Assembly (NCBI RefSeq): GCF_003171675.1
Contig: NZ_QFZQ01000002.1
Coordinates: 372,001-436,000, forward strand
Source: Reichenbachiella versicolor
GTDB taxonomy: Bacteria; Bacteroidota; Bacteroidia; Cytophagales; Cyclobacteriaceae
DNA length: 64,000 bases
Reading direction: 5' to 3'
Each line of letters starts with the position of its first letter. Position 1 is the stretch's first letter. Of the stretch, positions 1 to 64,000 are shown piece after piece. The translations under genes and the position numbers were made by a program. The notes under the pieces were generated by a model that worked only from the letters and a program-made list of their open reading frames with translations, searched no databases and had not been told where the DNA came from.

Positions 1-1
1 T

Positions 2-574
2 AATGGCGGGGCTCCTAAAAATGGATCCAGAAACTTACCTTTCAGAGGACATAAAGGTATGCTTTTTGAAGGTGGAATTAGGGTACCATTTTGTGTTTCT
101 TGGCCTGATCAAATAAAAGGTGGTAGAGATTATCATGAAGTAATTTCCGCTCTAGACATCTTCCCTACTATCCTATCTGCTAGTGGAGTTAAGGATAAAA
201 AGCAAAAACAACTCGACGGTACAAATATGCTTCCTTATTTAAACGGAGAATCTAAAGGAGTCCTTCATGATGTTCTCTTTTGGAGATATTCAGATGGAGC
301 AGGTTACGCTGTAAGAAAAGGAGATTATAAAATGGTAATGTCTGGATTCAAACAGAAATTCTTTCTGTTTGATATGAAAAACGACCCATATGAACAAAAT
401 GACCTATCTAGTGAAATGCCTCAAAAACTAAACGAATTAAAATCCTTATACGAAGATTGGACTAAAGGCACTGTTAAAGCACTTTGGCAAGACCCGCATG
501 CTAAAAATATAAGTAAAGAGGAAGGTGAGCTACAGAAGTACATCAATAGGGCTAGCTCAGGTGAAAGAAAATAA
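2..574 (+). CDS. Sulfatase, C-terminal part (5' end outside window)
   Basis: The frame is open from base 2, so the gene begins before the window and the first internal ATG at 59 is not the start. The visible start reads NGGAPKNGSRNLPFRGHKG followed by MLFEGGIRVPF. This matches the region of formylglycine-dependent S1 sulfatases in which a Lys and the Gly-Gly-Ile-Arg-Val-Pro stretch lie close to the active site. The C-terminal part (FLFDMKNDPYEQNDLS) is the usual sulfatase ending. The Cys/Ser that becomes formylglycine and the signal peptide are not visible. Beside an agar/porphyran cluster it probably removes sulfate esters from galactan oligosaccharides, but the substrate is inferred from context only. 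A perfect 12-bp hairpin follows the stop. Confidence 0.9.
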   Translation, partial: NGGAPKNGSRNLPFRGHKGMLFEGGIRVPFCVSWPDQIKGGRDYHEVISALDIFPTILSASGVKDKKQKQLDGTNMLPYLNGESKGVLHDVLFWRYSDGAGYAVRKGDYKMVMSGFKQKFFLFDMKNDPYEQNDLSSEMPQKLNELKSLYEDWTKGTVKALWQDPHAKNISKEEGELQKYINRASSGERK

Positions 575-592
575 GGACTTTTCGCTTTAATT

Positions 593-622
593 ATTACAAC
601 GATTACTCCAAATCGTTGTAAT
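593..622 (+). terminator. Perfect 12-bp hairpin after the sulfatase
   Basis: ATTACAACGATT at 593-604 and AATCGTTGTAAT at 611-622 are perfect inverted copies around a 6-base loop, starting 19 bases after the stop codon. The following bases are only moderately T-rich, so it is a terminator or an mRNA-stabilising 3' hairpin. Confidence 0.6.
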
Positions 623-798
623 GACCATTTCTTTCTGAAATTAGCTTTATTGTTAAAGGTTTTTAGCTTTTCAGGCTACTTAGGCATTAAGTCTAAGTGG
701 CTTAATCAGACAGTAAATATAGTTTTATGATTGTTTTATTGTTGAAGGCCAATTTTAAGAACTCCCAAAATTAGAATATATCTCTAGTTTTGCACCCT

Positions 799-1107
799 AT
801 GAATATAGAACCGGTAGAAATCACAGACAAAGCTCTTAAAGAAGTCCGTAATATCATGGATAACAAAGGAATCCCAACTGATTACTGCCTTCGTATTGGT
901 ATGAAAGGTGGAGGTTGTGGAGGTATGGGTTACGTCATTGGTTTTGATCAACCGAACGAAGAGGATATCTCTTACTCAAGAAACAGCATTCCAATCATTG
1001 TAGATAAAAAACATGTCATGTATCTAATAGGTTTAGAAGTAGATTTTCATGAGGATGATCAATCTAGAGGTTTTGTCTTTAATAAACCAGAGAGGCTAAC
1101 AAGCTAA
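799..1107 (+). CDS. A-type Fe-S cluster carrier-like protein (IscA/HesB family)
   Basis: This is a 102-residue protein of the HesB/IscA/SufA family, which carries or inserts iron-sulfur clusters in the cytoplasm. The ITDKALKEV start, the GMKGGGCGGMGY motif (Cys about residue 40) and the GFVFNKPE ending fit the fold. The C-terminal Cys-x-Cys pair that supplies two of the three ligands in classical IscA/SufA is absent; the protein stops at ERLTS. A short IscA-like form lacking it is known in Bacteroidota, so cluster binding would differ or be lost. I chose the ATG at 799; a TTG three codons earlier is also in frame. Its 3' end overlaps the end of the convergent folB by 4 bases. Confidence 0.85.
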   Translation: MNIEPVEITDKALKEVRNIMDNKGIPTDYCLRIGMKGGGCGGMGYVIGFDQPNEEDISYSRNSIPIIVDKKHVMYLIGLEVDFHEDDQSRGFVFNKPERLTS

Positions 1108-1460
1108 GATCTACTCATCGCATGAACAATGGTGGCTTTATGACAAACTCCCTTAATAGGTGGGTTATGCTTACTTACAGTAGTCTTAATTGATTTAGCT
1201 AAAATGAACTTTTTTAATGACCTCTGATTGATGTCAACAGCTAGCGTTTCAAGAAGTTTACGAGGTTCATCCATCACTCGTTTTACTAGCTGATAGACCT
1301 CCTCATAATCAATTGTATTAATCAATTGATCAGACATATAATCCGCTTCATCACTTATTTCTAACTCTACTGAAACTGTATACTTATTCCCTATCTCACG
1401 TTCTTCTTCGTACACCCCATGGTGAGCAAAAAAGTCAAGCCCTTCAAGCTTTACTAGCAT
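1104..1460 (-). CDS. folB: Dihydroneopterin aldolase
   Basis: This 118-residue protein has the normal length of FolB, which converts 7,8-dihydroneopterin to 6-hydroxymethyl-dihydropterin and glycolaldehyde in folate synthesis. Typical features are the VKLEGLDFFAHHGVYEEER start (the Glu of the HGVxxEE stretch binds the pterin), INTIDYEEVYQLV in the middle, LLETLA, and KHNPPIKG near the C-terminus. The enzyme works as an octamer in the cytoplasm. It lies 3 bases downstream of the DivIVA-like gene on the same strand and is probably co-transcribed with it. Confidence 0.93.
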   Translation of the reverse strand: MLVKLEGLDFFAHHGVYEEEREIGNKYTVSVELEISDEADYMSDQLINTIDYEEVYQLVKRVMDEPRKLLETLAVDINQRSLKKFILAKSIKTTVSKHNPPIKGVCHKATIVHAMSRS

Positions 1461-1463
1461 TTA

Positions 1464-2348
1464 TTAATCTTCTAATGAATCAAAAAATGAACTATCACCC
1501 TCAGAGATCTTCGGAGCTATTCTACTTGGATGTGGTGCCGGGTTCCTCGAAATAGGGTGACTTTCGGAAATCATATTCTTCTTCACTTTAGCACTATCTT
1601 CTCTCGAAAAACTCATCTCCGACTGTGTGGATTGAACTGGTTTAGATTGTGATGTAGCAGATACATTTTTCTTCTCCGAACTTAACTTCTGATTAGATTC
1701 AGCTTTCGGGATATGAATTTGAGGAGTCTCTAACTTATCAAAATCAATTTCCTCTGCTTTGTTTTCTACCTTCTCAGTAGTATCTCTGAGCATTTGCTTT
1801 ACCTTTTTCAAATGCACTTCTATGCCGTTGGATTCTTGGTATTTGATTTTCTCAACCTTATTCATCACATCCCCTGAAAGCATTTTCAGCTGAGATATTA
1901 CGTTATCCCGCTGATTCTCTATGATTCTATAATCCTCTTCTAGTCCCTTGACCTCATTATTCATCTCCTCAATGACTTCTTTCGCTTGGGATTCAGCTTT
2001 ATCGATAATTGCTCTAGCTTGATTTTTAGCGTCATTAACCATTGCATCGACATTAATTTGAGTCTCCTTCATGTGAAGTTCTGCCGTCTTATTAGCTTGT
2101 TCAACAACACTAGCACCTGTTTCTTCAGCTGTTTTAAGCGTCCTAAACAGTGTACTTTCAACTTCACGGAGCTTTTGAACCTCTTGCTCGAGCTTAGAAA
2201 TAGTACCCTTTAAATCTTTATTTTCATCAAGCATCCTTTCCCATTCATGAGATAGTGACAATAAAAATGCATTGACTTCTTCTTTGTTGATTCCACGAAA
2301 TGCCTTTTCGAAGGACTTCTGACGGATTTCTAGAGGTGTAATTTTCAT
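1464..2348 (-). CDS. DivIVA-like coiled-coil protein
   Basis: A 294-residue protein whose N-terminus (MKITPLEIRQKSFEKAFRG, then INKEEVNAFLLSLSHEWERM) matches the DivIVA N-terminal domain: a basic/aromatic membrane-binding tip followed by a coiled coil. Heptad-rich helix runs from about residue 30 to 200. The last 90 residues are Ser/Gln/Lys-rich and probably disordered. In Gram-positive bacteria DivIVA binds negatively curved membrane at poles and septa and recruits growth or division proteins; in Bacteroidota its role is much less studied. The family call is solid and the function is inferred. It sits directly upstream of folB. Confidence 0.82.
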   Translation of the reverse strand: MKITPLEIRQKSFEKAFRGINKEEVNAFLLSLSHEWERMLDENKDLKGTISKLEQEVQKLREVESTLFRTLKTAEETGASVVEQANKTAELHMKETQINVDAMVNDAKNQARAIIDKAESQAKEVIEEMNNEVKGLEEDYRIIENQRDNVISQLKMLSGDVMNKVEKIKYQESNGIEVHLKKVKQMLRDTTEKVENKAEEIDFDKLETPQIHIPKAESNQKLSSEKKNVSATSQSKPVQSTQSEMSFSREDSAKVKKNMISESHPISRNPAPHPSRIAPKISEGDSSFFDSLED

Positions 2349-2547
2349 ATCCCAAATATTAGTACGTCATATTAAGACGCAAATACTTTACCAATTTACT
2401 CTTATAATAACGTAAATAATGGTAGTTTATATACTTTGGGGCGGTTTACATTGCAATAATAAACATTATTTAACCTAGATAAACGTTTTATGTATTTATT
2501 TCCATCTAGTTACCAAAGTTTAAAATTGACACTAGCATATCTATGGC

Positions 2548-3450
2548 TTAATTTGACTCTATTTTCCAGACACTAATTGAGCGATCATCGCTGCATGATA
2601 GCAAGTAGTCATTAAACTTTGTCCAAACAAGCTTATTTACGGAAGTAAGATGCCCTCCATGACGAGCTTTATCTATTACCTTAATGAGCTTACGTTTTTC
2701 ATAATCCCAAATTTTAATGGTCTTATCCATACTAGCCGTTGCAAAATTTTTACCATCCTGTTTAAAGACTATATCATTGATTGCATACATATGGGCGTTA
2801 ATAGACTCTTCTAACTTTAAAGTATCTACACCCCAGTATTTAAGTCGTGCATCTCGTCCCCCACTCAAAAGAAACGGAACGTCAGAATGTTGAGCCAAAG
2901 CAAAAACCGACGTTTCATGAGCTTTAATCTCAAGGTCAATTTTTAAAGTTGCAATATCAATCTGGATAATTTGACCTTCACTGGCTCCAATTAAGCACTT
3001 TCCACTTTGAGTAAAATAAATTGATCTAAGATTACTATCCGCAATTGAAGACCTTTTTAACACCTCTAATGAATTCAGATCAAGTACACTTAATTCTCCC
3101 TTCCCTCCAGCTACAAATATCAAATTTTCATATACCTTAATATCAAAAATGGCAGCATCAGACAATTTTACAGAGCCTACCTCAGATCTATCTTTCAAAT
3201 CAACCAAATGAATTCCTTCGTAGTTTTGACCTACTATCAAAGTGTTTCTTTGTTTCAATAGGTGAAGAGCATAAACCGAAGTAGGGACCTTGGCTATTAA
3301 ACGGCCATTTTCATGATTATTTAAATCCCATTCAATGATCATACCGTCCCCTCCCGAAGAGAAAAAAGTATGATCTTCAAGCCCTTGCTCTAAAGTATAA
3401 ACGGCATCTTTATGCCCTGTATAGGTATGGATTTTTTGAATATTGACCAT
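2548..3450 (-). CDS. WD40-repeat protein
   Basis: A 300-residue protein made of about seven WD40-type repeats and no other domain. Repeat hallmarks are visible: YTGHKDAVYTLEQ near the start, HETSVFALAQHSDVPFLLSG, then MYAINDIVFKQDGKNFATAS followed by MDKTIKIWD, and a last repeat ending DDRSISVWKI. It should fold into one beta-propeller and act as a protein-binding scaffold. No signal peptide is seen, so it is cytoplasmic. It follows the HIT gene by 7 bases and probably shares an operon with greA and HIT. The binding partner is unknown. Confidence 0.85.
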   Translation of the reverse strand: MVNIQKIHTYTGHKDAVYTLEQGLEDHTFFSSGGDGMIIEWDLNNHENGRLIAKVPTSVYALHLLKQRNTLIVGQNYEGIHLVDLKDRSEVGSVKLSDAAIFDIKVYENLIFVAGGKGELSVLDLNSLEVLKRSSIADSNLRSIYFTQSGKCLIGASEGQIIQIDIATLKIDLEIKAHETSVFALAQHSDVPFLLSGGRDARLKYWGVDTLKLEESINAHMYAINDIVFKQDGKNFATASMDKTIKIWDYEKRKLIKVIDKARHGGHLTSVNKLVWTKFNDYLLSCSDDRSISVWKIESN

Positions 3451-3457
3451 CTTGGTC

Positions 3458-3856
3458 TTACAGTTTAATCGACTCTCCTATTTCCTTGGCTAAACTTGCT
3501 AATTCCTCTTGTTCAAAAGACAGTTTTGGATTAGCAAAATTCATATCTGCCATTGAATTCATTGGAATTAAATGTATATGTGCATGAGGTACTTCTGTAC
3601 CAATAACAGTTGTTCCAATTCGCTGGCAAGGAACTACCTTTTTCAATCCAATAGCTATTTTTTTTGCAAATAAATTGAGACCAATCAATGTCTCATCATC
3701 TAAATCGAAAATATAATCCACTTCTTTTTTGGGGATAACTAAGCAGTGCCCTTTGGAAAGAGGTGCGATATCCAGAAAACAGATAAACTCTTCGTTCTCA
3801 GCAATTATATGAGCCAGAATCTCACGGTTTATTATTCTAGTAAAAATGCTAGCCAT
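3458..3856 (-). CDS. HIT family (histidine triad) nucleotide hydrolase
   Basis: This 132-residue protein has the HIT layout: IINREILAHIIAENEEFICF at the N-terminus, GHCLVIPKKEVDYIFDL in the middle and the histidine triad in PHAHIHLIPM. HIT/HinT enzymes hydrolyse nucleoside phosphoramidates or adenylated compounds; the middle histidine of the triad is the nucleophile. It lies between greA (17 bases upstream) and the WD40 gene. That order supports an operon but gives no specific substrate. Confidence 0.92.
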   Translation of the reverse strand: MASIFTRIINREILAHIIAENEEFICFLDIAPLSKGHCLVIPKKEVDYIFDLDDETLIGLNLFAKKIAIGLKKVVPCQRIGTTVIGTEVPHAHIHLIPMNSMADMNFANPKLSFEQEELASLAKEIGESIKL

Positions 3857-3873
3857 TATCTGTCAAGTAAGGA

Positions 3874-4344
3874 TTACAAGCTAATGTCAAGAACTTCAAA
3901 CTCAATTTCGCCCGCTGGAGCTTTTACTATAGCTTTTTCTCCAAGCTTAGTCCCTAGTAAACCCTTACCTATCGGAGATTCCACTGAAATTTTACCTTCC
4001 TTAAGGTTTGACTCAGATTCAGCTACCAAAGTATATTTCACTTCCATACCAGTCTTCACATTCTTTATCTTCACAGTAGTCAAGATAGATACCTTACTCA
4101 AGTCAATCTGAGAAGCGTCCATCACTCTTGCATCTCCTACTACTTTTTCAAGCTTAGCTATTTTCAACTCTAGCAGCCCTTGTGCATCTTTCGCTGCATC
4201 GTATTCTGCATTTTCACTCAAATCACCTTTATCTCGTGCTTCAGCTATTTGTTTAGCTATATCTGCCCGTCCTTTAGTCTGTAGCTCTCTTAACTCGTCC
4301 TTAAGCTTCTGTAGCCCTTCTTCAGTATAATATGATACTGCCAT
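3874..4344 (-). CDS. greA: Transcription elongation factor GreA
   Basis: A 156-residue protein of standard GreA length. GreA enters the RNA polymerase secondary channel and stimulates cleavage of backtracked RNA. The N-terminal coiled coil contains TEEGLQKLKDELRELQTKGR and the tip sequence ARDKGDLSENAEYDAAKDAQ, whose acidic residues assist cleavage. The C-terminal FKBP-like domain contains SPIGKGLLGTKLGEKAIVKAP. The ATG at 4344 gives the usual MAVSYYTEEG start; a TTG two codons upstream is less likely. It is first in a greA-HIT-WD40 unit and has a terminator-like hairpin in its leader. Confidence 0.96.
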   Translation of the reverse strand: MAVSYYTEEGLQKLKDELRELQTKGRADIAKQIAEARDKGDLSENAEYDAAKDAQGLLELKIAKLEKVVGDARVMDASQIDLSKVSILTTVKIKNVKTGMEVKYTLVAESESNLKEGKISVESPIGKGLLGTKLGEKAIVKAPAGEIEFEVLDISL

Positions 4345-4371
4345 AATCAATTAATATGTATATCTATAAAT

Positions 4372-4406
4372 AAAAAAGAACGGTCTCATCTCTGAAACCG
4401 TTTCTT
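4372..4406 (-). terminator. Terminator-like hairpin in the greA leader
   Basis: Read on the minus strand, AAGAAACGGTTTC is followed by a 6-base loop and GAGACCGTTCTT, then a T-run. The stem is about 12 bp with one bulged A and one G-U pair. It lies about 28 bases upstream of the greA start, with no minus-strand gene before it. It could therefore be an attenuator or the 3' end of a leader-derived small RNA. Confidence 0.55.
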
Positions 4407-4729
4407 CGAATGTCTTTGTGCTATTTTTTACAAAAATAGAAAAATTCAGTTAGAATTCAACCAATCTAGATTTTCTGCTTAGACCAGGCCATAAGAAAAC
4501 GGATAACTTCTATAAATGTTATTCTTTAAACGAATTCATTATACTTAAGAAGCAATAACACACCCATTCTGATAAATACTTGTTGAGTTTCATTTTTTTA
4601 TCCTAAATCCCCCCTTCAACCTTTAGCCATATCCAAGATGCCCCCCTATTCTAAAAGTTATTGATCCACTCCATACATGTAGATCTATAAATCTTTGTAA
4701 TTCAATTTTAATAATAAGAATCCCAAAAA
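4407..4729 (+). promoter_or_regulatory. Promoter region of GH16 with two C6 tracts
   Basis: No gene is seen in this 323-bp gap. It has C6 tracts at about 4606 and 4641. The second reads into CTAAAAGTTATTG, then about 25 bases later TATAAATCTTTG at 4686-4697. The latter resembles the TA-rich/TTTG -7 element of Bacteroidota promoters. The combination also resembles the upstream region of family member C (near 47001-47059). The promoter assignment is inferred. Confidence 0.35.
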
Positions 4730-5602
4730 ATGAATTATATGAAATATCTACTCGTCCTGCTGTTCGCACTCTCAATCAGTAGTTCTTTTGCTCAAAAAAC
4801 ACCGTTCTTTGAGAAGGGACAAGATCCAAAACCTGATGGCAAAAAATGGAAACTGGTTAAAGGCATGTCGGATGAGTTTAATGAAAAAAAAATAGATGAA
4901 CAAAAATGGCAGATCTCTGGTCAACCTTGGATAGGTAGAACGCCTGGATTATTTGTACCTGAAAACATTTCGGTAGGTCAAGGGAACTTAAAAATTGTAA
5001 GTACGAAATTGTCTAAACCAGTAACTAAGAAAAATCAAACTTTCACTCATGGTGGCGGTTATGTTGGTTCTACTCAGGGCATGACTTATGGGTATTATGA
5101 ATGTCGAATGAAAGCAAACAAAACTTTCATGTCATCGACATTTTGGTTGATCAACGATAGGCGCGAAACTCAAGGTTGTGACAAAAGAACCACAGAATTA
5201 GATATTCAAGAATGTGTTGGACAATTAAATACTAACAAGGCTTTTGCTCAGAAGATGACTAATCACATGAATTCAAATACTCATAGTAGAGGCATACCAG
5301 AAGGGTGTGATGTACCAAAAGGTACTATTGGTGCTAAAGCTCCACTGAATGGAATGGGATCTGACGACTACCATATCTATGCAGTATGGTGGAAAAACGA
5401 GAAAGAAGTTCTATTCTTTCTTGATGGAAAATTTCAATCAAAAGTCGAACCTAAAGCTAACTTCAACATTCCAATGCACCTGAGAATGGTAGTAGAAACT
5501 TACAATTGGAACCCTGTTCCTGACGATGGAGGAATGAACATGTCTCAAAAAGATAGAACGACTTACTATGATTGGGTTCGTTCTTGGAAACTTGTTGAAT
5601 AA
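4730..5602 (+). CDS. GH16 beta-agarase/beta-porphyranase, secreted
   Basis: A 290-residue protein with a signal peptide (cleavage after SSSFA about residue 21) and one GH16 catalytic domain to the C-terminus. The retaining GH16 motif is seen as ELDIQE, with E156 as likely nucleophile, D158 and E161 as acid/base. WIGRTPGLFVPENISV and ETYNWNPVPDDGGM are typical of the agarase/porphyranase branch, which cuts beta-1,4-galactosidic bonds in agar-type galactans. Agarose and porphyran cannot be separated by eye. There is no binding module or T9SS tail. It starts the + strand galactan cluster, with GH86 134 bases downstream. Confidence 0.9.
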   Translation: MNYMKYLLVLLFALSISSSFAQKTPFFEKGQDPKPDGKKWKLVKGMSDEFNEKKIDEQKWQISGQPWIGRTPGLFVPENISVGQGNLKIVSTKLSKPVTKKNQTFTHGGGYVGSTQGMTYGYYECRMKANKTFMSSTFWLINDRRETQGCDKRTTELDIQECVGQLNTNKAFAQKMTNHMNSNTHSRGIPEGCDVPKGTIGAKAPLNGMGSDDYHIYAVWWKNEKEVLFFLDGKFQSKVEPKANFNIPMHLRMVVETYNWNPVPDDGGMNMSQKDRTTYYDWVRSWKLVE

Positions 5603-5613
5603 TTCACAATTAG

Positions 5614-5639
5614 ACCTCCTTGAGAAGTCTCTAGGAGGT
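5614..5639 (+). terminator. Hairpin after GH16
   Basis: ACCTCCT at 5614-5620 and AGGAGGT at 5633-5639 are perfect inverted copies 11 bases after the GH16 stop. No T-run follows, so it may be a transcript-processing hairpin rather than a full terminator. Confidence 0.35.
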
Positions 5640-5735
5640 TCAATACACACCTAAACCTTAAATCCATAACTACATGAATAAGTAAAACACACCAACCTTA
5701 TTTACTGAGATCTTACTACTTCAATTATTACAACA

Positions 5736-7862
5736 ATGACTATTAACTACACTATCAAAACAATTTTCGCCACCTTTCTACTAATCTATACTAAGTCTAG
5801 TTTCGCTCAAAACAAGATTCTCATAGATCATAAGACACAGCGATTTATTGACAATGTATCAGAGCTAGATCGTACTAAATATATTCATGCTTATTTGACC
5901 ATCAGAGGAGAAGATCCAAAATTCACCTCTCTTAAAAGTGAATACAATTTTCACCCTAACTACATAGGCGGCAGAAGTCTGACTAACCCTGCCAGTAAGG
6001 TAAAAAGTAATACAATGCCTACAGTATCCAACAAGTTTTCAGGTGTTAGAAATGTTGATCAATGGTATGTAACAGGAGGCAGACCAAGTGACTTATTTTG
6101 GGATAATAGTGTAGACTATACGACTATTGACATTACCGATTACAGTAAAGACCTAGCTTCTTATGTAGCTAAATCTCTCAAAAGTGAATGGGAAAATATT
6201 GGTAAATATTTTGAACCCATGAATGAACCCATGGTGCATGCAAAAGATTTCTACCCAGGGTCTAATGCTGAAAAGAGTAACATGATAATAACTGAAATAT
6301 GCAACTATCATAAATACGTTGGCGAAGCAATTCATAATACTCCTGAATTGTCAAATATTGAAGTAACTGGATATGCATCTGCTTATCCAGAATTTGAATC
6401 TGGGAATTTCCAACTTTGGAATAATCGATACAAAAAATTTATTGATATCGCAGGAGAAGAAATGGATGTCTTCTCAATTCACCTATATGATGGTAAAGGC
6501 CTAAACAACTCGGGTGGAAGAAGGTCTGGATCTAATTCAGAAGCAATTTTAGATATTATAGAAGCTTATAGCTTTAAAAAACTTGGAATAGTCAAACCAA
6601 TAGCAGTCACTGAATATGGACGCTTAGTTCCAAATCAACCAGGATGGGTGGCGAATGCGGGAATATCCAACTATGCCCCCGAGACTAATGCTCAAGCAGT
6701 TAGATCTCAACTACATCTAGTGATGAATTTCATGGAACGTCAAAGTAGTTTTGAGATGGCTATTCCTTTTAATACGAACAGAGGAGACGATGTTACATAT
6801 CAGTATGCCAAAGCTTCTTTATGGACAAGAGATTCTAAAAACAATATCGTTCTTTCTGAGCGAAGATATTTTTACGAAATGATGAAAGATCTCAAAGGTG
6901 ATAGAGTAAGAATCAATAGTGAAAACATCGACATACAGTCACAAGCATTTGTCAGTGAAAACAAATTATTTGTTATGCTAAATAACCTAGGCGATAATAC
7001 CCAAGAACTTACTTTAGACTTAATAGATGATGAAGGTTTACAAAATGTTGACATCAAAAAGCTTCAAGTACCTGTAGATCAAACTCCAATACTCACCACT
7101 TCCTCAGTAGAGGCAGCTCCAGAAAAAATAACTCTAGTCTACGGAGAGACTGCAGTAATAACATACAATTTTAAAGCCCCCATAGCTTTTAAAAATAAAA
7201 TCACAAGCAAAAAGCACTACACCACCGAATACTTGAAAGAAATCACATCAAATTCTTCCAACTCATTTTCATTCGGTGCTATAGATATAGGCGAAGGTAC
7301 TGGTACTGCTACATTAAGACTAGGTGTTGGCCGTGAACATGGTAGATCTTTAGAACCAGAAATCTTGGTCAACGGAACTAAAATAACTCTACCTTCTGAT
7401 ATTATAAGAGGACCAGAACAGCCTAATAGATCACAGTTTTTCGGACTTTTAGAAATCCCTTTACCAATTAACACTTTAAACGGTGAATCGGATAATGTAG
7501 TAGAAATTAGCTTTCCTGACACAGGAGGTAAAATAAGCTCAGTCATACTTCAAGTAGAAACTTCTGAAAAACCAATAGAAATACTACCTCTTCCCGAAAC
7601 ACCTGTCACAGATGGAGAAGGTTTAGGGGTCAATACCTTCCAAAACATAAACATTACCCCTAATCCTGTCAAGTCTGGTCAGACAGTAGTATTGACATCA
7701 AAAAACAAACCAATGAATTTCTCTGTATCAACGATTTCAGGTAGTCTTATTTTTTCTGATCAAGGAAGCAGAATTAATACAGTTGGTCTTGAACCTGGTA
7801 TTTATTTAATAAATGTTGTTCAAAACAATAGCACTAACACCGCAAAGCTAATAGTAGAATAA
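5736..7862 (+). CDS. GH86 beta-agarase/porphyranase with T9SS sorting domain
   Basis: A 708-residue secreted enzyme. After a signal peptide (to about residue 24) comes a GH86 TIM barrel with the probable acid/base E164 in EPMNEPM and nucleophile E293 in TEYGRL. FSIHLYDGKG and VTGGRPSDLFW are typical GH86 stretches. Beta-sandwich domains follow from about residue 390 to 600. The final ~75 residues (NITPNPVKSGQTVVL to AKLIVE) are a T9SS type A sorting domain for outer-membrane export and surface attachment. GH86 members cut agarose or porphyran endo-wise. The enzyme lies between GH16 and the beta-helix gene, in line with one galactan-degrading operon. Confidence 0.9.
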   Translation: MTINYTIKTIFATFLLIYTKSSFAQNKILIDHKTQRFIDNVSELDRTKYIHAYLTIRGEDPKFTSLKSEYNFHPNYIGGRSLTNPASKVKSNTMPTVSNKFSGVRNVDQWYVTGGRPSDLFWDNSVDYTTIDITDYSKDLASYVAKSLKSEWENIGKYFEPMNEPMVHAKDFYPGSNAEKSNMIITEICNYHKYVGEAIHNTPELSNIEVTGYASAYPEFESGNFQLWNNRYKKFIDIAGEEMDVFSIHLYDGKGLNNSGGRRSGSNSEAILDIIEAYSFKKLGIVKPIAVTEYGRLVPNQPGWVANAGISNYAPETNAQAVRSQLHLVMNFMERQSSFEMAIPFNTNRGDDVTYQYAKASLWTRDSKNNIVLSERRYFYEMMKDLKGDRVRINSENIDIQSQAFVSENKLFVMLNNLGDNTQELTLDLIDDEGLQNVDIKKLQVPVDQTPILTTSSVEAAPEKITLVYGETAVITYNFKAPIAFKNKITSKKHYTTEYLKEITSNSSNSFSFGAIDIGEGTGTATLRLGVGREHGRSLEPEILVNGTKITLPSDIIRGPEQPNRSQFFGLLEIPLPINTLNGESDNVVEISFPDTGGKISSVILQVETSEKPIEILPLPETPVTDGEGLGVNTFQNINITPNPVKSGQTVVLTSKNKPMNFSVSTISGSLIFSDQGSRINTVGLEPGIYLINVVQNNSTNTAKLIVE

Positions 7863-7888
7863 ACATCAACTTTAGTATAGAGTTAAGA

Positions 7889-9565
7889 ATGAAAAAGCAA
7901 TGGAACTTAAAGTTGGGAGTGGCCTTAATGTTTATACTAGCTACATCACCAGCTATTGCCACCAACTACTATATAAGTAGCAGTATAGGGAAAGATTCCA
8001 ACCAGGGAACAATAGCCGCACCATTTAAAAGCTTAAATAAAATAAGCTCAACTGTTCTATATCCAGGAGACACAGTTCTTTTCAAAAGTGGAGACACCTT
8101 CAAAGGACATTATAAAATCAATGGTTCTGGAAAGGAAGGAAAACCAGTTGTGATAACTTCCTATGGCAAGGGTGAAAAGCCTATTCTATCAGGACAAGTT
8201 GGAGAGGCTGGCGGCGGGGACCATGCAGAAGCTATTAGAATTCAAAATGTAGACAATATTGTTCTAGATGGTTTAGAAGTCCAAAATGAGCGGCTTGTTT
8301 CAAGGAAAGGAGTAAGAGACATGGATGCATTTGGAATTTCCATTCATAATAGTAGCAATAAAGTAATGCGAAATTTCTTATTCCAGAACCTTAAAATCTG
8401 TAATGTATACGCATCCACTCCTACATTGAAGAGAGAAGATTTTGACAAAATTCAAGTTTCAGGTATTAGATTCACCTCTACTAGAAACAAAATTGCTGGC
8501 AAGGAGAAAAATATCGACGGAGTAGAAATTCGAAATTGCTATTTCACAGACCTTCAAAGATTAGGCATCCAACTCAAACATGGTGGAGGGGCTGCTGGTA
8601 TCGGAAATGACTCAATTAATCGAAATATGAATATTCACATTCATGACAATGAGTTCATTTATCTTGGCGGATCAGGTGTTTTACCCAACGCTACATACAA
8701 CTGTTTGATTGAAAACAACCTCTTTGATCACCCAGGCTCAGACATAGACCAAAGAATGCCAGGTCGTGGTAGTTCTATCTGGAACTATAATGCTGTTAAT
8801 ACGATCATGCAATACAATACTGTCATTAGTGCAAACGGATATCTAGACTCCTATGGAATACATATAGATAAGCACAACAAAAACACGTTTGTACAATACA
8901 ACTATATGATAGATTGCATAGGCGGATTCGTGGAAATTCTAGCCAATAATAAAAATGCTGTTTATCGTTTCAATGTCAGTATTAACAGTGGATATAGATA
9001 TAGTAAAGGAGTATCAACATGGAAATCAAGCAGTTGTACAATCTATATCTACTCTGATAGATGGACAAAGCCTAAACAAGCTGGTTTGATGTTGAGCGAT
9101 GGTGTATATGTTTATAATAATACTGTGGTGATGGATTATGAATTTGAAACCACTTTCAACATTGACGCGAAAAACATGTTCATCTACAACAATATATTCT
9201 CCTCTACTAATGGAGCTAAAATGGGATATCTACAAAACAAAATCAATAACAACGGAACACCTTTTACTCTGACGAATAATCTCTATGAAGGAGATGTTAA
9301 CCCTGAATGGATAAAGTATGATCAAAATCCGATACATGGCGTTTCAAAATTCACAGGAAAAGGAAAGCTCGAATCAGCATACAATCTCACTAAAGATAGT
9401 GACGCAATTAATAATGGTATTACCATATTAGGACCTCCTGTACCAGGAGCTGGAAGAGGTGTATTTAAAAACATACCTTCTTATCCTACTGTTGATTTTT
9501 ATGGTAACCCAATTGATTTAAAAAAAGGCTCTCCAAATATTGGGGCTTCAAATGCCAAGTTTTAG
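7889..9565 (+). CDS. Secreted right-handed parallel beta-helix protein
   Basis: A 558-residue protein with a signal peptide (ending ATSPAIA about residue 25). The start YYISSSIGKDSNQGTIAAPF and GDTVLFKSGDTFKG is the standard opening of pectate-lyase-like beta-helix proteins. Many short Asn-rich turns follow (for example NIHIHDNEFIYLGGSG, NCLIENNLF, MQYNTVISANG). Such folds occur in polysaccharide lyases and in some glycosidases. No catalytic triad of a named family can be assigned by eye. It starts 26 bases after GH86 and is probably co-transcribed, so a galactan substrate is likely but inferred. There is no T9SS tail. Confidence 0.75.
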   Translation: MKKQWNLKLGVALMFILATSPAIATNYYISSSIGKDSNQGTIAAPFKSLNKISSTVLYPGDTVLFKSGDTFKGHYKINGSGKEGKPVVITSYGKGEKPILSGQVGEAGGGDHAEAIRIQNVDNIVLDGLEVQNERLVSRKGVRDMDAFGISIHNSSNKVMRNFLFQNLKICNVYASTPTLKREDFDKIQVSGIRFTSTRNKIAGKEKNIDGVEIRNCYFTDLQRLGIQLKHGGGAAGIGNDSINRNMNIHIHDNEFIYLGGSGVLPNATYNCLIENNLFDHPGSDIDQRMPGRGSSIWNYNAVNTIMQYNTVISANGYLDSYGIHIDKHNKNTFVQYNYMIDCIGGFVEILANNKNAVYRFNVSINSGYRYSKGVSTWKSSSCTIYIYSDRWTKPKQAGLMLSDGVYVYNNTVVMDYEFETTFNIDAKNMFIYNNIFSSTNGAKMGYLQNKINNNGTPFTLTNNLYEGDVNPEWIKYDQNPIHGVSKFTGKGKLESAYNLTKDSDAINNGITILGPPVPGAGRGVFKNIPSYPTVDFYGNPIDLKKGSPNIGASNAKF

Positions 9566-9689
9566 TTATCTACTTACCGGTAAATAAAAAATCTCTAATT
9601 CCCTTTCTTTGATCAGTTCATTCTCTTGGAGTGAAATTGAATTTCAAGTTGAAAAAATTATAGCAGTAAAGCCTTCCTCAATAAAAGAA

Positions 9690-9779
9690 ATGAGTATAAA
9701 GAAAAAAATAATAACTAGCGTTTTATCAATTGCAGTTATACCCATGACGGTATTGGCTCAAGGTGTCTACACTGGGTAG
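9690..9779 (+). pseudogene. Orphan signal peptide, remnant of a deleted secreted-protein gene
   Basis: ATG at 9690 opens a 29-codon frame, MSIKKKIITSVLSIAVIPMT then VLAQGVYTG and a TAG stop. This is a complete, textbook signal peptide (basic start, hydrophobic core, VLAQ cleavage site) with only a few mature residues. No continuation is seen in other frames before the next gene at 9831. It most likely marks an exported glycosidase or similar gene whose body was deleted from the cluster. A real tiny exported peptide is possible but less likely. Confidence 0.6.
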
Positions 9780-9830
9780 ATCCAAGTATGTAAATGCTCA
9801 TATAATTATTAAAGGAAAAGTCTTATTGAA

Positions 9831-11996
9831 ATGAAAAAACTTATCTACATTATCGTCACTCTACTTTCACTGAATTCCTGTTCATTGAAGCAAAATGAGA
9901 TAGCCATATATACTAGTATCTCCTCACCTCAAACTAATTATGCGCTTAGTAATATCTCTTCATTATTCGACACTAATCGAATAGTCGTAACCAACTCGGT
10001 AGATAAAGCTGACATCATTATTGAAATCGACAAGAATAATAATTTGCCTAATCTTAAAGCAGAAGGTTTCTCTATTCAGGAATCAAAAAATGGTAAGAAA
10101 GTAATAATCGGTAAAGATCCTACTGGAGCAATGTACGGTATTTTCGATATCGCTGAAGAACTATCCTTTGGAAAGAGTCTAGATGAAATCAAATCCAAAT
10201 TTGTCAACCCATCCTTCAAAAACCGCTTCATAAAATTCAACCTCCCCTGGGAGCCTTACAGAGATAGAAAAGTTGTTTCAGTTCATGAACAAACTTGCCG
10301 AGACACCCTGTACTGGAAATCTTTCCTAGACATGATGGCAGTGAATAGACTCAATGTATTATCTCTATGGAATCTCCACCCATTTACAGACATGATTAAG
10401 CCTGACAAGTACCCTGATGCAAGTTCACTTACAGATGAAGAGCTTTCCAAAAGAAAAGAGTTTTGGAAAACACTCTTTGCTATGGCCAAAGAAAGAGCCA
10501 TTCAGACCTATATCGTGAATTGGAATATTTTCTTACCTGAAGCATTCGTAAAAAGTAGAGGACTTGAAGATGAATACAAAATGTCTGGTAAACATTGGGG
10601 AGAAGGTTTTACCTCTCCACTGGTAGAAGATTATACTCGGGAGTCTGTAAAACAAGTGATTAATGAGTACCCTAACTTAACAGGAATAGGCATTACTCTG
10701 GGCGAAGGAATGGGTGGTATGACTTCTGAAGAACGAAGAGACTGGGTCAATAGAACTATTATTAAAGGCATGAATATGGCCGACAGAAAAGCTAAGCTAC
10801 TGTACCGTGCTCCGTTGTCAGCAAGCACATCAAGCGTCGGTGATACTGATAAAAGAACCGAAGTTCTTACCAGAGAATTATTAGACACCTTACAAACTCC
10901 ACTCGAGACAGTTATCAGTTTCAAATATAACTGGTCGCATGGGCATTCTTCAGATAAGCTGGTCATAGTCCATGGTGGAGTTCTGACCAATACATATTGG
11001 AACCCGGCTCCTGATAACTATTCGATACTATGGACTGTAAGAAATGAAGACTTCTTCATTCACAGGTGGGCAGAACCTGAATTTGTACGAAGATTCGCAA
11101 AAAACAACCTCTCTCAATCGTATATGTCTGGCTGCATCATAGGTTCAGAATGCTATATCCCAGCTAAAGATTACATTTCAAATGAAACTGGAAGCAAATA
11201 TTTTGATTACGCCTATGAAAGACAGTGGCTTTGGTACTCCATCTGGGGGAGGATGCTATACGACATAGAAACAAATGATGAACTATTCGCTCAACAACTC
11301 AATAAAAAGTTCGACATAGATTTTGGGGGTAAACTACTAGAAACATGGAAAGTCGCAAGTAGTTACTATCATCACTTTTCGTCATTTTATAGAGGATCAT
11401 GGGATGCGGCACTATATTCTGAAGCATTTTCTTCGATCATGAGAGGTCCTAACGTCACTGTCAAAAATAAGGTTGATATCGTCACGATGGCAGCATTAGG
11501 CAATAGACCTGTTTTGGACACTACTCAATATGTAAATATCTCAGACTTTATCGTAAATAAAGATTCAATAAAAGACGAAATAATAACTCCCATTGAGCTG
11601 GTAGATATTCTTAATAAAAATGGAGATAAACTATTATCAGATCTAGAAATCTACAGGAAATATGATGTTGATCCTGTTTTAGAAGTAGAACTGACAGATA
11701 TAGAGATTTTAGCCAATTTGCAGTTGTTTTTTGCAGAACGAATCAACGCTACGACCCTTTTAGGAGAGCACCTTTTATTAGGTGAATATCTTCAAGAAGC
11801 AGAGATCGAAAAACACTTAGATTCATCTATTCAATACTGGCAAAGAATTACGGAATTAAAAGAACGATACAACAAGAAACAAATTTTATATGCTTTCAAT
11901 GATAAACTAGATCACCGAGTGTATTTAGAAACACTCAAAAAGGAACGAAAAAACTATAAGGAGATCAAGGAGTTTTGGATTCATAATATAAGGTAA
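9831..11996 (+). CDS. GH20/GH67-like lipoprotein, putative glycosidase
   Basis: A 721-residue lipoprotein: the signal peptide ends in the lipobox LSLNSC. Residues about 25-125 resemble the small N-terminal alpha/beta domain shared by GH20 and GH67 enzymes, ending KDPTGAMYGIFDIAEEL. Next comes a barrel-like region with PWEPYRDRK, LNVLSLWNLHPF and ITLGEGMGGM, where the Glu is a candidate catalytic residue. About 180 helical C-terminal residues follow. I cannot place it in a numbered GH family. It is expected to be membrane-anchored and to act on oligosaccharides from the GH16/GH86 enzymes. The next gene follows by 5 bases. Confidence 0.6.
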   Translation: MKKLIYIIVTLLSLNSCSLKQNEIAIYTSISSPQTNYALSNISSLFDTNRIVVTNSVDKADIIIEIDKNNNLPNLKAEGFSIQESKNGKKVIIGKDPTGAMYGIFDIAEELSFGKSLDEIKSKFVNPSFKNRFIKFNLPWEPYRDRKVVSVHEQTCRDTLYWKSFLDMMAVNRLNVLSLWNLHPFTDMIKPDKYPDASSLTDEELSKRKEFWKTLFAMAKERAIQTYIVNWNIFLPEAFVKSRGLEDEYKMSGKHWGEGFTSPLVEDYTRESVKQVINEYPNLTGIGITLGEGMGGMTSEERRDWVNRTIIKGMNMADRKAKLLYRAPLSASTSSVGDTDKRTEVLTRELLDTLQTPLETVISFKYNWSHGHSSDKLVIVHGGVLTNTYWNPAPDNYSILWTVRNEDFFIHRWAEPEFVRRFAKNNLSQSYMSGCIIGSECYIPAKDYISNETGSKYFDYAYERQWLWYSIWGRMLYDIETNDELFAQQLNKKFDIDFGGKLLETWKVASSYYHHFSSFYRGSWDAALYSEAFSSIMRGPNVTVKNKVDIVTMAALGNRPVLDTTQYVNISDFIVNKDSIKDEIITPIELVDILNKNGDKLLSDLEIYRKYDVDPVLEVELTDIEILANLQLFFAERINATTLLGEHLLLGEYLQEAEIEKHLDSSIQYWQRITELKERYNKKQILYAFNDKLDHRVYLETLKKERKNYKEIKEFWIHNIR

Positions 11997-12001
11997 GAAT
12001 C

Positions 12002-16722
<4,721 letters not shown>

Positions 16723-16732
16723 TCCGACTATA

Positions 16733-16776
16733 AAAAAATGTAAGATCTACCAATACTAGATAGGTCTTACATTTTT
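16733..16776. terminator. Bidirectional terminator
   Basis: AAAAATGTAAGA and TCTTACATTTTT form an inverted repeat around a short loop just after the GH2 stop. A-run and T-run lie on either side, so it can end transcription from the + cluster and from the convergent minus gene. Confidence 0.8.
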
Positions 16777-16830
16777 ATCTTTTTTGAATAAATAGAAATC
16801 TAGAATTGATGAAAATCCTTAGGTATATAA

Positions 16831-17259
16831 TTAATACCTTAATAATGCATCCAATGCACTATGTGCGGTAATTACCTTTTCATTATTTAGCTTAACCTTA
16901 GCTATTTGATACAGATGATAAGGAAGATTACCTACAAATTTCTTGTCTTTATTGTAATGATCATATTGATGATGAACATGAACTAGATAGTCATCTTGCT
17001 CTGTCAGAATAACTTGATACTCGTGGGAAGTATGAGGCAGATTATTATAAACACATAAATATATTACACCATCCTCATGACTATCTACGGAAGTAAACGA
17101 AAAATTGACTCCCTTTTCGTCATCAATTATAGACAAAAATTGCTGTCCAACTTTCTCTACACCTGAGCGTTTAAGTTCAACCCCATTATCATCCGCAAAC
17201 TTTTGTATATAGGTCAATGTGTAATGATGAAAAGGGATAAAGGTATTATTATCAATCAT
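16831..17259 (-). CDS. Hypothetical cytoplasmic protein, 142 aa
   Basis: I do not recognise this family. The protein is soluble with no signal peptide or membrane segment: a helical start (FHHYTLTYIQKFADDNGVEL), a beta-rich centre (VIYLCVYNNLP, YQVILTEQDDYLVHVHHQYD) and the ending VITAHSALDALLRY. Composition and ATG start look like a real gene. It converges with the GH2 gene across a bidirectional terminator and precedes no obvious partner. Confidence 0.6.
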   Translation of the reverse strand: MIDNNTFIPFHHYTLTYIQKFADDNGVELKRSGVEKVGQQFLSIIDDEKGVNFSFTSVDSHEDGVIYLCVYNNLPHTSHEYQVILTEQDDYLVHVHHQYDHYNKDKKFVGNLPYHLYQIAKVKLNNEKVITAHSALDALLRY

Positions 17260-17391
17260 TGTAATGAATAATGTAAATAAGCTTGCAAAGAAAGTTTATT
17301 CTTAAAACATGCCTCCTATCAATAGTGATAATTTTCCCTCTCCTATCCCAACTCTTGCTTAAAAATCATAATTATATCATATTTTAACAGC

Positions 17392-17754
17392 TTAGGATTC
17401 AGCTAACCAATCTAAGGCTTCTTCTTCACTATCAAAGGTTTTTAATCTGCTTTTTGCTCCGGTGAAAGTAACATACCCATTCAACAGTATCTTCTTTAAA
17501 CCTTCTATTCCTAATACTGCTTCTTTCGCTATTATATGGCTATTTTTTTTTGAAAACTCTTTTGCTTGACTCATAAACTCTGCTGACCCAAAAGACCCTT
17601 CAACAAAACTTATCGTGCATACTGGCTCATTACTTTTCAACATTTCTGATTGCACTTCATGCAAAACTTCAAGCATTTGTTCTGATTTTCTAAGTCCAGA
17701 GTAATCACAGTACAATATCTTTTTCCCTTTATGTTCAATCCATTTTACTCTCAT
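17392..17754 (-). CDS. Small STAS/SpoIIAA-like protein
   Basis: A 120-residue cytoplasmic protein. The pattern of a beta-strand start (KWIEHKGKKILYCDYSGL), helix (EQMLEVLHEVQSEML), central strand VCTISFVEG, helix, strand AVLGIEGLKKILL and final helix SEEEALDWLAES resembles the STAS/SpoIIAA-like domain often found as a stand-alone protein in Bacteroidota. Such proteins act as regulatory binding modules. No phosphorylatable serine site can be assigned. It has no operon partner: 380 bases without a gene lie upstream. Confidence 0.55.
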   Translation of the reverse strand: MRVKWIEHKGKKILYCDYSGLRKSEQMLEVLHEVQSEMLKSNEPVCTISFVEGSFGSAEFMSQAKEFSKKNSHIIAKEAVLGIEGLKKILLNGYVTFTGAKSRLKTFDSEEEALDWLAES

Positions 17755-18135
17755 ATTGACTGTATCTTAATGTTAATTTAGCACTGTTATTTTATTAAAA
17801 TAGTAATTATATATTTCATAAAAAACATTTAATAATGACTTTTTTAAAAATATTAATACCAATCTTAAAACCAAAAATGAGTTCTATTTCAATCAATATC
17901 TCAATTCATTCAAAAAGAACTCAAACATACTACTTGAATTTTCAAAATTCATTGTTGATCGTGAATCATGAGAAACTGACTCCATCACTTGTGAGAACTT
18001 TTAGTTAACAACAATACACTCCATTAATTCGAAGATTAAATTTCAAACACCAACATAATTCGTTAGATATTAAGACCTAATTTCGCTTGATAATTGTTTT
18101 CGACATCTAATTCTTGAACATTAGATTCTACCTAC
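17755..18135. other. AT-rich intergenic region without a gene
   Basis: This gap lies between divergent genes and must hold the promoters of the small STAS-like protein and the metalloprotease. It is AT-rich. I see no clear inverted repeat, RNA gene or conserved box, and none of the GTTAAGT pairs found upstream of the family A-C genes. Confidence 0.5.
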
Positions 18136-20292
18136 ATGATCCGAACAAAACAACTTAACCAAAAAGATTTTATCAAATTCCTAATGAAGAATGTACTAAC
18201 CACATTGGCCATTGTTGTTTTTGGATGTTTCTATTCACATGCTCAAAACAAATGGTGTTATACACCAAATACTATTAATAAACATACTCGATTTAACCGA
18301 ATTAACTCTTCCCATAGATCAGTAGTGACTATTGATCCTCCAATCAAAGTGGCCATTGCATTCTACAATTTTTATTTGTCAGACGGCTATGGTAAAATCC
18401 CTCAAGAGAACATTGATAGCGCCATAGAATATTTAAACAATGTCTTTGCACCGGCTAAGATGTCTTTTTTCATAATTGATGAAATACACCATATAATGTC
18501 AAATAGACTAGCTGAATTCGACATTAAAGAAGGATCTGAGGATAATAACGAAGTCGATCGTTTTTATTCTATAGATGGGGCATTGAACATTTACACATTC
18601 CCGTTCCCGAAAGAAGGATACACTTACCTTCTAGGCTGGTGTGGCAGGGCATACTTCCCTGAATCTGGAATAGATAAAATATACTTGAATAGTAATTGTG
18701 ATTTAAATGAGCTCTTAGCTCATGAGGTAGGACATTACTTTTCCCTACTTCATACACACACTACCGTAGATGGTAAAGAGTTAGTAGATGGTAGCAACTG
18801 TTCTACAGCTGGAGATTTAATCTGTGACACCCCCGCTGATCCAGGACTGAGCAATAACGTAAATGAAGCTTGCGAGTATATAGGTACAGCAAAAGATACT
18901 AATAACCAACCATACTCCCCTAGCATCAGTAACCTGATGTCATACGCACCAAATTCATGCAGGAATTCATTTTCTTCACAACAAATTGAGCAAATGATAG
19001 GTGCCTACAACACCTACAAAACATATATTAGCCAAAACGACTATCTGGCACAGTTTTCAGCAGAGCGTAAAATCATTTGCCCAGAAGCCAAAGTAGCTTT
19101 TGAAAACAAGTCGATAAATGCAGAAAGTTATGAGTGGTCTTTTGAAGGAGGTACTCCTTCAAAATCAACAGAAAAGAATCCTGAAGTCGCATATACTCAA
19201 CCAGGTTCATTTGATGTATCTTTAACAATAACCAATAAAAACGGTTTAACTAACACTAAAACATATCAAGAGTATATAACAGTTGAAACTCCAATAGTAT
19301 CAGAAACTGCCATTATCGAAGGTTCTTTTGAGGAAGAAACGATAAAGGAAGAAATAATCAACCCAGATCATATCAAGACTTTTGAGAAAGTACCATCTCT
19401 ATCTACTGACGGACTCCAGTCAGTGATGATGAATTTTTATGACTATGAAGATGCAAAAGGTCAAGAAGATTATTTGATTTTAGGAAGGCTAAATCAGCTA
19501 GAGTCTAAGACATGTTATTTATCGTTTGACTACGCTTATACCCCACATGACGAAGAATTTTTTGATAAACTTGCTGTTGTATTTAGAGAGCCTTGTGGAG
19601 AATGGTCAACTTTATGGGAGAAAGAAGGTGGAGAATTACAAACCACTAAATCCTCTGTTAAAAACACTCTTTTTGTTCCAAAGTCAGATGAATGGAAGAA
19701 CGTCATAATTGAAATAAGCGACAAAACTCAAGACTATGAAACTTTGGAGTTTGCATTTAAAACTACCAATGGGCGGGGAAATGCACTTTATCTTGACAAC
19801 TACAAAGTAATACCGGTTCCTAAACAACCCCAAATTATCTATAACAATAACCAACTATCAATTATAGAAACTGAAGGATTAAACGTAAAATGGTTTTTGA
19901 ATGATATATTGATTGATATACCATCCACTTACTCTATTACGATAGATAAAATTGGAAAATATAAAGCTATAGTTAACAACGGGGAATGCGATGTAGAATC
20001 AGAAATATATGAAGTAACTCAGCTACCTGTAGCTCTTTCATTACTCTCTAATGCAAAAACACAATTTACTGTATACCCATCCCCCTCTTCAGGTATAATC
20101 AATATTGACATTGCAGAAGAATTAATTGCAAAAAAGCCTGAAGTAAAAATTATTGATTTATCAGGAAAAATAAGAATATCAACCACTTACACTAGATCTG
20201 TCAATATATCCACCCTTCCCGACGGAGTTTATATGGTTCAAATAGTGAATCCATCATACTCTATGAAACGGTCCATCATTTTAAGAAAGTAA
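18136..20292 (+). CDS. Secreted M43-type metalloprotease with PKD and T9SS domains
   Basis: A 718-residue exported protease. The N-terminus is long, with the hydrophobic core NVLTTLAIVVFGCFYSHAQ; the ATG at 18184 (MKNVLTT) would give a more normal signal peptide. The zinc motif HEVGHYFSLLH lies at residues 196-206 and matches the pappalysin-like M43 family; NLMSYAPNSC supplies the Met-turn. A PKD domain (AKVAFENKSINAESYEWSFE) starts at about residue 310. A beta-sandwich region about 390-560 and a T9SS sorting domain over the last ~75 residues (FTVYPSPSSGIINIDI) follow. It is predicted to reach the cell surface. Substrates are unknown. Confidence 0.85.
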   Translation: MIRTKQLNQKDFIKFLMKNVLTTLAIVVFGCFYSHAQNKWCYTPNTINKHTRFNRINSSHRSVVTIDPPIKVAIAFYNFYLSDGYGKIPQENIDSAIEYLNNVFAPAKMSFFIIDEIHHIMSNRLAEFDIKEGSEDNNEVDRFYSIDGALNIYTFPFPKEGYTYLLGWCGRAYFPESGIDKIYLNSNCDLNELLAHEVGHYFSLLHTHTTVDGKELVDGSNCSTAGDLICDTPADPGLSNNVNEACEYIGTAKDTNNQPYSPSISNLMSYAPNSCRNSFSSQQIEQMIGAYNTYKTYISQNDYLAQFSAERKIICPEAKVAFENKSINAESYEWSFEGGTPSKSTEKNPEVAYTQPGSFDVSLTITNKNGLTNTKTYQEYITVETPIVSETAIIEGSFEEETIKEEIINPDHIKTFEKVPSLSTDGLQSVMMNFYDYEDAKGQEDYLILGRLNQLESKTCYLSFDYAYTPHDEEFFDKLAVVFREPCGEWSTLWEKEGGELQTTKSSVKNTLFVPKSDEWKNVIIEISDKTQDYETLEFAFKTTNGRGNALYLDNYKVIPVPKQPQIIYNNNQLSIIETEGLNVKWFLNDILIDIPSTYSITIDKIGKYKAIVNNGECDVESEIYEVTQLPVALSLLSNAKTQFTVYPSPSSGIINIDIAEELIAKKPEVKIIDLSGKIRISTTYTRSVNISTLPDGVYMVQIVNPSYSMKRSIILRK

Positions 20293-20466
20293 TACAATTA
20301 AGCATAGTTGAAAGGTTCATCAATTAATTAACACCTGTATTAAAAAACGTATATGCAATAGTGTTTTCAGTAATACAATACACTAAATGAATGCTACCAT
20401 CTGTAATACTGAACTTTTTACAAAATCTACAATAAACGTTGTATACGAGCTGTCAGGATAGTCACT

Positions 20467-20514
20467 GTTAAGTAATTGTAAGTAATTAACAGCTAACTGT
20501 TAAGTTTATGAAAG
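20467..20514 (+). promoter_or_regulatory. Paired GTTAAGT boxes upstream of family member A
   Basis: Box 1 GTTAAGTAATTGTAA begins at 20467 and box 2 GTTAAGTTTATGAAAG at 20499, exactly 32 bp apart. The same pair with the same spacing precedes members B and C. Between them is the perfect inverted repeat TTAACAG-CTAA-CTGTTAA (20486-20503), seen only here. Box 2 may overlap the -7 promoter element. No gene lies in the 316-bp gap. Confidence 0.65.
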
Positions 20515-20608
20515 CCCTTTTAATTGGTGTCAATTGAGTAGAAATATAGCTTAGTATGATGCTTTTATGAATGGGCAGAATTATTAACTATTATTTCGAC
20601 TAAAGACT

Positions 20609-22858
20609 ATGAATAGACTAAGACTAATTATGCTATTAGCCGTGATCACGACGTGTTCACAGAGTAATCTGATAGCAGGTGGCGCTGGTTACAACAAACA
20701 TAGAATTGCAATCAGTGCTGATGGTAACAATCAACCTGATGTGGGGTACCCTAATGCTACTACAGAAGACTGGGCTGCGGCTCCTCTATCTCTCGCGCTT
20801 ATCGCTAAAGAGAAGTTACAAGATAAACTTGTTCATTTCTCCTATAACAACTTCATAGATGCACCAGCACATACTTCAGAGACTAATTATATGAAGGTCA
20901 ATTGTGAGGAAGGGGCTACGAGATTCCAATTTGATACAGATGTATTCTTTGACGTATCCGCTGAACAAGCAGATGCTGTGCTAAGCCTGAAAGAAGAGAT
21001 GAAAAAATCAACTTCAGCAGATCCATTATATTTCATCTTAATGGGACCTCCAGAATTGTTTTACCTAGCTGTGCAAGCAGTGATTGATGACGGATCTGTC
21101 GAAGCTCTATCCCATGTCAAGGTCATTTCTCACCTTGCTTCCGTAGAATCTTTAAAAAGAAGAACTACTCATCATACACTTGCTGAGGCAATTACGCTTA
21201 GTGGTGATAGAATAACACATACACAAATCGCTGATCAAAGACAGTGCAATATTGGATACAAAGGCTTTTGTCAAAAAGATAAGATCTTCCAATGGTCCTT
21301 TCTAAGAGATCATAGAGATGAAAACCTGAAATGGCTTTATAAAAGAATACAGGAACAAGGTGGAGACCCAGTTAATGTCAATGTTTCTGATGCTGGTATG
21401 GTTTTTTACTTACTAAAAGGAAATGAAACAGGGAGTCCAAATGCTGTAAAAAACTATATAGACTATGGAATCTTATTAGAAGGTGATGAAATTATTGAAT
21501 CAATCGATATCACAGAAAAAGATGTAACTATTTTCCCAAAAAGAAGATATCAGCTTAACTATACAACGACACCTGTAGATCCCTGGGATGGCTTTTATTC
21601 ATGGACTACTAGTAACAGTAGCATAGCATATATTTCTCCAACAGGACGAGTTATTGGGGTATCACCTGGAAAGGCAACCATTACCCTTACTGGTGGTATC
21701 AATGATGCAAAAACCACAGTAGACGTAATCGTACTAGCCGAAGAAGCTTGTGAGAGTTGCTCCGAATCATGTGAATTAATAGAAAAAGATGGACTGCTTG
21801 TATTTGAAGCAGAACGTTTCAACCTTAAAGGCAAATGGGAAGTGGTCGAAGGAGATAACTATGCTTCTGGGGGTAAATATCTGACTTACACAGGACCAAA
21901 TAGCTACAAAACGCAAAACCTTGCTAATGAGATTTCATATACATTCAAAATAAATAACCCCGGTAAATATCAAGTCAAGTGGTTCATGAGACAACCTGAT
22001 GAACTACATGGAGAAGAGGTAGAAGGTGATAAATCTAACGATGTATGGATACTAATAGATGGTGGATATGGGTATGCCAATGATGACAAGCTTGCTGGAT
22101 ACGCTAAAATAGTCGGTAGAAGTAAAAAAGTATTCGCTTTTAATGGATCTCTAGATATAGATCACAAGTCATTTGCCTTTTATGGAAACTTTCCTGCCGC
22201 AGGAGAATATACTATGAAACTATGTGGCCGATCAGAATATGTACAGATAGACAGATTTGTGCTATACAAGACCGACGTTGGCAATGTGGGTTACAAAGCC
22301 GCGGACGTTACAGAAACGACTACATGTATGGATGATGTATTCAGTATAGAAACAGATTATCAAGCAGTCACTTCAATGTCAATTGAAGTAACTGACATTA
22401 ACCTAAAGGTTGGAGAAACTAAAGAGATCTCAGCTACCTTCGAGCCTTCTAATGCTACTATACAAAGCATTACCCTAGGATCTTCAGACCCTAAAGTAGC
22501 CAGCGTAGAAGGTAATACAATTAAAGGTATATCGAATGGAACGGCAACTATCACAGTGAAATCCGACGATGGAGATTTCACAGAATCGATAAAGGTAACT
22601 GTAACAGAAGATGGTTTAGGTATCCAAGGCATACTACAGGGCGTATTTCCAAACCCTGCCAAGTCTTGTATTAATATATCAGTACCTAACCCTGGAAGCC
22701 TTAGCATTTATTCTATGGATGGTAGACTTGTCAAAACCAAAGACCTTACTGAAGGAGTCAACTCGGTTTTAGTTGATCATCTATATTCAGGAAAGTACAT
22801 TACTCATTTTAAAAGTGAACAAGGTTCTAGTAGAGCTTTGATTACTATTGATAGATAA
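20609..22858 (+). CDS. Secreted family member A: nucleoside-hydrolase-like domain, Ig-like, CBM-like, T9SS
   Basis: A 749-residue exported protein. After the signal peptide, residues about 25-290 form the domain shared with the proteins at 23261-26125 and 47128-48507. It opens HRIAISADGNNQPD, then LVHFSYNNFIDAPAHTS, DPLYFILMGPPELFY, HHTLAEAITLSGDRI, and ends SDAGMVFYLLKGNETGSP. The Asp-rich opening and the GP-containing strand recall DUF1593/nucleoside hydrolases; that relation is my inference. Next come a BIG2-type Ig-like domain (~300-375), a CBM6-like domain (~395-560, FEAERFNLKGKWEVVEG), a second Ig-like domain and a T9SS tail. In the segment equivalent to DDWGGTP of the other two it reads EDWAAAP, so it may be catalytically altered. 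Function unknown. Confidence 0.75.
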   Translation: MNRLRLIMLLAVITTCSQSNLIAGGAGYNKHRIAISADGNNQPDVGYPNATTEDWAAAPLSLALIAKEKLQDKLVHFSYNNFIDAPAHTSETNYMKVNCEEGATRFQFDTDVFFDVSAEQADAVLSLKEEMKKSTSADPLYFILMGPPELFYLAVQAVIDDGSVEALSHVKVISHLASVESLKRRTTHHTLAEAITLSGDRITHTQIADQRQCNIGYKGFCQKDKIFQWSFLRDHRDENLKWLYKRIQEQGGDPVNVNVSDAGMVFYLLKGNETGSPNAVKNYIDYGILLEGDEIIESIDITEKDVTIFPKRRYQLNYTTTPVDPWDGFYSWTTSNSSIAYISPTGRVIGVSPGKATITLTGGINDAKTTVDVIVLAEEACESCSESCELIEKDGLLVFEAERFNLKGKWEVVEGDNYASGGKYLTYTGPNSYKTQNLANEISYTFKINNPGKYQVKWFMRQPDELHGEEVEGDKSNDVWILIDGGYGYANDDKLAGYAKIVGRSKKVFAFNGSLDIDHKSFAFYGNFPAAGEYTMKLCGRSEYVQIDRFVLYKTDVGNVGYKAADVTETTTCMDDVFSIETDYQAVTSMSIEVTDINLKVGETKEISATFEPSNATIQSITLGSSDPKVASVEGNTIKGISNGTATITVKSDDGDFTESIKVTVTEDGLGIQGILQGVFPNPAKSCINISVPNPGSLSIYSMDGRLVKTKDLTEGVNSVLVDHLYSGKYITHFKSEQGSSRALITIDR

Positions 22859-22880
22859 CACAACAACTATCATTTTATAT

Positions 22881-22928
22881 TGACCAATTATGGTGTTAGT
22901 CGGAAGTTACACCATATTGGTCATTTTT
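22881..22928 (+). terminator. Strong terminator after family member A
   Basis: TGACCAATTATGGTGT and ACACCATATTGGTCA form a 15-bp near-perfect stem around a 12-base loop, followed by a T-run, 22 bases after the stop codon. Confidence 0.88.
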
Positions 22929-23168
22929 GGTTTTCACATATTGGAAGATCTCCTTTAGTCAATTACACAGTGTTTGTTGGTTTATGAATTTAAGTTTGAT
23001 TTTTGATCTAGAGTCAGCTTAGTTTTTTGTATTAAAACAGAAGTATTTGTTAACTGAGACGGTACTCATGAAAGAAATAAGAACCTTATTAAACCAACTA
23101 CTATAACAATTCGACATCAATACTAGCTCCATTTCTATCTAACCAGTTTAAAAAGAATACTCCTAGAC

Positions 23169-23199
23169 AAAAAAGACGCACCCTTGATGATGCGCCTTT
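23169..23199 (-). terminator. Terminator after family member B
   Basis: On the minus strand AAAGGCGCA and TGCGTCTTT form a 9-bp stem (one mismatch) around 10 bases, followed by TTTTTT, about 60 bases after the stop of the gene at 23261. The rest of the gap 22929-23260 shows nothing else. Confidence 0.8.
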
Positions 23200-23260
23200 A
23201 ACGTGCAATATATATTCAAAATCAACAGGCTGACTAAACCTGAAGATGTTGAATCGAATA

Positions 23261-26125
23261 TTATTCTATCACTAGTCTACTAGTAGTAGTCCCTATTTCA
23301 GAGCTAATCTGAATCACATAAATACCAGACGCTATTCCAGACACATCAAATATTGGATTGTCAACATCTGCTTTTAAACTAATAGGCAGTCCTCCTGTTA
23401 TATTTCTTAGTGTGATCAATGCCCCCTTCGGACATTCTACTTTGAATACGCCTTTTGAAGGATTGGGGAAGAATGAAACAGACTTCATATTACTTATACT
23501 TTCATTTAAACCTTCTATAGTTCTTGCAGAACTACCACTAGTCACGATAGTAAGTACTGGTCTCAGAGCTGCATTTGCATTTTCTGATGAAGCAAACGAA
23601 ATATCGTTGCCTGAGCCATGTCTGACAATAAGAGATAAATAACCGCTATTAGCTATTTGAGATACATCCAAATCAAAAGTATATGACTGCCCTACTGAAT
23701 ACGTAGCATTCTTAGAAGCCAAAACACCTGCTGATGCTGGAGCATTCGATGTAGATAAGTTAGTTTCAGTCCAACTGTTACTACTTCCTTTCAATATTTC
23801 AACTACTCCAGATCCTGCATCAGATCCAACTCCTAAGGTCAATTTGGCAGTAGCTATCTGTCCAGTAACAGAACTCAAGTTATATTTCAAATAACTTACT
23901 CTATTACCATCTTCTACTCTGAGATCTATAGTGTTATAACGAGTTGATCCTTGGAGGTAAACATCTTGAATAGCATTCAAAGTAAATGTCTCTGAAACAG
24001 CGGTAGACCCTACATCAAAAGTGGTGTCTTTGTTTCGAACTAAGTTGGTCTGCCAATTACCTCCAACTGGTCTAAGCGCCAAGTCTACTATGTAGCCGCT
24101 TGCAGCAGGAAGAGGGTTTGCCAATGAAACAGTAACTGCCACTTGCCCAGTGCCAGACGGAACTGTTATTTGTTTATTAGCTATGTAAGCATCTTGCGGA
24201 GAACGAATACCTACATTAAGATCGCGACTTCCATCTGCAGTGTAAGCGATCGTCACTGCTATATCAGTTTGACTATCCGATACTGAAGTAGGTGCCTGCA
24301 CAACTGAAACAGCTTCCTGTACAGCGTCTGCCTTTACATCAAAAGTTCCTCTAACTGTTTTGATATTTGACTGCCAACTTGTGCCTACTGGACGAATTGA
24401 TACATCCGCTATGTAGTTATTGGCTATAGATAAGGCTTGCGCTAAAGGAACTGTAATAGTTACCTGACCACTGCCATTAGGTACTGTTACTTTCTTGCTG
24501 GTAATAAATGTCTCACCTGGAGTCTTAAGAGCTACATTAATATCTCTACTTCCATCGGCTGTATAACTTACCGTCACTGGTACTTCAAGATCAGAATTGG
24601 ATATGGATGAGGGGATATTTGCCAAGCTTATATCTTCATCTATTTGGACACAATTTCTTGTCTCAGCAGTGACACTAGCCTCCGCTTCCATTTCCTCTCT
24701 AGTTCTACCCAAAGCAATAACAATTCTATCAAGCTGAAACTCTTCAGATCTACCAGATAGTCTCAATGTATATTCCCCTGGTGTTGGAAAGTTCACCCTC
24801 AACCAAGCGCTACCAATACTATGTATGTCCAAGGCTCCGTTGAAACCGAATACTTGTTTGCTACGACCTACAAACTTGTGAAAACCTGTGATCACATTTC
24901 CTTTAGCTGTCTGAATAGCATCAGGAAAGTCCAGCCAAGCATCATTGGATTTATCACCTTCAGCGTGATCTGGTTGACGCATATTCCAGAACACATTGTA
25001 ATTACCCGTTGTAGTAATTTGAAACTTTACTTCTGTATTATGTGCTGGGTTTGGAGAATTGTAGTGATTAGCTCCCATGAATTGGATATACTGACCTCCA
25101 GCAGCTACAGGATCTGAAGCTATCTCCCATCCACCATTAGTAGGGAAGCTCTCTCCTTCTATGATGAGTAATCCATTGCTTTCCGCAAGTCCACAATCAC
25201 CACTATCTTCTACTTCAATACCATTCCCAATAAATGTCTCAAACTTAGAAGGACTACCATTCTCATCCCCTACTAGCAACCAATACAACATGCCTGCATC
25301 AGAGATATCAGCTGAGTTTTTAGCATTAGCTCTCATTCTTTGATAAAGCCATGCTACATTAGGGTCAGCATGATCTCTCATCCAGTGCCAAACTGTCCAA
25401 TCCTTATCTGATTGCCAAAGTACATTGGGATCGTGACTTCCATTCTGATCCTTGATTTTGGTATACTTGATTCTATTACCGCTCAACTCCTGAACCTCTG
25501 CCCATGTATGGTGCTTTTGGCTTGCTGGTACTGGAGTAAGATCAAAATTAGGGTCACCTCTTCTCAGATGATTTTCATTGTATCCACTATGAGAAACCAA
25601 ATACACATGCGAAAGTGCTGAAATCTTACCGTTAGCAATAGTTTTCGCTACAGCTCGATACAAGAACTCTGCGGGCCCCATATGAATAAAGTAAAGACGG
25701 TTAGACGAAGTTGACTTACCTAACTCTGTGGCAAGGTGATTAATCGCCGCTGTATTATTAGCACTGACATCGAAAAAACGACTTGCATCAAAACCCCACC
25801 TGTTAATACCTCCATCAACACCAATCTTCATCTCATTTACGGCAGTAGTATGCGGTGGAGAATCGATAAAATTGTTGTAGGAATAATGAACAAGTTTGTC
25901 TTGTAACTTGAGCTTTGCGATCATAGCCAATGCAGCTGGGGTACCTCCCCAATCATCTGGATCAGCGGTCTTCCACCTATGTAGCACATCAGGTTGGTTA
26001 TTGCCGTCTGCACTTACGGCAATTCGATGGTTGTTGTATCCCCATGACTGGGCACTTACCACACTCGACATCAATAGTGCCGAGGCTATAAGATACAACC
26101 TCAGGATTATAAAGTTCCTAATCAT
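23261..26125 (-). CDS. Secreted family member B: nucleoside-hydrolase-like domain, CBM-like, two repeats, DNRLRE-like, T9SS
   Basis: A 954-residue exported protein. After the signal peptide (ends SSVVSAQ) the shared N-terminal domain spans about 28-305: HRIAVSADGNNQPD, DPDDWGGTPAALAMIAK, LYFIHMGPAEFLYRAV, SHSGYNENHLRRGDPNFD, SDAGMLYWLLVGDENGSP. A CBM6-like domain follows (~315-475, with MRQPDHAEGDKSND), then two ~95-residue repeats that both contain VSYTADGSRD/IAYTADGSRD and IRPVGTSWQ/LRPVGGNWQ. A DNRLRE-like (CBM96-type) domain comes next, with NAIQDVYLQGSTRYNTIDLR, then a T9SS tail ending IGTTTSRLVIE. The architecture is that of a surface enzyme with several glycan-binding modules. The catalytic role is not known. 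Confidence 0.75.
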   Translation of the reverse strand: MIRNFIILRLYLIASALLMSSVVSAQSWGYNNHRIAVSADGNNQPDVLHRWKTADPDDWGGTPAALAMIAKLKLQDKLVHYSYNNFIDSPPHTTAVNEMKIGVDGGINRWGFDASRFFDVSANNTAAINHLATELGKSTSSNRLYFIHMGPAEFLYRAVAKTIANGKISALSHVYLVSHSGYNENHLRRGDPNFDLTPVPASQKHHTWAEVQELSGNRIKYTKIKDQNGSHDPNVLWQSDKDWTVWHWMRDHADPNVAWLYQRMRANAKNSADISDAGMLYWLLVGDENGSPSKFETFIGNGIEVEDSGDCGLAESNGLLIIEGESFPTNGGWEIASDPVAAGGQYIQFMGANHYNSPNPAHNTEVKFQITTTGNYNVFWNMRQPDHAEGDKSNDAWLDFPDAIQTAKGNVITGFHKFVGRSKQVFGFNGALDIHSIGSAWLRVNFPTPGEYTLRLSGRSEEFQLDRIVIALGRTREEMEAEASVTAETRNCVQIDEDISLANIPSSISNSDLEVPVTVSYTADGSRDINVALKTPGETFITSKKVTVPNGSGQVTITVPLAQALSIANNYIADVSIRPVGTSWQSNIKTVRGTFDVKADAVQEAVSVVQAPTSVSDSQTDIAVTIAYTADGSRDLNVGIRSPQDAYIANKQITVPSGTGQVAVTVSLANPLPAASGYIVDLALRPVGGNWQTNLVRNKDTTFDVGSTAVSETFTLNAIQDVYLQGSTRYNTIDLRVEDGNRVSYLKYNLSSVTGQIATAKLTLGVGSDAGSGVVEILKGSSNSWTETNLSTSNAPASAGVLASKNATYSVGQSYTFDLDVSQIANSGYLSLIVRHGSGNDISFASSENANAALRPVLTIVTSGSSARTIEGLNESISNMKSVSFFPNPSKGVFKVECPKGALITLRNITGGLPISLKADVDNPIFDVSGIASGIYVIQISSEIGTTTSRLVIE

Positions 26126-26230
26126 AATTGTATTAATTAAAATAGTTAATAAACCTAGACACTCGTCTAGGCAGTTTAAAAGGTATATGTAACTTACTGA
26201 TAGCAGGCACCTTAACTGCTAAACATCAGC

Positions 26231-26278
26231 TTATCAAAAACTTAACCATTACACAAAACGGATTTACAATTACTTAGC
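26231..26278 (-). promoter_or_regulatory. Paired GTTAAGT-type boxes upstream of family member B
   Basis: On the minus strand GCTAAGTAATTGTAA starts at 26278 and GTTAAGTTTTTGATAAG starts at 26246, again 32 bp apart, about 105 bases before the start codon. They match the pairs before members A and C. The rest of the 26126-26439 gap has no gene. Confidence 0.65.
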
Positions 26279-26439
26279 AAAAAGTATGAAATAGACCCTA
26301 TTTACACATAACTCTAATTATGAGTAGATTTAAGAATCTAGGTTCTCTTAGGAAGATATTTTGATTGCTATCAAGACAAACTGAGGATATATAGTATTCT
26401 TTCGATTGTTCAGTAGAAACTTAAGCTGATCGAATGCGG

Positions 26440-27981
26440 TTATTTACTAAACTCATTGAGAAAATCAATCAAAACTACATCTCGACTCAACCCCATCTTC
26501 TTACGAAGTCTACTTCTACTTGTATTGATTCCATCGACTCCTAGCCCCATTATCTGTGCCATGTCTTTGCTAGAAAACCCTAGGTTAATGAAAGCACAAA
26601 TCTTTAGATCAGTCTTAGTCAGCTCTGGAAACTGTTCTTTTAAAGTCGAAAAGAACTTGTGGTTCAAAGCTGTGAAGTGAACATCAAATTCTTCCCACTT
26701 TTTTGACCGGTCTATTTTAAGAGAATTAATTATTTTTTGAATTGTTGGTTCGTTCTCTTTTTTGAACTGCATGGAGTCTAGGTGTTTTTTCACTTCTTCC
26801 TGAAGGCTATCTCGTTCGATAAGTTGCATAGCTGAAGATAGAAGTTCCTTGTTTTTTTGTTCAAGTTTATCCTTCTGCATCTGTTTTTCTGTCTCCTGTC
26901 GCTGTTCAAGATTCTTTTTTTCTGTTTCAGTTTTTCTCAACCTTTTAATAAAATAAAAGAGTATCACTAGTATCAGCACTACAAGAGTACCTATATAGAG
27001 AATCAGCCTTAGCCTGAGAAGATCTTTTTCGTTTTTTAGCAACTCAGTTTGCTGTATTCTTATTTTTTCAGCATTCCTATCTCGGATTTCCAAAAAGGAA
27101 TTGTTGCTAGGACTCTTAATATTAAATGCCTGATCACTCATAGCTTTAGCCTCTGATAGACACTGATAAGCCTTCTGTACGTTTCCTTTTTCAGTGTACA
27201 ATTTTTCAAGGTGCTCGAGAATCTTAACCTTAATATCAAAATGAACATCTCTTTCATTTAAACGAGATAGACTTTTTTCTAAGTAGAGTATTGCTGAGTC
27301 TGTTTTCTGCTTCTTGAGATAGAAGATTCCTTTATTATAGAACAATAGATCATTGATGTGTTTGGGTGAGTTGTCAAATCTCGATTCAAGTGATTTTAAT
27401 ATCACTTCTGCCTCATCTAACCGGTACATTTTTATATACAGTTCTGCCAAATTTAACTGGTCATAATAAAGACTGATATTCGACTTCGGTAGTTCTTCAC
27501 TGATCCGAATTCCCTTAAGGATAAACTCTTCAGCCTTAGGATAGTTATTCCCTGCCTCCATTTCTAACCTTCCTTGAATTCGATAAAACTTCCTCAATAA
27601 CTTAGTACTGTCCTTGTGAGATTGAATATTAGAAAACAAAACATCATTCACCGAATAAAACTCATCTCTAGCTTTTTCATCTTGCTCAAATATCAAATAG
27701 AGAAAGACGATGTTAAATAACAGATCTATTCTAGCCTCTAGATTTGTCGAGTGGTACAATTCACTTTTCAGCTGCATTGCTTGATCAAACGCTTGGTTAT
27801 AATCGCCTTGATTCGAAGAGCGATTAACACTTTGAAGCCTCATATTCAGCGATTCATCGGAATCAATTGAATTATCAATATTAAGCGTTACTTCAAAATG
27901 ATTGGCTACACCTTTTTCGGTTAAAGCGAAGAAAATCAAAGATGCCAGTACAACAATTAGTTTAGATATAGAATTATGCAT
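26440..27981 (-). CDS. TPR-transmembrane-HTH regulator 1
   Basis: A 513-residue protein with the layout of Bacteroidota one-component membrane regulators. It has a signal peptide (SKLIVVLASLIFFALTEKGV), TPR-type helical repeats from about 45 to 285 predicted to be periplasmic, one membrane helix (YIGTLVVLILVILFYFIK, about 330-347), a cytoplasmic coiled coil and a C-terminal LuxR/GerE-type HTH. The HTH lies in LTKTDLKICAFINLGFSSKD and RSRLRKKMGLSRD. There is no kinase or receiver domain. It lies upstream of member B on the same strand, 315 bases away. It is a paralogue of the regulator next to member C and probably controls the B gene; this is inferred from position. Confidence 0.85.
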   Translation of the reverse strand: MHNSISKLIVVLASLIFFALTEKGVANHFEVTLNIDNSIDSDESLNMRLQSVNRSSNQGDYNQAFDQAMQLKSELYHSTNLEARIDLLFNIVFLYLIFEQDEKARDEFYSVNDVLFSNIQSHKDSTKLLRKFYRIQGRLEMEAGNNYPKAEEFILKGIRISEELPKSNISLYYDQLNLAELYIKMYRLDEAEVILKSLESRFDNSPKHINDLLFYNKGIFYLKKQKTDSAILYLEKSLSRLNERDVHFDIKVKILEHLEKLYTEKGNVQKAYQCLSEAKAMSDQAFNIKSPSNNSFLEIRDRNAEKIRIQQTELLKNEKDLLRLRLILYIGTLVVLILVILFYFIKRLRKTETEKKNLEQRQETEKQMQKDKLEQKNKELLSSAMQLIERDSLQEEVKKHLDSMQFKKENEPTIQKIINSLKIDRSKKWEEFDVHFTALNHKFFSTLKEQFPELTKTDLKICAFINLGFSSKDMAQIMGLGVDGINTSRSRLRKKMGLSRDVVLIDFLNEFSK

Positions 27982-28199
27982 TGTAAGATGTTTAATTTCT
28001 AAAAGTATTAATTATCAATGAATTAAAAATCATAAAATATAAAATTGCTTATATGTAAAACAGAAGAAAGTTAGTCTTTGCTAAGTCATTGCTTAAATAT
28101 TTGAAGAGCAAAAAACATATTTTCAACCTTATAATTGTGTTGTGATTTTTCATTTAGCATTTGAGTGAAAAACGATTAAAACAAGACTAGACTGAAATT

Positions 28200-29420
28200 A
28201 TGAATGTAAGACTTTTGAAGCAATCACTAATGCTTCTCGTTACTGCCCTTGTCTCACTAACCACAGAATATGCTTTAGCCACTGATGTATCTGACCCTAG
28301 CACCACTCAAGAGCTGAGAGTACGATCTGGTTTGCCTAACTTTTTTTCTAAAATCGGTCAGCAGGAAACACTTCGAGTGGGCTTCATAGGAGGAAGTATT
28401 ACTGCTGGAGAAGATGACAAATGGAGTGGTAAAGTTTTTAATTGGTTTAAAGAACAGTATCCTGATCAAAAGTTTGAAAAGTACAATATTGCTGTACCGG
28501 GGACTCCTGCCCCATTCGGTGCTTTCAGAACTGAAAGTAAACTACTCGTTCACCAACCAGACTTAGTATTCATCGAATATAGAGTCAACGGTCTTGGAGG
28601 TCAAGGCATCAAAGGTCCTGAAGGTATGGTACGCCAGATTAGAAGTCAAAACCCTCATACGGATATCTGTTTCGTCTATACCATCTCGAAAAATATGATA
28701 GAATCTATTAGAAATGGAAAGCAAACCAGTGTAGGTAAAGTATTGGAACAGACGGCTAACTACTACGATATTCCTACAATAGATATGGGAATAGAAGTGG
28801 TAAAACTCCTTGATGAAGACAAGCTAGTTTTTCAGAGCAATACTGCTGTAGATGGTAAAATCACTTTCACCAAGGATGGTACTCACCCACTAGAGGCTGG
28901 GGCTGAGATCTATAAGGATGTAGTGGTCAGAAGCCTTTCGAAAATGTCTGACAATAAGACTACTTTGAAACATCCATTACCAAAGGCAATAGACGGTCTT
29001 AGCTTTGAAAGTGCAACTATTCATACCGTGAATGAAGTAAAGAAGAGTAAAAAATGGACGGCTATGGACCCTAATACAGATGAGATCTATAGAAGCGCTA
29101 GGTGGAGGTCTGAGTTTGTGGTAGGAGAAGCATTGAAAACTGATAAAACTGGTCAAACGATTACTTTCGAATGGGAAGGCTACGCATTAGCTATGAGTAC
29201 ACTTCCTCAAGGGACTGGAATGGCTATCGAAGTATCTACTGATGGCAAGCCTGCCAAAGAGTTTACATTTGAGCGGCAAGGAAAAGATAGATATGGTTCA
29301 TATTTATTCTACGCTCCATTCTTGGATAATGGCAAGCACACTACTACGGTCAAAGTAACCAAGTTACCTAACTCTAGTGTTTATTATTTTGGTCAGTTCT
29401 ACACTGTAAAAAAAAAGTAG
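28200..29420 (+). CDS. SGNH/GDSL-type hydrolase, frameshifted before its T9SS tail
   Basis: A 406-residue secreted protein. It has a signal peptide (ending TEYALA), then an SGNH hydrolase domain with block I nucleophile S66 in FIGGSITAG and block V D226-H229 in KDGTHP; LVFIEYRVNG takes the place of the usual block III Asn region. Residues about 275-400 form a beta-sandwich. Members act as esterases or lipases, for example on acetylated glycans. The frame ends in TVKKK-stop directly after nine A (29408-29416). The next frame continues with a T9SS sorting domain to 29701. The expressed protein as read would be periplasmic, not surface-exported. The gene is divergent from regulator 1. Confidence 0.85.
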   Translation: MNVRLLKQSLMLLVTALVSLTTEYALATDVSDPSTTQELRVRSGLPNFFSKIGQQETLRVGFIGGSITAGEDDKWSGKVFNWFKEQYPDQKFEKYNIAVPGTPAPFGAFRTESKLLVHQPDLVFIEYRVNGLGGQGIKGPEGMVRQIRSQNPHTDICFVYTISKNMIESIRNGKQTSVGKVLEQTANYYDIPTIDMGIEVVKLLDEDKLVFQSNTAVDGKITFTKDGTHPLEAGAEIYKDVVVRSLSKMSDNKTTLKHPLPKAIDGLSFESATIHTVNEVKKSKKWTAMDPNTDEIYRSARWRSEFVVGEALKTDKTGQTITFEWEGYALAMSTLPQGTGMAIEVSTDGKPAKEFTFERQGKDRYGSYLFYAPFLDNGKHTTTVKVTKLPNSSVYYFGQFYTVKKK

Positions 29421-29701
29421 TTACAGATGAGGGTGAGCAGAGTGATGAGGGTATAAAGGATGATGTATCTACGAACATACTAAATAAGCGAGCTGTTATC
29501 GAGTTACATCCTAACCCTTCCTCCGACTACATATTTCTTTCTGAAATGCAGTCTGGTGAATCATTTGAAATCTCAAATCAATTGGGAATTGTAGTTAGAA
29601 AAAGTATCCTAAAGAATAAGAAGATAGATATTAACACTCTTCCAGCTGGGATTTACTACATCAAAACTAGAGATAGCATCTCAAGGTTTATCAAAAAATA
29701 G
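29417..29701 (+). pseudogene. Out-of-frame T9SS sorting domain of the SGNH hydrolase
   Basis: Reading on in the frame starting GTA-GTT-ACA at 29417 gives an acidic linker (VVTDEGEQSDEGIKDDV), then VIELHPNPSSDYIFLSEMQS, INTLPAGIYYIKT and RFIKK with a TAG at 29699-29701. This is a complete T9SS type A sorting domain with no stop codon inside. One extra A in the nine-A run would fuse it exactly to the upstream enzyme. It is a recent frameshift, a sequencing error, or a slippage site. Confidence 0.85.
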
Positions 29702-29904
29702 CTAGGACTTATAGTTACTAAATTCGTCTCGTTCAATTAACTGTACAACTCAAATTCAACGGCATTTATACTAGCGATAAGATCAATCAAATATAGACTT
29801 AATGGATTAGGACTAGTAAACGTACTACTGCCCTAATCCATAAAAAAGCTCTATCTAAGTCTCGTATTATAGTTTTCTATTAAGCAGAAAGTCAAATCGT
29901 GTTA

Positions 29905-30786
29905 TCATGAAATTGACCAATCCACAGACTTGACCCATTCTTGAATAGTTGACGGTTCTATTCCTAGTAACTCTTGCGTTTTAGAAAATGACTTATTGAC
30001 CAACATTTCTTGTTCTCTCTCCACATAGCGGTACAAATTTGAAATTTCCTTCGCATTTAATTCACCAAAAGCTGGAATCAATTGTTGCTCAAAATCATCT
30101 GGTTTGACACTGATAAAATTGACTTCTTTCCCCAGGTATTCAGATATTGACGCTGCTATCTCCTCACCTGACAATAGTGTTCCACCAACTGGCAACTTTT
30201 GTCCTATCAAGTGATGCTTATTAATAGAGGCAGCTACAAAACATGCTAAGTCTTGATGACTAATCCAAGGAGCTTTCTTATTCGACTCTATGGGATATGG
30301 TAGAATATTCTTTTCCACAACAAGTGGAATTGACCAAGGAGCTGCCAAGTTATTCAAGTAAATATCTGGCATCAAAGTCAATACATTGAGATTCGAACGA
30401 TCGAAAAGCTGCTGAATTTCAAACTTAATATTTTGCCCTAAAAATTCTGTCTTATTTTGAGGAACGTCAAATCCTGAATTAAAAATTACAAACGGTACTT
30501 TTTGTACTTCCGCAGCAGCTATAAAGTTTTGAGTAAAGGAAATAGCCTTTTCCATATCAAAAATCAAGGGAAAGGTATATACGGCTACATCTACAGCTTC
30601 CAAGGCATTTATGATTGATAGTTTATTGCTCAAATCCCCAGAATGAGCTTCTATTCCATCCGCCAGTCTACCTTTACTAGTATCAGACGTAATTGTACTT
30701 ACGCTATGACCATCTAAAATTATTTGATTAGCAATTGCAGCACCTTGAAACCCAGAAGCACTCAATACAAAAACTCTCTTTGACAT
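29905..30786 (-). CDS. NmrA-like NAD(P)-binding protein
   Basis: A 293-residue protein of the atypical short-chain dehydrogenase (NmrA/HSCARG-like) group. The N-terminal Rossmann signature is VFVLSASGFQGAAIANQIIL, a GxxGxxG-like turn. GDLSNKLSIINALEAVDVAV and the quinone-reductase-like middle part follow. The catalytic Tyr-x-x-x-Lys is not evident, as usual in this group, so redox sensing or quinone reduction are both possible. It is divergent from an HxlR regulator with a palindrome between them, a common arrangement in electrophile or redox responses. Confidence 0.85.
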   Translation of the reverse strand: MSKRVFVLSASGFQGAAIANQIILDGHSVSTITSDTSKGRLADGIEAHSGDLSNKLSIINALEAVDVAVYTFPLIFDMEKAISFTQNFIAAAEVQKVPFVIFNSGFDVPQNKTEFLGQNIKFEIQQLFDRSNLNVLTLMPDIYLNNLAAPWSIPLVVEKNILPYPIESNKKAPWISHQDLACFVAASINKHHLIGQKLPVGGTLLSGEEIAASISEYLGKEVNFISVKPDDFEQQLIPAFGELNAKEISNLYRYVEREQEMLVNKSFSKTQELLGIEPSTIQEWVKSVDWSIS

Positions 30787-30840
30787 AATATTTGATTTAA
30801 AATTTCTATGACAAAACTATGGATACACCCTACTTTTAGA

Positions 30841-30867
30841 AAGTACCTACTTTTTAGTAGGGTACTT
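30841..30867. promoter_or_regulatory. Palindromic operator between NmrA-like and HxlR genes
   Basis: AAGTACC-TACT-TTTT-AGTA-G-GGTACTT is a near-perfect palindrome with one unpaired G. It lies 31 bases before the HxlR start codon and 55 bases before the divergent gene. HxlR dimers bind such sites, so it probably controls both genes. A partly matching half-site (CCCTACTTTTAGAAAG) precedes it. Confidence 0.65.
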
Positions 30868-30897
30868 ACTTGAAAGTAACTAATATTGAAAATCAGG

Positions 30898-31248
30898 ATG
30901 AAAGAGATGAAAAAAGTTGAAAAAAAATTTCAAGACTGCCCTGTTAGTCACGCACTTGGGATCATAGGCGGCAAATGGAGCTTGCTGATCATAAAAGAAA
31001 TCGGACTTGAAAAAAGGAGATTTGGAGAGCTTAAACGACTGATCCCGGAAATAAGCGAGAAAATGCTCATTCAAGAGTTGAAGTCACTGGTGAATTTTGG
31101 TATTTTGAATCGCAAAGCATTCAAAGATATTCCTCCAAAAGTTGAATATTCATTGACCAAAAGAGGAGAATCTGTATTACCAATAATCGCTCAAATCAAA
31201 GCCTTTGGAACCGAAATAATGACTAAAAATATTAATAAAGAAATGTAA
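30898..31248 (+). CDS. HxlR-family transcriptional regulator
   Basis: A 116-residue winged-helix regulator. DCPVSHALGIIGGKWSLLII is the classic HxlR opening, with the Cys used for redox or electrophile sensing in several members. RRFGELKRLIPEISEKMLIQ is the recognition region and VEYSLTKRGESVLPII the wing and following helix. I chose the ATG at 30898; a TTG at 30886 and an ATG at 30907 are also in frame. It is divergent from the NmrA-like gene and probably represses it. Confidence 0.92.
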   Translation: MKEMKKVEKKFQDCPVSHALGIIGGKWSLLIIKEIGLEKRRFGELKRLIPEISEKMLIQELKSLVNFGILNRKAFKDIPPKVEYSLTKRGESVLPIIAQIKAFGTEIMTKNINKEM

Positions 31249-31473
31249 GGTTTGGGAAGAAAGAAGGAGAATAAATTCCTTTGATTCTATCTAACCTTAA
31301 AACCTGTAATGAAGACTTTTAAGCATCCTGATAAAGTACAGTTAGGATTAACGAGCAACATTGTAAACTCATATCAGTGGCAATGTAAACCTATCAACTT
31401 CTTTCAGCTCTCTCAGAACACATCAAATCTTGTTATAAGCTCAGAGGAGATCAAAGGATGCAATTGGATATGT

Positions 31474-31700
31474 AAGGTGTACTCTTGGACACATAGAGTA
31501 TGCTTTTAGGAATATAAGGTGCGGTATTAGACTTGACAATTACGCTCTAGGGTGTGTAAAGTATTATCTAGGTAGATTGAAGTGTGCTAAAAGGAAAGCG
31601 TAGTAGGCTTTGGGGAACATGAAGTATACTCTTGGGAGGTTAAACTGTGCTTTTGGAAATCTTAAGTGTGGTCTTGGGAGTCCGGTTTGAGCAGATTCTA
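31474..31700 (+). repeat. Array 1: eleven degenerate units with exact 21-bp spacing
   Basis: Degenerate copies of AAGTGTGCTCTTGGGA begin at 31474, 31495, 31516, 31537, 31558, 31579, 31600, 31621, 31642, 31663 and 31684, each 21 bp apart. The core GTGTGCT/GTATACT and the following TTGG are best kept; the rest drifts. All copies point the same way. The frame is broken by stops, so it is not coding. It is followed directly by array 2. Confidence 0.75.
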
Positions 31701-31747
31701 TTTCAGAAACGGTCAGAAAACCGCCATTCACTATAATTCTGTCCGTA

Positions 31748-31950
31748 TTCGCTAAAAAAAATGGCTCTACGCACTTTTTGAAGGGGTGTTCGCTGTTTTA
31801 GAAGGCCCATTCGCACTTTTTTATAGCCATTCGCATGCGAATACCCCTTCAAAATCAGCGAATGGCACTCAAAAAACCGCGAATGGCCCCTGAAAATGTG
31901 CGAATGACCACAGAAAATCTCCGTAGACTCATTTTTTTCAGCGAATGGTC
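31748..31950. repeat. Array 2: GCGAATG units, 20-21 bp spacing, orientation flips in the centre
   Basis: TTCGC-type cores start at 31748, 31768 (degenerate), 31789, 31810 and 31830. Inverse GCGAA cores start at 31837, 31858, 31879, 31900, 31921 (degenerate) and 31941. The flip occurs at the palindrome CATTCGCATGCGAATAC (about 31828-31844). Linkers are variable and rich in A or T runs. Nothing gene-like is convincing in 31249-32156. Confidence 0.78.
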
Positions 31951-32156
31951 ATTTTTTCTGGGATTTTGTGACTCAATAAGGGTGAGTTGTCATTTTTTGA
32001 GGGGATTGGTGTCCGATGATTGTTATACGCCTCTTAAATACCTTTTTATAATTTCAATATATATGCGCACGTCATATATAGTAGTTTGTGATTGGCTGTT
32101 TAAGATTTTAGTATTGTATATCCTTCCGAGTACCGCATATTTTCAATTAGCTAATC

Positions 32157-32627
32157 ATGATACAAACAAATCCTATTACGCTTTCGAAAGAACAGTTTTT
32201 CAAATTATTGTTAGTTAGGTATATCAAACAAAAATGGTGGTTATTAACAATCATGCTCATATTCGTTGTCTCAATAGCTTCACAAGACGTTCTGGAAAGA
32301 ACTGATTTCATATTTCTTGCCATGTTCATCTCTTACCCTTTACTAATAGTTTTTCAGCTCTGGCGATGGGTCAACTCAGATGAAAACAAAGCCTTTTTAA
32401 CTGAAAGAATTTACTGCGTGAATGATAGTCTGATTACTGGTAAGACTGACGAAAATAACTTTTCAACAGTAGAAAAAAACAATCTAATTAAATCTGAAAT
32501 CATTCTAGGCACCTACCTACTGTACATAACTAAGAATCAATTCTTCTACTTACCATTCAGTTCATTTCAATCTGAAGAAGACAGAATCTGGTTCGAGAAT
32601 AACTATATCAGTAGAAGAACAAATTAA
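32157..32627 (+). CDS. YcxB-like small membrane protein
   Basis: A 156-residue protein with two membrane helices (WWLLTIMLIFVVSIAS and FIFLAMFISYPLLIVFQLW) followed by a cytoplasmic beta-rich domain. The ending LLYITKNQFFYLPFSSFQSE and EDRIWFENNY matches the YcxB-like C-terminal pattern. The function of this family is unknown. It stands alone on the + strand after the two repeat arrays. Confidence 0.6.
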   Translation: MIQTNPITLSKEQFFKLLLVRYIKQKWWLLTIMLIFVVSIASQDVLERTDFIFLAMFISYPLLIVFQLWRWVNSDENKAFLTERIYCVNDSLITGKTDENNFSTVEKNNLIKSEIILGTYLLYITKNQFFYLPFSSFQSEEDRIWFENNYISRRTN

Positions 32628-32774
32628 GATTGAATCTGATACTCTAATATTTATGGATAAGGCATTCCATATTGAACAGCAATTCTTCAATACATATGCA
32701 ATAAAAATCTACCTACATTAGAAAAATTTCTAATTCACTAAATTGTTCGTCTAACAAAAATCATATTCAAAACA

Positions 32775-33479
32775 ATGAAAGTACTAGGTTTGATCGGAGG
32801 AATAAGCTGGGTTTCTACAGTTGATTATTATACCCAAATAAACAAAGGGATAAATGAAAAGCTAGGAGGATTAAACTACGCAGAGTGCATTGTTTATTCG
32901 TTTAATTTTCAAGAAATCAAGAATAATAATGACACTAACGATTGGGATTCTACATTAGAGATGGTTGTTTCAGCTTCTAAAAAACTGGAACAAAGTGGTG
33001 CAAAAGGAATTGTTCTATGCGCAAATACAATGCACTTCATCGCTGATAAAATTCAAGAAAGAATCAATATCCCTCTTATTCACATAGCTACGGCAACTGC
33101 GCTGGAAGTAAAGAAAAAGGGTATAAAAAAGGTGGCTCTCTTGGGGACAAAGTTCACTATGGATTATGACTTCTTTAAGTCCAAACTCAGCGAACAGGGG
33201 ATCGAAACGATTATTCCTCAAAATGAATCTGATAAAGAATTCGTCCACGATACAATATTTAACGAATTGGGCAGAGGGATCATTACTCAAGAGACTAAGG
33301 CTAGATATTTGGACATTATAGGAGAACTGAAGAATAGCGGTGCAGAGGGATTTATTGCTGGCTGTACAGAAATACCATTGGTTGTCAAGGAAAGCGACCT
33401 AGACATACCGTATTTTGACACTGCTTTTATTCATGCAAAAGCTGCAGTTGAATTTGCTGTTTCAGAAGAAAATAAATAA
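32775..33479 (+). CDS. Aspartate/glutamate racemase family amino-acid racemase
   Basis: A 234-residue cofactor-independent racemase. The start MKVLGLIGGISWVSTVDYY and the two catalytic cysteines in VLCANTMHFIAD and AGCTEIPLVV are diagnostic. Such RacX/YgeA-like enzymes interconvert L- and D-amino acids by a two-base thiol mechanism in the cytoplasm. The substrate cannot be read from sequence. The LysE-type exporter gene follows after 122 bases, so a racemase-exporter link is possible. Confidence 0.9.
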   Translation: MKVLGLIGGISWVSTVDYYTQINKGINEKLGGLNYAECIVYSFNFQEIKNNNDTNDWDSTLEMVVSASKKLEQSGAKGIVLCANTMHFIADKIQERINIPLIHIATATALEVKKKGIKKVALLGTKFTMDYDFFKSKLSEQGIETIIPQNESDKEFVHDTIFNELGRGIITQETKARYLDIIGELKNSGAEGFIAGCTEIPLVVKESDLDIPYFDTAFIHAKAAVEFAVSEENK

Positions 33480-33601
33480 CTAGCTAAAACACTCCTTTTT
33501 AGCTTGAACAGTTTAAAAAGGTAAAAACAAAAACCAATGCAAAACCGAAAGGTTCGCGCTTGGAATCATTCACTACACTCATTTAAAAACACTTTTGAAA
33601 T

Positions 33602-34273
33602 ATGCACTTCGTAATACCAGAATTTGAAAATATTTTATTCTTCATGATCTCCGCATCCATGTTAATCATTATTCCTGGACCTGCTGTTCTGTATATCATG
33701 ATGAAGAGCATGGAACATGGATATAAGGCAGGATTCGTATCTGTGCTTGGAATAGGCGCTGGCGCAATGGTCCATGTAGTAGCTGCGGGCATCGGAATAT
33801 CTGCGCTATTAGTTGCTTCGTCCTATGCTTTTTTAGTACTCAAATACTTAGGAGCAATTTATCTGATTTACTTAGGCGTAAAGAAATTATTTGATAAGAA
33901 TACTTCTGAGAGCATAGAAATAGGTAAGAGTGAAAAAAGGTTGGGTAAGATTTTTTCCGAGGGATTAATCGTCAATGTACTCAACCCTAAAACTGCCATC
34001 TTCTTCTTAGCTTTTCTACCTCAGTTCATCAGCCCAGAAAAGGGTGGCACAGTGTTTCAAATTGTATTCTTAGGGTTATTATTTACAGTCATTGCACTGC
34101 TTAGTGACTCTATCTATGTCTTAGCATCGGCCAAAATCACTCAATTGATAAAAGGAAATAAAAAATACTTTAGTATTCAAAATCGAGTGATGGCATCCAT
34201 CTACATTCTTCTTGGAATTCTTACACTAGCTGTAGATCGTCCTAACAGTAATACGCCTAGCGTAAGCAAATGA
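33602..34273 (+). CDS. LysE/RhtB-family amino-acid exporter
   Basis: A 223-residue inner-membrane protein with about six membrane helices. The N-terminal SASMLIIIPGPAVLYIMMKS and the following GFVSVLGIGAGAMVHVVAAG match the LysE/RhtB signature, as does LIVNVLNPKTAIFFLAFLPQ in the middle. It exports amino acids or similar small metabolites. Its last codons overlap the start of the next gene as ATGA, so the two are translationally coupled. Confidence 0.92.
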   Translation: MHFVIPEFENILFFMISASMLIIIPGPAVLYIMMKSMEHGYKAGFVSVLGIGAGAMVHVVAAGIGISALLVASSYAFLVLKYLGAIYLIYLGVKKLFDKNTSESIEIGKSEKRLGKIFSEGLIVNVLNPKTAIFFLAFLPQFISPEKGGTVFQIVFLGLLFTVIALLSDSIYVLASAKITQLIKGNKKYFSIQNRVMASIYILLGILTLAVDRPNSNTPSVSK

Positions 34274-34887
34274 AAGAACTCTGCTTATTAATTACGCACA
34301 TCCTGCTATTATTTGGCGGTTCTGAGACTCTGTCGAACAATATGATCGAGAGTAATGAAACGATCAAATATCGACTGGTCCTAGAAGCTTCAAAAGATCT
34401 ACTGGAAGATCCTAAATTGGAGAAGCTAGAATTACCAAGTATAGGAGTTTTCGAACTTGACCAAATGAAAATGGATAGTTTGAATTCATATGGTGAAGGT
34501 GATTGTTGGGGGTATATTTCTAGGTACTCACTGGATGATATGAGTATTGCTATAGATTCTGCTTCATGTGGGATATATGGATACAGCTATAAATACTATG
34601 TATTAGACCCTGATGGTTTGATCTCTAAGGTGTATGAAAAAAAGTCAGACCCCATCATGGATTATAACACGAATAATCATGTCTACATCAATAAGGAATT
34701 AGTAATTGATTTTGAAAAAGAGCCTGCTCTCTTCAAAGTCAGGATTGATACTACAGATGTAGTTGAATATAAAAATAGTAACATTCAAAAAGAGTTTACA
34801 ACAGAAAATTTGACAGACGCTACTAAGTGGTACAAATACTTTGAGGAGGAATATCGATATGCCTGGATTTATAAATCTGAGGAGTAA
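34270..34887 (+). CDS. Hypothetical exported protein, 205 aa
   Basis: I do not recognise this family. A short hydrophobic start (MKELCLLITHILLLFGGSET) suggests a signal peptide. The rest is acidic and beta-rich with two cysteines (GEGDCWGYISRYSL, IDSASCGIYGYSYKY) that could form a disulfide in the periplasm. It overlaps the exporter gene by 4 bases and is followed by another small gene that starts inside its 3' end. Co-expression is likely; a functional link to export is not shown. Confidence 0.6.
   Translation: MKELCLLITHILLLFGGSETLSNNMIESNETIKYRLVLEASKDLLEDPKLEKLELPSIGVFELDQMKMDSLNSYGEGDCWGYISRYSLDDMSIAIDSASCGIYGYSYKYYVLDPDGLISKVYEKKSDPIMDYNTNNHVYINKELVIDFEKEPALFKVRIDTTDVVEYKNSNIQKEFTTENLTDATKWYKYFEEEYRYAWIYKSEE
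34844..34849 (+). promoter_or_regulatory. Strong ribosome binding site AGGAGG
   Basis: A full AGGAGG lies 9 bases before the ATG at 34859. Such sites are rare in this window, and it fixes the start of the following gene at 34859 rather than the TTG at 34841. It lies inside the coding region of the gene before. Confidence 0.75.
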
Positions 34888-35509
34888 AAAGGTCCGAAAC
34901 CACTCGAATAGCAACAAAAAGAAATTGACTGCAAGAACAGAGATATCAATAATGGGGATATTTGCTCACCGACTATACTTTAAAAATGGGTTTCCTAAAG
35001 TCAGATTAGTTCAAGAGAAGTTCTTAGAGATTACAGGTCTAGAATTGAGTTTCATAGTTGATGTCCATCTAAATGAAATCACCACTAAAAAAAGTGAAAT
35101 CGCGAGTTCAATGAGTCAAAGTGTAAAAGAACGTGATCGCATATTTAGTCCTGATTTTCAAGGTGATCAAATGGAGGCTCAAAAGGATTTAACGTCTATC
35201 GGACGACCTTATTTTTATTGCTTTCCTTTTGACGAAATTCTACTTGACGAGTACCCTGAAGAAACTTCGTTTTACCTCGAATGCAATCTTTCTACTAATA
35301 GCATGTACTTCTTTGAAGCACTGATAAAAACAATGCTTGAGTTAGGAGGTAGAACGTATACTTACAATTCTTCATCTAATGACCCCGGCCATGTAATAGA
35401 AGATCATTTAGAAGAATATAATCCCGATAACGAGCACTGGACTAGCATAAAAAAGTGGGAAGAAACGAGTGATATTGAAAGAGCTAAGTTTCAGAATGAA
35501 CTAAAGTAA
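34859..35509 (+). CDS. Hypothetical cytoplasmic protein, 216 aa
   Basis: I do not recognise this family. The protein begins MPGFINLRSKKVRNHSN with a basic, likely disordered start. A mixed alpha/beta body follows with YFKNGFPKVRLVQEKFLEIT, RPYFYCFPFDEILLDEYPEE, and MYFFEALIKTMLELGGRTYT near the C-terminus. No signal peptide or membrane helix is seen. Its start lies 29 bases inside the preceding gene, with a strong ribosome binding site, so translation is coupled to that gene. Confidence 0.6.
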   Translation: MPGFINLRSKKVRNHSNSNKKKLTARTEISIMGIFAHRLYFKNGFPKVRLVQEKFLEITGLELSFIVDVHLNEITTKKSEIASSMSQSVKERDRIFSPDFQGDQMEAQKDLTSIGRPYFYCFPFDEILLDEYPEETSFYLECNLSTNSMYFFEALIKTMLELGGRTYTYNSSSNDPGHVIEDHLEEYNPDNEHWTSIKKWEETSDIERAKFQNELK

Positions 35510-35603
35510 ATCCCATTTTGGGAGAAACAACCATATCGTCTAGTTTCGCCCTTTTTAAGCATTTTAAAATGCAGCATCAGCTTTAGATTAATAATAAAAT
35601 ACA

Positions 35604-36266
35604 ATGAAAATAAGTACACTCTTTTTCCTAATCTCTCAACTAGCATTTTTATCCTCAACAGCTAAAGATCATAAATTGACTCCTTCCAAACATTCTGACA
35701 AGTGGATAAACGGAAACGAATGGAGTATTGAAAGAAATAATGGAATCACAGTTAAATCATACTTTGATAAATATAAATCAGGCAAGTTGATATTTAACTT
35801 AGAGATAGAGAATCAATCTGGTCAGGATTTTAACATTGATCCTGATGAAATATTTTATGTTACTACCAGTTTCGACACGACTCTAATTAGAGAAAACTAT
35901 AAGGATGAAGTAGGCTCTGCAAGGTCTAACAGCATATCTAAACAAAAATTCTTCAATGAAATCTATCAAAAGTATGATACCATAGACATTGAAAAAGCTG
36001 ACAAGTTGATAAAAAACATGAAGTTCTTAACTGGATTAGGTTTTTTATTCGATTCTGATAACTTAGCTATTACTAGAGGCTACAGTAAAATTGACTTTTA
36101 CAAACAAAATCTTCTATTAAAAAATACAATAGAGCCCAATACAACTTTTAGAAGGTTGTTGATTATTGATGGTTCCAGATATTCTGATGAAATAGAAATT
36201 ATTATACCACTTGGTAATGAGACTTTTCGAATTCCATACAAAAAATATAGGACTAACGAAGAATAG
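35604..36266 (+). CDS. Hypothetical exported protein, 220 aa
   Basis: A 220-residue protein with a signal peptide (TLFFLISQLAFLSSTA). The mature part alternates strands and charged loops (LIFNLEIENQSGQDFNIDPD, EIIIPLGNETFRIPYKK), like a small beta-sandwich. I do not recognise a family. It stands 94 bases after the previous gene and 56 before csaA, on the same strand. Confidence 0.6.
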   Translation: MKISTLFFLISQLAFLSSTAKDHKLTPSKHSDKWINGNEWSIERNNGITVKSYFDKYKSGKLIFNLEIENQSGQDFNIDPDEIFYVTTSFDTTLIRENYKDEVGSARSNSISKQKFFNEIYQKYDTIDIEKADKLIKNMKFLTGLGFLFDSDNLAITRGYSKIDFYKQNLLLKNTIEPNTTFRRLLIIDGSRYSDEIEIIIPLGNETFRIPYKKYRTNEE

Positions 36267-36322
36267 CTTATCATATTAGTTGTCGATGCCAATAGACGTT
36301 ACGTTAAAACCGATAGACTATC

Positions 36323-36658
36323 ATGAATGAGATTAATTGGAGTGACTTTTCAAAAATAGAGATGAGAGTCGGAACTATAACTTCTGCTAGTATCTTCAAA
36401 GAGGCTAAAAAGCCAGCATACAAACTAGAAATCGACTTTGGAGAGTATGGAAGGCGAAAAACATCAGCTCAAATAACCAAGCGCTATCAGACTGATGAAA
36501 TAGTAGGTAAGCAAGTAGTTGCAGTCTTGAACTTCCCTCCGAAACAGATAGCCAACATGATGAGTGAGTGTTTGGTTTTAGGCGCAATTGGAGAAGACAA
36601 TGATGTAATCCTTATTAACCCTGATACCAAGATTAAAAATGGATTGAAAATTGGGTGA
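36323..36658 (+). CDS. csaA: tRNA-binding protein CsaA
   Basis: A 111-residue OB-fold protein of standard CsaA length. The start WSDFSKIEMRVGTITSA, GRRKTSAQITKRY in the middle and VVAVLNFPPKQIANMMSECL near the C-terminus match CsaA, which binds tRNA as a dimer and was described as an export-related chaperone in Bacillus. It is followed by a bidirectional terminator. Confidence 0.93.
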   Translation: MNEINWSDFSKIEMRVGTITSASIFKEAKKPAYKLEIDFGEYGRRKTSAQITKRYQTDEIVGKQVVAVLNFPPKQIANMMSECLVLGAIGEDNDVILINPDTKIKNGLKIG

Positions 36659-36712
36659 TACTTTTTAGGAACCTTAGGCGTGTCTTTACAATCTTAATCA
36701 ACCGAATAAACA

Positions 36713-36762
36713 AAAAACCTGATAAGTATCTTTTTTATTACAAAGACACCTATCAGGTTTTT
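36713..36762. terminator. Bidirectional terminator
   Basis: AAAAAACCTGATA and TATCAGGTTTTT form a 12-bp stem with a long loop, with A-run and T-run on the two sides. It separates csaA (+) from the convergent GH3 gene. Confidence 0.85.
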
Positions 36763-36810
36763 CTATTTACTTTCTGGATAGTCTATTTACTATCGTCTGT
36801 AGACAATCAT

Positions 36811-39387
36811 CTATTTAGATTGAGCTACTATCTTATTGATTACGAAAGCGGGCTTATCTCCGGGAGGTATAATCTTGATAGACTTATGCTTTACCTCTCC
36901 TGCTAGTGTTTTTACTCTTAAACGAACTGGCTTTCCATATTCTGGTGGAATAGGAATTTTGATCGCTTGGCTTAGTTGCTTATTGAGAATCGTGTAATTA
37001 GCAATCTCCGCTCCTGCCATAGAGGTCTCTATGATAGCTTCCTTGGTGGCAAACTCGAAGTTTAATTCGGCATCCCAAGTGTTGACATAAAACCCTGGAT
37101 CCACGAAGGTGATCTCATACTCTATCCATGCTAAACCATCATCTTGCTTTTTAGAAGTAGCTGATATTCCAGAATTGTCTGCATACAAGTAATCCCATCC
37201 AAGTTTTCTCTTAGGATCGTTGGCAGCAAAGTATCCTCCTTTCTTACCTCCTACTTTGACTATAGGTAATATTCCTCCTTCTACTTTTACCGTTTTAGTC
37301 TCGAAGATATTTGCACTAGAATTACCTACCATGATTTCGAAAGCGCCCTCTTCTACTTTATATGTATTGGCTATGGTATCATAATATGAGAATGCTTCAT
37401 ATGGCAGTGTGAATTGAACTGGCACAGATTTGCCGGCTGGAACATTTAATCTCTTGAATCCTTTCAATGCTTTTTTCGGTGTCTTTTGAGAAGATTTCAC
37501 GTCTCGTAGGTAGACTTGAACTACTTCATCACCATCAACCGAACCGATATTACTGACCTTGGCTGAGACTACTAAGTTACCTTGCGCATCTACTTTAGTC
37601 TTATCTATTTCTACACCTTCAATTTTAAAATCAGTGTAGCTCAATCCATATCCAAATGGATAGAGTGGCTTACCCTCGAAATACATGTAAGTACGTCCAG
37701 TCTGAACATTATAATCATGGAAATCTGGAAGATCCGAATCAGACTTGAACCAAGTAGCATTCAACTTACCGCCTGGATTTACCTCCCCAAACAATACTTT
37801 AGCTAAGGCATTACCTTGTTCTTGACCATTTGGCCATGCACAGATGATTCCAGGTATATTCTCTTGCTCCCAAGGAATCGCAGTAGGACCGCTAGGAACT
37901 AAAACTAAAATCACGTTCTTATTTACTTTCTGAACAGCTTTGATCAGCTTATGCTGATTGCCCGGAAGAGTAAGTGAGCTTCTATCGGTATTCTCTGTTG
38001 AAGTAGTTTCGTCATTACCGACTACTAAGATCACTTGGTCTGCTTTCTTAGCTATCGAAACTGCTTCTTTGATTTTCGCTTCATCATCTTCGTGTGCCAA
38101 TACTTCACAGCCTTGTGCAAAACTTATCTCTGCATTGGTTGCTTGTTTCAGTCCTGCCAATGGAGACACTTTACTTTTTGGATGTCCTGAATAAATTCCC
38201 ATCCAGCATCGATCTGCGAATGGCCCAATGACTGCCATTTTCTTAATATTCTTCTTCAATGGAAGAACGTCATCATTCTTCAACAGCACTATAGACTGCT
38301 CTGCCGCTCTCAAAGCCAACTGCTTGTGAGCATCACATTCTAATACGCTTCTCGGTATCTCAGAGTAAGGATTCAAAGAAGGGTCATCAAAGTCACCCGT
38401 CATGAACCTCAACCTTAGCAACCTGCGAACAGAAACGTCCAATTCTTCTTCTGTTAATAAACCTTGTTCTATAGCTGGCTTCAAAGCAACTACCATTGGT
38501 GCTTGTCTCACTTTGTTTCTGAAACACTCCTGATCTACACCTGCTTTGATCGCCATAGCGGCAGCCTCAGGTTGAGTTTTAGCATATTTCATTCTTTTTT
38601 CTAGACCTTGTACCGCAGCCCAATCTGCGATAACATAGCCTTTGAACCCCCACTCATCACGAAGTACATCGTTGACTAACCAATCGTGGGCCGAACATGG
38701 AATACCATTCAAGCCATTTAGACCAGTCATGATTCCTGTTGCTTCTTCATCTACGATGCATGTTTTATAGCCTGGAAAGTAATATTCATACAAGTCTTTT
38801 TTATTGACATAAGAATGATTCCATTCACGTCTCTTCTCTACATTATTAGCTACATAATGCTTAACAGTCGTTACAGTTTTCATGTACTTAGGATCATTAC
38901 CCTGCATACCTCTCACATACATTCTTGCCATCTCTGACATCAAGTGTGGGTCTTCACTGTAGCACTCTCCATTTCGCCCCCATCTAGGATCACGAGCCAT
39001 ATTGACTGTAGGAGAAAACATCATTACTTCCTTTTTACCAGAATTTTTTAGAGCTCTGGCTTCATTAGAGATTGCAGTAGCGACATCAAACATCAAATCT
39101 GGATTCCATGTACTTCCCATGGCGATATTTTGGGGAAACTGAGTACAGTTCCATGCGATGATTCCATGAAGTGCCTCTCCATACCATTCGAAATATGGTA
39201 CTCCCAATCTTTCTATTTCAGGAATACGAGACCCGCAGTAGCTGATCTTTTCTTCTAAAGTCATCTTGGATAATAAATCCTCTACACGGTCTTCTACCTT
39301 AGCATTGGGATTCTTCCATGTCTGAGCTGTTACCACATTGCCGAGCAATAGTAGGACAGCTAATATTTGATATAATTTATTTTTCAT
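36811..39387 (-). CDS. GH3 beta-glycosidase, secreted
   Basis: An 858-residue enzyme: signal peptide (ending GNVVTAQ), GH3 TIM barrel, alpha/beta sandwich and fibronectin-like C-terminal domains (SYTDFKIEGVEIDKTKV). The nucleophile is D255 in YVIADWAAV; many GH3 enzymes have Ser before this Asp, here it is Ala. VKHYVANNVEKRREW holds the conserved Lys-His. The last ~140 residues form an extra carbohydrate-binding-like domain (GISATSKKQDDGLAWIEYEI). The start MKNKLYQI at 39387 is preferred over the TTG five codons upstream. It follows GH30 with almost no gap. Beta-glucosidase or beta-xylosidase activity on oligosaccharides is likely. Confidence 0.92.
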   Translation of the reverse strand: MKNKLYQILAVLLLLGNVVTAQTWKNPNAKVEDRVEDLLSKMTLEEKISYCGSRIPEIERLGVPYFEWYGEALHGIIAWNCTQFPQNIAMGSTWNPDLMFDVATAISNEARALKNSGKKEVMMFSPTVNMARDPRWGRNGECYSEDPHLMSEMARMYVRGMQGNDPKYMKTVTTVKHYVANNVEKRREWNHSYVNKKDLYEYYFPGYKTCIVDEEATGIMTGLNGLNGIPCSAHDWLVNDVLRDEWGFKGYVIADWAAVQGLEKRMKYAKTQPEAAAMAIKAGVDQECFRNKVRQAPMVVALKPAIEQGLLTEEELDVSVRRLLRLRFMTGDFDDPSLNPYSEIPRSVLECDAHKQLALRAAEQSIVLLKNDDVLPLKKNIKKMAVIGPFADRCWMGIYSGHPKSKVSPLAGLKQATNAEISFAQGCEVLAHEDDEAKIKEAVSIAKKADQVILVVGNDETTSTENTDRSSLTLPGNQHKLIKAVQKVNKNVILVLVPSGPTAIPWEQENIPGIICAWPNGQEQGNALAKVLFGEVNPGGKLNATWFKSDSDLPDFHDYNVQTGRTYMYFEGKPLYPFGYGLSYTDFKIEGVEIDKTKVDAQGNLVVSAKVSNIGSVDGDEVVQVYLRDVKSSQKTPKKALKGFKRLNVPAGKSVPVQFTLPYEAFSYYDTIANTYKVEEGAFEIMVGNSSANIFETKTVKVEGGILPIVKVGGKKGGYFAANDPKRKLGWDYLYADNSGISATSKKQDDGLAWIEYEITFVDPGFYVNTWDAELNFEFATKEAIIETSMAGAEIANYTILNKQLSQAIKIPIPPEYGKPVRLRVKTLAGEVKHKSIKIIPPGDKPAFVINKIVAQSK

Positions 39388-39402
39388 ACTTAGTCGATTC
39401 AA

Positions 39403-40785
39403 TTATTTAATCACAATAGCACCAAAGGTTTTTGCTGGCAACTTCACTTTTACATCCTTGTCGGCCATGACAAACTGAAAAGTCTGTTCCTTCTCATCAT
39501 GATTGTGTACTAATATCTTAACCTCTCCATTTGGTGATTTCACAGTAATGATTGGATATAGATTTCCTCTGTTCACAGAAGCTACTCTTACGTCTCCCGG
39601 TTTAATGAACCTACTGATGATATACATCGCATTGTAATCGGGATTGTACGTGACAGTACCGTTTGATCGATCGATATTGATAAGAGAGTTTTGTGTCCAA
39701 TCCCAACCGCTCTTGGTTGTTTCATTGAGAATCATATTCCAATATGTAAAAGTCGTACTTCCACTATTAATATAGCCTGCAACCTCCTCAAGTCTATGCT
39801 CTGCTTGCTCTACGCTATTCTTTCCGTTATAGCAATGTCCTTCTGTGTGAAACAACTTTAAACCTGGGATGGCTGATCTCGCATCGTTGATAATCTTTGG
39901 CTCGGTATATTGCAACCCTACTCCATCTACTCCACTGAAATCCTTGCATTGTATATAATCCATCAAGTCCATCTGATTGGCAGCACGGAATGTACCTGCG
40001 TAAATTCCCGTTTTTAGATTATTGGCTTTGAATGCTGGTGCCAAGTATTCATTAGCGAATGCTACCATTTCTTTTGCAGGAAACTGACAGCTTGGATATT
40101 TAGTATCGGCATCGTTTTCGTTTTGGATGCAAATTCTATCTACACGAACGCCTTCTTTAGCATAAGCCTGTACATATTTCACAAAGTACTTAGCATAGGC
40201 TTTATAAATTTCAGGCGTAGTTCTCAATCGGTTACCTTCAGGCTGAAGGCCTTCCATCTTGCCACTTACTTTCATCCATCCTGGAGGGCTCCAAGGAGAT
40301 CCAAATAAAGTCAAATCAGGATTTACTTTAAAAGCAGCTTGTAAATAAGGCAAAACATACTTTTTGTCTCTATCAATTGAAAAATGCTTCATTTTGTAGT
40401 CTTCCGCTTTTTCAGAGTAACTATAGGCATCTATTCCAAAATCACTCGCTCCTATAGCGGTTCTACAAAAAGTAAATCCAGCTTCATCACTAGCAAACAG
40501 ATTCGTCATCAGTTCATCCTTCTTCTCAGGACTCAAAGCCGCAAGTGCTTCCCCTCCTATCTCATTAAATGCTCCTCCGATACCCTCCATCGTCTGAAAC
40601 TCTACTTCAGGATTGATATAAACTCTATTTCTCCAACCCACTTTACCTGGAGTACTTTGTTTGACCTCAAAAAGTGGATTTGCCTTACCTTCATTAAGCT
40701 TGACAGCATATACGCCTACTTTTTGGGCTTGAACCGTGGCTACGACTCCTAGCCAGATTAAGCATGTAATTAGTATTCTCATCAT
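39403..40785 (-). CDS. GH30 glycosidase, secreted
   Basis: A 460-residue enzyme with a signal peptide (ending TVQAQ), a TIM barrel and a side beta-domain. Acid/base E223 lies in CIQNENDAD and nucleophile E315 in LFHTEGHCYNG. TMEGIGGAFNEIGGEAL and FGSPWSPPGWMK are GH30 hallmarks. GH30 members act on beta-1,6-glucans, glucosylceramides, xylans or fucosides; the subfamily is not certain by eye. It lies between a GH2 gene and a GH3 gene on the same strand, consistent with joint breakdown of a beta-linked glycan. Confidence 0.92.
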   Translation of the reverse strand: MMRILITCLIWLGVVATVQAQKVGVYAVKLNEGKANPLFEVKQSTPGKVGWRNRVYINPEVEFQTMEGIGGAFNEIGGEALAALSPEKKDELMTNLFASDEAGFTFCRTAIGASDFGIDAYSYSEKAEDYKMKHFSIDRDKKYVLPYLQAAFKVNPDLTLFGSPWSPPGWMKVSGKMEGLQPEGNRLRTTPEIYKAYAKYFVKYVQAYAKEGVRVDRICIQNENDADTKYPSCQFPAKEMVAFANEYLAPAFKANNLKTGIYAGTFRAANQMDLMDYIQCKDFSGVDGVGLQYTEPKIINDARSAIPGLKLFHTEGHCYNGKNSVEQAEHRLEEVAGYINSGSTTFTYWNMILNETTKSGWDWTQNSLINIDRSNGTVTYNPDYNAMYIISRFIKPGDVRVASVNRGNLYPIITVKSPNGEVKILVHNHDEKEQTFQFVMADKDVKVKLPAKTFGAIVIK

Positions 40786-40886
40786 TTTATTTCTTTTACT
40801 ATCTAGTTTCTTTTATCTTAAATGGATCTGAGCGTTTATCAATTCCAATTACCTTATTCTCTCTAAGGAGAGTTAGTTTTTCTCTG

Positions 40887-43769
40887 TTACTTTAATTTCC
40901 TAAATTCTAATCCATTTAACCAAGTCTCAGCATTGTCTTTGTCTGTCTGAAAAGTCAATTCTACTGGACTGTTCCCATCACTCTCAATAAAATTGGTGAC
41001 AGAAACTGGCTTACGTTCTCCTATGTCACTGGAACTCTGGATACCTACTGGTTCTTCGTCTGAAACATATTCAAAGTCTCCTTTGGCATCATCAAGTGTC
41101 ACTCTCATATTGTATGGATATAGTTTTCCTTTTCTCTTTTCGAAAGAATGGTGATAGGTTTTGAGTTTATATCTTCCTTTGGGCAAATCCTTGATTGTTA
41201 GCTTTAGAATCCCTCCTTTGACGAATATTCCATCACTAGCAACATATCCCAAGTCCCCTACCATAGTCCATGTCCCTGGACGCCAATTGAGAGCCGAGTC
41301 TCCTGATACAGTAAAAGTGCTTTTGTCTAAGTCAAAGCTGAATGATTCTTCATCTCCACCACCTATACATGTCCAGCCAAACTGTAACAATTGACCTTTG
41401 TTTTGCAAATCGATCTTATGAAATGTATAATCATATATAGGTACTCCATTTGCAACGGTCATATCCGATTCAAACGGTATACTGTTAAGTAACAAAGCTC
41501 TACTCTTAAGTTTGCCTGCTGAAGCTTTAATTTTAATCTCACCAGCTTCTGAGGCTCCTTTGAGGTAGACAGTTGCAACTCCATGATATGTCTGCATCTT
41601 TTGGATATATGATTTGTCAGAATATAGAATCTCTCCAGCACCTTGCACTGAGAAACTCACTCTCTCATCTGCATCAGTGACAACTTCACCATTTCGATCT
41701 ACTACATAGGCTCTCAACATCTTAAGATCAGAACCTCCAGCTACTAATGGTAAATCTGAATTGTCAATAGCTAATTTCAGTGCATACGGAGCCCCTACTT
41801 TTATACGAGAATGTTCTGCTCTTACCTTTCCATTGTACAGGGCTTTAGCAGTAAGCTTTTCTTCTTTCCAGTCAAAATTGAAGGTAAATGAAGGATGTTC
41901 ATTCTGGTTTCTCAAATTGTCATTATCTGGGTTTTGAGTGGTAACTAACTTACCGTCGGCATAAAGAGCTACTTCATTGGCATTGCTATAGACATGAATT
42001 TTTCTATTCTTATAAACAGACTCATCCGCTATATGTACAAATGGCTCATCTGCAAACTCTGACTTGTACCAATAATAGGAAGGTCGGGGAATTCTGTAAG
42101 CAGTTTGCAGACCGTACTCTGTAAACATATCATGCTTGTTTTCATTTTCTCGAAGACGGTTGTAATCAGCTCCTACCCATAGCAATGCACCTATGTTATT
42201 GTTTCTTTTTTTGTATCTAGAGATATGAAATTGCATTCCTAATCCATTGTTGGAATAACCATGCTCCATCACCAAACAAAAATCACTTTCAGGCCATTGT
42301 GTCCTTCTGTAATCCATTGTGGCATAGATGTCAGTTACTCCAGCATTTTGAGTACCACACCATGGGCTAGAAGCACTAGCTGTCAGTCTATATGGATCTT
42401 CCTCTTTGGCTGCATTATTGAGTTGGGGTACTGGGCCTCGGTGGTTTATTCCTGCACCCCATATTACAATTGATGGGTGGTTTCTGTGATTGCGAATCAT
42501 TACTCTAGCAGACTGCTCTAGTTTATTCATCCATTCACCTTGTTCCCATAGAACCCACGTAGATGGTTCTTCATATAGTAATATTCCAAGCTCATCACAT
42601 GCTTCTATGAAGGAATTGTCCTGAGGATAATGAGATAGTCTGACGGCATTCATTCCTGCTTTTTTGTATCGAAGTGCCGCTTCGTAGTGCATAGAATTTG
42701 GAACTGCATCTCCTATGTGTGGATAGTTTTGGTGACGATTAACCCCAACCATAAAAAATGGTTCTCCATTTAGCATAAAGCCTTTGCCGTCTACTAGAGC
42801 AATCGACCTAAAGCCAAATTTATTTTCAATAAAATCTACAGGCTCATTATCTAGATAAATGACTGATACTGCTCTGTATAAATATGGTGAATCAGGTGAC
42901 CAAAGTCTATAGTTATCCTCTATCTCAGTAGTCTGTCTAAAGCTATGACTTTGACCTTTCGGGATTTCGATACTTGACTTCATTTTCTGAAGTACATATC
43001 CATCAGCATCTACTATCATAGTTTCTATTCTACATTCAGCAGCTTCATCATACTCATTGACTACGGTAGTTTTTACAGATACCGTTCCGTTGTTTTTCTT
43101 GACCGTAGGAGTAGTAATATGGACACCTGCATCCATGCTCTCCCAGTTAAAATTGACATGGAGTTTATTGGTCTTTACTAAGTAAACATCTCGATAGATT
43201 CCTCCCCATCTTACATAATCAGATTGATGAGGGTCGGGTGCGATAGTCGGATCAAAACTGTGGTCAGCTAAAACGACAATTACATTTTTCTTACCTGACT
43301 CGACAAAATCTGTAATATCAAAGTGATGAGGTATATAGCCATTCACTGCATATCGCCCTACATGTTGGCCATTGACCCATAGTTCAGTAGCACTGTGAAC
43401 TCCTTCAAATTCTAAAAATGCTTTCTCATTAGACTCTAGCTCGATAATCATTTCTTTTCGATACCAACTCTTGTCACGAATGAAATCCTTTTGAGACCAG
43501 TGGTTAGTAGCACTGTCGAGCCATATCGATACAGGGTCAGGATTATGAGGTAAGCTCACTTCCTGCCAACCGCTATCATCAAAGTTGACAGCTGTAGGTT
43601 GTCCTTCATTGTCTTTAGCAAATTTCCAATTGAGGTTTATATTCTCTTTTACTCGATTAGTTCGGGGGTAACCTGTAAGAGAAGATGCCCTTGCAAACGG
43701 GCTTAAGGCGCATGTAATCAATACTATTACAAGCAATAAACTCTTGCGATAAATCATTGTCTTATCCAT
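40887..43769 (-). CDS. GH2-family protein lacking the usual acid/base glutamate
   Basis: A 960-residue secreted GH2 protein: signal peptide, sugar-binding domain (LNWKFAKDNEG, ELWVNGQHVGRY), Ig-like domain, TIM barrel, further Ig-like domains and a C-terminal beta-sandwich ending WLNGLEFRKLK. The nucleophile position is kept (E502 in LVMEHGYSNNG). The acid/base site that normally reads Gly-Asn-Glu is GINHRG here, placing Asn442 at the Glu position. The enzyme may use another acid, act on an acidic or activated substrate, or have changed function. It is first in the GH2-GH30-GH3 minus-strand unit. Confidence 0.88.
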   Translation of the reverse strand: MDKTMIYRKSLLLVIVLITCALSPFARASSLTGYPRTNRVKENINLNWKFAKDNEGQPTAVNFDDSGWQEVSLPHNPDPVSIWLDSATNHWSQKDFIRDKSWYRKEMIIELESNEKAFLEFEGVHSATELWVNGQHVGRYAVNGYIPHHFDITDFVESGKKNVIVVLADHSFDPTIAPDPHQSDYVRWGGIYRDVYLVKTNKLHVNFNWESMDAGVHITTPTVKKNNGTVSVKTTVVNEYDEAAECRIETMIVDADGYVLQKMKSSIEIPKGQSHSFRQTTEIEDNYRLWSPDSPYLYRAVSVIYLDNEPVDFIENKFGFRSIALVDGKGFMLNGEPFFMVGVNRHQNYPHIGDAVPNSMHYEAALRYKKAGMNAVRLSHYPQDNSFIEACDELGILLYEEPSTWVLWEQGEWMNKLEQSARVMIRNHRNHPSIVIWGAGINHRGPVPQLNNAAKEEDPYRLTASASSPWCGTQNAGVTDIYATMDYRRTQWPESDFCLVMEHGYSNNGLGMQFHISRYKKRNNNIGALLWVGADYNRLRENENKHDMFTEYGLQTAYRIPRPSYYWYKSEFADEPFVHIADESVYKNRKIHVYSNANEVALYADGKLVTTQNPDNDNLRNQNEHPSFTFNFDWKEEKLTAKALYNGKVRAEHSRIKVGAPYALKLAIDNSDLPLVAGGSDLKMLRAYVVDRNGEVVTDADERVSFSVQGAGEILYSDKSYIQKMQTYHGVATVYLKGASEAGEIKIKASAGKLKSRALLLNSIPFESDMTVANGVPIYDYTFHKIDLQNKGQLLQFGWTCIGGGDEESFSFDLDKSTFTVSGDSALNWRPGTWTMVGDLGYVASDGIFVKGGILKLTIKDLPKGRYKLKTYHHSFEKRKGKLYPYNMRVTLDDAKGDFEYVSDEEPVGIQSSSDIGERKPVSVTNFIESDGNSPVELTFQTDKDNAETWLNGLEFRKLK

Positions 43770-43830
43770 TCATTTGATCTATCTCAAATATAATCACCTA
43801 GCTTAACGCCTTTGCTATTCAATAGCTGCA

Positions 43831-43874
43831 TAACCGTCGTGATACCGTAGCTGACACGGTGACTTTAACGGTTA
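43831..43874 (-). promoter_or_regulatory. Nested inverted repeats upstream of the GH2-GH30-GH3 unit
   Basis: TAACCGT (43831-43837) pairs with ACGGTTA (43868-43874), and inside them ACCGT pairs with ACGGT. The whole lies about 60-105 bases before the GH2 start, in the 369-bp gap shared with the divergent winged-helix regulator gene. It is a plausible operator. A second small repeat, CCTAA-TTAGG then a T-rich stretch (44014-44040), precedes the regulator gene. Confidence 0.45.
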
Positions 43875-44138
43875 ATATTTTTAGCTAAAAGTGGTCTATT
43901 TATCAATAAAGCAGCTTTTCTAATCAAAATTCTTATACTTACCAGATAGCTTGTAACTAAGCCACGAATGATTTAATTGACTCCTATTTTATCACCTATA
44001 TGAAGCTCCTCGACCTAACCTTAGATTAGGGGTTTTATTTCTACTCAATCCAAGGATCAAGGAATTAAATCCAAAGGGTAATCACCTTGCGATTAAATAC
44101 TCTTGTTTCATGTCAATTAGGAAATATATCTTTGAACT

Positions 44139-45302
44139 ATGAGAAGAGAGTTTCAAAAATCAGAAATTGAAGAAACGCTAGACAAGGTCTGCAATGACAA
44201 CTTGTTTACTAACTCCTCTACTCTTCAAAAACTGCTAAGGTATTTAGTCGAAAAAAAACTCCTGAACGAAGACCTTAAAGAACTCACTATCGGTCTAGAC
44301 CTTTTTGATTCCAACTACAGTGTTGACAAACACGACGGTATTGTCAGGACTTATATTTATAAGCTTCGCCAAAAGTTGGTAAAATACTACGCTCAACCAG
44401 AAGTAAATGACCCTATAATTTTTGAAATCAAAAAAGGTCAGTACAATCTATCCTTCCAGTCTCCAAACGAACTGATAAAGAGTGAATCAGATAAGAGTAT
44501 TAAAATACCGTTACAAAAATTGTGGATAGGCCTAGGCATTGCATTGATAATCGGTACTGTTATTCTAGCTAAGTTCAACCTTGAGCCAGAGACCTATTTA
44601 TGGAAACCTTTTTTATCTCCTGATGCTTCAAACCTAGTTGTTATATCCGATCAATATGTAGTATCAGAGACCAATCAATATGATGAAGAACACGCCGTTC
44701 TATATCCTGAAATCAACAATGATGACCAATTTCTTAAATATCAAAACGAAAACCCTGAGCGAAAACTTCGCCGAACGGACTATTCGGTAATGTCCAAAAT
44801 GGCACCATTTTCTATCAAGTCGATTACTGAATGGCTAATACCAAATGGCGGTAGTTTTGATATGAAACTGGAAAGTCAATTAGTATTTGACGACATCAGA
44901 AAACATAACATCGTATTCGTCGGTCAGTTCAAAACAATGAATTTATCGAAAGCTATATTCCTTAAGGACAGTAAAGTTTTCTCTACTTATATAGATGGCT
45001 TCAAATACTCTATTGGAGACGAAACCAAGGTTTATAATACTAAGCATGGAACTCAAAGAGTAGAATATGCCATGGTTTCATACACATCAATAAGCCCAAA
45101 CAACAAAGTGTTCTACTTTGTATCAAATAATGATATAGGCGTAATGGCTACAGTTCGCAACTTTACGAGTCCTGATTGGCTAAAGGACTTTGCATCTAAA
45201 ATCCCGCAAGAGGCTAAACATTTCAATGCACTATTTCAAGTAAGCGGAATACAACGAACAGATATGAGTTGTGAACTGGTAGAACTAGAAGTAATAGAAT
45301 AG
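44139..45302 (+). CDS. Winged-helix-like N-domain membrane regulator
   Basis: A 387-residue protein. Residues 1-90 (LLRYLVEKKLLNEDLKELTI, then LFDSNYSVDKHDGIVRTYIY and KLRQKLVKYY) match the DNA-binding-like N-terminal domain often found in front of sensory domains in Acidobacteria and Bacteroidota proteins. One membrane helix follows (LWIGLGIALIIGTVILAKF, about 129-147). The C-terminal 230 residues, probably periplasmic, have no domain I recognise. It is likely a CadC-like one-component regulator. It is divergent from the GH2-GH30-GH3 unit and ends 4 bases from the convergent TPR-HTH gene, so it is the best candidate regulator of that unit. Confidence 0.7.
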   Translation: MRREFQKSEIEETLDKVCNDNLFTNSSTLQKLLRYLVEKKLLNEDLKELTIGLDLFDSNYSVDKHDGIVRTYIYKLRQKLVKYYAQPEVNDPIIFEIKKGQYNLSFQSPNELIKSESDKSIKIPLQKLWIGLGIALIIGTVILAKFNLEPETYLWKPFLSPDASNLVVISDQYVVSETNQYDEEHAVLYPEINNDDQFLKYQNENPERKLRRTDYSVMSKMAPFSIKSITEWLIPNGGSFDMKLESQLVFDDIRKHNIVFVGQFKTMNLSKAIFLKDSKVFSTYIDGFKYSIGDETKVYNTKHGTQRVEYAMVSYTSISPNNKVFYFVSNNDIGVMATVRNFTSPDWLKDFASKIPQEAKHFNALFQVSGIQRTDMSCELVELEVIE

Positions 45303-45306
45303 CTAT

Positions 45307-46881
45307 TTAGATACTTGCAATGAAGGTTTCAAGATTATCTTCACGATTGAGATCCAATTTCTTTCGCAGTCGATGGCGTGCGATATGAATGCTCCCCACC
45401 GAAATATTGAGTAAATGAGCCATTTCTTTACTAGAAAATTTAAGCTTCACTAGTGCACAATGCTTTAATTCTGTGGGAGTAAGATTAGGATATGACTCTA
45501 ATAATTTTTTGTAAAAGCCAGTATGCACTTGGGTAAATCTAGCATTGAACTCTTCCCAAAAGTCACTTTTTTGAGTTGATTGATCTATTGTGCGCTGTTT
45601 CTCTTTACTATCAGGGACATTATCTTTTATGTAACTCACCAGTTCACTAATCTTCGTCTCTTTTTCGATGAGTTGAAGCGCGAAAGAAGTCAGTTCTTTA
45701 TTCTTGACTTCATTAATGGCCTCTAGTTTTTCTCGCTCCGCCTCAGCCATTTGCTTATTATGAGCTTTTTCAACTCTATGCTTTTTGATTTGGCTTCGTC
45801 CTTTTACGAATAATACGATCACTACCATGAACAAAAACACTAGGGCAAAACTCAATTGAAGGTTAAAATACTCTTGTTGATTTTGAGCTATTTCGATCTC
45901 TCGTTCTTTTAACTCTGCTTCTTGTTCTTTGACTTTATCTTGGTACTTGTTTTTCATGTCAAATAGACTCTGCGCATGATCTGTTTTGACATTAAATAAT
46001 CTATCCCCTATCTCTTTACTTTTAAGCAGATAATCATAGGCTTTACCTCCATTGCCCAACTCATAGAACAAAGCAGCTAACTTTCTATACAGATCATACT
46101 CATAATCCGTATGTGTTTTATACATTCTGATGATTTCTAAAGCATTTTCATAGGCTTTGATCGCTTCTTGCTTCTGTCCCTGTTCCCTTTTAAGATCGCC
46201 CCAGTAGGTGTCAACTACCACTAGATAAGTGACTCTTGATTTTTCAAAATGCCTTTTTGCCTGAGACAACAGCTTTTCTGCTAGATCATATTGTTGTCTT
46301 TTGATAGCTATCAGGCCACGTCTAGCCTTTACGAAATAGTTAGTTTTTTGCTTAAGCAATTCACAAGAGTCTAAATAGGTAGATGCCATATCTAGATCTC
46401 CAATATCTATATATCTGGCGGCGATGGCGTGATACGCTGAAGAGACATTGTGTTTAGATTTTTTAGCTAATGCCAGTACCTTGAAGTAATGAGTAAAAGA
46501 ATCTTCCGTTCGGTCAAAATAGCTATTGAGCAAGCCTAATTCACGATGAACTTGTCTACTTAATTGATCATCCCGAAACCTATCAGCTAACAACTGAGCA
46601 TTCCATAGATTCTCGAAAGAATCATAATAGTTGCCATCATTCTTCTCAATATCCGCTACCTGAAGTAAGCTTTTTAATATTCCGGCAGTATCAGCTTGGG
46701 TTTCAAAATAGGCAAGCGCGAGTCCAGTCCAGTAAACAGCAGAATCATACTTACCTTCTAGCTGTCTGCCTTTTATTAAATACTGGTCTCCGAGTACAGA
46801 ATCTTTGGCCTGTGCTTTATAGCCACAGAAAAATAGCGTTAAAACCAAGACGCATTGAATAGTCTTATAGCATCGGTTCAT
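45307..46881 (-). CDS. TPR-transmembrane-HTH regulator 2
   Basis: A 524-residue paralogue of the protein at 26440-27981 with the same layout. It has a signal peptide (CVLVLTLFFCGYKAQA), TPR repeats to about residue 300, a membrane helix (LQLSFALVFLFMVVIVLFV, about 340-358), a coiled coil and a C-terminal LuxR/GerE-type HTH in LTPTELKHCALVKLKFSSKE and RHRLRKKLDLNRED. It probably senses a periplasmic signal and binds DNA directly. It is divergent from family member C, with three GTTAAGT-type boxes in the intergenic region. That suggests control of C and possibly of itself. Confidence 0.86.
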   Translation of the reverse strand: MNRCYKTIQCVLVLTLFFCGYKAQAKDSVLGDQYLIKGRQLEGKYDSAVYWTGLALAYFETQADTAGILKSLLQVADIEKNDGNYYDSFENLWNAQLLADRFRDDQLSRQVHRELGLLNSYFDRTEDSFTHYFKVLALAKKSKHNVSSAYHAIAARYIDIGDLDMASTYLDSCELLKQKTNYFVKARRGLIAIKRQQYDLAEKLLSQAKRHFEKSRVTYLVVVDTYWGDLKREQGQKQEAIKAYENALEIIRMYKTHTDYEYDLYRKLAALFYELGNGGKAYDYLLKSKEIGDRLFNVKTDHAQSLFDMKNKYQDKVKEQEAELKEREIEIAQNQQEYFNLQLSFALVFLFMVVIVLFVKGRSQIKKHRVEKAHNKQMAEAEREKLEAINEVKNKELTSFALQLIEKETKISELVSYIKDNVPDSKEKQRTIDQSTQKSDFWEEFNARFTQVHTGFYKKLLESYPNLTPTELKHCALVKLKFSSKEMAHLLNISVGSIHIARHRLRKKLDLNREDNLETFIASI

Positions 46882-47011
46882 ACTCTTGCTTTAGTCTTCT
46901 CATTTCATATCCTCTTCATATCGGCAGAGGATATTGTTAAGTGATAAATTAAGTAAAAGTTCTATTTAACAACGATCGAATAAACATTCAATCTAATATC
47001 CCCCCTCTATT

Positions 47012-47059
47012 GTTAAGTTATTGTAATACATCAACGGTATGCTGATAAGTATTTGAAAG
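47012..47059 (+). promoter_or_regulatory. Paired GTTAAGT-type boxes upstream of family member C
   Basis: GTTAAGTTATTGTAA begins at 47012 and GATAAGTATTTGAAAG at 47044, 32 bp apart as before members A and B. A further GTTAAGT lies at 46936, nearer the divergent regulator gene. A C6 tract directly precedes box 1, as also seen before the GH16 gene. Confidence 0.65.
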
Positions 47060-47127
47060 GAGATTTTGAGTCAATACTTTCCGTCTTGGAAATAACTTTG
47101 TTTTCGAGAAAAATTTTATACAAATAC

Positions 47128-48507
47128 ATGAATAAAGAACAAATGAAGCTAGGGATAAATTGTCTTTTACTAATCGTAGTAGCTTTAATACCTGACTTAG
47201 CCTCAGCTCAAGGCTGGGGCTATTCTAACAATAGAATAGCTATCAGTGCTGATGGCAATAATCAACCTGATCATATGCACCGTTGGTCAAAGGCCGATCC
47301 TGACGACTGGGGAGGTACTCCAGTAGCACTTGCCATGATCGCTAAGCTGCAAGCTCAGGACAAACTTGTTCACTTTTCATACAACAACTTCATTGATGCT
47401 CCGGCTCACACTTCAGCTACCAACCATATGAAAATAGGTGTCGATGGAGCGATTGAAAGATGGAATTTCGACAAGAATATATTCTTTGATGTTCCAGAGG
47501 ATAATGAAGCAGCTATTAATGATTTAGTGGAGGAAATAGAAAAGTCAACAGCTACTGACCCTCTATACTTTATACATATGGGACCAGCCGAGTTTCTGTA
47601 TAGAGCGGTGAAACAAGTGATCGAGGATAATAAAAGTGAAACCTTGTCTCATATTTATATTATTTCTCACAGCGGCTACAATGAAAAGCACCTAAGAAGA
47701 GGCGACCCTAAATTTGATAAAAAGCCTGTATCAGCTAGCGATAAACATCACACCATTGCAGAAACTATGGAGCTAAGCGGGCATAGACTTAATTACAGGA
47801 AGATCATTGATCAAAATGCTCATTGGGATCCAAACAAACTATTTGGATCAGACGATGACTTTACAGTCTGGTACTGGATGAGGGATCACAAAGACCCTAA
47901 CATCAAATGGCTATATGATAGAATGCTTGTCAATGAAAAAGGAAAAGCTGACTGCTCTGATGCTGGTATGGTTTACTATCTATTGACTGGTGATGATAAT
48001 GGTAGTCCTTCTAAGCTGGAAAAGTTCTTTGGTGAAGGCATACCAACTAATAATCTCACTGGTTCTGTTGAAAGCCAAACATTAAATGCCTTGAGAGATT
48101 TTAACATCCCGAGTATAGATGGTTTTGTACCTGCCTATAAAGATAAAGGTAGAAGAGCGCTAGCGGTCAATGCAGGCATGTACAAAGAGAAGTTTGCCGC
48201 TGCTACGGCTATTTTTGATGGCAATAGTGGCTTATATAATGTGACAATCACTACAGTAAAAGAAACTGATGGGGAATCGACTTACAGGCTTAGAGTATCT
48301 GGGGAGCTAGTAGGTAAATTCCAAAATCCAGAGACTACTCAGGACATGTCAACACATACCTACACGTTTCAAAACATTGCTCTGAATAAGGATGATGTCA
48401 TACAGGTCGAGTTCAACTCTACATCCAATGGCAAAATACCTGAAGGGAATGCTTTTGCATTTGCAAGAGGTAGATGGAGACAGCTAGAAATAGTAAAAAC
48501 TAACTGA
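47128..48507 (+). CDS. Secreted family member C: nucleoside-hydrolase-like domain with a short C-terminal module
   Basis: A 459-residue exported protein, the shortest of the three paralogues. The ATG at 47128 gives a good signal peptide (ending DLASAQ); an in-frame TTG at 47053 lies across the regulatory boxes and is rejected. The shared domain covers about 28-300: NRIAISADGNNQPD, DPDDWGGTPVALAMIAK, LYFIHMGPAEFLYRAV, HSGYNEKHLRRGDPKFD, SDAGMVYYLLTGDDNGSP. It is closer to B than to A. The last ~150 residues form a beta-rich module (VSGELVGKFQNPETTQDMST, FAFARGRWRQLEIVK) not found in A or B. There is no T9SS tail, so it should stay in the periplasm or be released differently. Confidence 0.78.
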   Translation: MNKEQMKLGINCLLLIVVALIPDLASAQGWGYSNNRIAISADGNNQPDHMHRWSKADPDDWGGTPVALAMIAKLQAQDKLVHFSYNNFIDAPAHTSATNHMKIGVDGAIERWNFDKNIFFDVPEDNEAAINDLVEEIEKSTATDPLYFIHMGPAEFLYRAVKQVIEDNKSETLSHIYIISHSGYNEKHLRRGDPKFDKKPVSASDKHHTIAETMELSGHRLNYRKIIDQNAHWDPNKLFGSDDDFTVWYWMRDHKDPNIKWLYDRMLVNEKGKADCSDAGMVYYLLTGDDNGSPSKLEKFFGEGIPTNNLTGSVESQTLNALRDFNIPSIDGFVPAYKDKGRRALAVNAGMYKEKFAAATAIFDGNSGLYNVTITTVKETDGESTYRLRVSGELVGKFQNPETTQDMSTHTYTFQNIALNKDDVIQVEFNSTSNGKIPEGNAFAFARGRWRQLEIVKTN

Positions 48508-48516
48508 TAGTGGCTT

Positions 48517-50892
48517 TTATCTCCCACTAAGTACGTCAAACTTTCTAATTAACTCTTCGCCCATTTCATTGAGCAAAATGACTTGGTGCGTGCCTTCACT
48601 GACTTGGATGGCCATCTGGTGAGGTGTATTGGTTTCCCCAATGTATTCTCCATCCAGATGCCAGAAGAGTCTTTTGTTTTTGTGAAGGTGAGCAGCTTCG
48701 AAAATCGCTTCACCTCGCTTGCCATCAAGCTCTTTAGGAATGAATATTTTAGTTCCTTTTTTAGGATAAATAAGCTGTATGGTTGCTAACTGCTCATCAG
48801 ACTCACAACCTTTCATGAAGGCCGGCAAGGATTTATAATCGATGTTATTTTGCTGATAGTACCAAGCTTGAGTCGGGGGTAGTACAAACCAGTTTTTGTG
48901 ATGAATTTTATCTATCGGGTAGCAACTACTATTTACTTGGTATGTTTCTGTTTCGTCCAAGTGGATTCTATGATGAAGCATACAAGCTTGTGTGTTGCGA
49001 ACTGCCTGAGGCCATGACACCTCCTCCGTCTCTTCACAATTTGGGGAAGCTATCCAACCTGAAGTTTTACATATCTTAAACAATTGAGTTTCTGCTGTTG
49101 GGACTTCGTTAAAAGAATCGTGATCTAGAACCTTAAATATTTTGAACATGAGTGGTGCAGCTGCTAAACCTCCTACCAGACCGGGTCGGCCTTCTCCATC
49201 GGCGTTACCTGTCCAAACTGCCACTAGGTATTTCCCATTGATACCTACAGACCATGCATCTCTAAACCCAAAACTGGTTCCTGTTTTCCAAGAAATGGGT
49301 ACAGCTCCTCTAAAACTCTCCCATCCTGAAAAACCTTGAGGTCGATTCAGCCCTTTCATGGCATCTAATGTGGCCCATATACTTGCTATACTTAAGACTT
49401 CATCTGTCTTCACATCTCTACTCTTCAATGAATCTGCAATCAATATTGAATGCGGTTTATAATCTTCCGCGTCATATAAGTTCATGACAGGTCTGTTAAA
49501 TGAATGGCGATAGGTACGGTATATATTTCCATACATCTGGGCTATTTCCCAAAGCGAAGACTCCGCTCCTCCCAATATTAAACTCAACCCATAGTGACTC
49601 GCAGGTCTAGTGAGGCTATTCATTCCTAGAGATTTCAATTTCTCATGAAATCGTTCAATGCCATAATCTCTCAATGCCACTACAAAGGGTAAATTCAAAG
49701 ATCGAGTCAGCGCCTCATCAGCATGTACAGCCCCTCTGTACTTAAGGTCAAAATTCTTAGGCATAAAGTCCTTCAGGAACATTGGATAATCTTCCAATAA
49801 AGCTTTGGGAGTAATCAATCCATGGTCCAAAGCGGCGGCATAGAGAAAAGGTTTTAGCAGGCTACCCGTACTTCGCTGAGCCGTGACGATATCTACATCT
49901 TCACCGTGCTCCATTCCACTATTGACATTCCCTACATAAGCTTTGGTTTGTCCTGATTCTATATCTATTACCAAAGCTGCTGCATTGAAAATGAAGTTGG
50001 ACTGAAGACCTTGACTGTGTGCCTCCACTCTCTCTTTTACCACTGCCTGAATGGCAGCATCTATCGTCACAATATTTCGCTTTCCTCCTTTACCTTCATT
50101 GATAAGTCTGGTCAAAAGACGTGGTGCCAATTGAGGCATTGGTTGGGGTATACCTGGTAAAGGCTCTGCCATAGCCAGTTCACAAGTCAAGGAATCAATA
50201 ACTCCTTCAACCAATAGCTTGCTGAGTAGAAAATCACGTTTCCATTTATAGGTAGACTCATTCTTTCCTGGGAATACCAACGAAGGACTATTGGGTAATA
50301 CGGCTAAACTGGCTGCTTCTCCCCAAGAGAGTAAATGAGATGGTCTTCCATAGTATCTCCATGAGGCAGCGCTTACTCCCACGACATTCCCTCCAAATGG
50401 TGCTTGAGAAACGTAATGTGAAAGAATCTCCTTTTTCGAATAGAGAAGTTCTAGCTTAAAAACCATTAGTGTTTCCAGAATCTTTTGCCAAAGTGTTCTA
50501 GACTGATTTCCTAGCGCCATTCGAACAACCTGCATGCTGATCGTACTTCCACCTCTCTTTATTCTTCCTGATTGAATATTAGACCAAAATGCCTTTGAAA
50601 GAGAAATTGGATTAACACCAAAATGCTTATAGAAATAAGCGTCTTCAAATTGTAATAGACACATTTCAAAACGTGTAGCTATGCTATCTTCTTTCGGAAA
50701 TCGCCATTGTCCATCTTTAGCTATTTGAGCACCGAGTAGCTCACCTTCCTGAGTCTCAATGGTCGTAGAAAAAGTTGGTGCAAATAGCGGCGAAGGTAGC
50801 GGTAGCAGCAATAAGAAAAGCACTGACCCTATCAGAAGGATCAGTGCTTTTTTATATCTCTTAATAGACTCGTATAGTCGCAAGAACTTCAT
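48517..50892 (-). CDS. pbpC: Penicillin-binding protein 1C
   Basis: A 791-residue bifunctional peptidoglycan synthase. It has an N-terminal membrane anchor (ALILLIGSVLFLLLLPLP) and a GT51 glycosyltransferase domain with the catalytic Glu in CLLQFEDAYFYKHFGV and RGGSTISMQVVRMAL. The transpeptidase domain has the active-site Ser in STGSLLKPFLY and the KTGTSFGFRDAW motif. A C-terminal PBP1C-type beta domain follows. It lies downstream of the alpha-2-macroglobulin gene on the same strand, the pairing known in many Gram-negative bacteria. Confidence 0.95.
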   Translation of the reverse strand: MKFLRLYESIKRYKKALILLIGSVLFLLLLPLPSPLFAPTFSTTIETQEGELLGAQIAKDGQWRFPKEDSIATRFEMCLLQFEDAYFYKHFGVNPISLSKAFWSNIQSGRIKRGGSTISMQVVRMALGNQSRTLWQKILETLMVFKLELLYSKKEILSHYVSQAPFGGNVVGVSAASWRYYGRPSHLLSWGEAASLAVLPNSPSLVFPGKNESTYKWKRDFLLSKLLVEGVIDSLTCELAMAEPLPGIPQPMPQLAPRLLTRLINEGKGGKRNIVTIDAAIQAVVKERVEAHSQGLQSNFIFNAAALVIDIESGQTKAYVGNVNSGMEHGEDVDIVTAQRSTGSLLKPFLYAAALDHGLITPKALLEDYPMFLKDFMPKNFDLKYRGAVHADEALTRSLNLPFVVALRDYGIERFHEKLKSLGMNSLTRPASHYGLSLILGGAESSLWEIAQMYGNIYRTYRHSFNRPVMNLYDAEDYKPHSILIADSLKSRDVKTDEVLSIASIWATLDAMKGLNRPQGFSGWESFRGAVPISWKTGTSFGFRDAWSVGINGKYLVAVWTGNADGEGRPGLVGGLAAAPLMFKIFKVLDHDSFNEVPTAETQLFKICKTSGWIASPNCEETEEVSWPQAVRNTQACMLHHRIHLDETETYQVNSSCYPIDKIHHKNWFVLPPTQAWYYQQNNIDYKSLPAFMKGCESDEQLATIQLIYPKKGTKIFIPKELDGKRGEAIFEAAHLHKNKRLFWHLDGEYIGETNTPHQMAIQVSEGTHQVILLNEMGEELIRKFDVLSGR

Positions 50893-50956
50893 CGCTAAAC
50901 TTATGAATCTGTTGTCTCAGCAAGTAAACCTCTATTTGAAGGTCTTTTCTCGACGT

Positions 50957-50998
50957 AGCAGTCTATCACAGTAGATACTTTATACTGTAACAGACTGC
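50957..50998 (-). terminator. Long hairpin between the macroglobulin gene and pbpC
   Basis: AGCAGTCT (50957) pairs with AGACTGCT and, inside, ACAGTA pairs with TACTGT, giving a stable stem with a small internal loop. No T-run follows on either strand. It may partly uncouple pbpC from the upstream gene or be a processing signal. Confidence 0.5.
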
Positions 50999-51030
50999 TT
51001 CGCCAATCTTCCCTGCTAGGAAACTATTGT

Positions 51031-54000
51031 TTATTTTATTTCAATCCACTTACCTGCATTCTGCGCGTAGATATCATCATCATACATCGCTTCTACTTTT
51101 ACTGCTGGTTGATAGAACTTCCCTTTGTATGAAGTGTTCAACTGAACTTCGAAGTTCTTGGTCTGGCCAGCATTCAAATCGAAATACATCATGACTCTGT
51201 CATCTCTGATATCTGTATAATCAGGTTCATCTCCGCCATTGAATGAATCAGTACCATCTAGTCTAGTATTCAGTATCTCCCATCCTGATGGGAAAATTTG
51301 AGTTAATGCAAGGTTTTCATACCCCTCTCTTACCCCTGGGTGAGACACTTTTACTTTAGCAATGAAATCAGTACCATGAGGCAGATTAGCTGGATTTACA
51401 GATCTACCATTCTTGTCCTTATATGATACTTCCATCTTGATGTTTTTAGAAGATGGCTCTTCCTTACCACTTAGGGGAATTCCAGTCTTGACCATTCTAG
51501 CATATATAGGAGTAGATCCAGTGTTCTGAATCACAACACCTGTCTCAGCATCAGCAGTAGACAATTTTAACTGGGCTAAATAATTACCCATAGTTACGTC
51601 CTTAGTTTCTCCATTGACTTTGACTTCAAACTGAATCTGAGAACCATCGTCCATTCCTTGGCTATACTTAGAGACTGCAATCAAACTGTATGCAGTAGTC
51701 TGAGTACTCATCCATTTTCTCTTGTCACCCATCTTATCGGCGATCTCCTTGAGAATAGTAAAACCTTCCTCATGCATATTCAAATGTGCTAGAGTCTCTA
51801 GAATCATAGCTCTGTCTCTGAGTCTAGAACCATAAGTGTATGGATTGTACTTATAATCATCTAACTCTTGAGAAAGTCCTTCGATGATTTGTTTAGCTGG
51901 ATCTTCATATCCTGAAACCGCATACGCTAATGCCAATCTCCACTTCGCTACCACTGGTAGATCAGACATAGATTTCATTCTGTTCATAGCACCCATGACA
52001 TTTTCCCCAGCCAATGCCAAAGTATATAGTCTATAGGCCTGAACTAAGCTGCTACTTCTGTATTTGCCTTTCGTCCATTGGTTAGCCATGCGCTTCTGAA
52101 ACTTCTTCCAGTTGGTCAGCATACCACCCGGTACAGCGTAACCTTTATTCTTAGCTTCCAATAAGAAATGACCTGCATAGTTAGTTCCCCACTCGCTATC
52201 ACTTCCTCTTCCCGGCCAATACGAAAGTCCTCCCGACGGATTTTGGAATGTCTGTAGTCTTTCAATAGCAGCGGTGACATTGTCAGATATTCTAGTCTTA
52301 GTCTCCGCTGTTAAGTCCATTAACTGACCTAGGTACAACTGTGCAAAAACAGAAGATGTAGTCTGCTCCACACAACCATGTGGGTATCTGATCAAATATC
52401 TAATTCTACTCTCTAGGTTCAATGATGGAAGTGCTGACAATTCTATAGCCCCTTCATTTGTTCCTAGCAATCCAATTGGACTGTAATTCAAAGACCATTG
52501 ATCTCCAGCCGAAATCAACTTGTCTGATACTTCTGTGAACTCAGGGTTAGAAGCTCTTACATCCATTTCAATGTCAAATTGAGCGGTACTTTTTGGTCCT
52601 TTGGCCGATACGGCTACTCGCCCTATCCCTAGACTCTCAGCAGCCTGAACTTTGAAGTAAATCACTTTCTCTCCTTCTCCTTCAACGGTTATCTCTTTGG
52701 TACTTCCTCCTACTAGTTTGAGTTTATCAGTAGCTTTCACTGATACCTTGACCTTAGCTGTCTTCGTATCCGAATTGAAAACTGTTACAGGCAAATCCAT
52801 GATCTCGGTAGGACCCGCTACTCTCGGAAGAGTCGCCAATACCATCACTGACTGCTTCACAGGAGTAGCTTTATCAGTTTTACCATAGGCTCCATTGTAG
52901 CCGGCTACCAACATGGTTTTAACACTACCGACGTACTGTGGCATTTGAATTTCATGAACCGCTTCATCTCCAGCATCCAAGTAGAAAGGTCCCAAGTACT
53001 CTACTACAGGCTTAAACCTGTTCGCCTTTTGAGCTTTTGGTGCAGCTAAATCACCATCACCACCTATACTTAGCATTCTTTCTAATCTGCCACTATATGC
53101 TCCTACTACATCGTCATAGATATCCCAAGTCTTGATTCCTAAAGCTTCCCTTGCATAGAAATTGTTCCAAGGGTCTGGTGTTTTATACCTCGTAAGGTCA
53201 AGTAAACCTTCATCTACCATAGCGATGGTGTACGCCATAGGCTTACCATTGGACTCAGTCACTTTTACATTAAACTTCTCCTCTGGACTTAGCACATCAG
53301 GCATTTTGAGCTGAGGTTCTAGTGTGGTCGCTGGGTTGATCACTGAAACATTCTCTATACCATACATGCGTATAGGTAAATCATTGGCAGTCTGCCCATG
53401 AGGCTGCATCAATGTCACATGAACGTACAGGTTGGGAGTCATATCTTCGGTCACATCAAAAGTCACCTCTGTAGGTCCTGCTCCTGTTTCTGCCCATTTG
53501 CAGTTGATGATCTTATTACTAGTTTCCAAACTCACCAAAGCACGTCCACCTTCGGCAGCAGGCAATGTCACCTTGGCTTTGTCTCCTACTTGATAGCTTC
53601 CTTTGTCAATATCGAAAGTCAACATATTGACACCTCCCATATTCTTCTTGCCTTTTCCAGCCCATCCCGGCCAGTCAAAATAAATCACTTGTCCTGCACT
53701 GTGTCCGGACTCAGGATCTGTGACTCTTACATAGTATCTACCCCACTCTGGATATTTAACTTGAACGGCCCAAGTTCCTTCACCATTCACCGTATTGACT
53801 TTAGCTTTCTGTAACGGTGAGCGGTAGTTTCTGCCTATATAATTACTGATATCATTATAGGAACTGTTCCACCACCATCTCCATTCGAGTTTGAACAACT
53901 CTACTTCTAAGTTTTGCTTTGACACTGGTTTACCATCAGAGTCTACAGATACGATTCTGATCGAGTGATCCTTGTCTGTCAAAAGCATTTTGCGCCTATC

Positions 54001-56526
54001 GCCTTCAGGCGCTTTAAGCCCTACATAGCTAGCGTATGGGTAATATGGGATGACTAATTTGTCTACAGAGAAGTTTCCTCCTTCTTCATATACCTTACCG
54101 GTAAATATGGCATTAAGAGCTCCCGGTGCATTGTCATTGACATCAATATTGACACCAACGTTAGCATAGCCATTCTCATTTAGTCTTACAGAGAATGCTT
54201 CCTGTCTCTCTGCATAAAAAGACTTGGAATCATCATCAAATATTAGATTAGGATACTCTTTGAAAGTTGTTTTGGTCGGAGCCAAAAGCACATCATATTC
54301 TGCTTCCAAATTCTTAGCCACAGCTCCGTGAAGCCATTTTACTGTCAGATCAGCATATATTTTTTGGCTTCCTCCTGTCAATCGATCGGTATCAAAATCA
54401 AGGTCAATTTTCAGTCTATTAGGCTTGACCGTTTCTACCTTGATTTCTTTATTGAATTCAGAGCCTCCTGCTTTTACTTTCACCTGCCACAGACCTGTTG
54501 GATCCTCTTGATTGGTAGAAAGTTTGAAAGCGTACATTCCACTTACAGATTCCGTTTTAGTCTTTCTAGTGACTATCTGCCCCTCAGGGTTCTTAAATTC
54601 CAATATCACAGGATAGTTATCAGGAAGTCTTGAATCTTTATCTTCTAGAATGAATGTCAAGAAAATATCGTCTCCTGGTCTCCACACGCCTCTCTCTCCA
54701 TAGATGAATCCTTTGATACCTTTCTTGATCGTCTTACCGGCAGTATTGAAGTTACTCAATGACAAAGCTGACCCGTCGTCTACCTTCATGTAATTGTAGT
54801 CCTTCATGTGCTTAGCCTTGATCATATATGGCTTTCGCTTCACATCCAATACAGCCATACCATTGCTACCCGTAGTAGCTTTGCCTATTTCTTGTTGCTG
54901 GTAATCATAGGCTATGATCTCTACCCCATCCAATGGAGTGGTTGTCAAGATGTCATTTGCGAATACATGCAGAGCACCAAACTCAGATCGCTTAGCTACT
55001 AAACCGATATTGGAAGCTAGCAATATTTTCTTGACATTTCGACGCTGTCTATAGTACATGCTATGACATGGATTATCTCTTTCATTCCAGTCATATTCAT
55101 AGTAGTAGTTTTCATAGCTGTCCCAGCTGCTTTCTTCTTGCTCTTCGTCCCAGTTTTGCTGAACTACATCATCTTCAGTGTCTGGACAAGCAAATAGTGA
55201 ATGCTTTTTAGTGAATGAAATATCTACTTGATATAGTGCTCCCGGCTGAATTTTGAACATTTCGGATAGTTCCAGCGTAAACCGGTTCCATTTGTTCAAA
55301 TTGGTAACTCCAGTCTCTAGCAGGTTCACTTCTTTCGTCTGAACAGGTCTTGCTACTCTTTGCAGATACCTAGTACCTCCCAAATCATTGGTCTGTAGGT
55401 ATTGTAAAACATTGCTTTCGAAAATCTGAATGACAGTTACCTTAACAGCCTTTAGGCCTACGGCTTCAAATGGAAGAACTAGCTGATCAGAGTTGGGTAG
55501 AATCGTTCCTTTTTTAGAAGCTAATCTGATCTCAGGTTTAGAAGTTGGCATTTGGATCGTGGTCACAAAATCCTCTTGCAGGGTCTTTCCTTTTACACTT
55601 CTGATATTCTTGAAGATTCTTACCTCTACCTCACCGTAAATAATCTTAGATGGGTAAAGTTTCAGTTCATTTTTATCGATAGTGTATCTAGGTACATCGT
55701 CTCCGAGTTTGATAAAACCTTTCAACGACTGGTTTTTATCTATCAAATGAGAGAAGGTAATAGATATATAGTTTTCACCCGCTTGATTGAGTCTACTCGA
55801 TGCTACACTAAACTCGTTTTTACCAGGAACTACATATTTCTGTTCTCCAGATGTCGCTACTCCTATAGGCGAACCTTTCCAGCTTACTTTGACTTCACTA
55901 CGATCGTCCTTTCTTTCTACATTTTCTATCGAGAAGATGAATTTTCGACTTGACTCACCGCTTGTCCATGTGATAGGAAGGTCTGAGCTGCCTTGGGAAG
56001 CTTGTAATATCTTCTTGATTTTTTCTAAATCTTCATCGTCAGCCGTCTCGACATATCCAGTGATTTTGGCATCTTGATCTTCTCCTGCTACTTCTAGTCC
56101 CTCTATGATTACTTCATAGTTTGACTTAATGACAGCAAACCCAAATTCAAAGACATTGTCTTTGGGTGGATTCTCAAAAATCTCCTTGAGGAACACCTTA
56201 GCTTCGTAGGATTGTCCCGGGGTAAGGGACTGCTCGGGTGTAAAAACTATGGAGCTTTTATCTCTCCATACTGCCGAACCTGCTATGGCTGGTTCAAATG
56301 AAAATACTTTGCCTTCAACCGCTTGATTAGGTTGCACATCCATTTCCTGTGACAGAAGAATGAGAATTTCTTCGTTTTTGGAAATCACGCCAGAGGTATA
56401 TCCCTCTACAAACTCACTATATGCGGCGGTAGATTTAGTCTTCTTAGATCCTTTGTCTCCTCCGCAGGAGATCAATAGTCCTGTGATAGCCACAAGACAG
56501 ATTAGGTTTCTTATTATTTTTAGCAA
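51031..56526 (-). CDS. Alpha-2-macroglobulin-like lipoprotein with thioester
   Basis: A 1831-residue lipoprotein (lipobox LLISCGG) of the bacterial alpha-2-macroglobulin family, which traps proteases in the periplasm. Macroglobulin domains fill the first ~1200 residues, with a bait-like region after SVIKSNYEV and domains such as GVWRPGDDIFLTF. The thioester motif GCVEQ has its Cys at residue 1385 in YPHGCVEQTTSS, so covalent trapping is expected. The alpha/alpha-toroid (NPSGGLSYWPGRGSDS) and receptor-like domain follow. The start is TTG at 56526: an in-frame stop lies four codons upstream and no ATG precedes the signal peptide. The pbpC gene follows, consistent with cooperation in defence and repair of the cell wall. 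Confidence 0.95.
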   Translation of the reverse strand: MLKIIRNLICLVAITGLLISCGGDKGSKKTKSTAAYSEFVEGYTSGVISKNEEILILLSQEMDVQPNQAVEGKVFSFEPAIAGSAVWRDKSSIVFTPEQSLTPGQSYEAKVFLKEIFENPPKDNVFEFGFAVIKSNYEVIIEGLEVAGEDQDAKITGYVETADDEDLEKIKKILQASQGSSDLPITWTSGESSRKFIFSIENVERKDDRSEVKVSWKGSPIGVATSGEQKYVVPGKNEFSVASSRLNQAGENYISITFSHLIDKNQSLKGFIKLGDDVPRYTIDKNELKLYPSKIIYGEVEVRIFKNIRSVKGKTLQEDFVTTIQMPTSKPEIRLASKKGTILPNSDQLVLPFEAVGLKAVKVTVIQIFESNVLQYLQTNDLGGTRYLQRVARPVQTKEVNLLETGVTNLNKWNRFTLELSEMFKIQPGALYQVDISFTKKHSLFACPDTEDDVVQQNWDEEQEESSWDSYENYYYEYDWNERDNPCHSMYYRQRRNVKKILLASNIGLVAKRSEFGALHVFANDILTTTPLDGVEIIAYDYQQQEIGKATTGSNGMAVLDVKRKPYMIKAKHMKDYNYMKVDDGSALSLSNFNTAGKTIKKGIKGFIYGERGVWRPGDDIFLTFILEDKDSRLPDNYPVILEFKNPEGQIVTRKTKTESVSGMYAFKLSTNQEDPTGLWQVKVKAGGSEFNKEIKVETVKPNRLKIDLDFDTDRLTGGSQKIYADLTVKWLHGAVAKNLEAEYDVLLAPTKTTFKEYPNLIFDDDSKSFYAERQEAFSVRLNENGYANVGVNIDVNDNAPGALNAIFTGKVYEEGGNFSVDKLVIPYYPYASYVGLKAPEGDRRKMLLTDKDHSIRIVSVDSDGKPVSKQNLEVELFKLEWRWWWNSSYNDISNYIGRNYRSPLQKAKVNTVNGEGTWAVQVKYPEWGRYYVRVTDPESGHSAGQVIYFDWPGWAGKGKKNMGGVNMLTFDIDKGSYQVGDKAKVTLPAAEGGRALVSLETSNKIINCKWAETGAGPTEVTFDVTEDMTPNLYVHVTLMQPHGQTANDLPIRMYGIENVSVINPATTLEPQLKMPDVLSPEEKFNVKVTESNGKPMAYTIAMVDEGLLDLTRYKTPDPWNNFYAREALGIKTWDIYDDVVGAYSGRLERMLSIGGDGDLAAPKAQKANRFKPVVEYLGPFYLDAGDEAVHEIQMPQYVGSVKTMLVAGYNGAYGKTDKATPVKQSVMVLATLPRVAGPTEIMDLPVTVFNSDTKTAKVKVSVKATDKLKLVGGSTKEITVEGEGEKVIYFKVQAAESLGIGRVAVSAKGPKSTAQFDIEMDVRASNPEFTEVSDKLISAGDQWSLNYSPIGLLGTNEGAIELSALPSLNLESRIRYLIRYPHGCVEQTTSSVFAQLYLGQLMDLTAETKTRISDNVTAAIERLQTFQNPSGGLSYWPGRGSDSEWGTNYAGHFLLEAKNKGYAVPGGMLTNWKKFQKRMANQWTKGKYRSSSLVQAYRLYTLALAGENVMGAMNRMKSMSDLPVVAKWRLALAYAVSGYEDPAKQIIEGLSQELDDYKYNPYTYGSRLRDRAMILETLAHLNMHEEGFTILKEIADKMGDKRKWMSTQTTAYSLIAVSKYSQGMDDGSQIQFEVKVNGETKDVTMGNYLAQLKLSTADAETGVVIQNTGSTPIYARMVKTGIPLSGKEEPSSKNIKMEVSYKDKNGRSVNPANLPHGTDFIAKVKVSHPGVREGYENLALTQIFPSGWEILNTRLDGTDSFNGGDEPDYTDIRDDRVMMYFDLNAGQTKNFEVQLNTSYKGKFYQPAVKVEAMYDDDIYAQNAGKWIEIK

Positions 56527-56679
56527 AACGTTTAAATTATTGGTACAAAATAGAGTGCCAATTTAGTGCAAGTTCTTTGATCCTCAGGCATTCGATATAG
56601 AACTTATCATAATAATAACAGCTAACAGGCCTTAATCAGAAAGTCTATTGTAAAGGGTAAATAACCTTCAAAAACCACT

Positions 56680-56865
56680 TCCCTGCTCAAGTTTAAACCT
56701 CCCCTCGTGATTTTTTGGTCTCCCTGCGGCGCAGGAAGGGGCTCATGTAGCGCAGGAAACCTGTTTACCTCCGCAGGAAGCGGTCAAATTAGCGCAGGGA
56801 AGGTCTTCTGCCTTGCAGGGAGCCTCCTTATATGGCAGGGAAGATTAAAATCGGTGCAGGAAGGG
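56680..56865. repeat. Array 3: GCAGGAAG units, 21-bp spacing, orientation flips near the left
   Basis: GCAGG cores start at 56731, 56752, 56773, 56794, 56815, 56835 and 56856 (spacing 21, 21, 21, 21, 20, 21). Inverse CCTGC cores lie at 56682 and 56723, with a decayed one near 56702. The flip is at the palindrome-like TCCCTGCGGCGCAGGAA. Linkers vary. The array is clearly richer in G and C than its surroundings. Confidence 0.8.
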
Positions 56866-56903
56866 TGGAATGATTGGGTGATAATGTAGAAAAACCTTTT
56901 GTT

Positions 56904-57042
56904 TCATGTGTAAGTACAACGACTCTTAAAATGATTTATGAAAATCCTTTGTCTCCCAACACAGCTAGTTTAGAAATACACTGTACCAAAGTACCGAGTC
57001 AGGAGACTCTACGGTTCATTCTATCTTTTAAGAAGGACTCTT
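56904..57042. repeat. Dispersed intergenic repeat, copy 1
   Basis: This ~130-bp stretch recurs at 58786-58912. Best-kept parts are TACACTGT, ACCGAGTCAGGAGACTCTAC, GTTCATTCTATCTTT and AAGAAGGACTCTT. GAGTC-AGGA-GACTC is a small perfect hairpin. No reading frame is conserved. Confidence 0.75.
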
Positions 57043-57066
57043 GTGAATGAGCATGGCTTGCCCATA

Positions 57067-57600
57067 TTAAAGAGTATTTTTATTTCGATTCAACCAATTT
57101 TTTGCTTCTTCTATCAAATGCTCTTCGAATTTTCTTTTTTGTTCAACCTTGGGAAGGTCTGTATAATAGAGAATCAAACTACCATCTTCAAGGTCTTGAA
57201 GTTCTCGGTACCAAGTGTATAAATGATGAAGGTCAAGTTCTTCTCCAAGGTATTTTGTTGTGTTATCCATCGGCCAGTCAAACGCATCATCGATTTCATT
57301 TTTTATAGTTGTCATTATTTCAAATGATTGTTTTGGATCATTAATCATCCGTTCTAAATGATAGGTAATTAGTACGTTAGCAGCACAAAACTTATTAGGT
57401 AATTTAAGTTTAAGTTCTGACAGCATCTGTTCGAAATATTGCTGTAATTCAAAAGTGTTATCCCGTTCGTCCATACCAGCTAAAATGATAAGCGAGTCTG
57501 AATCTAGTCCTTCTGCCAATCCTGTTAATGCGATGTCTGGATGTTGGCTAGTTGTTCGGTTTTCCAAAACGTATTCGGCAAGTTTTTCTTGAAAGTTCAT
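57067..57600 (-). CDS. Hypothetical cytoplasmic protein, 177 aa
   Basis: I do not recognise a named function. The protein is all-alpha in appearance and acidic: MNFQEKLAEYVLENRTTSQH, DSDSLIILAGMDERDN, FELQQYFEQMLSELKLKL, and the ending HLIEEAKNWLNRNKNTL. No signal peptide or membrane helix is seen. The ATG at 57600 is taken rather than the TTG one codon before. It lies between the two copies of the dispersed repeat, next to the lipoprotein gene on the same strand. Confidence 0.6.
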   Translation of the reverse strand: MNFQEKLAEYVLENRTTSQHPDIALTGLAEGLDSDSLIILAGMDERDNTFELQQYFEQMLSELKLKLPNKFCAANVLITYHLERMINDPKQSFEIMTTIKNEIDDAFDWPMDNTTKYLGEELDLHHLYTWYRELQDLEDGSLILYYTDLPKVEQKRKFEEHLIEEAKNWLNRNKNTL

Positions 57601-57658
57601 CAATTTGAAGTAGACACTTTATTCATAAATTAGAATAGGTATAACCTTATACACTTTT

Positions 57659-58648
57659 TTATTCTAGTTCTTTTACAAATCCATAAGTTGGAACAGGTGT
57701 TTTCCCGTTTGGAATTTCATTTAAGGCCTTGTAAAAAATGTAGTCTTTATCCTTTTCAATTCCATAGAATACCCTTACGATCTCTGAATGAACTTTCTCA
57801 TACTCAGCTTTCGTTTGCACTGTATCTTCTAAGTCTAAGATTGTCAAATACTCAATCATGGGAAAATATCCGTTTGTAGTTCTTTGAGGATAGATTGACA
57901 AAACCTGAGGTTTAGAGACAATCGCTTCAAGAGTCATCGGAAACTTGTACTTCGAGTTTATTTCAGTCAGTACTTTTTCATAAAACTCTTTCATCTCATC
58001 TTGCTTGCTGTATTGCCAAAATTTAGTAGCGGGATTTGAAACCTTTGAGCTCAAAAACATAGTATTTGCTGCGTCTATCAAGTACCCCTTGTTATACTCG
58101 GCTTTTGCTTTAGAATACAATTCAGGAGCAGTTTGTCCATTGACTTTGTACTGCCCCAATTGGATAATATTTAGTTTCCATCCCGCTGGATATTTACCAT
58201 AAATGTTCATAACTATAAATTCATCAAGTCTACTTTTAGGCATTAACACTGAAATGAATGTTTCTTGGTTTAAGGCTTGATAGTGAATTACGTAATCATT
58301 GAGCTCGTTAACTCCCGATATAACTGTATTTACTATTCCAGTTGTAGAGTTTTTTGATTGAACTTGATTCAGAATTTTATAGTCAACTGTAGTAATTATA
58401 TTACCTGCATTCTCAAGTAAATGGTCAATATCATTACCGCTTACTTCCAATAGCTTATCTGACATTATTGACTTCAGAAGATTAGCATTATTTGTTATTA
58501 CAGCTTTCAATACTAATTTATCCAAGGTTTCAATTTGATTTTTCACACCTTGTTCAATGTAATCACCTTGCCAAGTTTTGGTTGTTCCAACATTGCAGCT
58601 TTGGAATCCAAAAACGATTAGGATTGTTAAAAGAATTAGGTTTTTCAT
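57659..58648 (-). CDS. Hypothetical lipoprotein, 329 aa
   Basis: The ATG at 58648 gives a clean lipoprotein signal (MKNLILLTILIVFGFQSC). The mature part begins helical (LDKLVLKAVITNNANLLKSI). A stretch with GKYPAGWKLNIIQLGQYKVN, a helical pair like a degenerate TPR (APELYSKAKAEYNKGYLIDA) and a beta-rich end follow. I do not recognise the family. It is 58 bases upstream of the 177-residue gene on the same strand and may be transcribed with it. Confidence 0.65.
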   Translation of the reverse strand: MKNLILLTILIVFGFQSCNVGTTKTWQGDYIEQGVKNQIETLDKLVLKAVITNNANLLKSIMSDKLLEVSGNDIDHLLENAGNIITTVDYKILNQVQSKNSTTGIVNTVISGVNELNDYVIHYQALNQETFISVLMPKSRLDEFIVMNIYGKYPAGWKLNIIQLGQYKVNGQTAPELYSKAKAEYNKGYLIDAANTMFLSSKVSNPATKFWQYSKQDEMKEFYEKVLTEINSKYKFPMTLEAIVSKPQVLSIYPQRTTNGYFPMIEYLTILDLEDTVQTKAEYEKVHSEIVRVFYGIEKDKDYIFYKALNEIPNGKTPVPTYGFVKELE

Positions 58649-58785
58649 TCTTGTTATTATGTACTTTTTATGGTGGCTTATTATAGGTAAATTAACCATG
58701 TAACGTAGTGAGCTTTTGGTTTTGTGAATTACTTTTTTATAATTCTTAAAACCAAAATAATGAATAATACATTACCTCCACTATT

Positions 58786-58912
58786 TCATATGTAAGTGCT
58801 TGGCACTTGAAATAATTTATGACAAGACCGTAGGCTAATCTAGCTATACACTGTGCCAGAATACCGAGTCAGGAGACTCTACAGTTCATTCTATCTTTCA
58901 AGAAGGACTCTT
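58786..58912. repeat. Dispersed intergenic repeat, copy 2
   Basis: Second copy of the repeat at 56904-57042, in the same orientation, with about 80 per cent identity judged by eye in the conserved right half. It again contains GAGTC-AGGA-GACTC and AAGAAGGACTCTT. Confidence 0.75.
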
Positions 58913-58940
58913 AAAAGAACGACATCGCTTTGGAATCAAA

Positions 58941-59486
58941 TCAATTATTAGATGTACTATTTTGCAAATTTCTGTATAGTTGAACCATATGACTTACCTT
59001 CTTAGGATCAATGTTAAAATGATGAATACTAATAAAGAACTCTTGTGTAGAAGTGCAGATAATCAATTGGCTTATATCTCCACTTATTTTACGAATTTTA
59101 GTTGTAACGACTTCAGACCACTGTAATTCAAAAAGATCAGTCCAAATACCTGACGAATTAATTTTAGCTTGTGTTTTTCTATTAATTATTTGGATAATGG
59201 ACTTTATAAAAAGGTAAAAGGGCAATATACCTATTGCAATTCCAAGCAACCAATTGTAATTGTATATGCTTAGAATTCGTATTTCTTGATGATCATTATT
59301 TGTTAACAAAATTGTAGCAAAGACAACTGTAGAGGCCAAACCAATTAAACTTTGCTTAATCGAATATTTAAAAATTAGTTCTTCTGGATTTATAGTTGAA
59401 AATCGAACTTCATCTAACGACGTTGATTCTTCATCAAATTTAGAAACTTGCTCTATTAAGTTCTTACCAAACGAGTTTTTAGGCAT
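58941..59486 (-). CDS. Hypothetical membrane protein, 181 aa
   Basis: A protein with two membrane helices (SLIGLASTVVFATILL and NWLLGIAIGILPFYLFIKSI) followed by a PH-like beta domain (AKINSSGIWTDLFELQWSEV, LIICTSTQEFFISIHHFNID). This layout is common among small Bacteroidota membrane proteins of unknown function. It stands alone on the minus strand. Confidence 0.6.
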   Translation of the reverse strand: MPKNSFGKNLIEQVSKFDEESTSLDEVRFSTINPEELIFKYSIKQSLIGLASTVVFATILLTNNDHQEIRILSIYNYNWLLGIAIGILPFYLFIKSIIQIINRKTQAKINSSGIWTDLFELQWSEVVTTKIRKISGDISQLIICTSTQEFFISIHHFNIDPKKVSHMVQLYRNLQNSTSNN

Positions 59487-59555
59487 TGAAAGATTATTGG
59501 TCTAATGACTCTTTATGAAGAGTGCGTTTTAGTGAAGTTAATGTTTCATCAAGAA

Positions 59556-59588
59556 AATAGCCAACTCTACGAAATTGGCTATTACTTT
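59556..59588. terminator. Bidirectional terminator
   Basis: AATAGCCAA and TTGGCTATT form a perfect 9-bp stem around 10 bases, with T-rich tails on both strands. It lies about 75 bases after the stop of the SH3-domain gene (minus strand). Confidence 0.75.
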
Positions 59589-59657
59589 TTTCATTTCTTA
59601 TTCGAACTCGCAGAATTGAGAAATTCCCTCATTCATAACATTTGTTATCTCACGTAT

Positions 59658-60467
59658 TTATTCCGTTTTTATGAGTCCACCCCAAACCCAGCCCGTTTCC
59701 TCTTTGTATTTCACTTTCATCCAATTGGCAGTTTTTGACCCAATGGTTTCTTCTGGACCATCGGTTGAAATTACCTCAATAGATTCGTTAAATGGTATTG
59801 ATGTTAAGATCTCTGCTTGTCCAGAGGCAGATGTTCTCATGTTAAGTCCACGTTCAGCCAAAACAGTTCCTAGATTAATAGTTTCGACTACATCAGTAGT
59901 TGGTTTATTCCAAGAATCGTAAATTGAGTACTGAAAACTTGCCAATGAAATTGCAACTCCCAGAGCTATCAATCCTTTGATAATGAAGACAATTCGTTCA
60001 CTTGTTACGGGCTTAGCAACCACATCAGAGTATTCCTTCACCTTGGTATATCCATCATGTCGTTGACCTGTTTTGTATCTCCTATCTTGGACATATACAG
60101 GTTTTTGTGTGTAGCAATAGAATCTGGTGTACTTTTTAAAGAAATTCCTAAAAGCCAGATAAACCCAATAGAGCGGTCCGAATATTGGCAGAATTTCACA
60201 GCCAATAACCATAAAAAAATATAATACCACATTGGATCGGAATAGTTCAGTTTTGTAACCAGCTCCCTTCAAATCTTGCCGACTGTTAAAACCTGAATTA
60301 TTAGAAGTTCCGGTGTGCGTATCTCCATTCGAAAATCCGACCAATTGTATTGGAGTTGAGCGGGTATCCTTGTAAACCTTGTTACTGATTATTCTACCTC
60401 CATCTCGTCCAATTTGGTTGACTGCTGAACGAACAAATCCTTTGGCTAAATTTTCTATAAAACCCAT
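59658..60467 (-). CDS. Membrane protein with C-terminal bacterial SH3 domain
   Basis: A 269-residue protein. The start MGFIENLAKGFVRSAVNQIG at 60467 is preferred; ATG at 60512 is also in frame. After a polar N-domain come a hydrophobic segment (VVLYFFMVIGCEILPIFGPL) and a second one (IVFIIKGLIALGVAISLA). The C-terminal ~65 residues are a bacterial SH3 domain: ERGLNMRTSASGQAEIL, FNESIEVIS and GWVWGGLIKTE. SH3b domains often bind cell wall or peptides. The role is unknown. Confidence 0.72.
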   Translation of the reverse strand: MGFIENLAKGFVRSAVNQIGRDGGRIISNKVYKDTRSTPIQLVGFSNGDTHTGTSNNSGFNSRQDLKGAGYKTELFRSNVVLYFFMVIGCEILPIFGPLYWVYLAFRNFFKKYTRFYCYTQKPVYVQDRRYKTGQRHDGYTKVKEYSDVVAKPVTSERIVFIIKGLIALGVAISLASFQYSIYDSWNKPTTDVVETINLGTVLAERGLNMRTSASGQAEILTSIPFNESIEVISTDGPEETIGSKTANWMKVKYKEETGWVWGGLIKTE

Positions 60468-60704
60468 TCTATTCGATGACTTTATGTGTAGCAACGTACG
60501 AATGTCACCCATTCGCAATACGTCTTTTTAAACAGTGTTAATTAATCCCACCGAAAATAACCTATCTAAAGCTACAAACAAACCAAATTCACACTTAACT
60601 GCTTTTCACTTCTAAGTACATGCACTCTTCATGTTTTCACTTGTTATTTAAAGTCTTCCAAAGGGGAAAAATAGAACAGGTACTAGCGAGTAGACCTCAA
60701 GAAG

Positions 60705-61160
60705 ATATGCGTAAATGACATTTTCAAAAAAATATGCGTGGTCACAATCTCTGAAAAAATATGCGTAGTCGCAATCTCTGAAAAAATATGCGTGCTTATG
60801 AATTCGAAATAAATATGCGTGGTCAGATTTTTTTTCAAAATATGCGTGATTGGTTTTTAAATAAAATTATGCGTAAGTGTGTTTGAAAAAAATATGCGTG
60901 GTTAAGATTTTCAAAAAAATATGCGTGACTTAAAAATGAACCACGCATATATGCGTGCCCCCCCTACGCATATATGCGTAACTCAAAAAACAATCACGCA
61001 TATCTATTTGGTCTGAAAAGATATGCGTGACTAAGAATTTGAAATAAATATGCGTGGTTGGTATTTCGAATTAAATATGCGTGATCTGGTTTTTTCAAAA
61101 TATGCGTGGATGACATTTTTGAAAAAATATGCGTGGTTGGGTTCTGAAAAAAAATATGCG
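60705..61160. repeat. Array 4: ATATGCGTG units, 27-bp spacing, with two central 16-bp palindromes
   Basis: ATATGCG cores start at 60705, 60732, 60759, 60786, 60813, 60840, 60867 (TTATGCG), 60892, 60919, 60949, 60972, 61021, 61048, 61075, 61100, 61127 and 61154. Spacing is mostly 27, with 25 twice. Inverse CGCATAT cores start at 60944, 60967 and 60997. Two perfect palindromes result: CACGCATATATGCGTG (60942-60957) and TACGCATATATGCGTA (60965-60980), separated by a C-run. Linkers typically end in an A-run. Two adjacent units share CAATCTCTGAAAAA, showing growth by duplication. Nothing gene-like lies in 60468-61288. Confidence 0.85.
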
Positions 61161-61288
61161 CAGTCAGGGATGTATATCAGATAGTAGAAGAAAACAAAAT
61201 TTCCACTCTATTCGATGAAGGGCTACAGGTTGCATGTAGGTTTCGGATTCTTCTGACAAAGTCCTGCCAGATACAAAAGGCTATCTAA

Positions 61289-61579
61289 CTAGCCTTTCAT
61301 AAGTTCGTCGATGTCTATATTGTTCGGATCTTCAATGCTTTCGTAGAACTTAAGCTTCTTCTCGATATCCTTTCGGAGGTCAGCATATAAGTCAACACTT
61401 GCTGTAGAGGGTGCAGTAGCTATATTGATCAAAGCCAAGTGTTGAGAATAAATAACCTTGAGCTCTTCTATCAATTTCGAATTGGGAACTGTCATTATAT
61501 CCAAAAGGTTGAAATGGCTTGAATAGGTGCTTTTCAAGTCTTCCATCAGTATATCACTTACTTCTTGTTCTACTTTCAT
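61289..61579 (-). CDS. Hypothetical cytoplasmic protein, 96 aa
   Basis: The ATG at 61579 gives MKVEQEVSDILMEDLKSTYS. The protein is almost wholly helical, with two related halves: LMEDLKSTYSSHFNLLDIMT and LIEELKVIYSQHLALINIAT look like an internal duplication about 29 residues apart. No family is recognised. It lies between array 4 and the 461-bp tandem repeats. Confidence 0.5.
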   Translation of the reverse strand: MKVEQEVSDILMEDLKSTYSSHFNLLDIMTVPNSKLIEELKVIYSQHLALINIATAPSTASVDLYADLRKDIEKKLKFYESIEDPNNIDIDELMKG

Positions 61580-61726
61580 TTTATTAATTGCTATTCTGAA
61601 TCCTAAAGATAACGCAATCAATTCTCTACAAAATGTTTAGAGGTAGAATAGTTGATCTATTCTCTTCATAATGTTTTGATTACTTCGTCGTGCCTCCTTC
61701 TAAAGATGCTATTCCTTAAAATAATA

Positions 61727-62757
61727 TCACCGTCATCCGAGCGCAGCGCGGCGATCTGTTCAGGTCATGCAGTGATTCAACGAACAGATTGCCGCATTAC
61801 ATCTCGATTTGCTATCGAGACTCCATTCACAATGACGAGGAATTTCGAAGCTAAAACGTAGTCTTGTTGAACGATAGAGAAACATCTTCTAACGTCTTAG
61901 AAGACCCTTCTATAGGGCTTCCTATGACGAATCTTTTCTAACTTACCCTGAGGTAGAGATCCCAAATAACCAATTCTTGCTATCGCATAATTGATTTTTG
62001 GGATGACGGTTTTATTGTTTTTAGTTTGAACATTGATTTTTCTGGAAATTACCAATGGCTTTATTACTACTCATTACACCTTTTATAGAATGTAGATTTT
62101 AAGAGCATCGTCATCCGAGGAGCTTTACCTCTAAGTAGATATGGCTAACCCAGATACCTTATAAATAAGTTGCTTTAAAAGCAAAATGACCGTCATCGCG
62201 AGCACAGCGTGGCGATCTGTTCAGGTCATGCAGTGGTTCAACGAACAGATTGCCGCATTACATCTCGATTTGCTATCGAGACTCCATTCACAATGACGAG
62301 GAATTTCGAAGCTAAAACGTAGTCTTGTTGAACGATAGAGAAACATCTTCTAACGTCTTAGAAGACCCTTCTATAGGGCTTCCTATGACGAATCTTTTCT
62401 AACTTACCCTGAGGTAGAGATCCCAAATAACCAATTCTTGCTATCGCATAATTGATTTTTGGGATGACGGTTTTATTGTTTTTAGTTTGAACATTGATTT
62501 TTCTGGAAATTACCAATGGCTTTATTACTACTCATTACACCTTTTATAGAATGTAGATTTTAAGAGCATCGTCATCCGAGGAGCTTTACCTCTAAGTAGA
62601 TATGGCTAACCCAGATACCTTATAAATAAGTTGCTTTAAAAGCAAAATGACCGTCATCGCGAGCACAGCGTGGCGATCTGTTCAGGTCATGCAGTGGTTC
62701 AACGAACAGATTGCCGCATTACATCTCGATTTGCTATCGAGACTCCATTCGAAATGA
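61727..62757. repeat. 461-bp tandem duplication with three copies of a palindromic element
   Basis: The element GCGATCTGTTC...GAACAGATTGCCGC starts its stem at 61751, 62212 and 62673, exactly 461 bp apart. Between copies lies a ~350-bp spacer that appears identical in both units, including TTGTTGAACGATAGAGAAAC at 61865 and again 461 bases later. The third copy stops after GACTCCATTC (62750). The palindromic element is of the REP-like kind (GTCATCGCGAGCACAGCG start). No transposase is encoded. The region 61580-62938 has no other gene. Confidence 0.85.
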
Positions 62758-62938
62758 AGCAGTATTGCCAAGCCAAAAACACAATCTTATTGAGCGCGCA
62801 AAAAGACCGTTAGTATATATACTTTTAAAAGTATAACTTGGCATATCAATTTCTAATACAGGCCAACTCCTTAATTGCTATCTGAGCCTATCCGAGCCAT
62901 CCTGCCACTACGCATTATTCAACTAGCTATTATTAAAA

Positions 62939-64000
62939 ATGAATCCAGTAATCAGTGTGGAGGATAGGAATTTCCCTATTCAGGTATTTGGAACTAATAA
63001 CTCACAACCTATTGTCTATTTCAACTTGGTGCCAGATATCCCCGAAGCGGGATTGACGCTTTGCCAATCCTTGTCAACTAAGCATCAGGTATTTTATGTA
63101 GAAGACCTTTCGTGTTCTCAATCAGTAGAAAACAATACCTACGAACATCTCACCTTTTTAGCTAAACAAATACTCCTTTCTTTAAAACTTAACAAACCAT
63201 TACTGATCGGTCATCTGTCTGGTGGTCATATAGCAGCAGAGGTAGCTCGATTACACCCAGAATTAGCCGGGGGTGTATACTTGATCCACACTCCTATTGA
63301 TGTATTGACCGCTGGCAATGATGAATTAATCAAGCAAACTCAACTATACTGGGACTTGACCCGCTCATTTATAACGGACGCTCCAAAAGAGCAAAAGGTC
63401 ACTGGTCTGAAAAGCTTTTGGAAGAATGAGAGCTGGTGGCCTTCAAAGAAAGAGGAGTACCTCTCCCATCTAGAAGATGATACTTTTCTGAAAAAAGCTA
63501 CCAATTACCTTCGTGCCAATTTTGAAATAAGCGAAAGTTTGATCAGACCTAAGGCTAAAATTAACGAACAGAAAATAGCTGTTCCTACTATGCTGGTGTA
63601 TGATCACAAAAGAATTCCAGCGCAGTTAATTGACCATGACTTTTTGTCTAGCTATGCCTCTCACCTCAGAGTGTACCCTTTTTCTCTCAAGTCTCTAAAA
63701 CCTTGGCTAAGTGATGAAAAAGATCTGTCTATTGAGAAATCTATTGTAGCGTTTTTCAAAGACATCACGGTAGAGTCTGAGCTTCAGTCTGCCAATGAGC
63801 GTCGAGCCAAAATCACTGAGGAATCAGACTCTAGTGGCAATCGTCCAATGAGTATATGTATAATAGGAGCTGGAGCTGCTGGCTTATCCTGTGCATTGGC
63901 ACTGAAGGAAGCTGGACATGACGTGACCATCATAGAGAAGCAAAGTGATTCTGGTATTTCTCCGGGGCATTCCTCTTCTGTTACCCTACCAGGTGGGGAG
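62939..64000 (+). CDS. Alpha/beta-hydrolase fused to FAD-dependent oxidoreductase (3' end outside window)
   Basis: From the ATG at 62939 the frame stays open to the end of the window (354 codons). Residues about 1-270 form an alpha/beta-hydrolase-like domain. The nucleophile elbow GHLSGG has Ser94, HLTFLAKQILLSLKL forms the preceding helix and YLIHTPIDVL follows. Residues from about 305 start a Rossmann FAD-binding domain, ICIIGAGAAGLSCALALKEA (GxGxxG at 310-315) ending VTIIEKQ. This is typical of amine-oxidase/monooxygenase-type flavoproteins. The substrate is unknown. Such fusions suggest hydrolysis and oxidation of the same compound. An 18-base palindrome (62818-62835) lies about 100 bases upstream. 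Confidence 0.8.
   Translation, partial: MNPVISVEDRNFPIQVFGTNNSQPIVYFNLVPDIPEAGLTLCQSLSTKHQVFYVEDLSCSQSVENNTYEHLTFLAKQILLSLKLNKPLLIGHLSGGHIAAEVARLHPELAGGVYLIHTPIDVLTAGNDELIKQTQLYWDLTRSFITDAPKEQKVTGLKSFWKNESWWPSKKEEYLSHLEDDTFLKKATNYLRANFEISESLIRPKAKINEQKIAVPTMLVYDHKRIPAQLIDHDFLSSYASHLRVYPFSLKSLKPWLSDEKDLSIEKSIVAFFKDITVESELQSANERRAKITEESDSSGNRPMSICIIGAGAAGLSCALALKEAGHDVTIIEKQSDSGISPGHSSSVTLPGGE

What the first reader, a model, noticed from the sequence alone, without database searches (positions are those of the whole stretch)
20609..48507. Three-member secreted protein family with one shared unknown domain and three different tails
The proteins at 20609-22858, 23261-26125 and 47128-48507 share a ~280-residue N-terminal domain. 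It opens with ISADGNNQPD and SYNNFID and closes with SDAG-M-Y-LL-G near GSP. Each then carries a different set of modules: Ig-like + CBM6-like + T9SS; CBM6-like + two repeats + DNRLRE-like + T9SS; or a short unique module without T9SS. One head with swapped binding tails is what one expects of an enzyme or receptor directed to several glycans. The head resembles DUF1593/nucleoside-hydrolase proteins in its Asp-rich opening and its IxMGP strand, and a real DUF1593 gene lies at 12002-13492. I know of no assigned function.
Basis: partly seen in the sequence, partly recalled or inferred. Interest (0 to 1): 0.78.

Follow-up and report, generated by a model that had tools for sequence, protein, structure and literature searches.

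The report
Unnamed seaweed-sugar enzyme-like protein family
Three secreted proteins in this bacterium share a domain that the protein-family libraries searched do not describe; it carries a strongly conserved active-site-like pattern resembling nucleoside-splitting enzymes and often sits among genes for digesting seaweed sugars, so it may be an uncatalogued class of sugar-cutting enzyme.

Summary
A ~280-residue head is shared by the proteins at 20609-22858, 23261-26125 and 47128-48507 (46-68% identity, E 1e-83 to 1e-147); the genome encodes four more. No Pfam or NCBIfam model reaches its cut-off on it, and no PDB sequence matches. The "short unique module" is not unique. Full nucleoside-hydrolase (NH) and Sde182 profiles align to the head better than 14 control profiles, but never above 48% probability; structure prediction failed and was then switched off, so the fold is not demonstrated. 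A sister family keeps 12 of 14 conserved sites (DxDD, H..N, DxN, DxSD). Heads lie in clusters for red-algal galactan (GH86, GH16, GH29), in a repeated GH2-GH30-GH3 operon, in ulvan/rhamnose clusters and once beside ribokinase and a nucleoside hydrolase; 9 of 16 loci found by pattern scan show no recognised carbohydrate-degradation neighbour. Most likely a secreted, metal-dependent NH-like glycosidase family for algal oligosaccharides; activity untested. New variant of a known kind.

The parts
20681..21478 (+). Head domain of the 20609-22858 protein (residues ~25-290), diverged: D30T, D32E, N158V, N203R, D248N in head numbering
21497..21715 (+). Big_2 Ig-like domain of the 20609 protein (residues 297-369); a second Big_2 stretch exists (position not printed; a sub-cut-off Big-like match lies at residues 622-666)
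   Evidence: PF02368 E 3.8e-22, 2 stretches
21749..22333 (+).
   Evidence: 44.5% identity over 164 aa, E 7.5e-46; weak GH115_C match
22643..22831 (+). T9SS sorting domain of the 20609 protein (residues 679-741)
   Evidence: PF18962 E 2.1e-9, TIGR04183 E 2.4e-7
25190..26050 (-). Head domain of the 23261-26125 protein (residues 26-312), conserved residues present
24686..25189 (-). Beta-sandwich-like module of the 23261 protein (residues ~313-480)
23981..24640 (-). Two similar repeats of the 23261 protein (residues ~496-605 and ~606-715)
   Evidence: 47% identity, E 1.5e-35
23543..23926 (-). CBM96 / DNRLRE domain of the 23261 protein (residues 734-861)
   Evidence: PF24517 E 9.1e-14, NF033679 E 2.5e-13
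23267..23470 (-). T9SS sorting domain of the 23261 protein (residues 886-953)
   Evidence: PF18962 E 8.9e-8, TIGR04183 E 3.1e-7
47209..48057 (+). Head domain of the 47128-48507 protein (residues 28-310)
47251..47307 (+). Acidic motif of the head: DGN (47251-47259) and DPDD (47296-47307), proposed counterpart of the NH DxDxxxDD fingerprint
   Evidence: D15, N17, D33 in 40 of 40; D30, D32 in 39 of 40
47668..47682 (+). H...N motif (HSGYN) of the head
   Evidence: H154 40 of 40, N158 39 of 40
47809..47817 (+). DQN motif of the head
   Evidence: D201 38 of 40, Q202 40 of 40, N203 39 of 40
47950..47961 (+). DxSD motif of the head; its last Asp is the candidate equivalent of the C-terminal metal Asp of NHs
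   Evidence: D248 39 of 40, S250 and D251 40 of 40
48058..48504 (+). C-terminal module of the 47128 protein: a recurrent ~140-residue domain, not unique; no T9SS match
36811..43769 (-). GH3 (36811-39402), GH30 (39403-40785), GH2 (40887-43769): close homologues sit near the head in L031, L032, L037 (all three) and L035 (GH2, GH30)
44139..45302 (+). Putative regulator (no Pfam match; role by eye), homologues near the head in L031, L032, L033, L037 and L141
45307..46881 (-). TPR protein, putative regulator, divergent to the 47128 head; homologues next to heads at window 26440-27981 (31% identity) and in L034, L035, L140
   Evidence: PF13424 E 6.9e-11
5736..7862 (+). GH86-type beta-porphyranase/agarase, 13 kb before the first head gene
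   Evidence: PF18206 E 1.3e-26, PF18040 E 9.8e-25
12002..13492 (+). Sde182_NH-like (former DUF1593) protein, a second NH-like gene; its 70%-identical homologue follows a (split) head gene in L041
   Evidence: PF07632 E 5.4e-77

Best explanation
The head is an unmodelled, NH-like catalytic domain: a secreted, probably Ca2+-dependent hydrolase that uses the conserved DGN/DxDD, H...N, DxN and DxSD residues to bind a sugar ring through a metal ion and to activate water for cleavage of a glycosidic bond in oligosaccharides made from algal polysaccharides. Attached, exchangeable modules (beta-sandwich, Ig-like, CBM96, T9SS) hold it on different glycans or at the cell surface; the 47128 form, without T9SS, would work in the periplasm. 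The 20609 paralogue, with five site residues gone, would be a binding or altered-specificity protein. Shown: homology, conservation, module differences, genomic context. Inferred: fold, metal, catalysis, substrate, location.
For: Active-site-like conservation of polar residues: over 40 heads, down to about 25% identity, D15, N17, D33, H154, Q202, S250, D251 are 40 of 40 and D30, D32, N158, N203, D248 are 39 of 40. A sister family C (HHalign 97.0%, E 1e-10) has the same residue at 12 of 14 of the sites compared (in its row L085; each of the 12 is 15 of 15 within C), with DxxxDxDD at the NH spacing of the DD pair. The five 39-of-40 exceptions all fall on one protein, 20609, as if these residues formed one functional unit. 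Full NH and Sde182 profiles score above 14 of 14 controls (NH+Sde182 pooled: P 1.8e-4, probability 48%; best control with the same query P 0.087). Context: own-genome heads 8-66 kb from a porphyranase-type gene, with GH86, GH16 and GH29 genes near the C2 and C13 heads (Pfam); porphyranase-type gene beside a head on a Catenovulum plasmid; GH43/GH117-type gene, sulfatase, GH16 and head in L045; GH2-GH30-GH3-head in L031, L032, L037; Sde182-like after the head in L041; 10 of 12 chosen genome loci with GH, BNR_4, sulfatase, HTCS or SusC/D neighbours; fused to GH106 in L149 and to an esterase plus 3-keto-disaccharide hydrolase in L088. In 295 genomes of the family, 5 of 19 head-bearing and 12 of 276 other genomes have a porphyranase, Fisher p 0.0024 (not corrected for shared ancestry; three genomes with only weak, sister-family matches counted as without head).
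Against: HHalign to NH or Sde182 stays below 50%; the NH subset nhA does not beat the controls in two of three query sets; family C alone does not stand out from controls. A head profile against the PDB: 0 hits at E up to 10. The residue before the last Asp is Ser, where active NHs mostly have His, Trp or Cys (PMC8910321, passages), so no NH-like leaving-group step is evident. 14 of 19 head-bearing genomes in the family sample have no porphyranase, and of 16 loci found by pattern scan only 7 show carbohydrate-active, Sde182 or HTCS neighbours. The best-studied carbohydrate-linked NH-like protein, Sde_0182, is inactive on nucleosides.
Confidence: 0.5

Rival explanations
1. The head is a non-catalytic, metal-dependent sugar-binding module (the hypothesis in print for the NH-like domain of Sde_0182): it captures a sugar and, with the other modules, concentrates substrate or enzymes.
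For: Sde_0182 keeps Ca2+, is inactive on nucleosides and is described as a furanose-interacting module (PMC8910321, passages); heads are often fused to binding-type modules; no His/Trp/Cys before the last Asp.
Against: 10 of the 15 find_related loci with an unsplit head ORF encode the head alone (285-385 aa, starts taken mechanically), which suits an enzyme better than a targeting module; joint loss of five residues in one paralogue against strict retention in 39 others suggests catalysis, though a binding site could be lost in the same way.
Confidence: 0.22
2. The head takes part in the 3-keto (oxidation-elimination) route of glycoside cleavage together with GFO/IDH/MocA oxidoreductases and 3-keto-disaccharide hydrolase (PF06439, DUF1080) proteins.
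For: PF06439 genes lie near heads in L139, L140 and L150 and, annotated as DUF1080, on pAlt76; one is fused to a head in L088; GFO/IDH/MocA genes near the heads of L140, L142 and L150 and, annotated, in L136.
Against: In the 16 pattern-scan loci only one weak PF06439-type match turned up (L042, 25% identity, E 2.6e-10), and none among window frames of 150 or more codons; such genes are common in these bacteria (recall).
Confidence: 0.1
3. The head is a secreted nucleosidase or riboside hydrolase that scavenges ribose from nucleosides or ADP-ribose-like compounds.
For: In G012 (L142) a head-containing gene is followed on the same strand, with gaps of 91, 28 and 2 bases, by ribokinase (TIGR02152 368 bits, cut-off 300), an RhaT/ureide-permease-like transporter and an IU_nuc_hydro protein (E 2.1e-21); NH-like motifs; the own genome has no PF01156 match.
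Against: One locus only, with a long-branch head fused to further modules; other contexts point to polysaccharides; Ser in place of the leaving-group residue.
Confidence: 0.1

Closest known systems
Sde182_NH-like domain (PF07632, former DUF1593; Sde_0182, PDB 2yhg)
   Same: Secreted modular proteins in carbohydrate contexts; similar acidic opening (ADMGNEPDE against ADGNNQPD); profile alignment covering opening and central strand in the widest set; gene adjacency in L041
   Different: No PF07632 match of any scanned head; profile probability 4-22% for the head sets; the head has DxDD, H...N, DQN and DxSD motifs of its own
Inosine-uridine preferring nucleoside hydrolases (PF01156)
   Same: Acidic N-terminal DD motif, central GP-like strand and C-terminal Asp in the expected order (weak alignment)
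   Different: Asn in place of the second Asp of DxDxxxDD and other spacing in the head; Ser, not His/Trp/Cys, before the last Asp; secreted and modular; no PF01156 match
Sister family C (unmodelled; L083-L085, L090, L151-L161, middle part of Catenovulum WP_268076604.1)
   Same: HHalign 97.0%, E 1e-10; same residue at 12 of 14 conserved sites
   Different: FDxxxDxDD opening, DGN in place of DQN, DFSD ending; no Pfam match for the four scanned
XopQ/HopQ1 NH-like proteins (from PMC8910321 passages only; not compared here)
   Same: Described as NH-like, keeping the Ca2+ site and lacking the residues that activate the base
   Different: Effectors of plant pathogens; no sequence comparison was made

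Membership tests
Inosine-uridine nucleoside hydrolase family (PF01156) | Match to the family model | tested here: not met
   No PF01156 match for any head protein scanned
Inosine-uridine nucleoside hydrolase family (PF01156) | DxDxxxDD fingerprint (definition from PMC8910321) | tested here: inconclusive
   Head: D-G-N ... D-x-D-D, Asn in place of the second Asp and other spacing; sister C: D-x-x-x-D-x-D-D
Inosine-uridine nucleoside hydrolase family (PF01156) | C-terminal metal Asp preceded by His, Trp or Cys (with archaeal exceptions named in PMC8910321) | tested here: not met
   D251 40 of 40, preceded by Ser250 40 of 40; the equivalence of D251 itself is inferred
Inosine-uridine nucleoside hydrolase family (PF01156) | Nucleosidase activity | not testable with these tools
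   Needs an assay
NH-like fold (clan level) | NH alpha/beta fold with bound Ca2+ | not testable with these tools
   Structure job failed
NH-like fold (clan level) | Profile-profile similarity above background | tested here: inconclusive
   Full NH, Sde182 and pooled profiles beat 14 of 14 controls (P 1.8e-4 to 0.01); nhA subset and family C alone do not; probability at most 48%
Sde182_NH-like (PF07632, former DUF1593) | Match to PF07632 | tested here: not met
   No scanned head matched; P0004 at 12002-13492 does
Known glycoside hydrolase or lyase family | Similarity of the head to a catalogued GH/PL family | tested here: inconclusive
   No GH/PL model in Pfam or NCBIfam matches the head region; the CAZy list itself was not searched
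T9SS cargo proteins | Por_Secre_tail C-terminal domain | tested here: met
   P0001 and P0002 yes, P0003 no

The most novel reading that the evidence does not exclude
The head founds a new, uncatalogued family of metal-dependent glycosidases with an NH-like fold, whose clades have taken up different algal glycans: red-algal galactans and the GH2-GH30-GH3 substrate (clade A, with sugar-acid genes of the L-fucono-lactonase type beside it in L035), rhamnose-containing polysaccharides such as ulvan (clade B and kin, with GH106, BNR_4 and rhamnose-catabolism genes beside it), and ribosides in G012; with a natural site-lost copy at 20609 beside an intact one.
Probability: 0.3. Interest if true: 0.8.

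Novelty: new variant of a known kind. Interest (0 to 1): 0.6.

Why it matters
A recurrent secreted domain of polysaccharide gene clusters, found in Bacteroidota and on plasmids of Alteromonadales, has no model in the libraries searched, so annotation passes it over as hypothetical. If it is an enzyme, a missing step in the breakdown of agar, porphyran or ulvan becomes testable, and the NH fold would gain an O-glycosidase branch. The 20609/23261 pair offers a natural control for the site.

Tried and rejected
Rejected: chance similarity (shuffles); membership of PF01156 or PF07632 (no model match); the exodeoxyribonuclease hits (E 0.87 or worse) and NCBIfam NF010489 (E 0.018, 14.8 bits against a cut-off of 503), and sub-cut-off Pfam matches in the head region (DUF3798 in P0001, E 0.033; DUF6503 in L031, E 0.0093), as noise; 'unique' tail of 47128; a strict link of head and porphyranase (14 of 19 head genomes lack it). 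Led nowhere: head profile against the PDB (0 hits); papers on NH-like proteins in polysaccharide loci (0) and on Catenovulum TS8 (0); the other paper searches gave nothing on this family in their listings, and I read passages of three papers only (PMC8910321, PMC6431674, PMC5294722). The viral-contig scan gave one hit (L134), scanned with Pfam only (no match). Family C alone did not support the NH link. My first by-eye label GH117 for L062:388 and L045:6091 is recall: Pfam gives GH43 (PF04616). The probability printed at the end assumes independent sites and is not used.


Full report
What was checked. The three ORFs are as described. Cut into modules and compared all against all, their heads match at 68.0% (23261 and 47128, E 5.7e-147), 47.0% (20609 and 47128, E 2.2e-87) and 46.3% (20609 and 23261, E 1.1e-83); the best of 400 shuffled heads reaches E 0.76. 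The tails differ, except that 20609 and 23261 share a ~165-residue beta-sandwich-like module (44.5%) and weakly similar T9SS ends. The genome holds four more heads: C13:444641, C2:651526, C2:655684, C2:699677.

Family and distribution. No Pfam or NCBIfam model reaches its cut-off on the head in the proteins scanned; sub-cut-off matches are listed under Tried and rejected. phmmer with the 47128 protein finds nothing better than E 0.87 in the PDB and a head profile finds nothing. With a 19-sequence profile, matches occur in 6 of 395 Bacteroidota genomes sampled (own included) and in 22 of 295 of the same family (own included); in three of these 22 the only match is a weak one to a sister family, leaving 19 of 295. 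One protein scan of genome contigs gave 16 loci, in Lutibacter, Maribacter, Seonamhaeicola, Carboxylicivirga, Labilibaculum, Cellulophaga, Saprospiraceae and an unnamed Flavobacteriaceae; six plasmid records of Catenovulum, Persicobacter and Alteromonas also match, of which I opened four. In 10 of the 15 unsplit loci the protein is the head alone; signal peptides were judged by eye. In a tree of 40 heads the head of 47128 groups with eight others, some of which carry other modules or none (support 86/91, drawn open; several long branches), which agrees with module exchange.

Active-site-like residues. Over 40 heads D15, G16, N17, D33, L119, G125, H154, Q202, S250, D251 and G253 are invariant (numbering from window 47209) and D30, D32, N158, N203, D248 are kept in 39. 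In all five of these the exception is the 20609 protein (T, E, V, R, N), which also sits on a long branch (0.98). The simplest reading is that these residues work together and that 20609 has lost or changed that function. Two other heads have N for D201 (L081, L088). A sister family C, found through weak matches, aligns with the head profile at 97.0%, E 1e-10 and has the same residue at 12 of the 14 sites compared (row L085); C was found in 12 of 395 phylum genomes. In Catenovulum WP_268076604.1 one chain holds the 47128-type tail, a C domain and a clade B head.

Relation to nucleoside hydrolases. I built profiles of Sde182_NH-like (18 sequences) and NH (17) domains from relatives. By default the aligned stretch is the central one, LYFIHMGPAEF on the NH 'GPLTN' strand; the acidic opening is aligned as well in the widest set against Sde182, and against NH when the alignment is relaxed with -mact 0.1. 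Scores against 14 control profiles from neighbouring families: set 'wide' 27.4 (NH), 25.5 (Sde182), best control 23.7; set 'wideC' 31.7 and 26.1, best control 18.8; widest set 29.4, 32.4 and 37.8 for both pooled (P 1.8e-4, probability 48%), best control 20.8 (P 0.087). Against this: no comparison passes 50% probability; the NH subset nhA scores 22.5, 19.1 and 14.9, below the best control in two of three sets; and family C alone does not stand out. In most NHs a His, Trp or Cys precedes the last metal Asp (PMC8910321, passages); here it is Ser. So NH-like is my best estimate of the fold (about 0.8, inference), not membership of PF01156 or PF07632.

Genomic context. Window: GH86-type porphyranase at 5736, Sde182-like at 12002, GH2 at 13489, two convergent head genes at 20609 and 23261, a GH3-GH30-GH2 cluster at 36811-43769 and the third head at 47128. 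Of the 16 loci, three have close homologues of the window's GH2, GH30 and GH3 plus head (L031, L032, L037); L035 has GH2 and GH30; L034 a GH3 homologue and a SusD gene; L045 (Lutibacter agarilyticus) a GH43-type gene (GH117 by eye), sulfatase, GH16 and head; L041 an HTCS regulator, a split head and an Sde182-like gene: 7 of 16. L033 has only the putative regulator, four have a kelch-repeat gene (L039, L040, L042, L046), four nothing recognised (L036, L038, L043, L044): 9 of 16. This was judged by BLAST against 24 reference proteins, partly labelled by eye and later checked in Pfam. Of 12 further loci that I chose from the strong matches, 10 have GH, BNR_4, sulfatase, HTCS or SusC/SusD genes; L142 has a ribokinase/IU-NH operon; L148 only a weak partial HTCS match and a beta-helix protein (L146 and L147 overlap). 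Near the own-genome heads on C2 and C13 lie GH86 (PF18206, PF18040), GH29 (PF01120, two genes), GH16 (PF00722) and a GH43/GH117-type gene (PF04616). On a Catenovulum plasmid the neighbour of a clade A head is a porphyranase-type gene (PF18206 E 2e-24). In the family sample 5 of 19 head genomes and 12 of 276 others have PF18206 (Fisher p 0.0024, no correction for ancestry; with the three weak genomes 6 of 22 and p 0.0006). On the ulvan plasmid of Alteromonas 76-1 a clade B head lies between GH43 and sulfatase genes (the passages of PMC6431674 that I read give the plasmid's ulvan function and do not mention this protein). A clade B head in L144 adjoins rhamnose-catabolism genes (RhaD-type TIGR02632 946 bits, cut-off 568; an isomerase and a kinase below cut-off); L145 looks alike but was not scanned. 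L149 fuses a head to GH106. In L035 the genes after the head resemble L-fucono-lactonase (282 bits, cut-off 400) and an enolase-superfamily sugar-acid dehydratase (201 bits, cut-off 500).

Reading. A secreted, metal-dependent NH-like hydrolase for algal oligosaccharides explains the conservation, the sister family, the head-only forms, the module differences and many contexts; binding without catalysis, a part in 3-keto cleavage, and riboside hydrolysis are the rivals. There is no biochemical evidence here for any of them. Nothing on this family was found in print within the searches named (an open-licence library; listings read). The nearest printed idea is the carbohydrate-linked NH-like Sde_0182 (Hehemann et al. 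2011, seen only as a reference entry; summarised in PMC8910321). The call 'new variant of a known kind' depends on the NH-like fold being right.

Noticed in passing
window 20681-21478: The head of this paralogue alone, of 40 compared, lost five near-invariant residues, while its intact paralogue at 23261 is the next long ORF, tail to tail.
   Followed up: partly
L142:10070-15713: A head-containing 843-aa gene is followed by ribokinase, an RhaT/ureide-permease-like transporter and an IU nucleoside hydrolase on one strand with short gaps; its C-terminal part looks like a further glycosidase (GH140-like by recall; no Pfam match).
   Followed up: partly
L139, L140, L150, L135, L088: 3-keto-disaccharide hydrolase (PF06439/DUF1080) proteins near or fused to heads, with GFO/IDH/MocA genes in L140 and L150.
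   Followed up: partly
L083-L085, L090, L151-L161: Sister family C of ~280-aa proteins (FDxxxDxDD ... HSxWNE ... DGN ... DFSD), no Pfam match for the four scanned, in 12 of 395 phylum genomes.
   Followed up: partly
L041:9866-11961: The head gene of a Saprospiraceae MAG is split into two ORFs; assembly error or broken gene is unknown. Left as two pieces.
   Followed up: no
L134:4911-5726: A contig in the viral collection (IMGVR_UViG_3300031576_000222) encodes a head relative (28% identity); whether it is truly viral was not checked.
   Followed up: no
window 48058-48504: The ~140-residue tail module, without a Pfam match above cut-off, recurs in stand-alone proteins of about 181-191 aa (L009, L015, L016) and in multidomain proteins with CBM96, CBM9 or GH141: a candidate uncatalogued carbohydrate-binding module.
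   Followed up: partly
window 7889-9565 and 9831-11996: Two cluster genes without a confident Pfam assignment: a beta-helix-like protein (by eye) and a protein with a borderline GH67 N-terminal match (E 3.1e-5).
   Followed up: no
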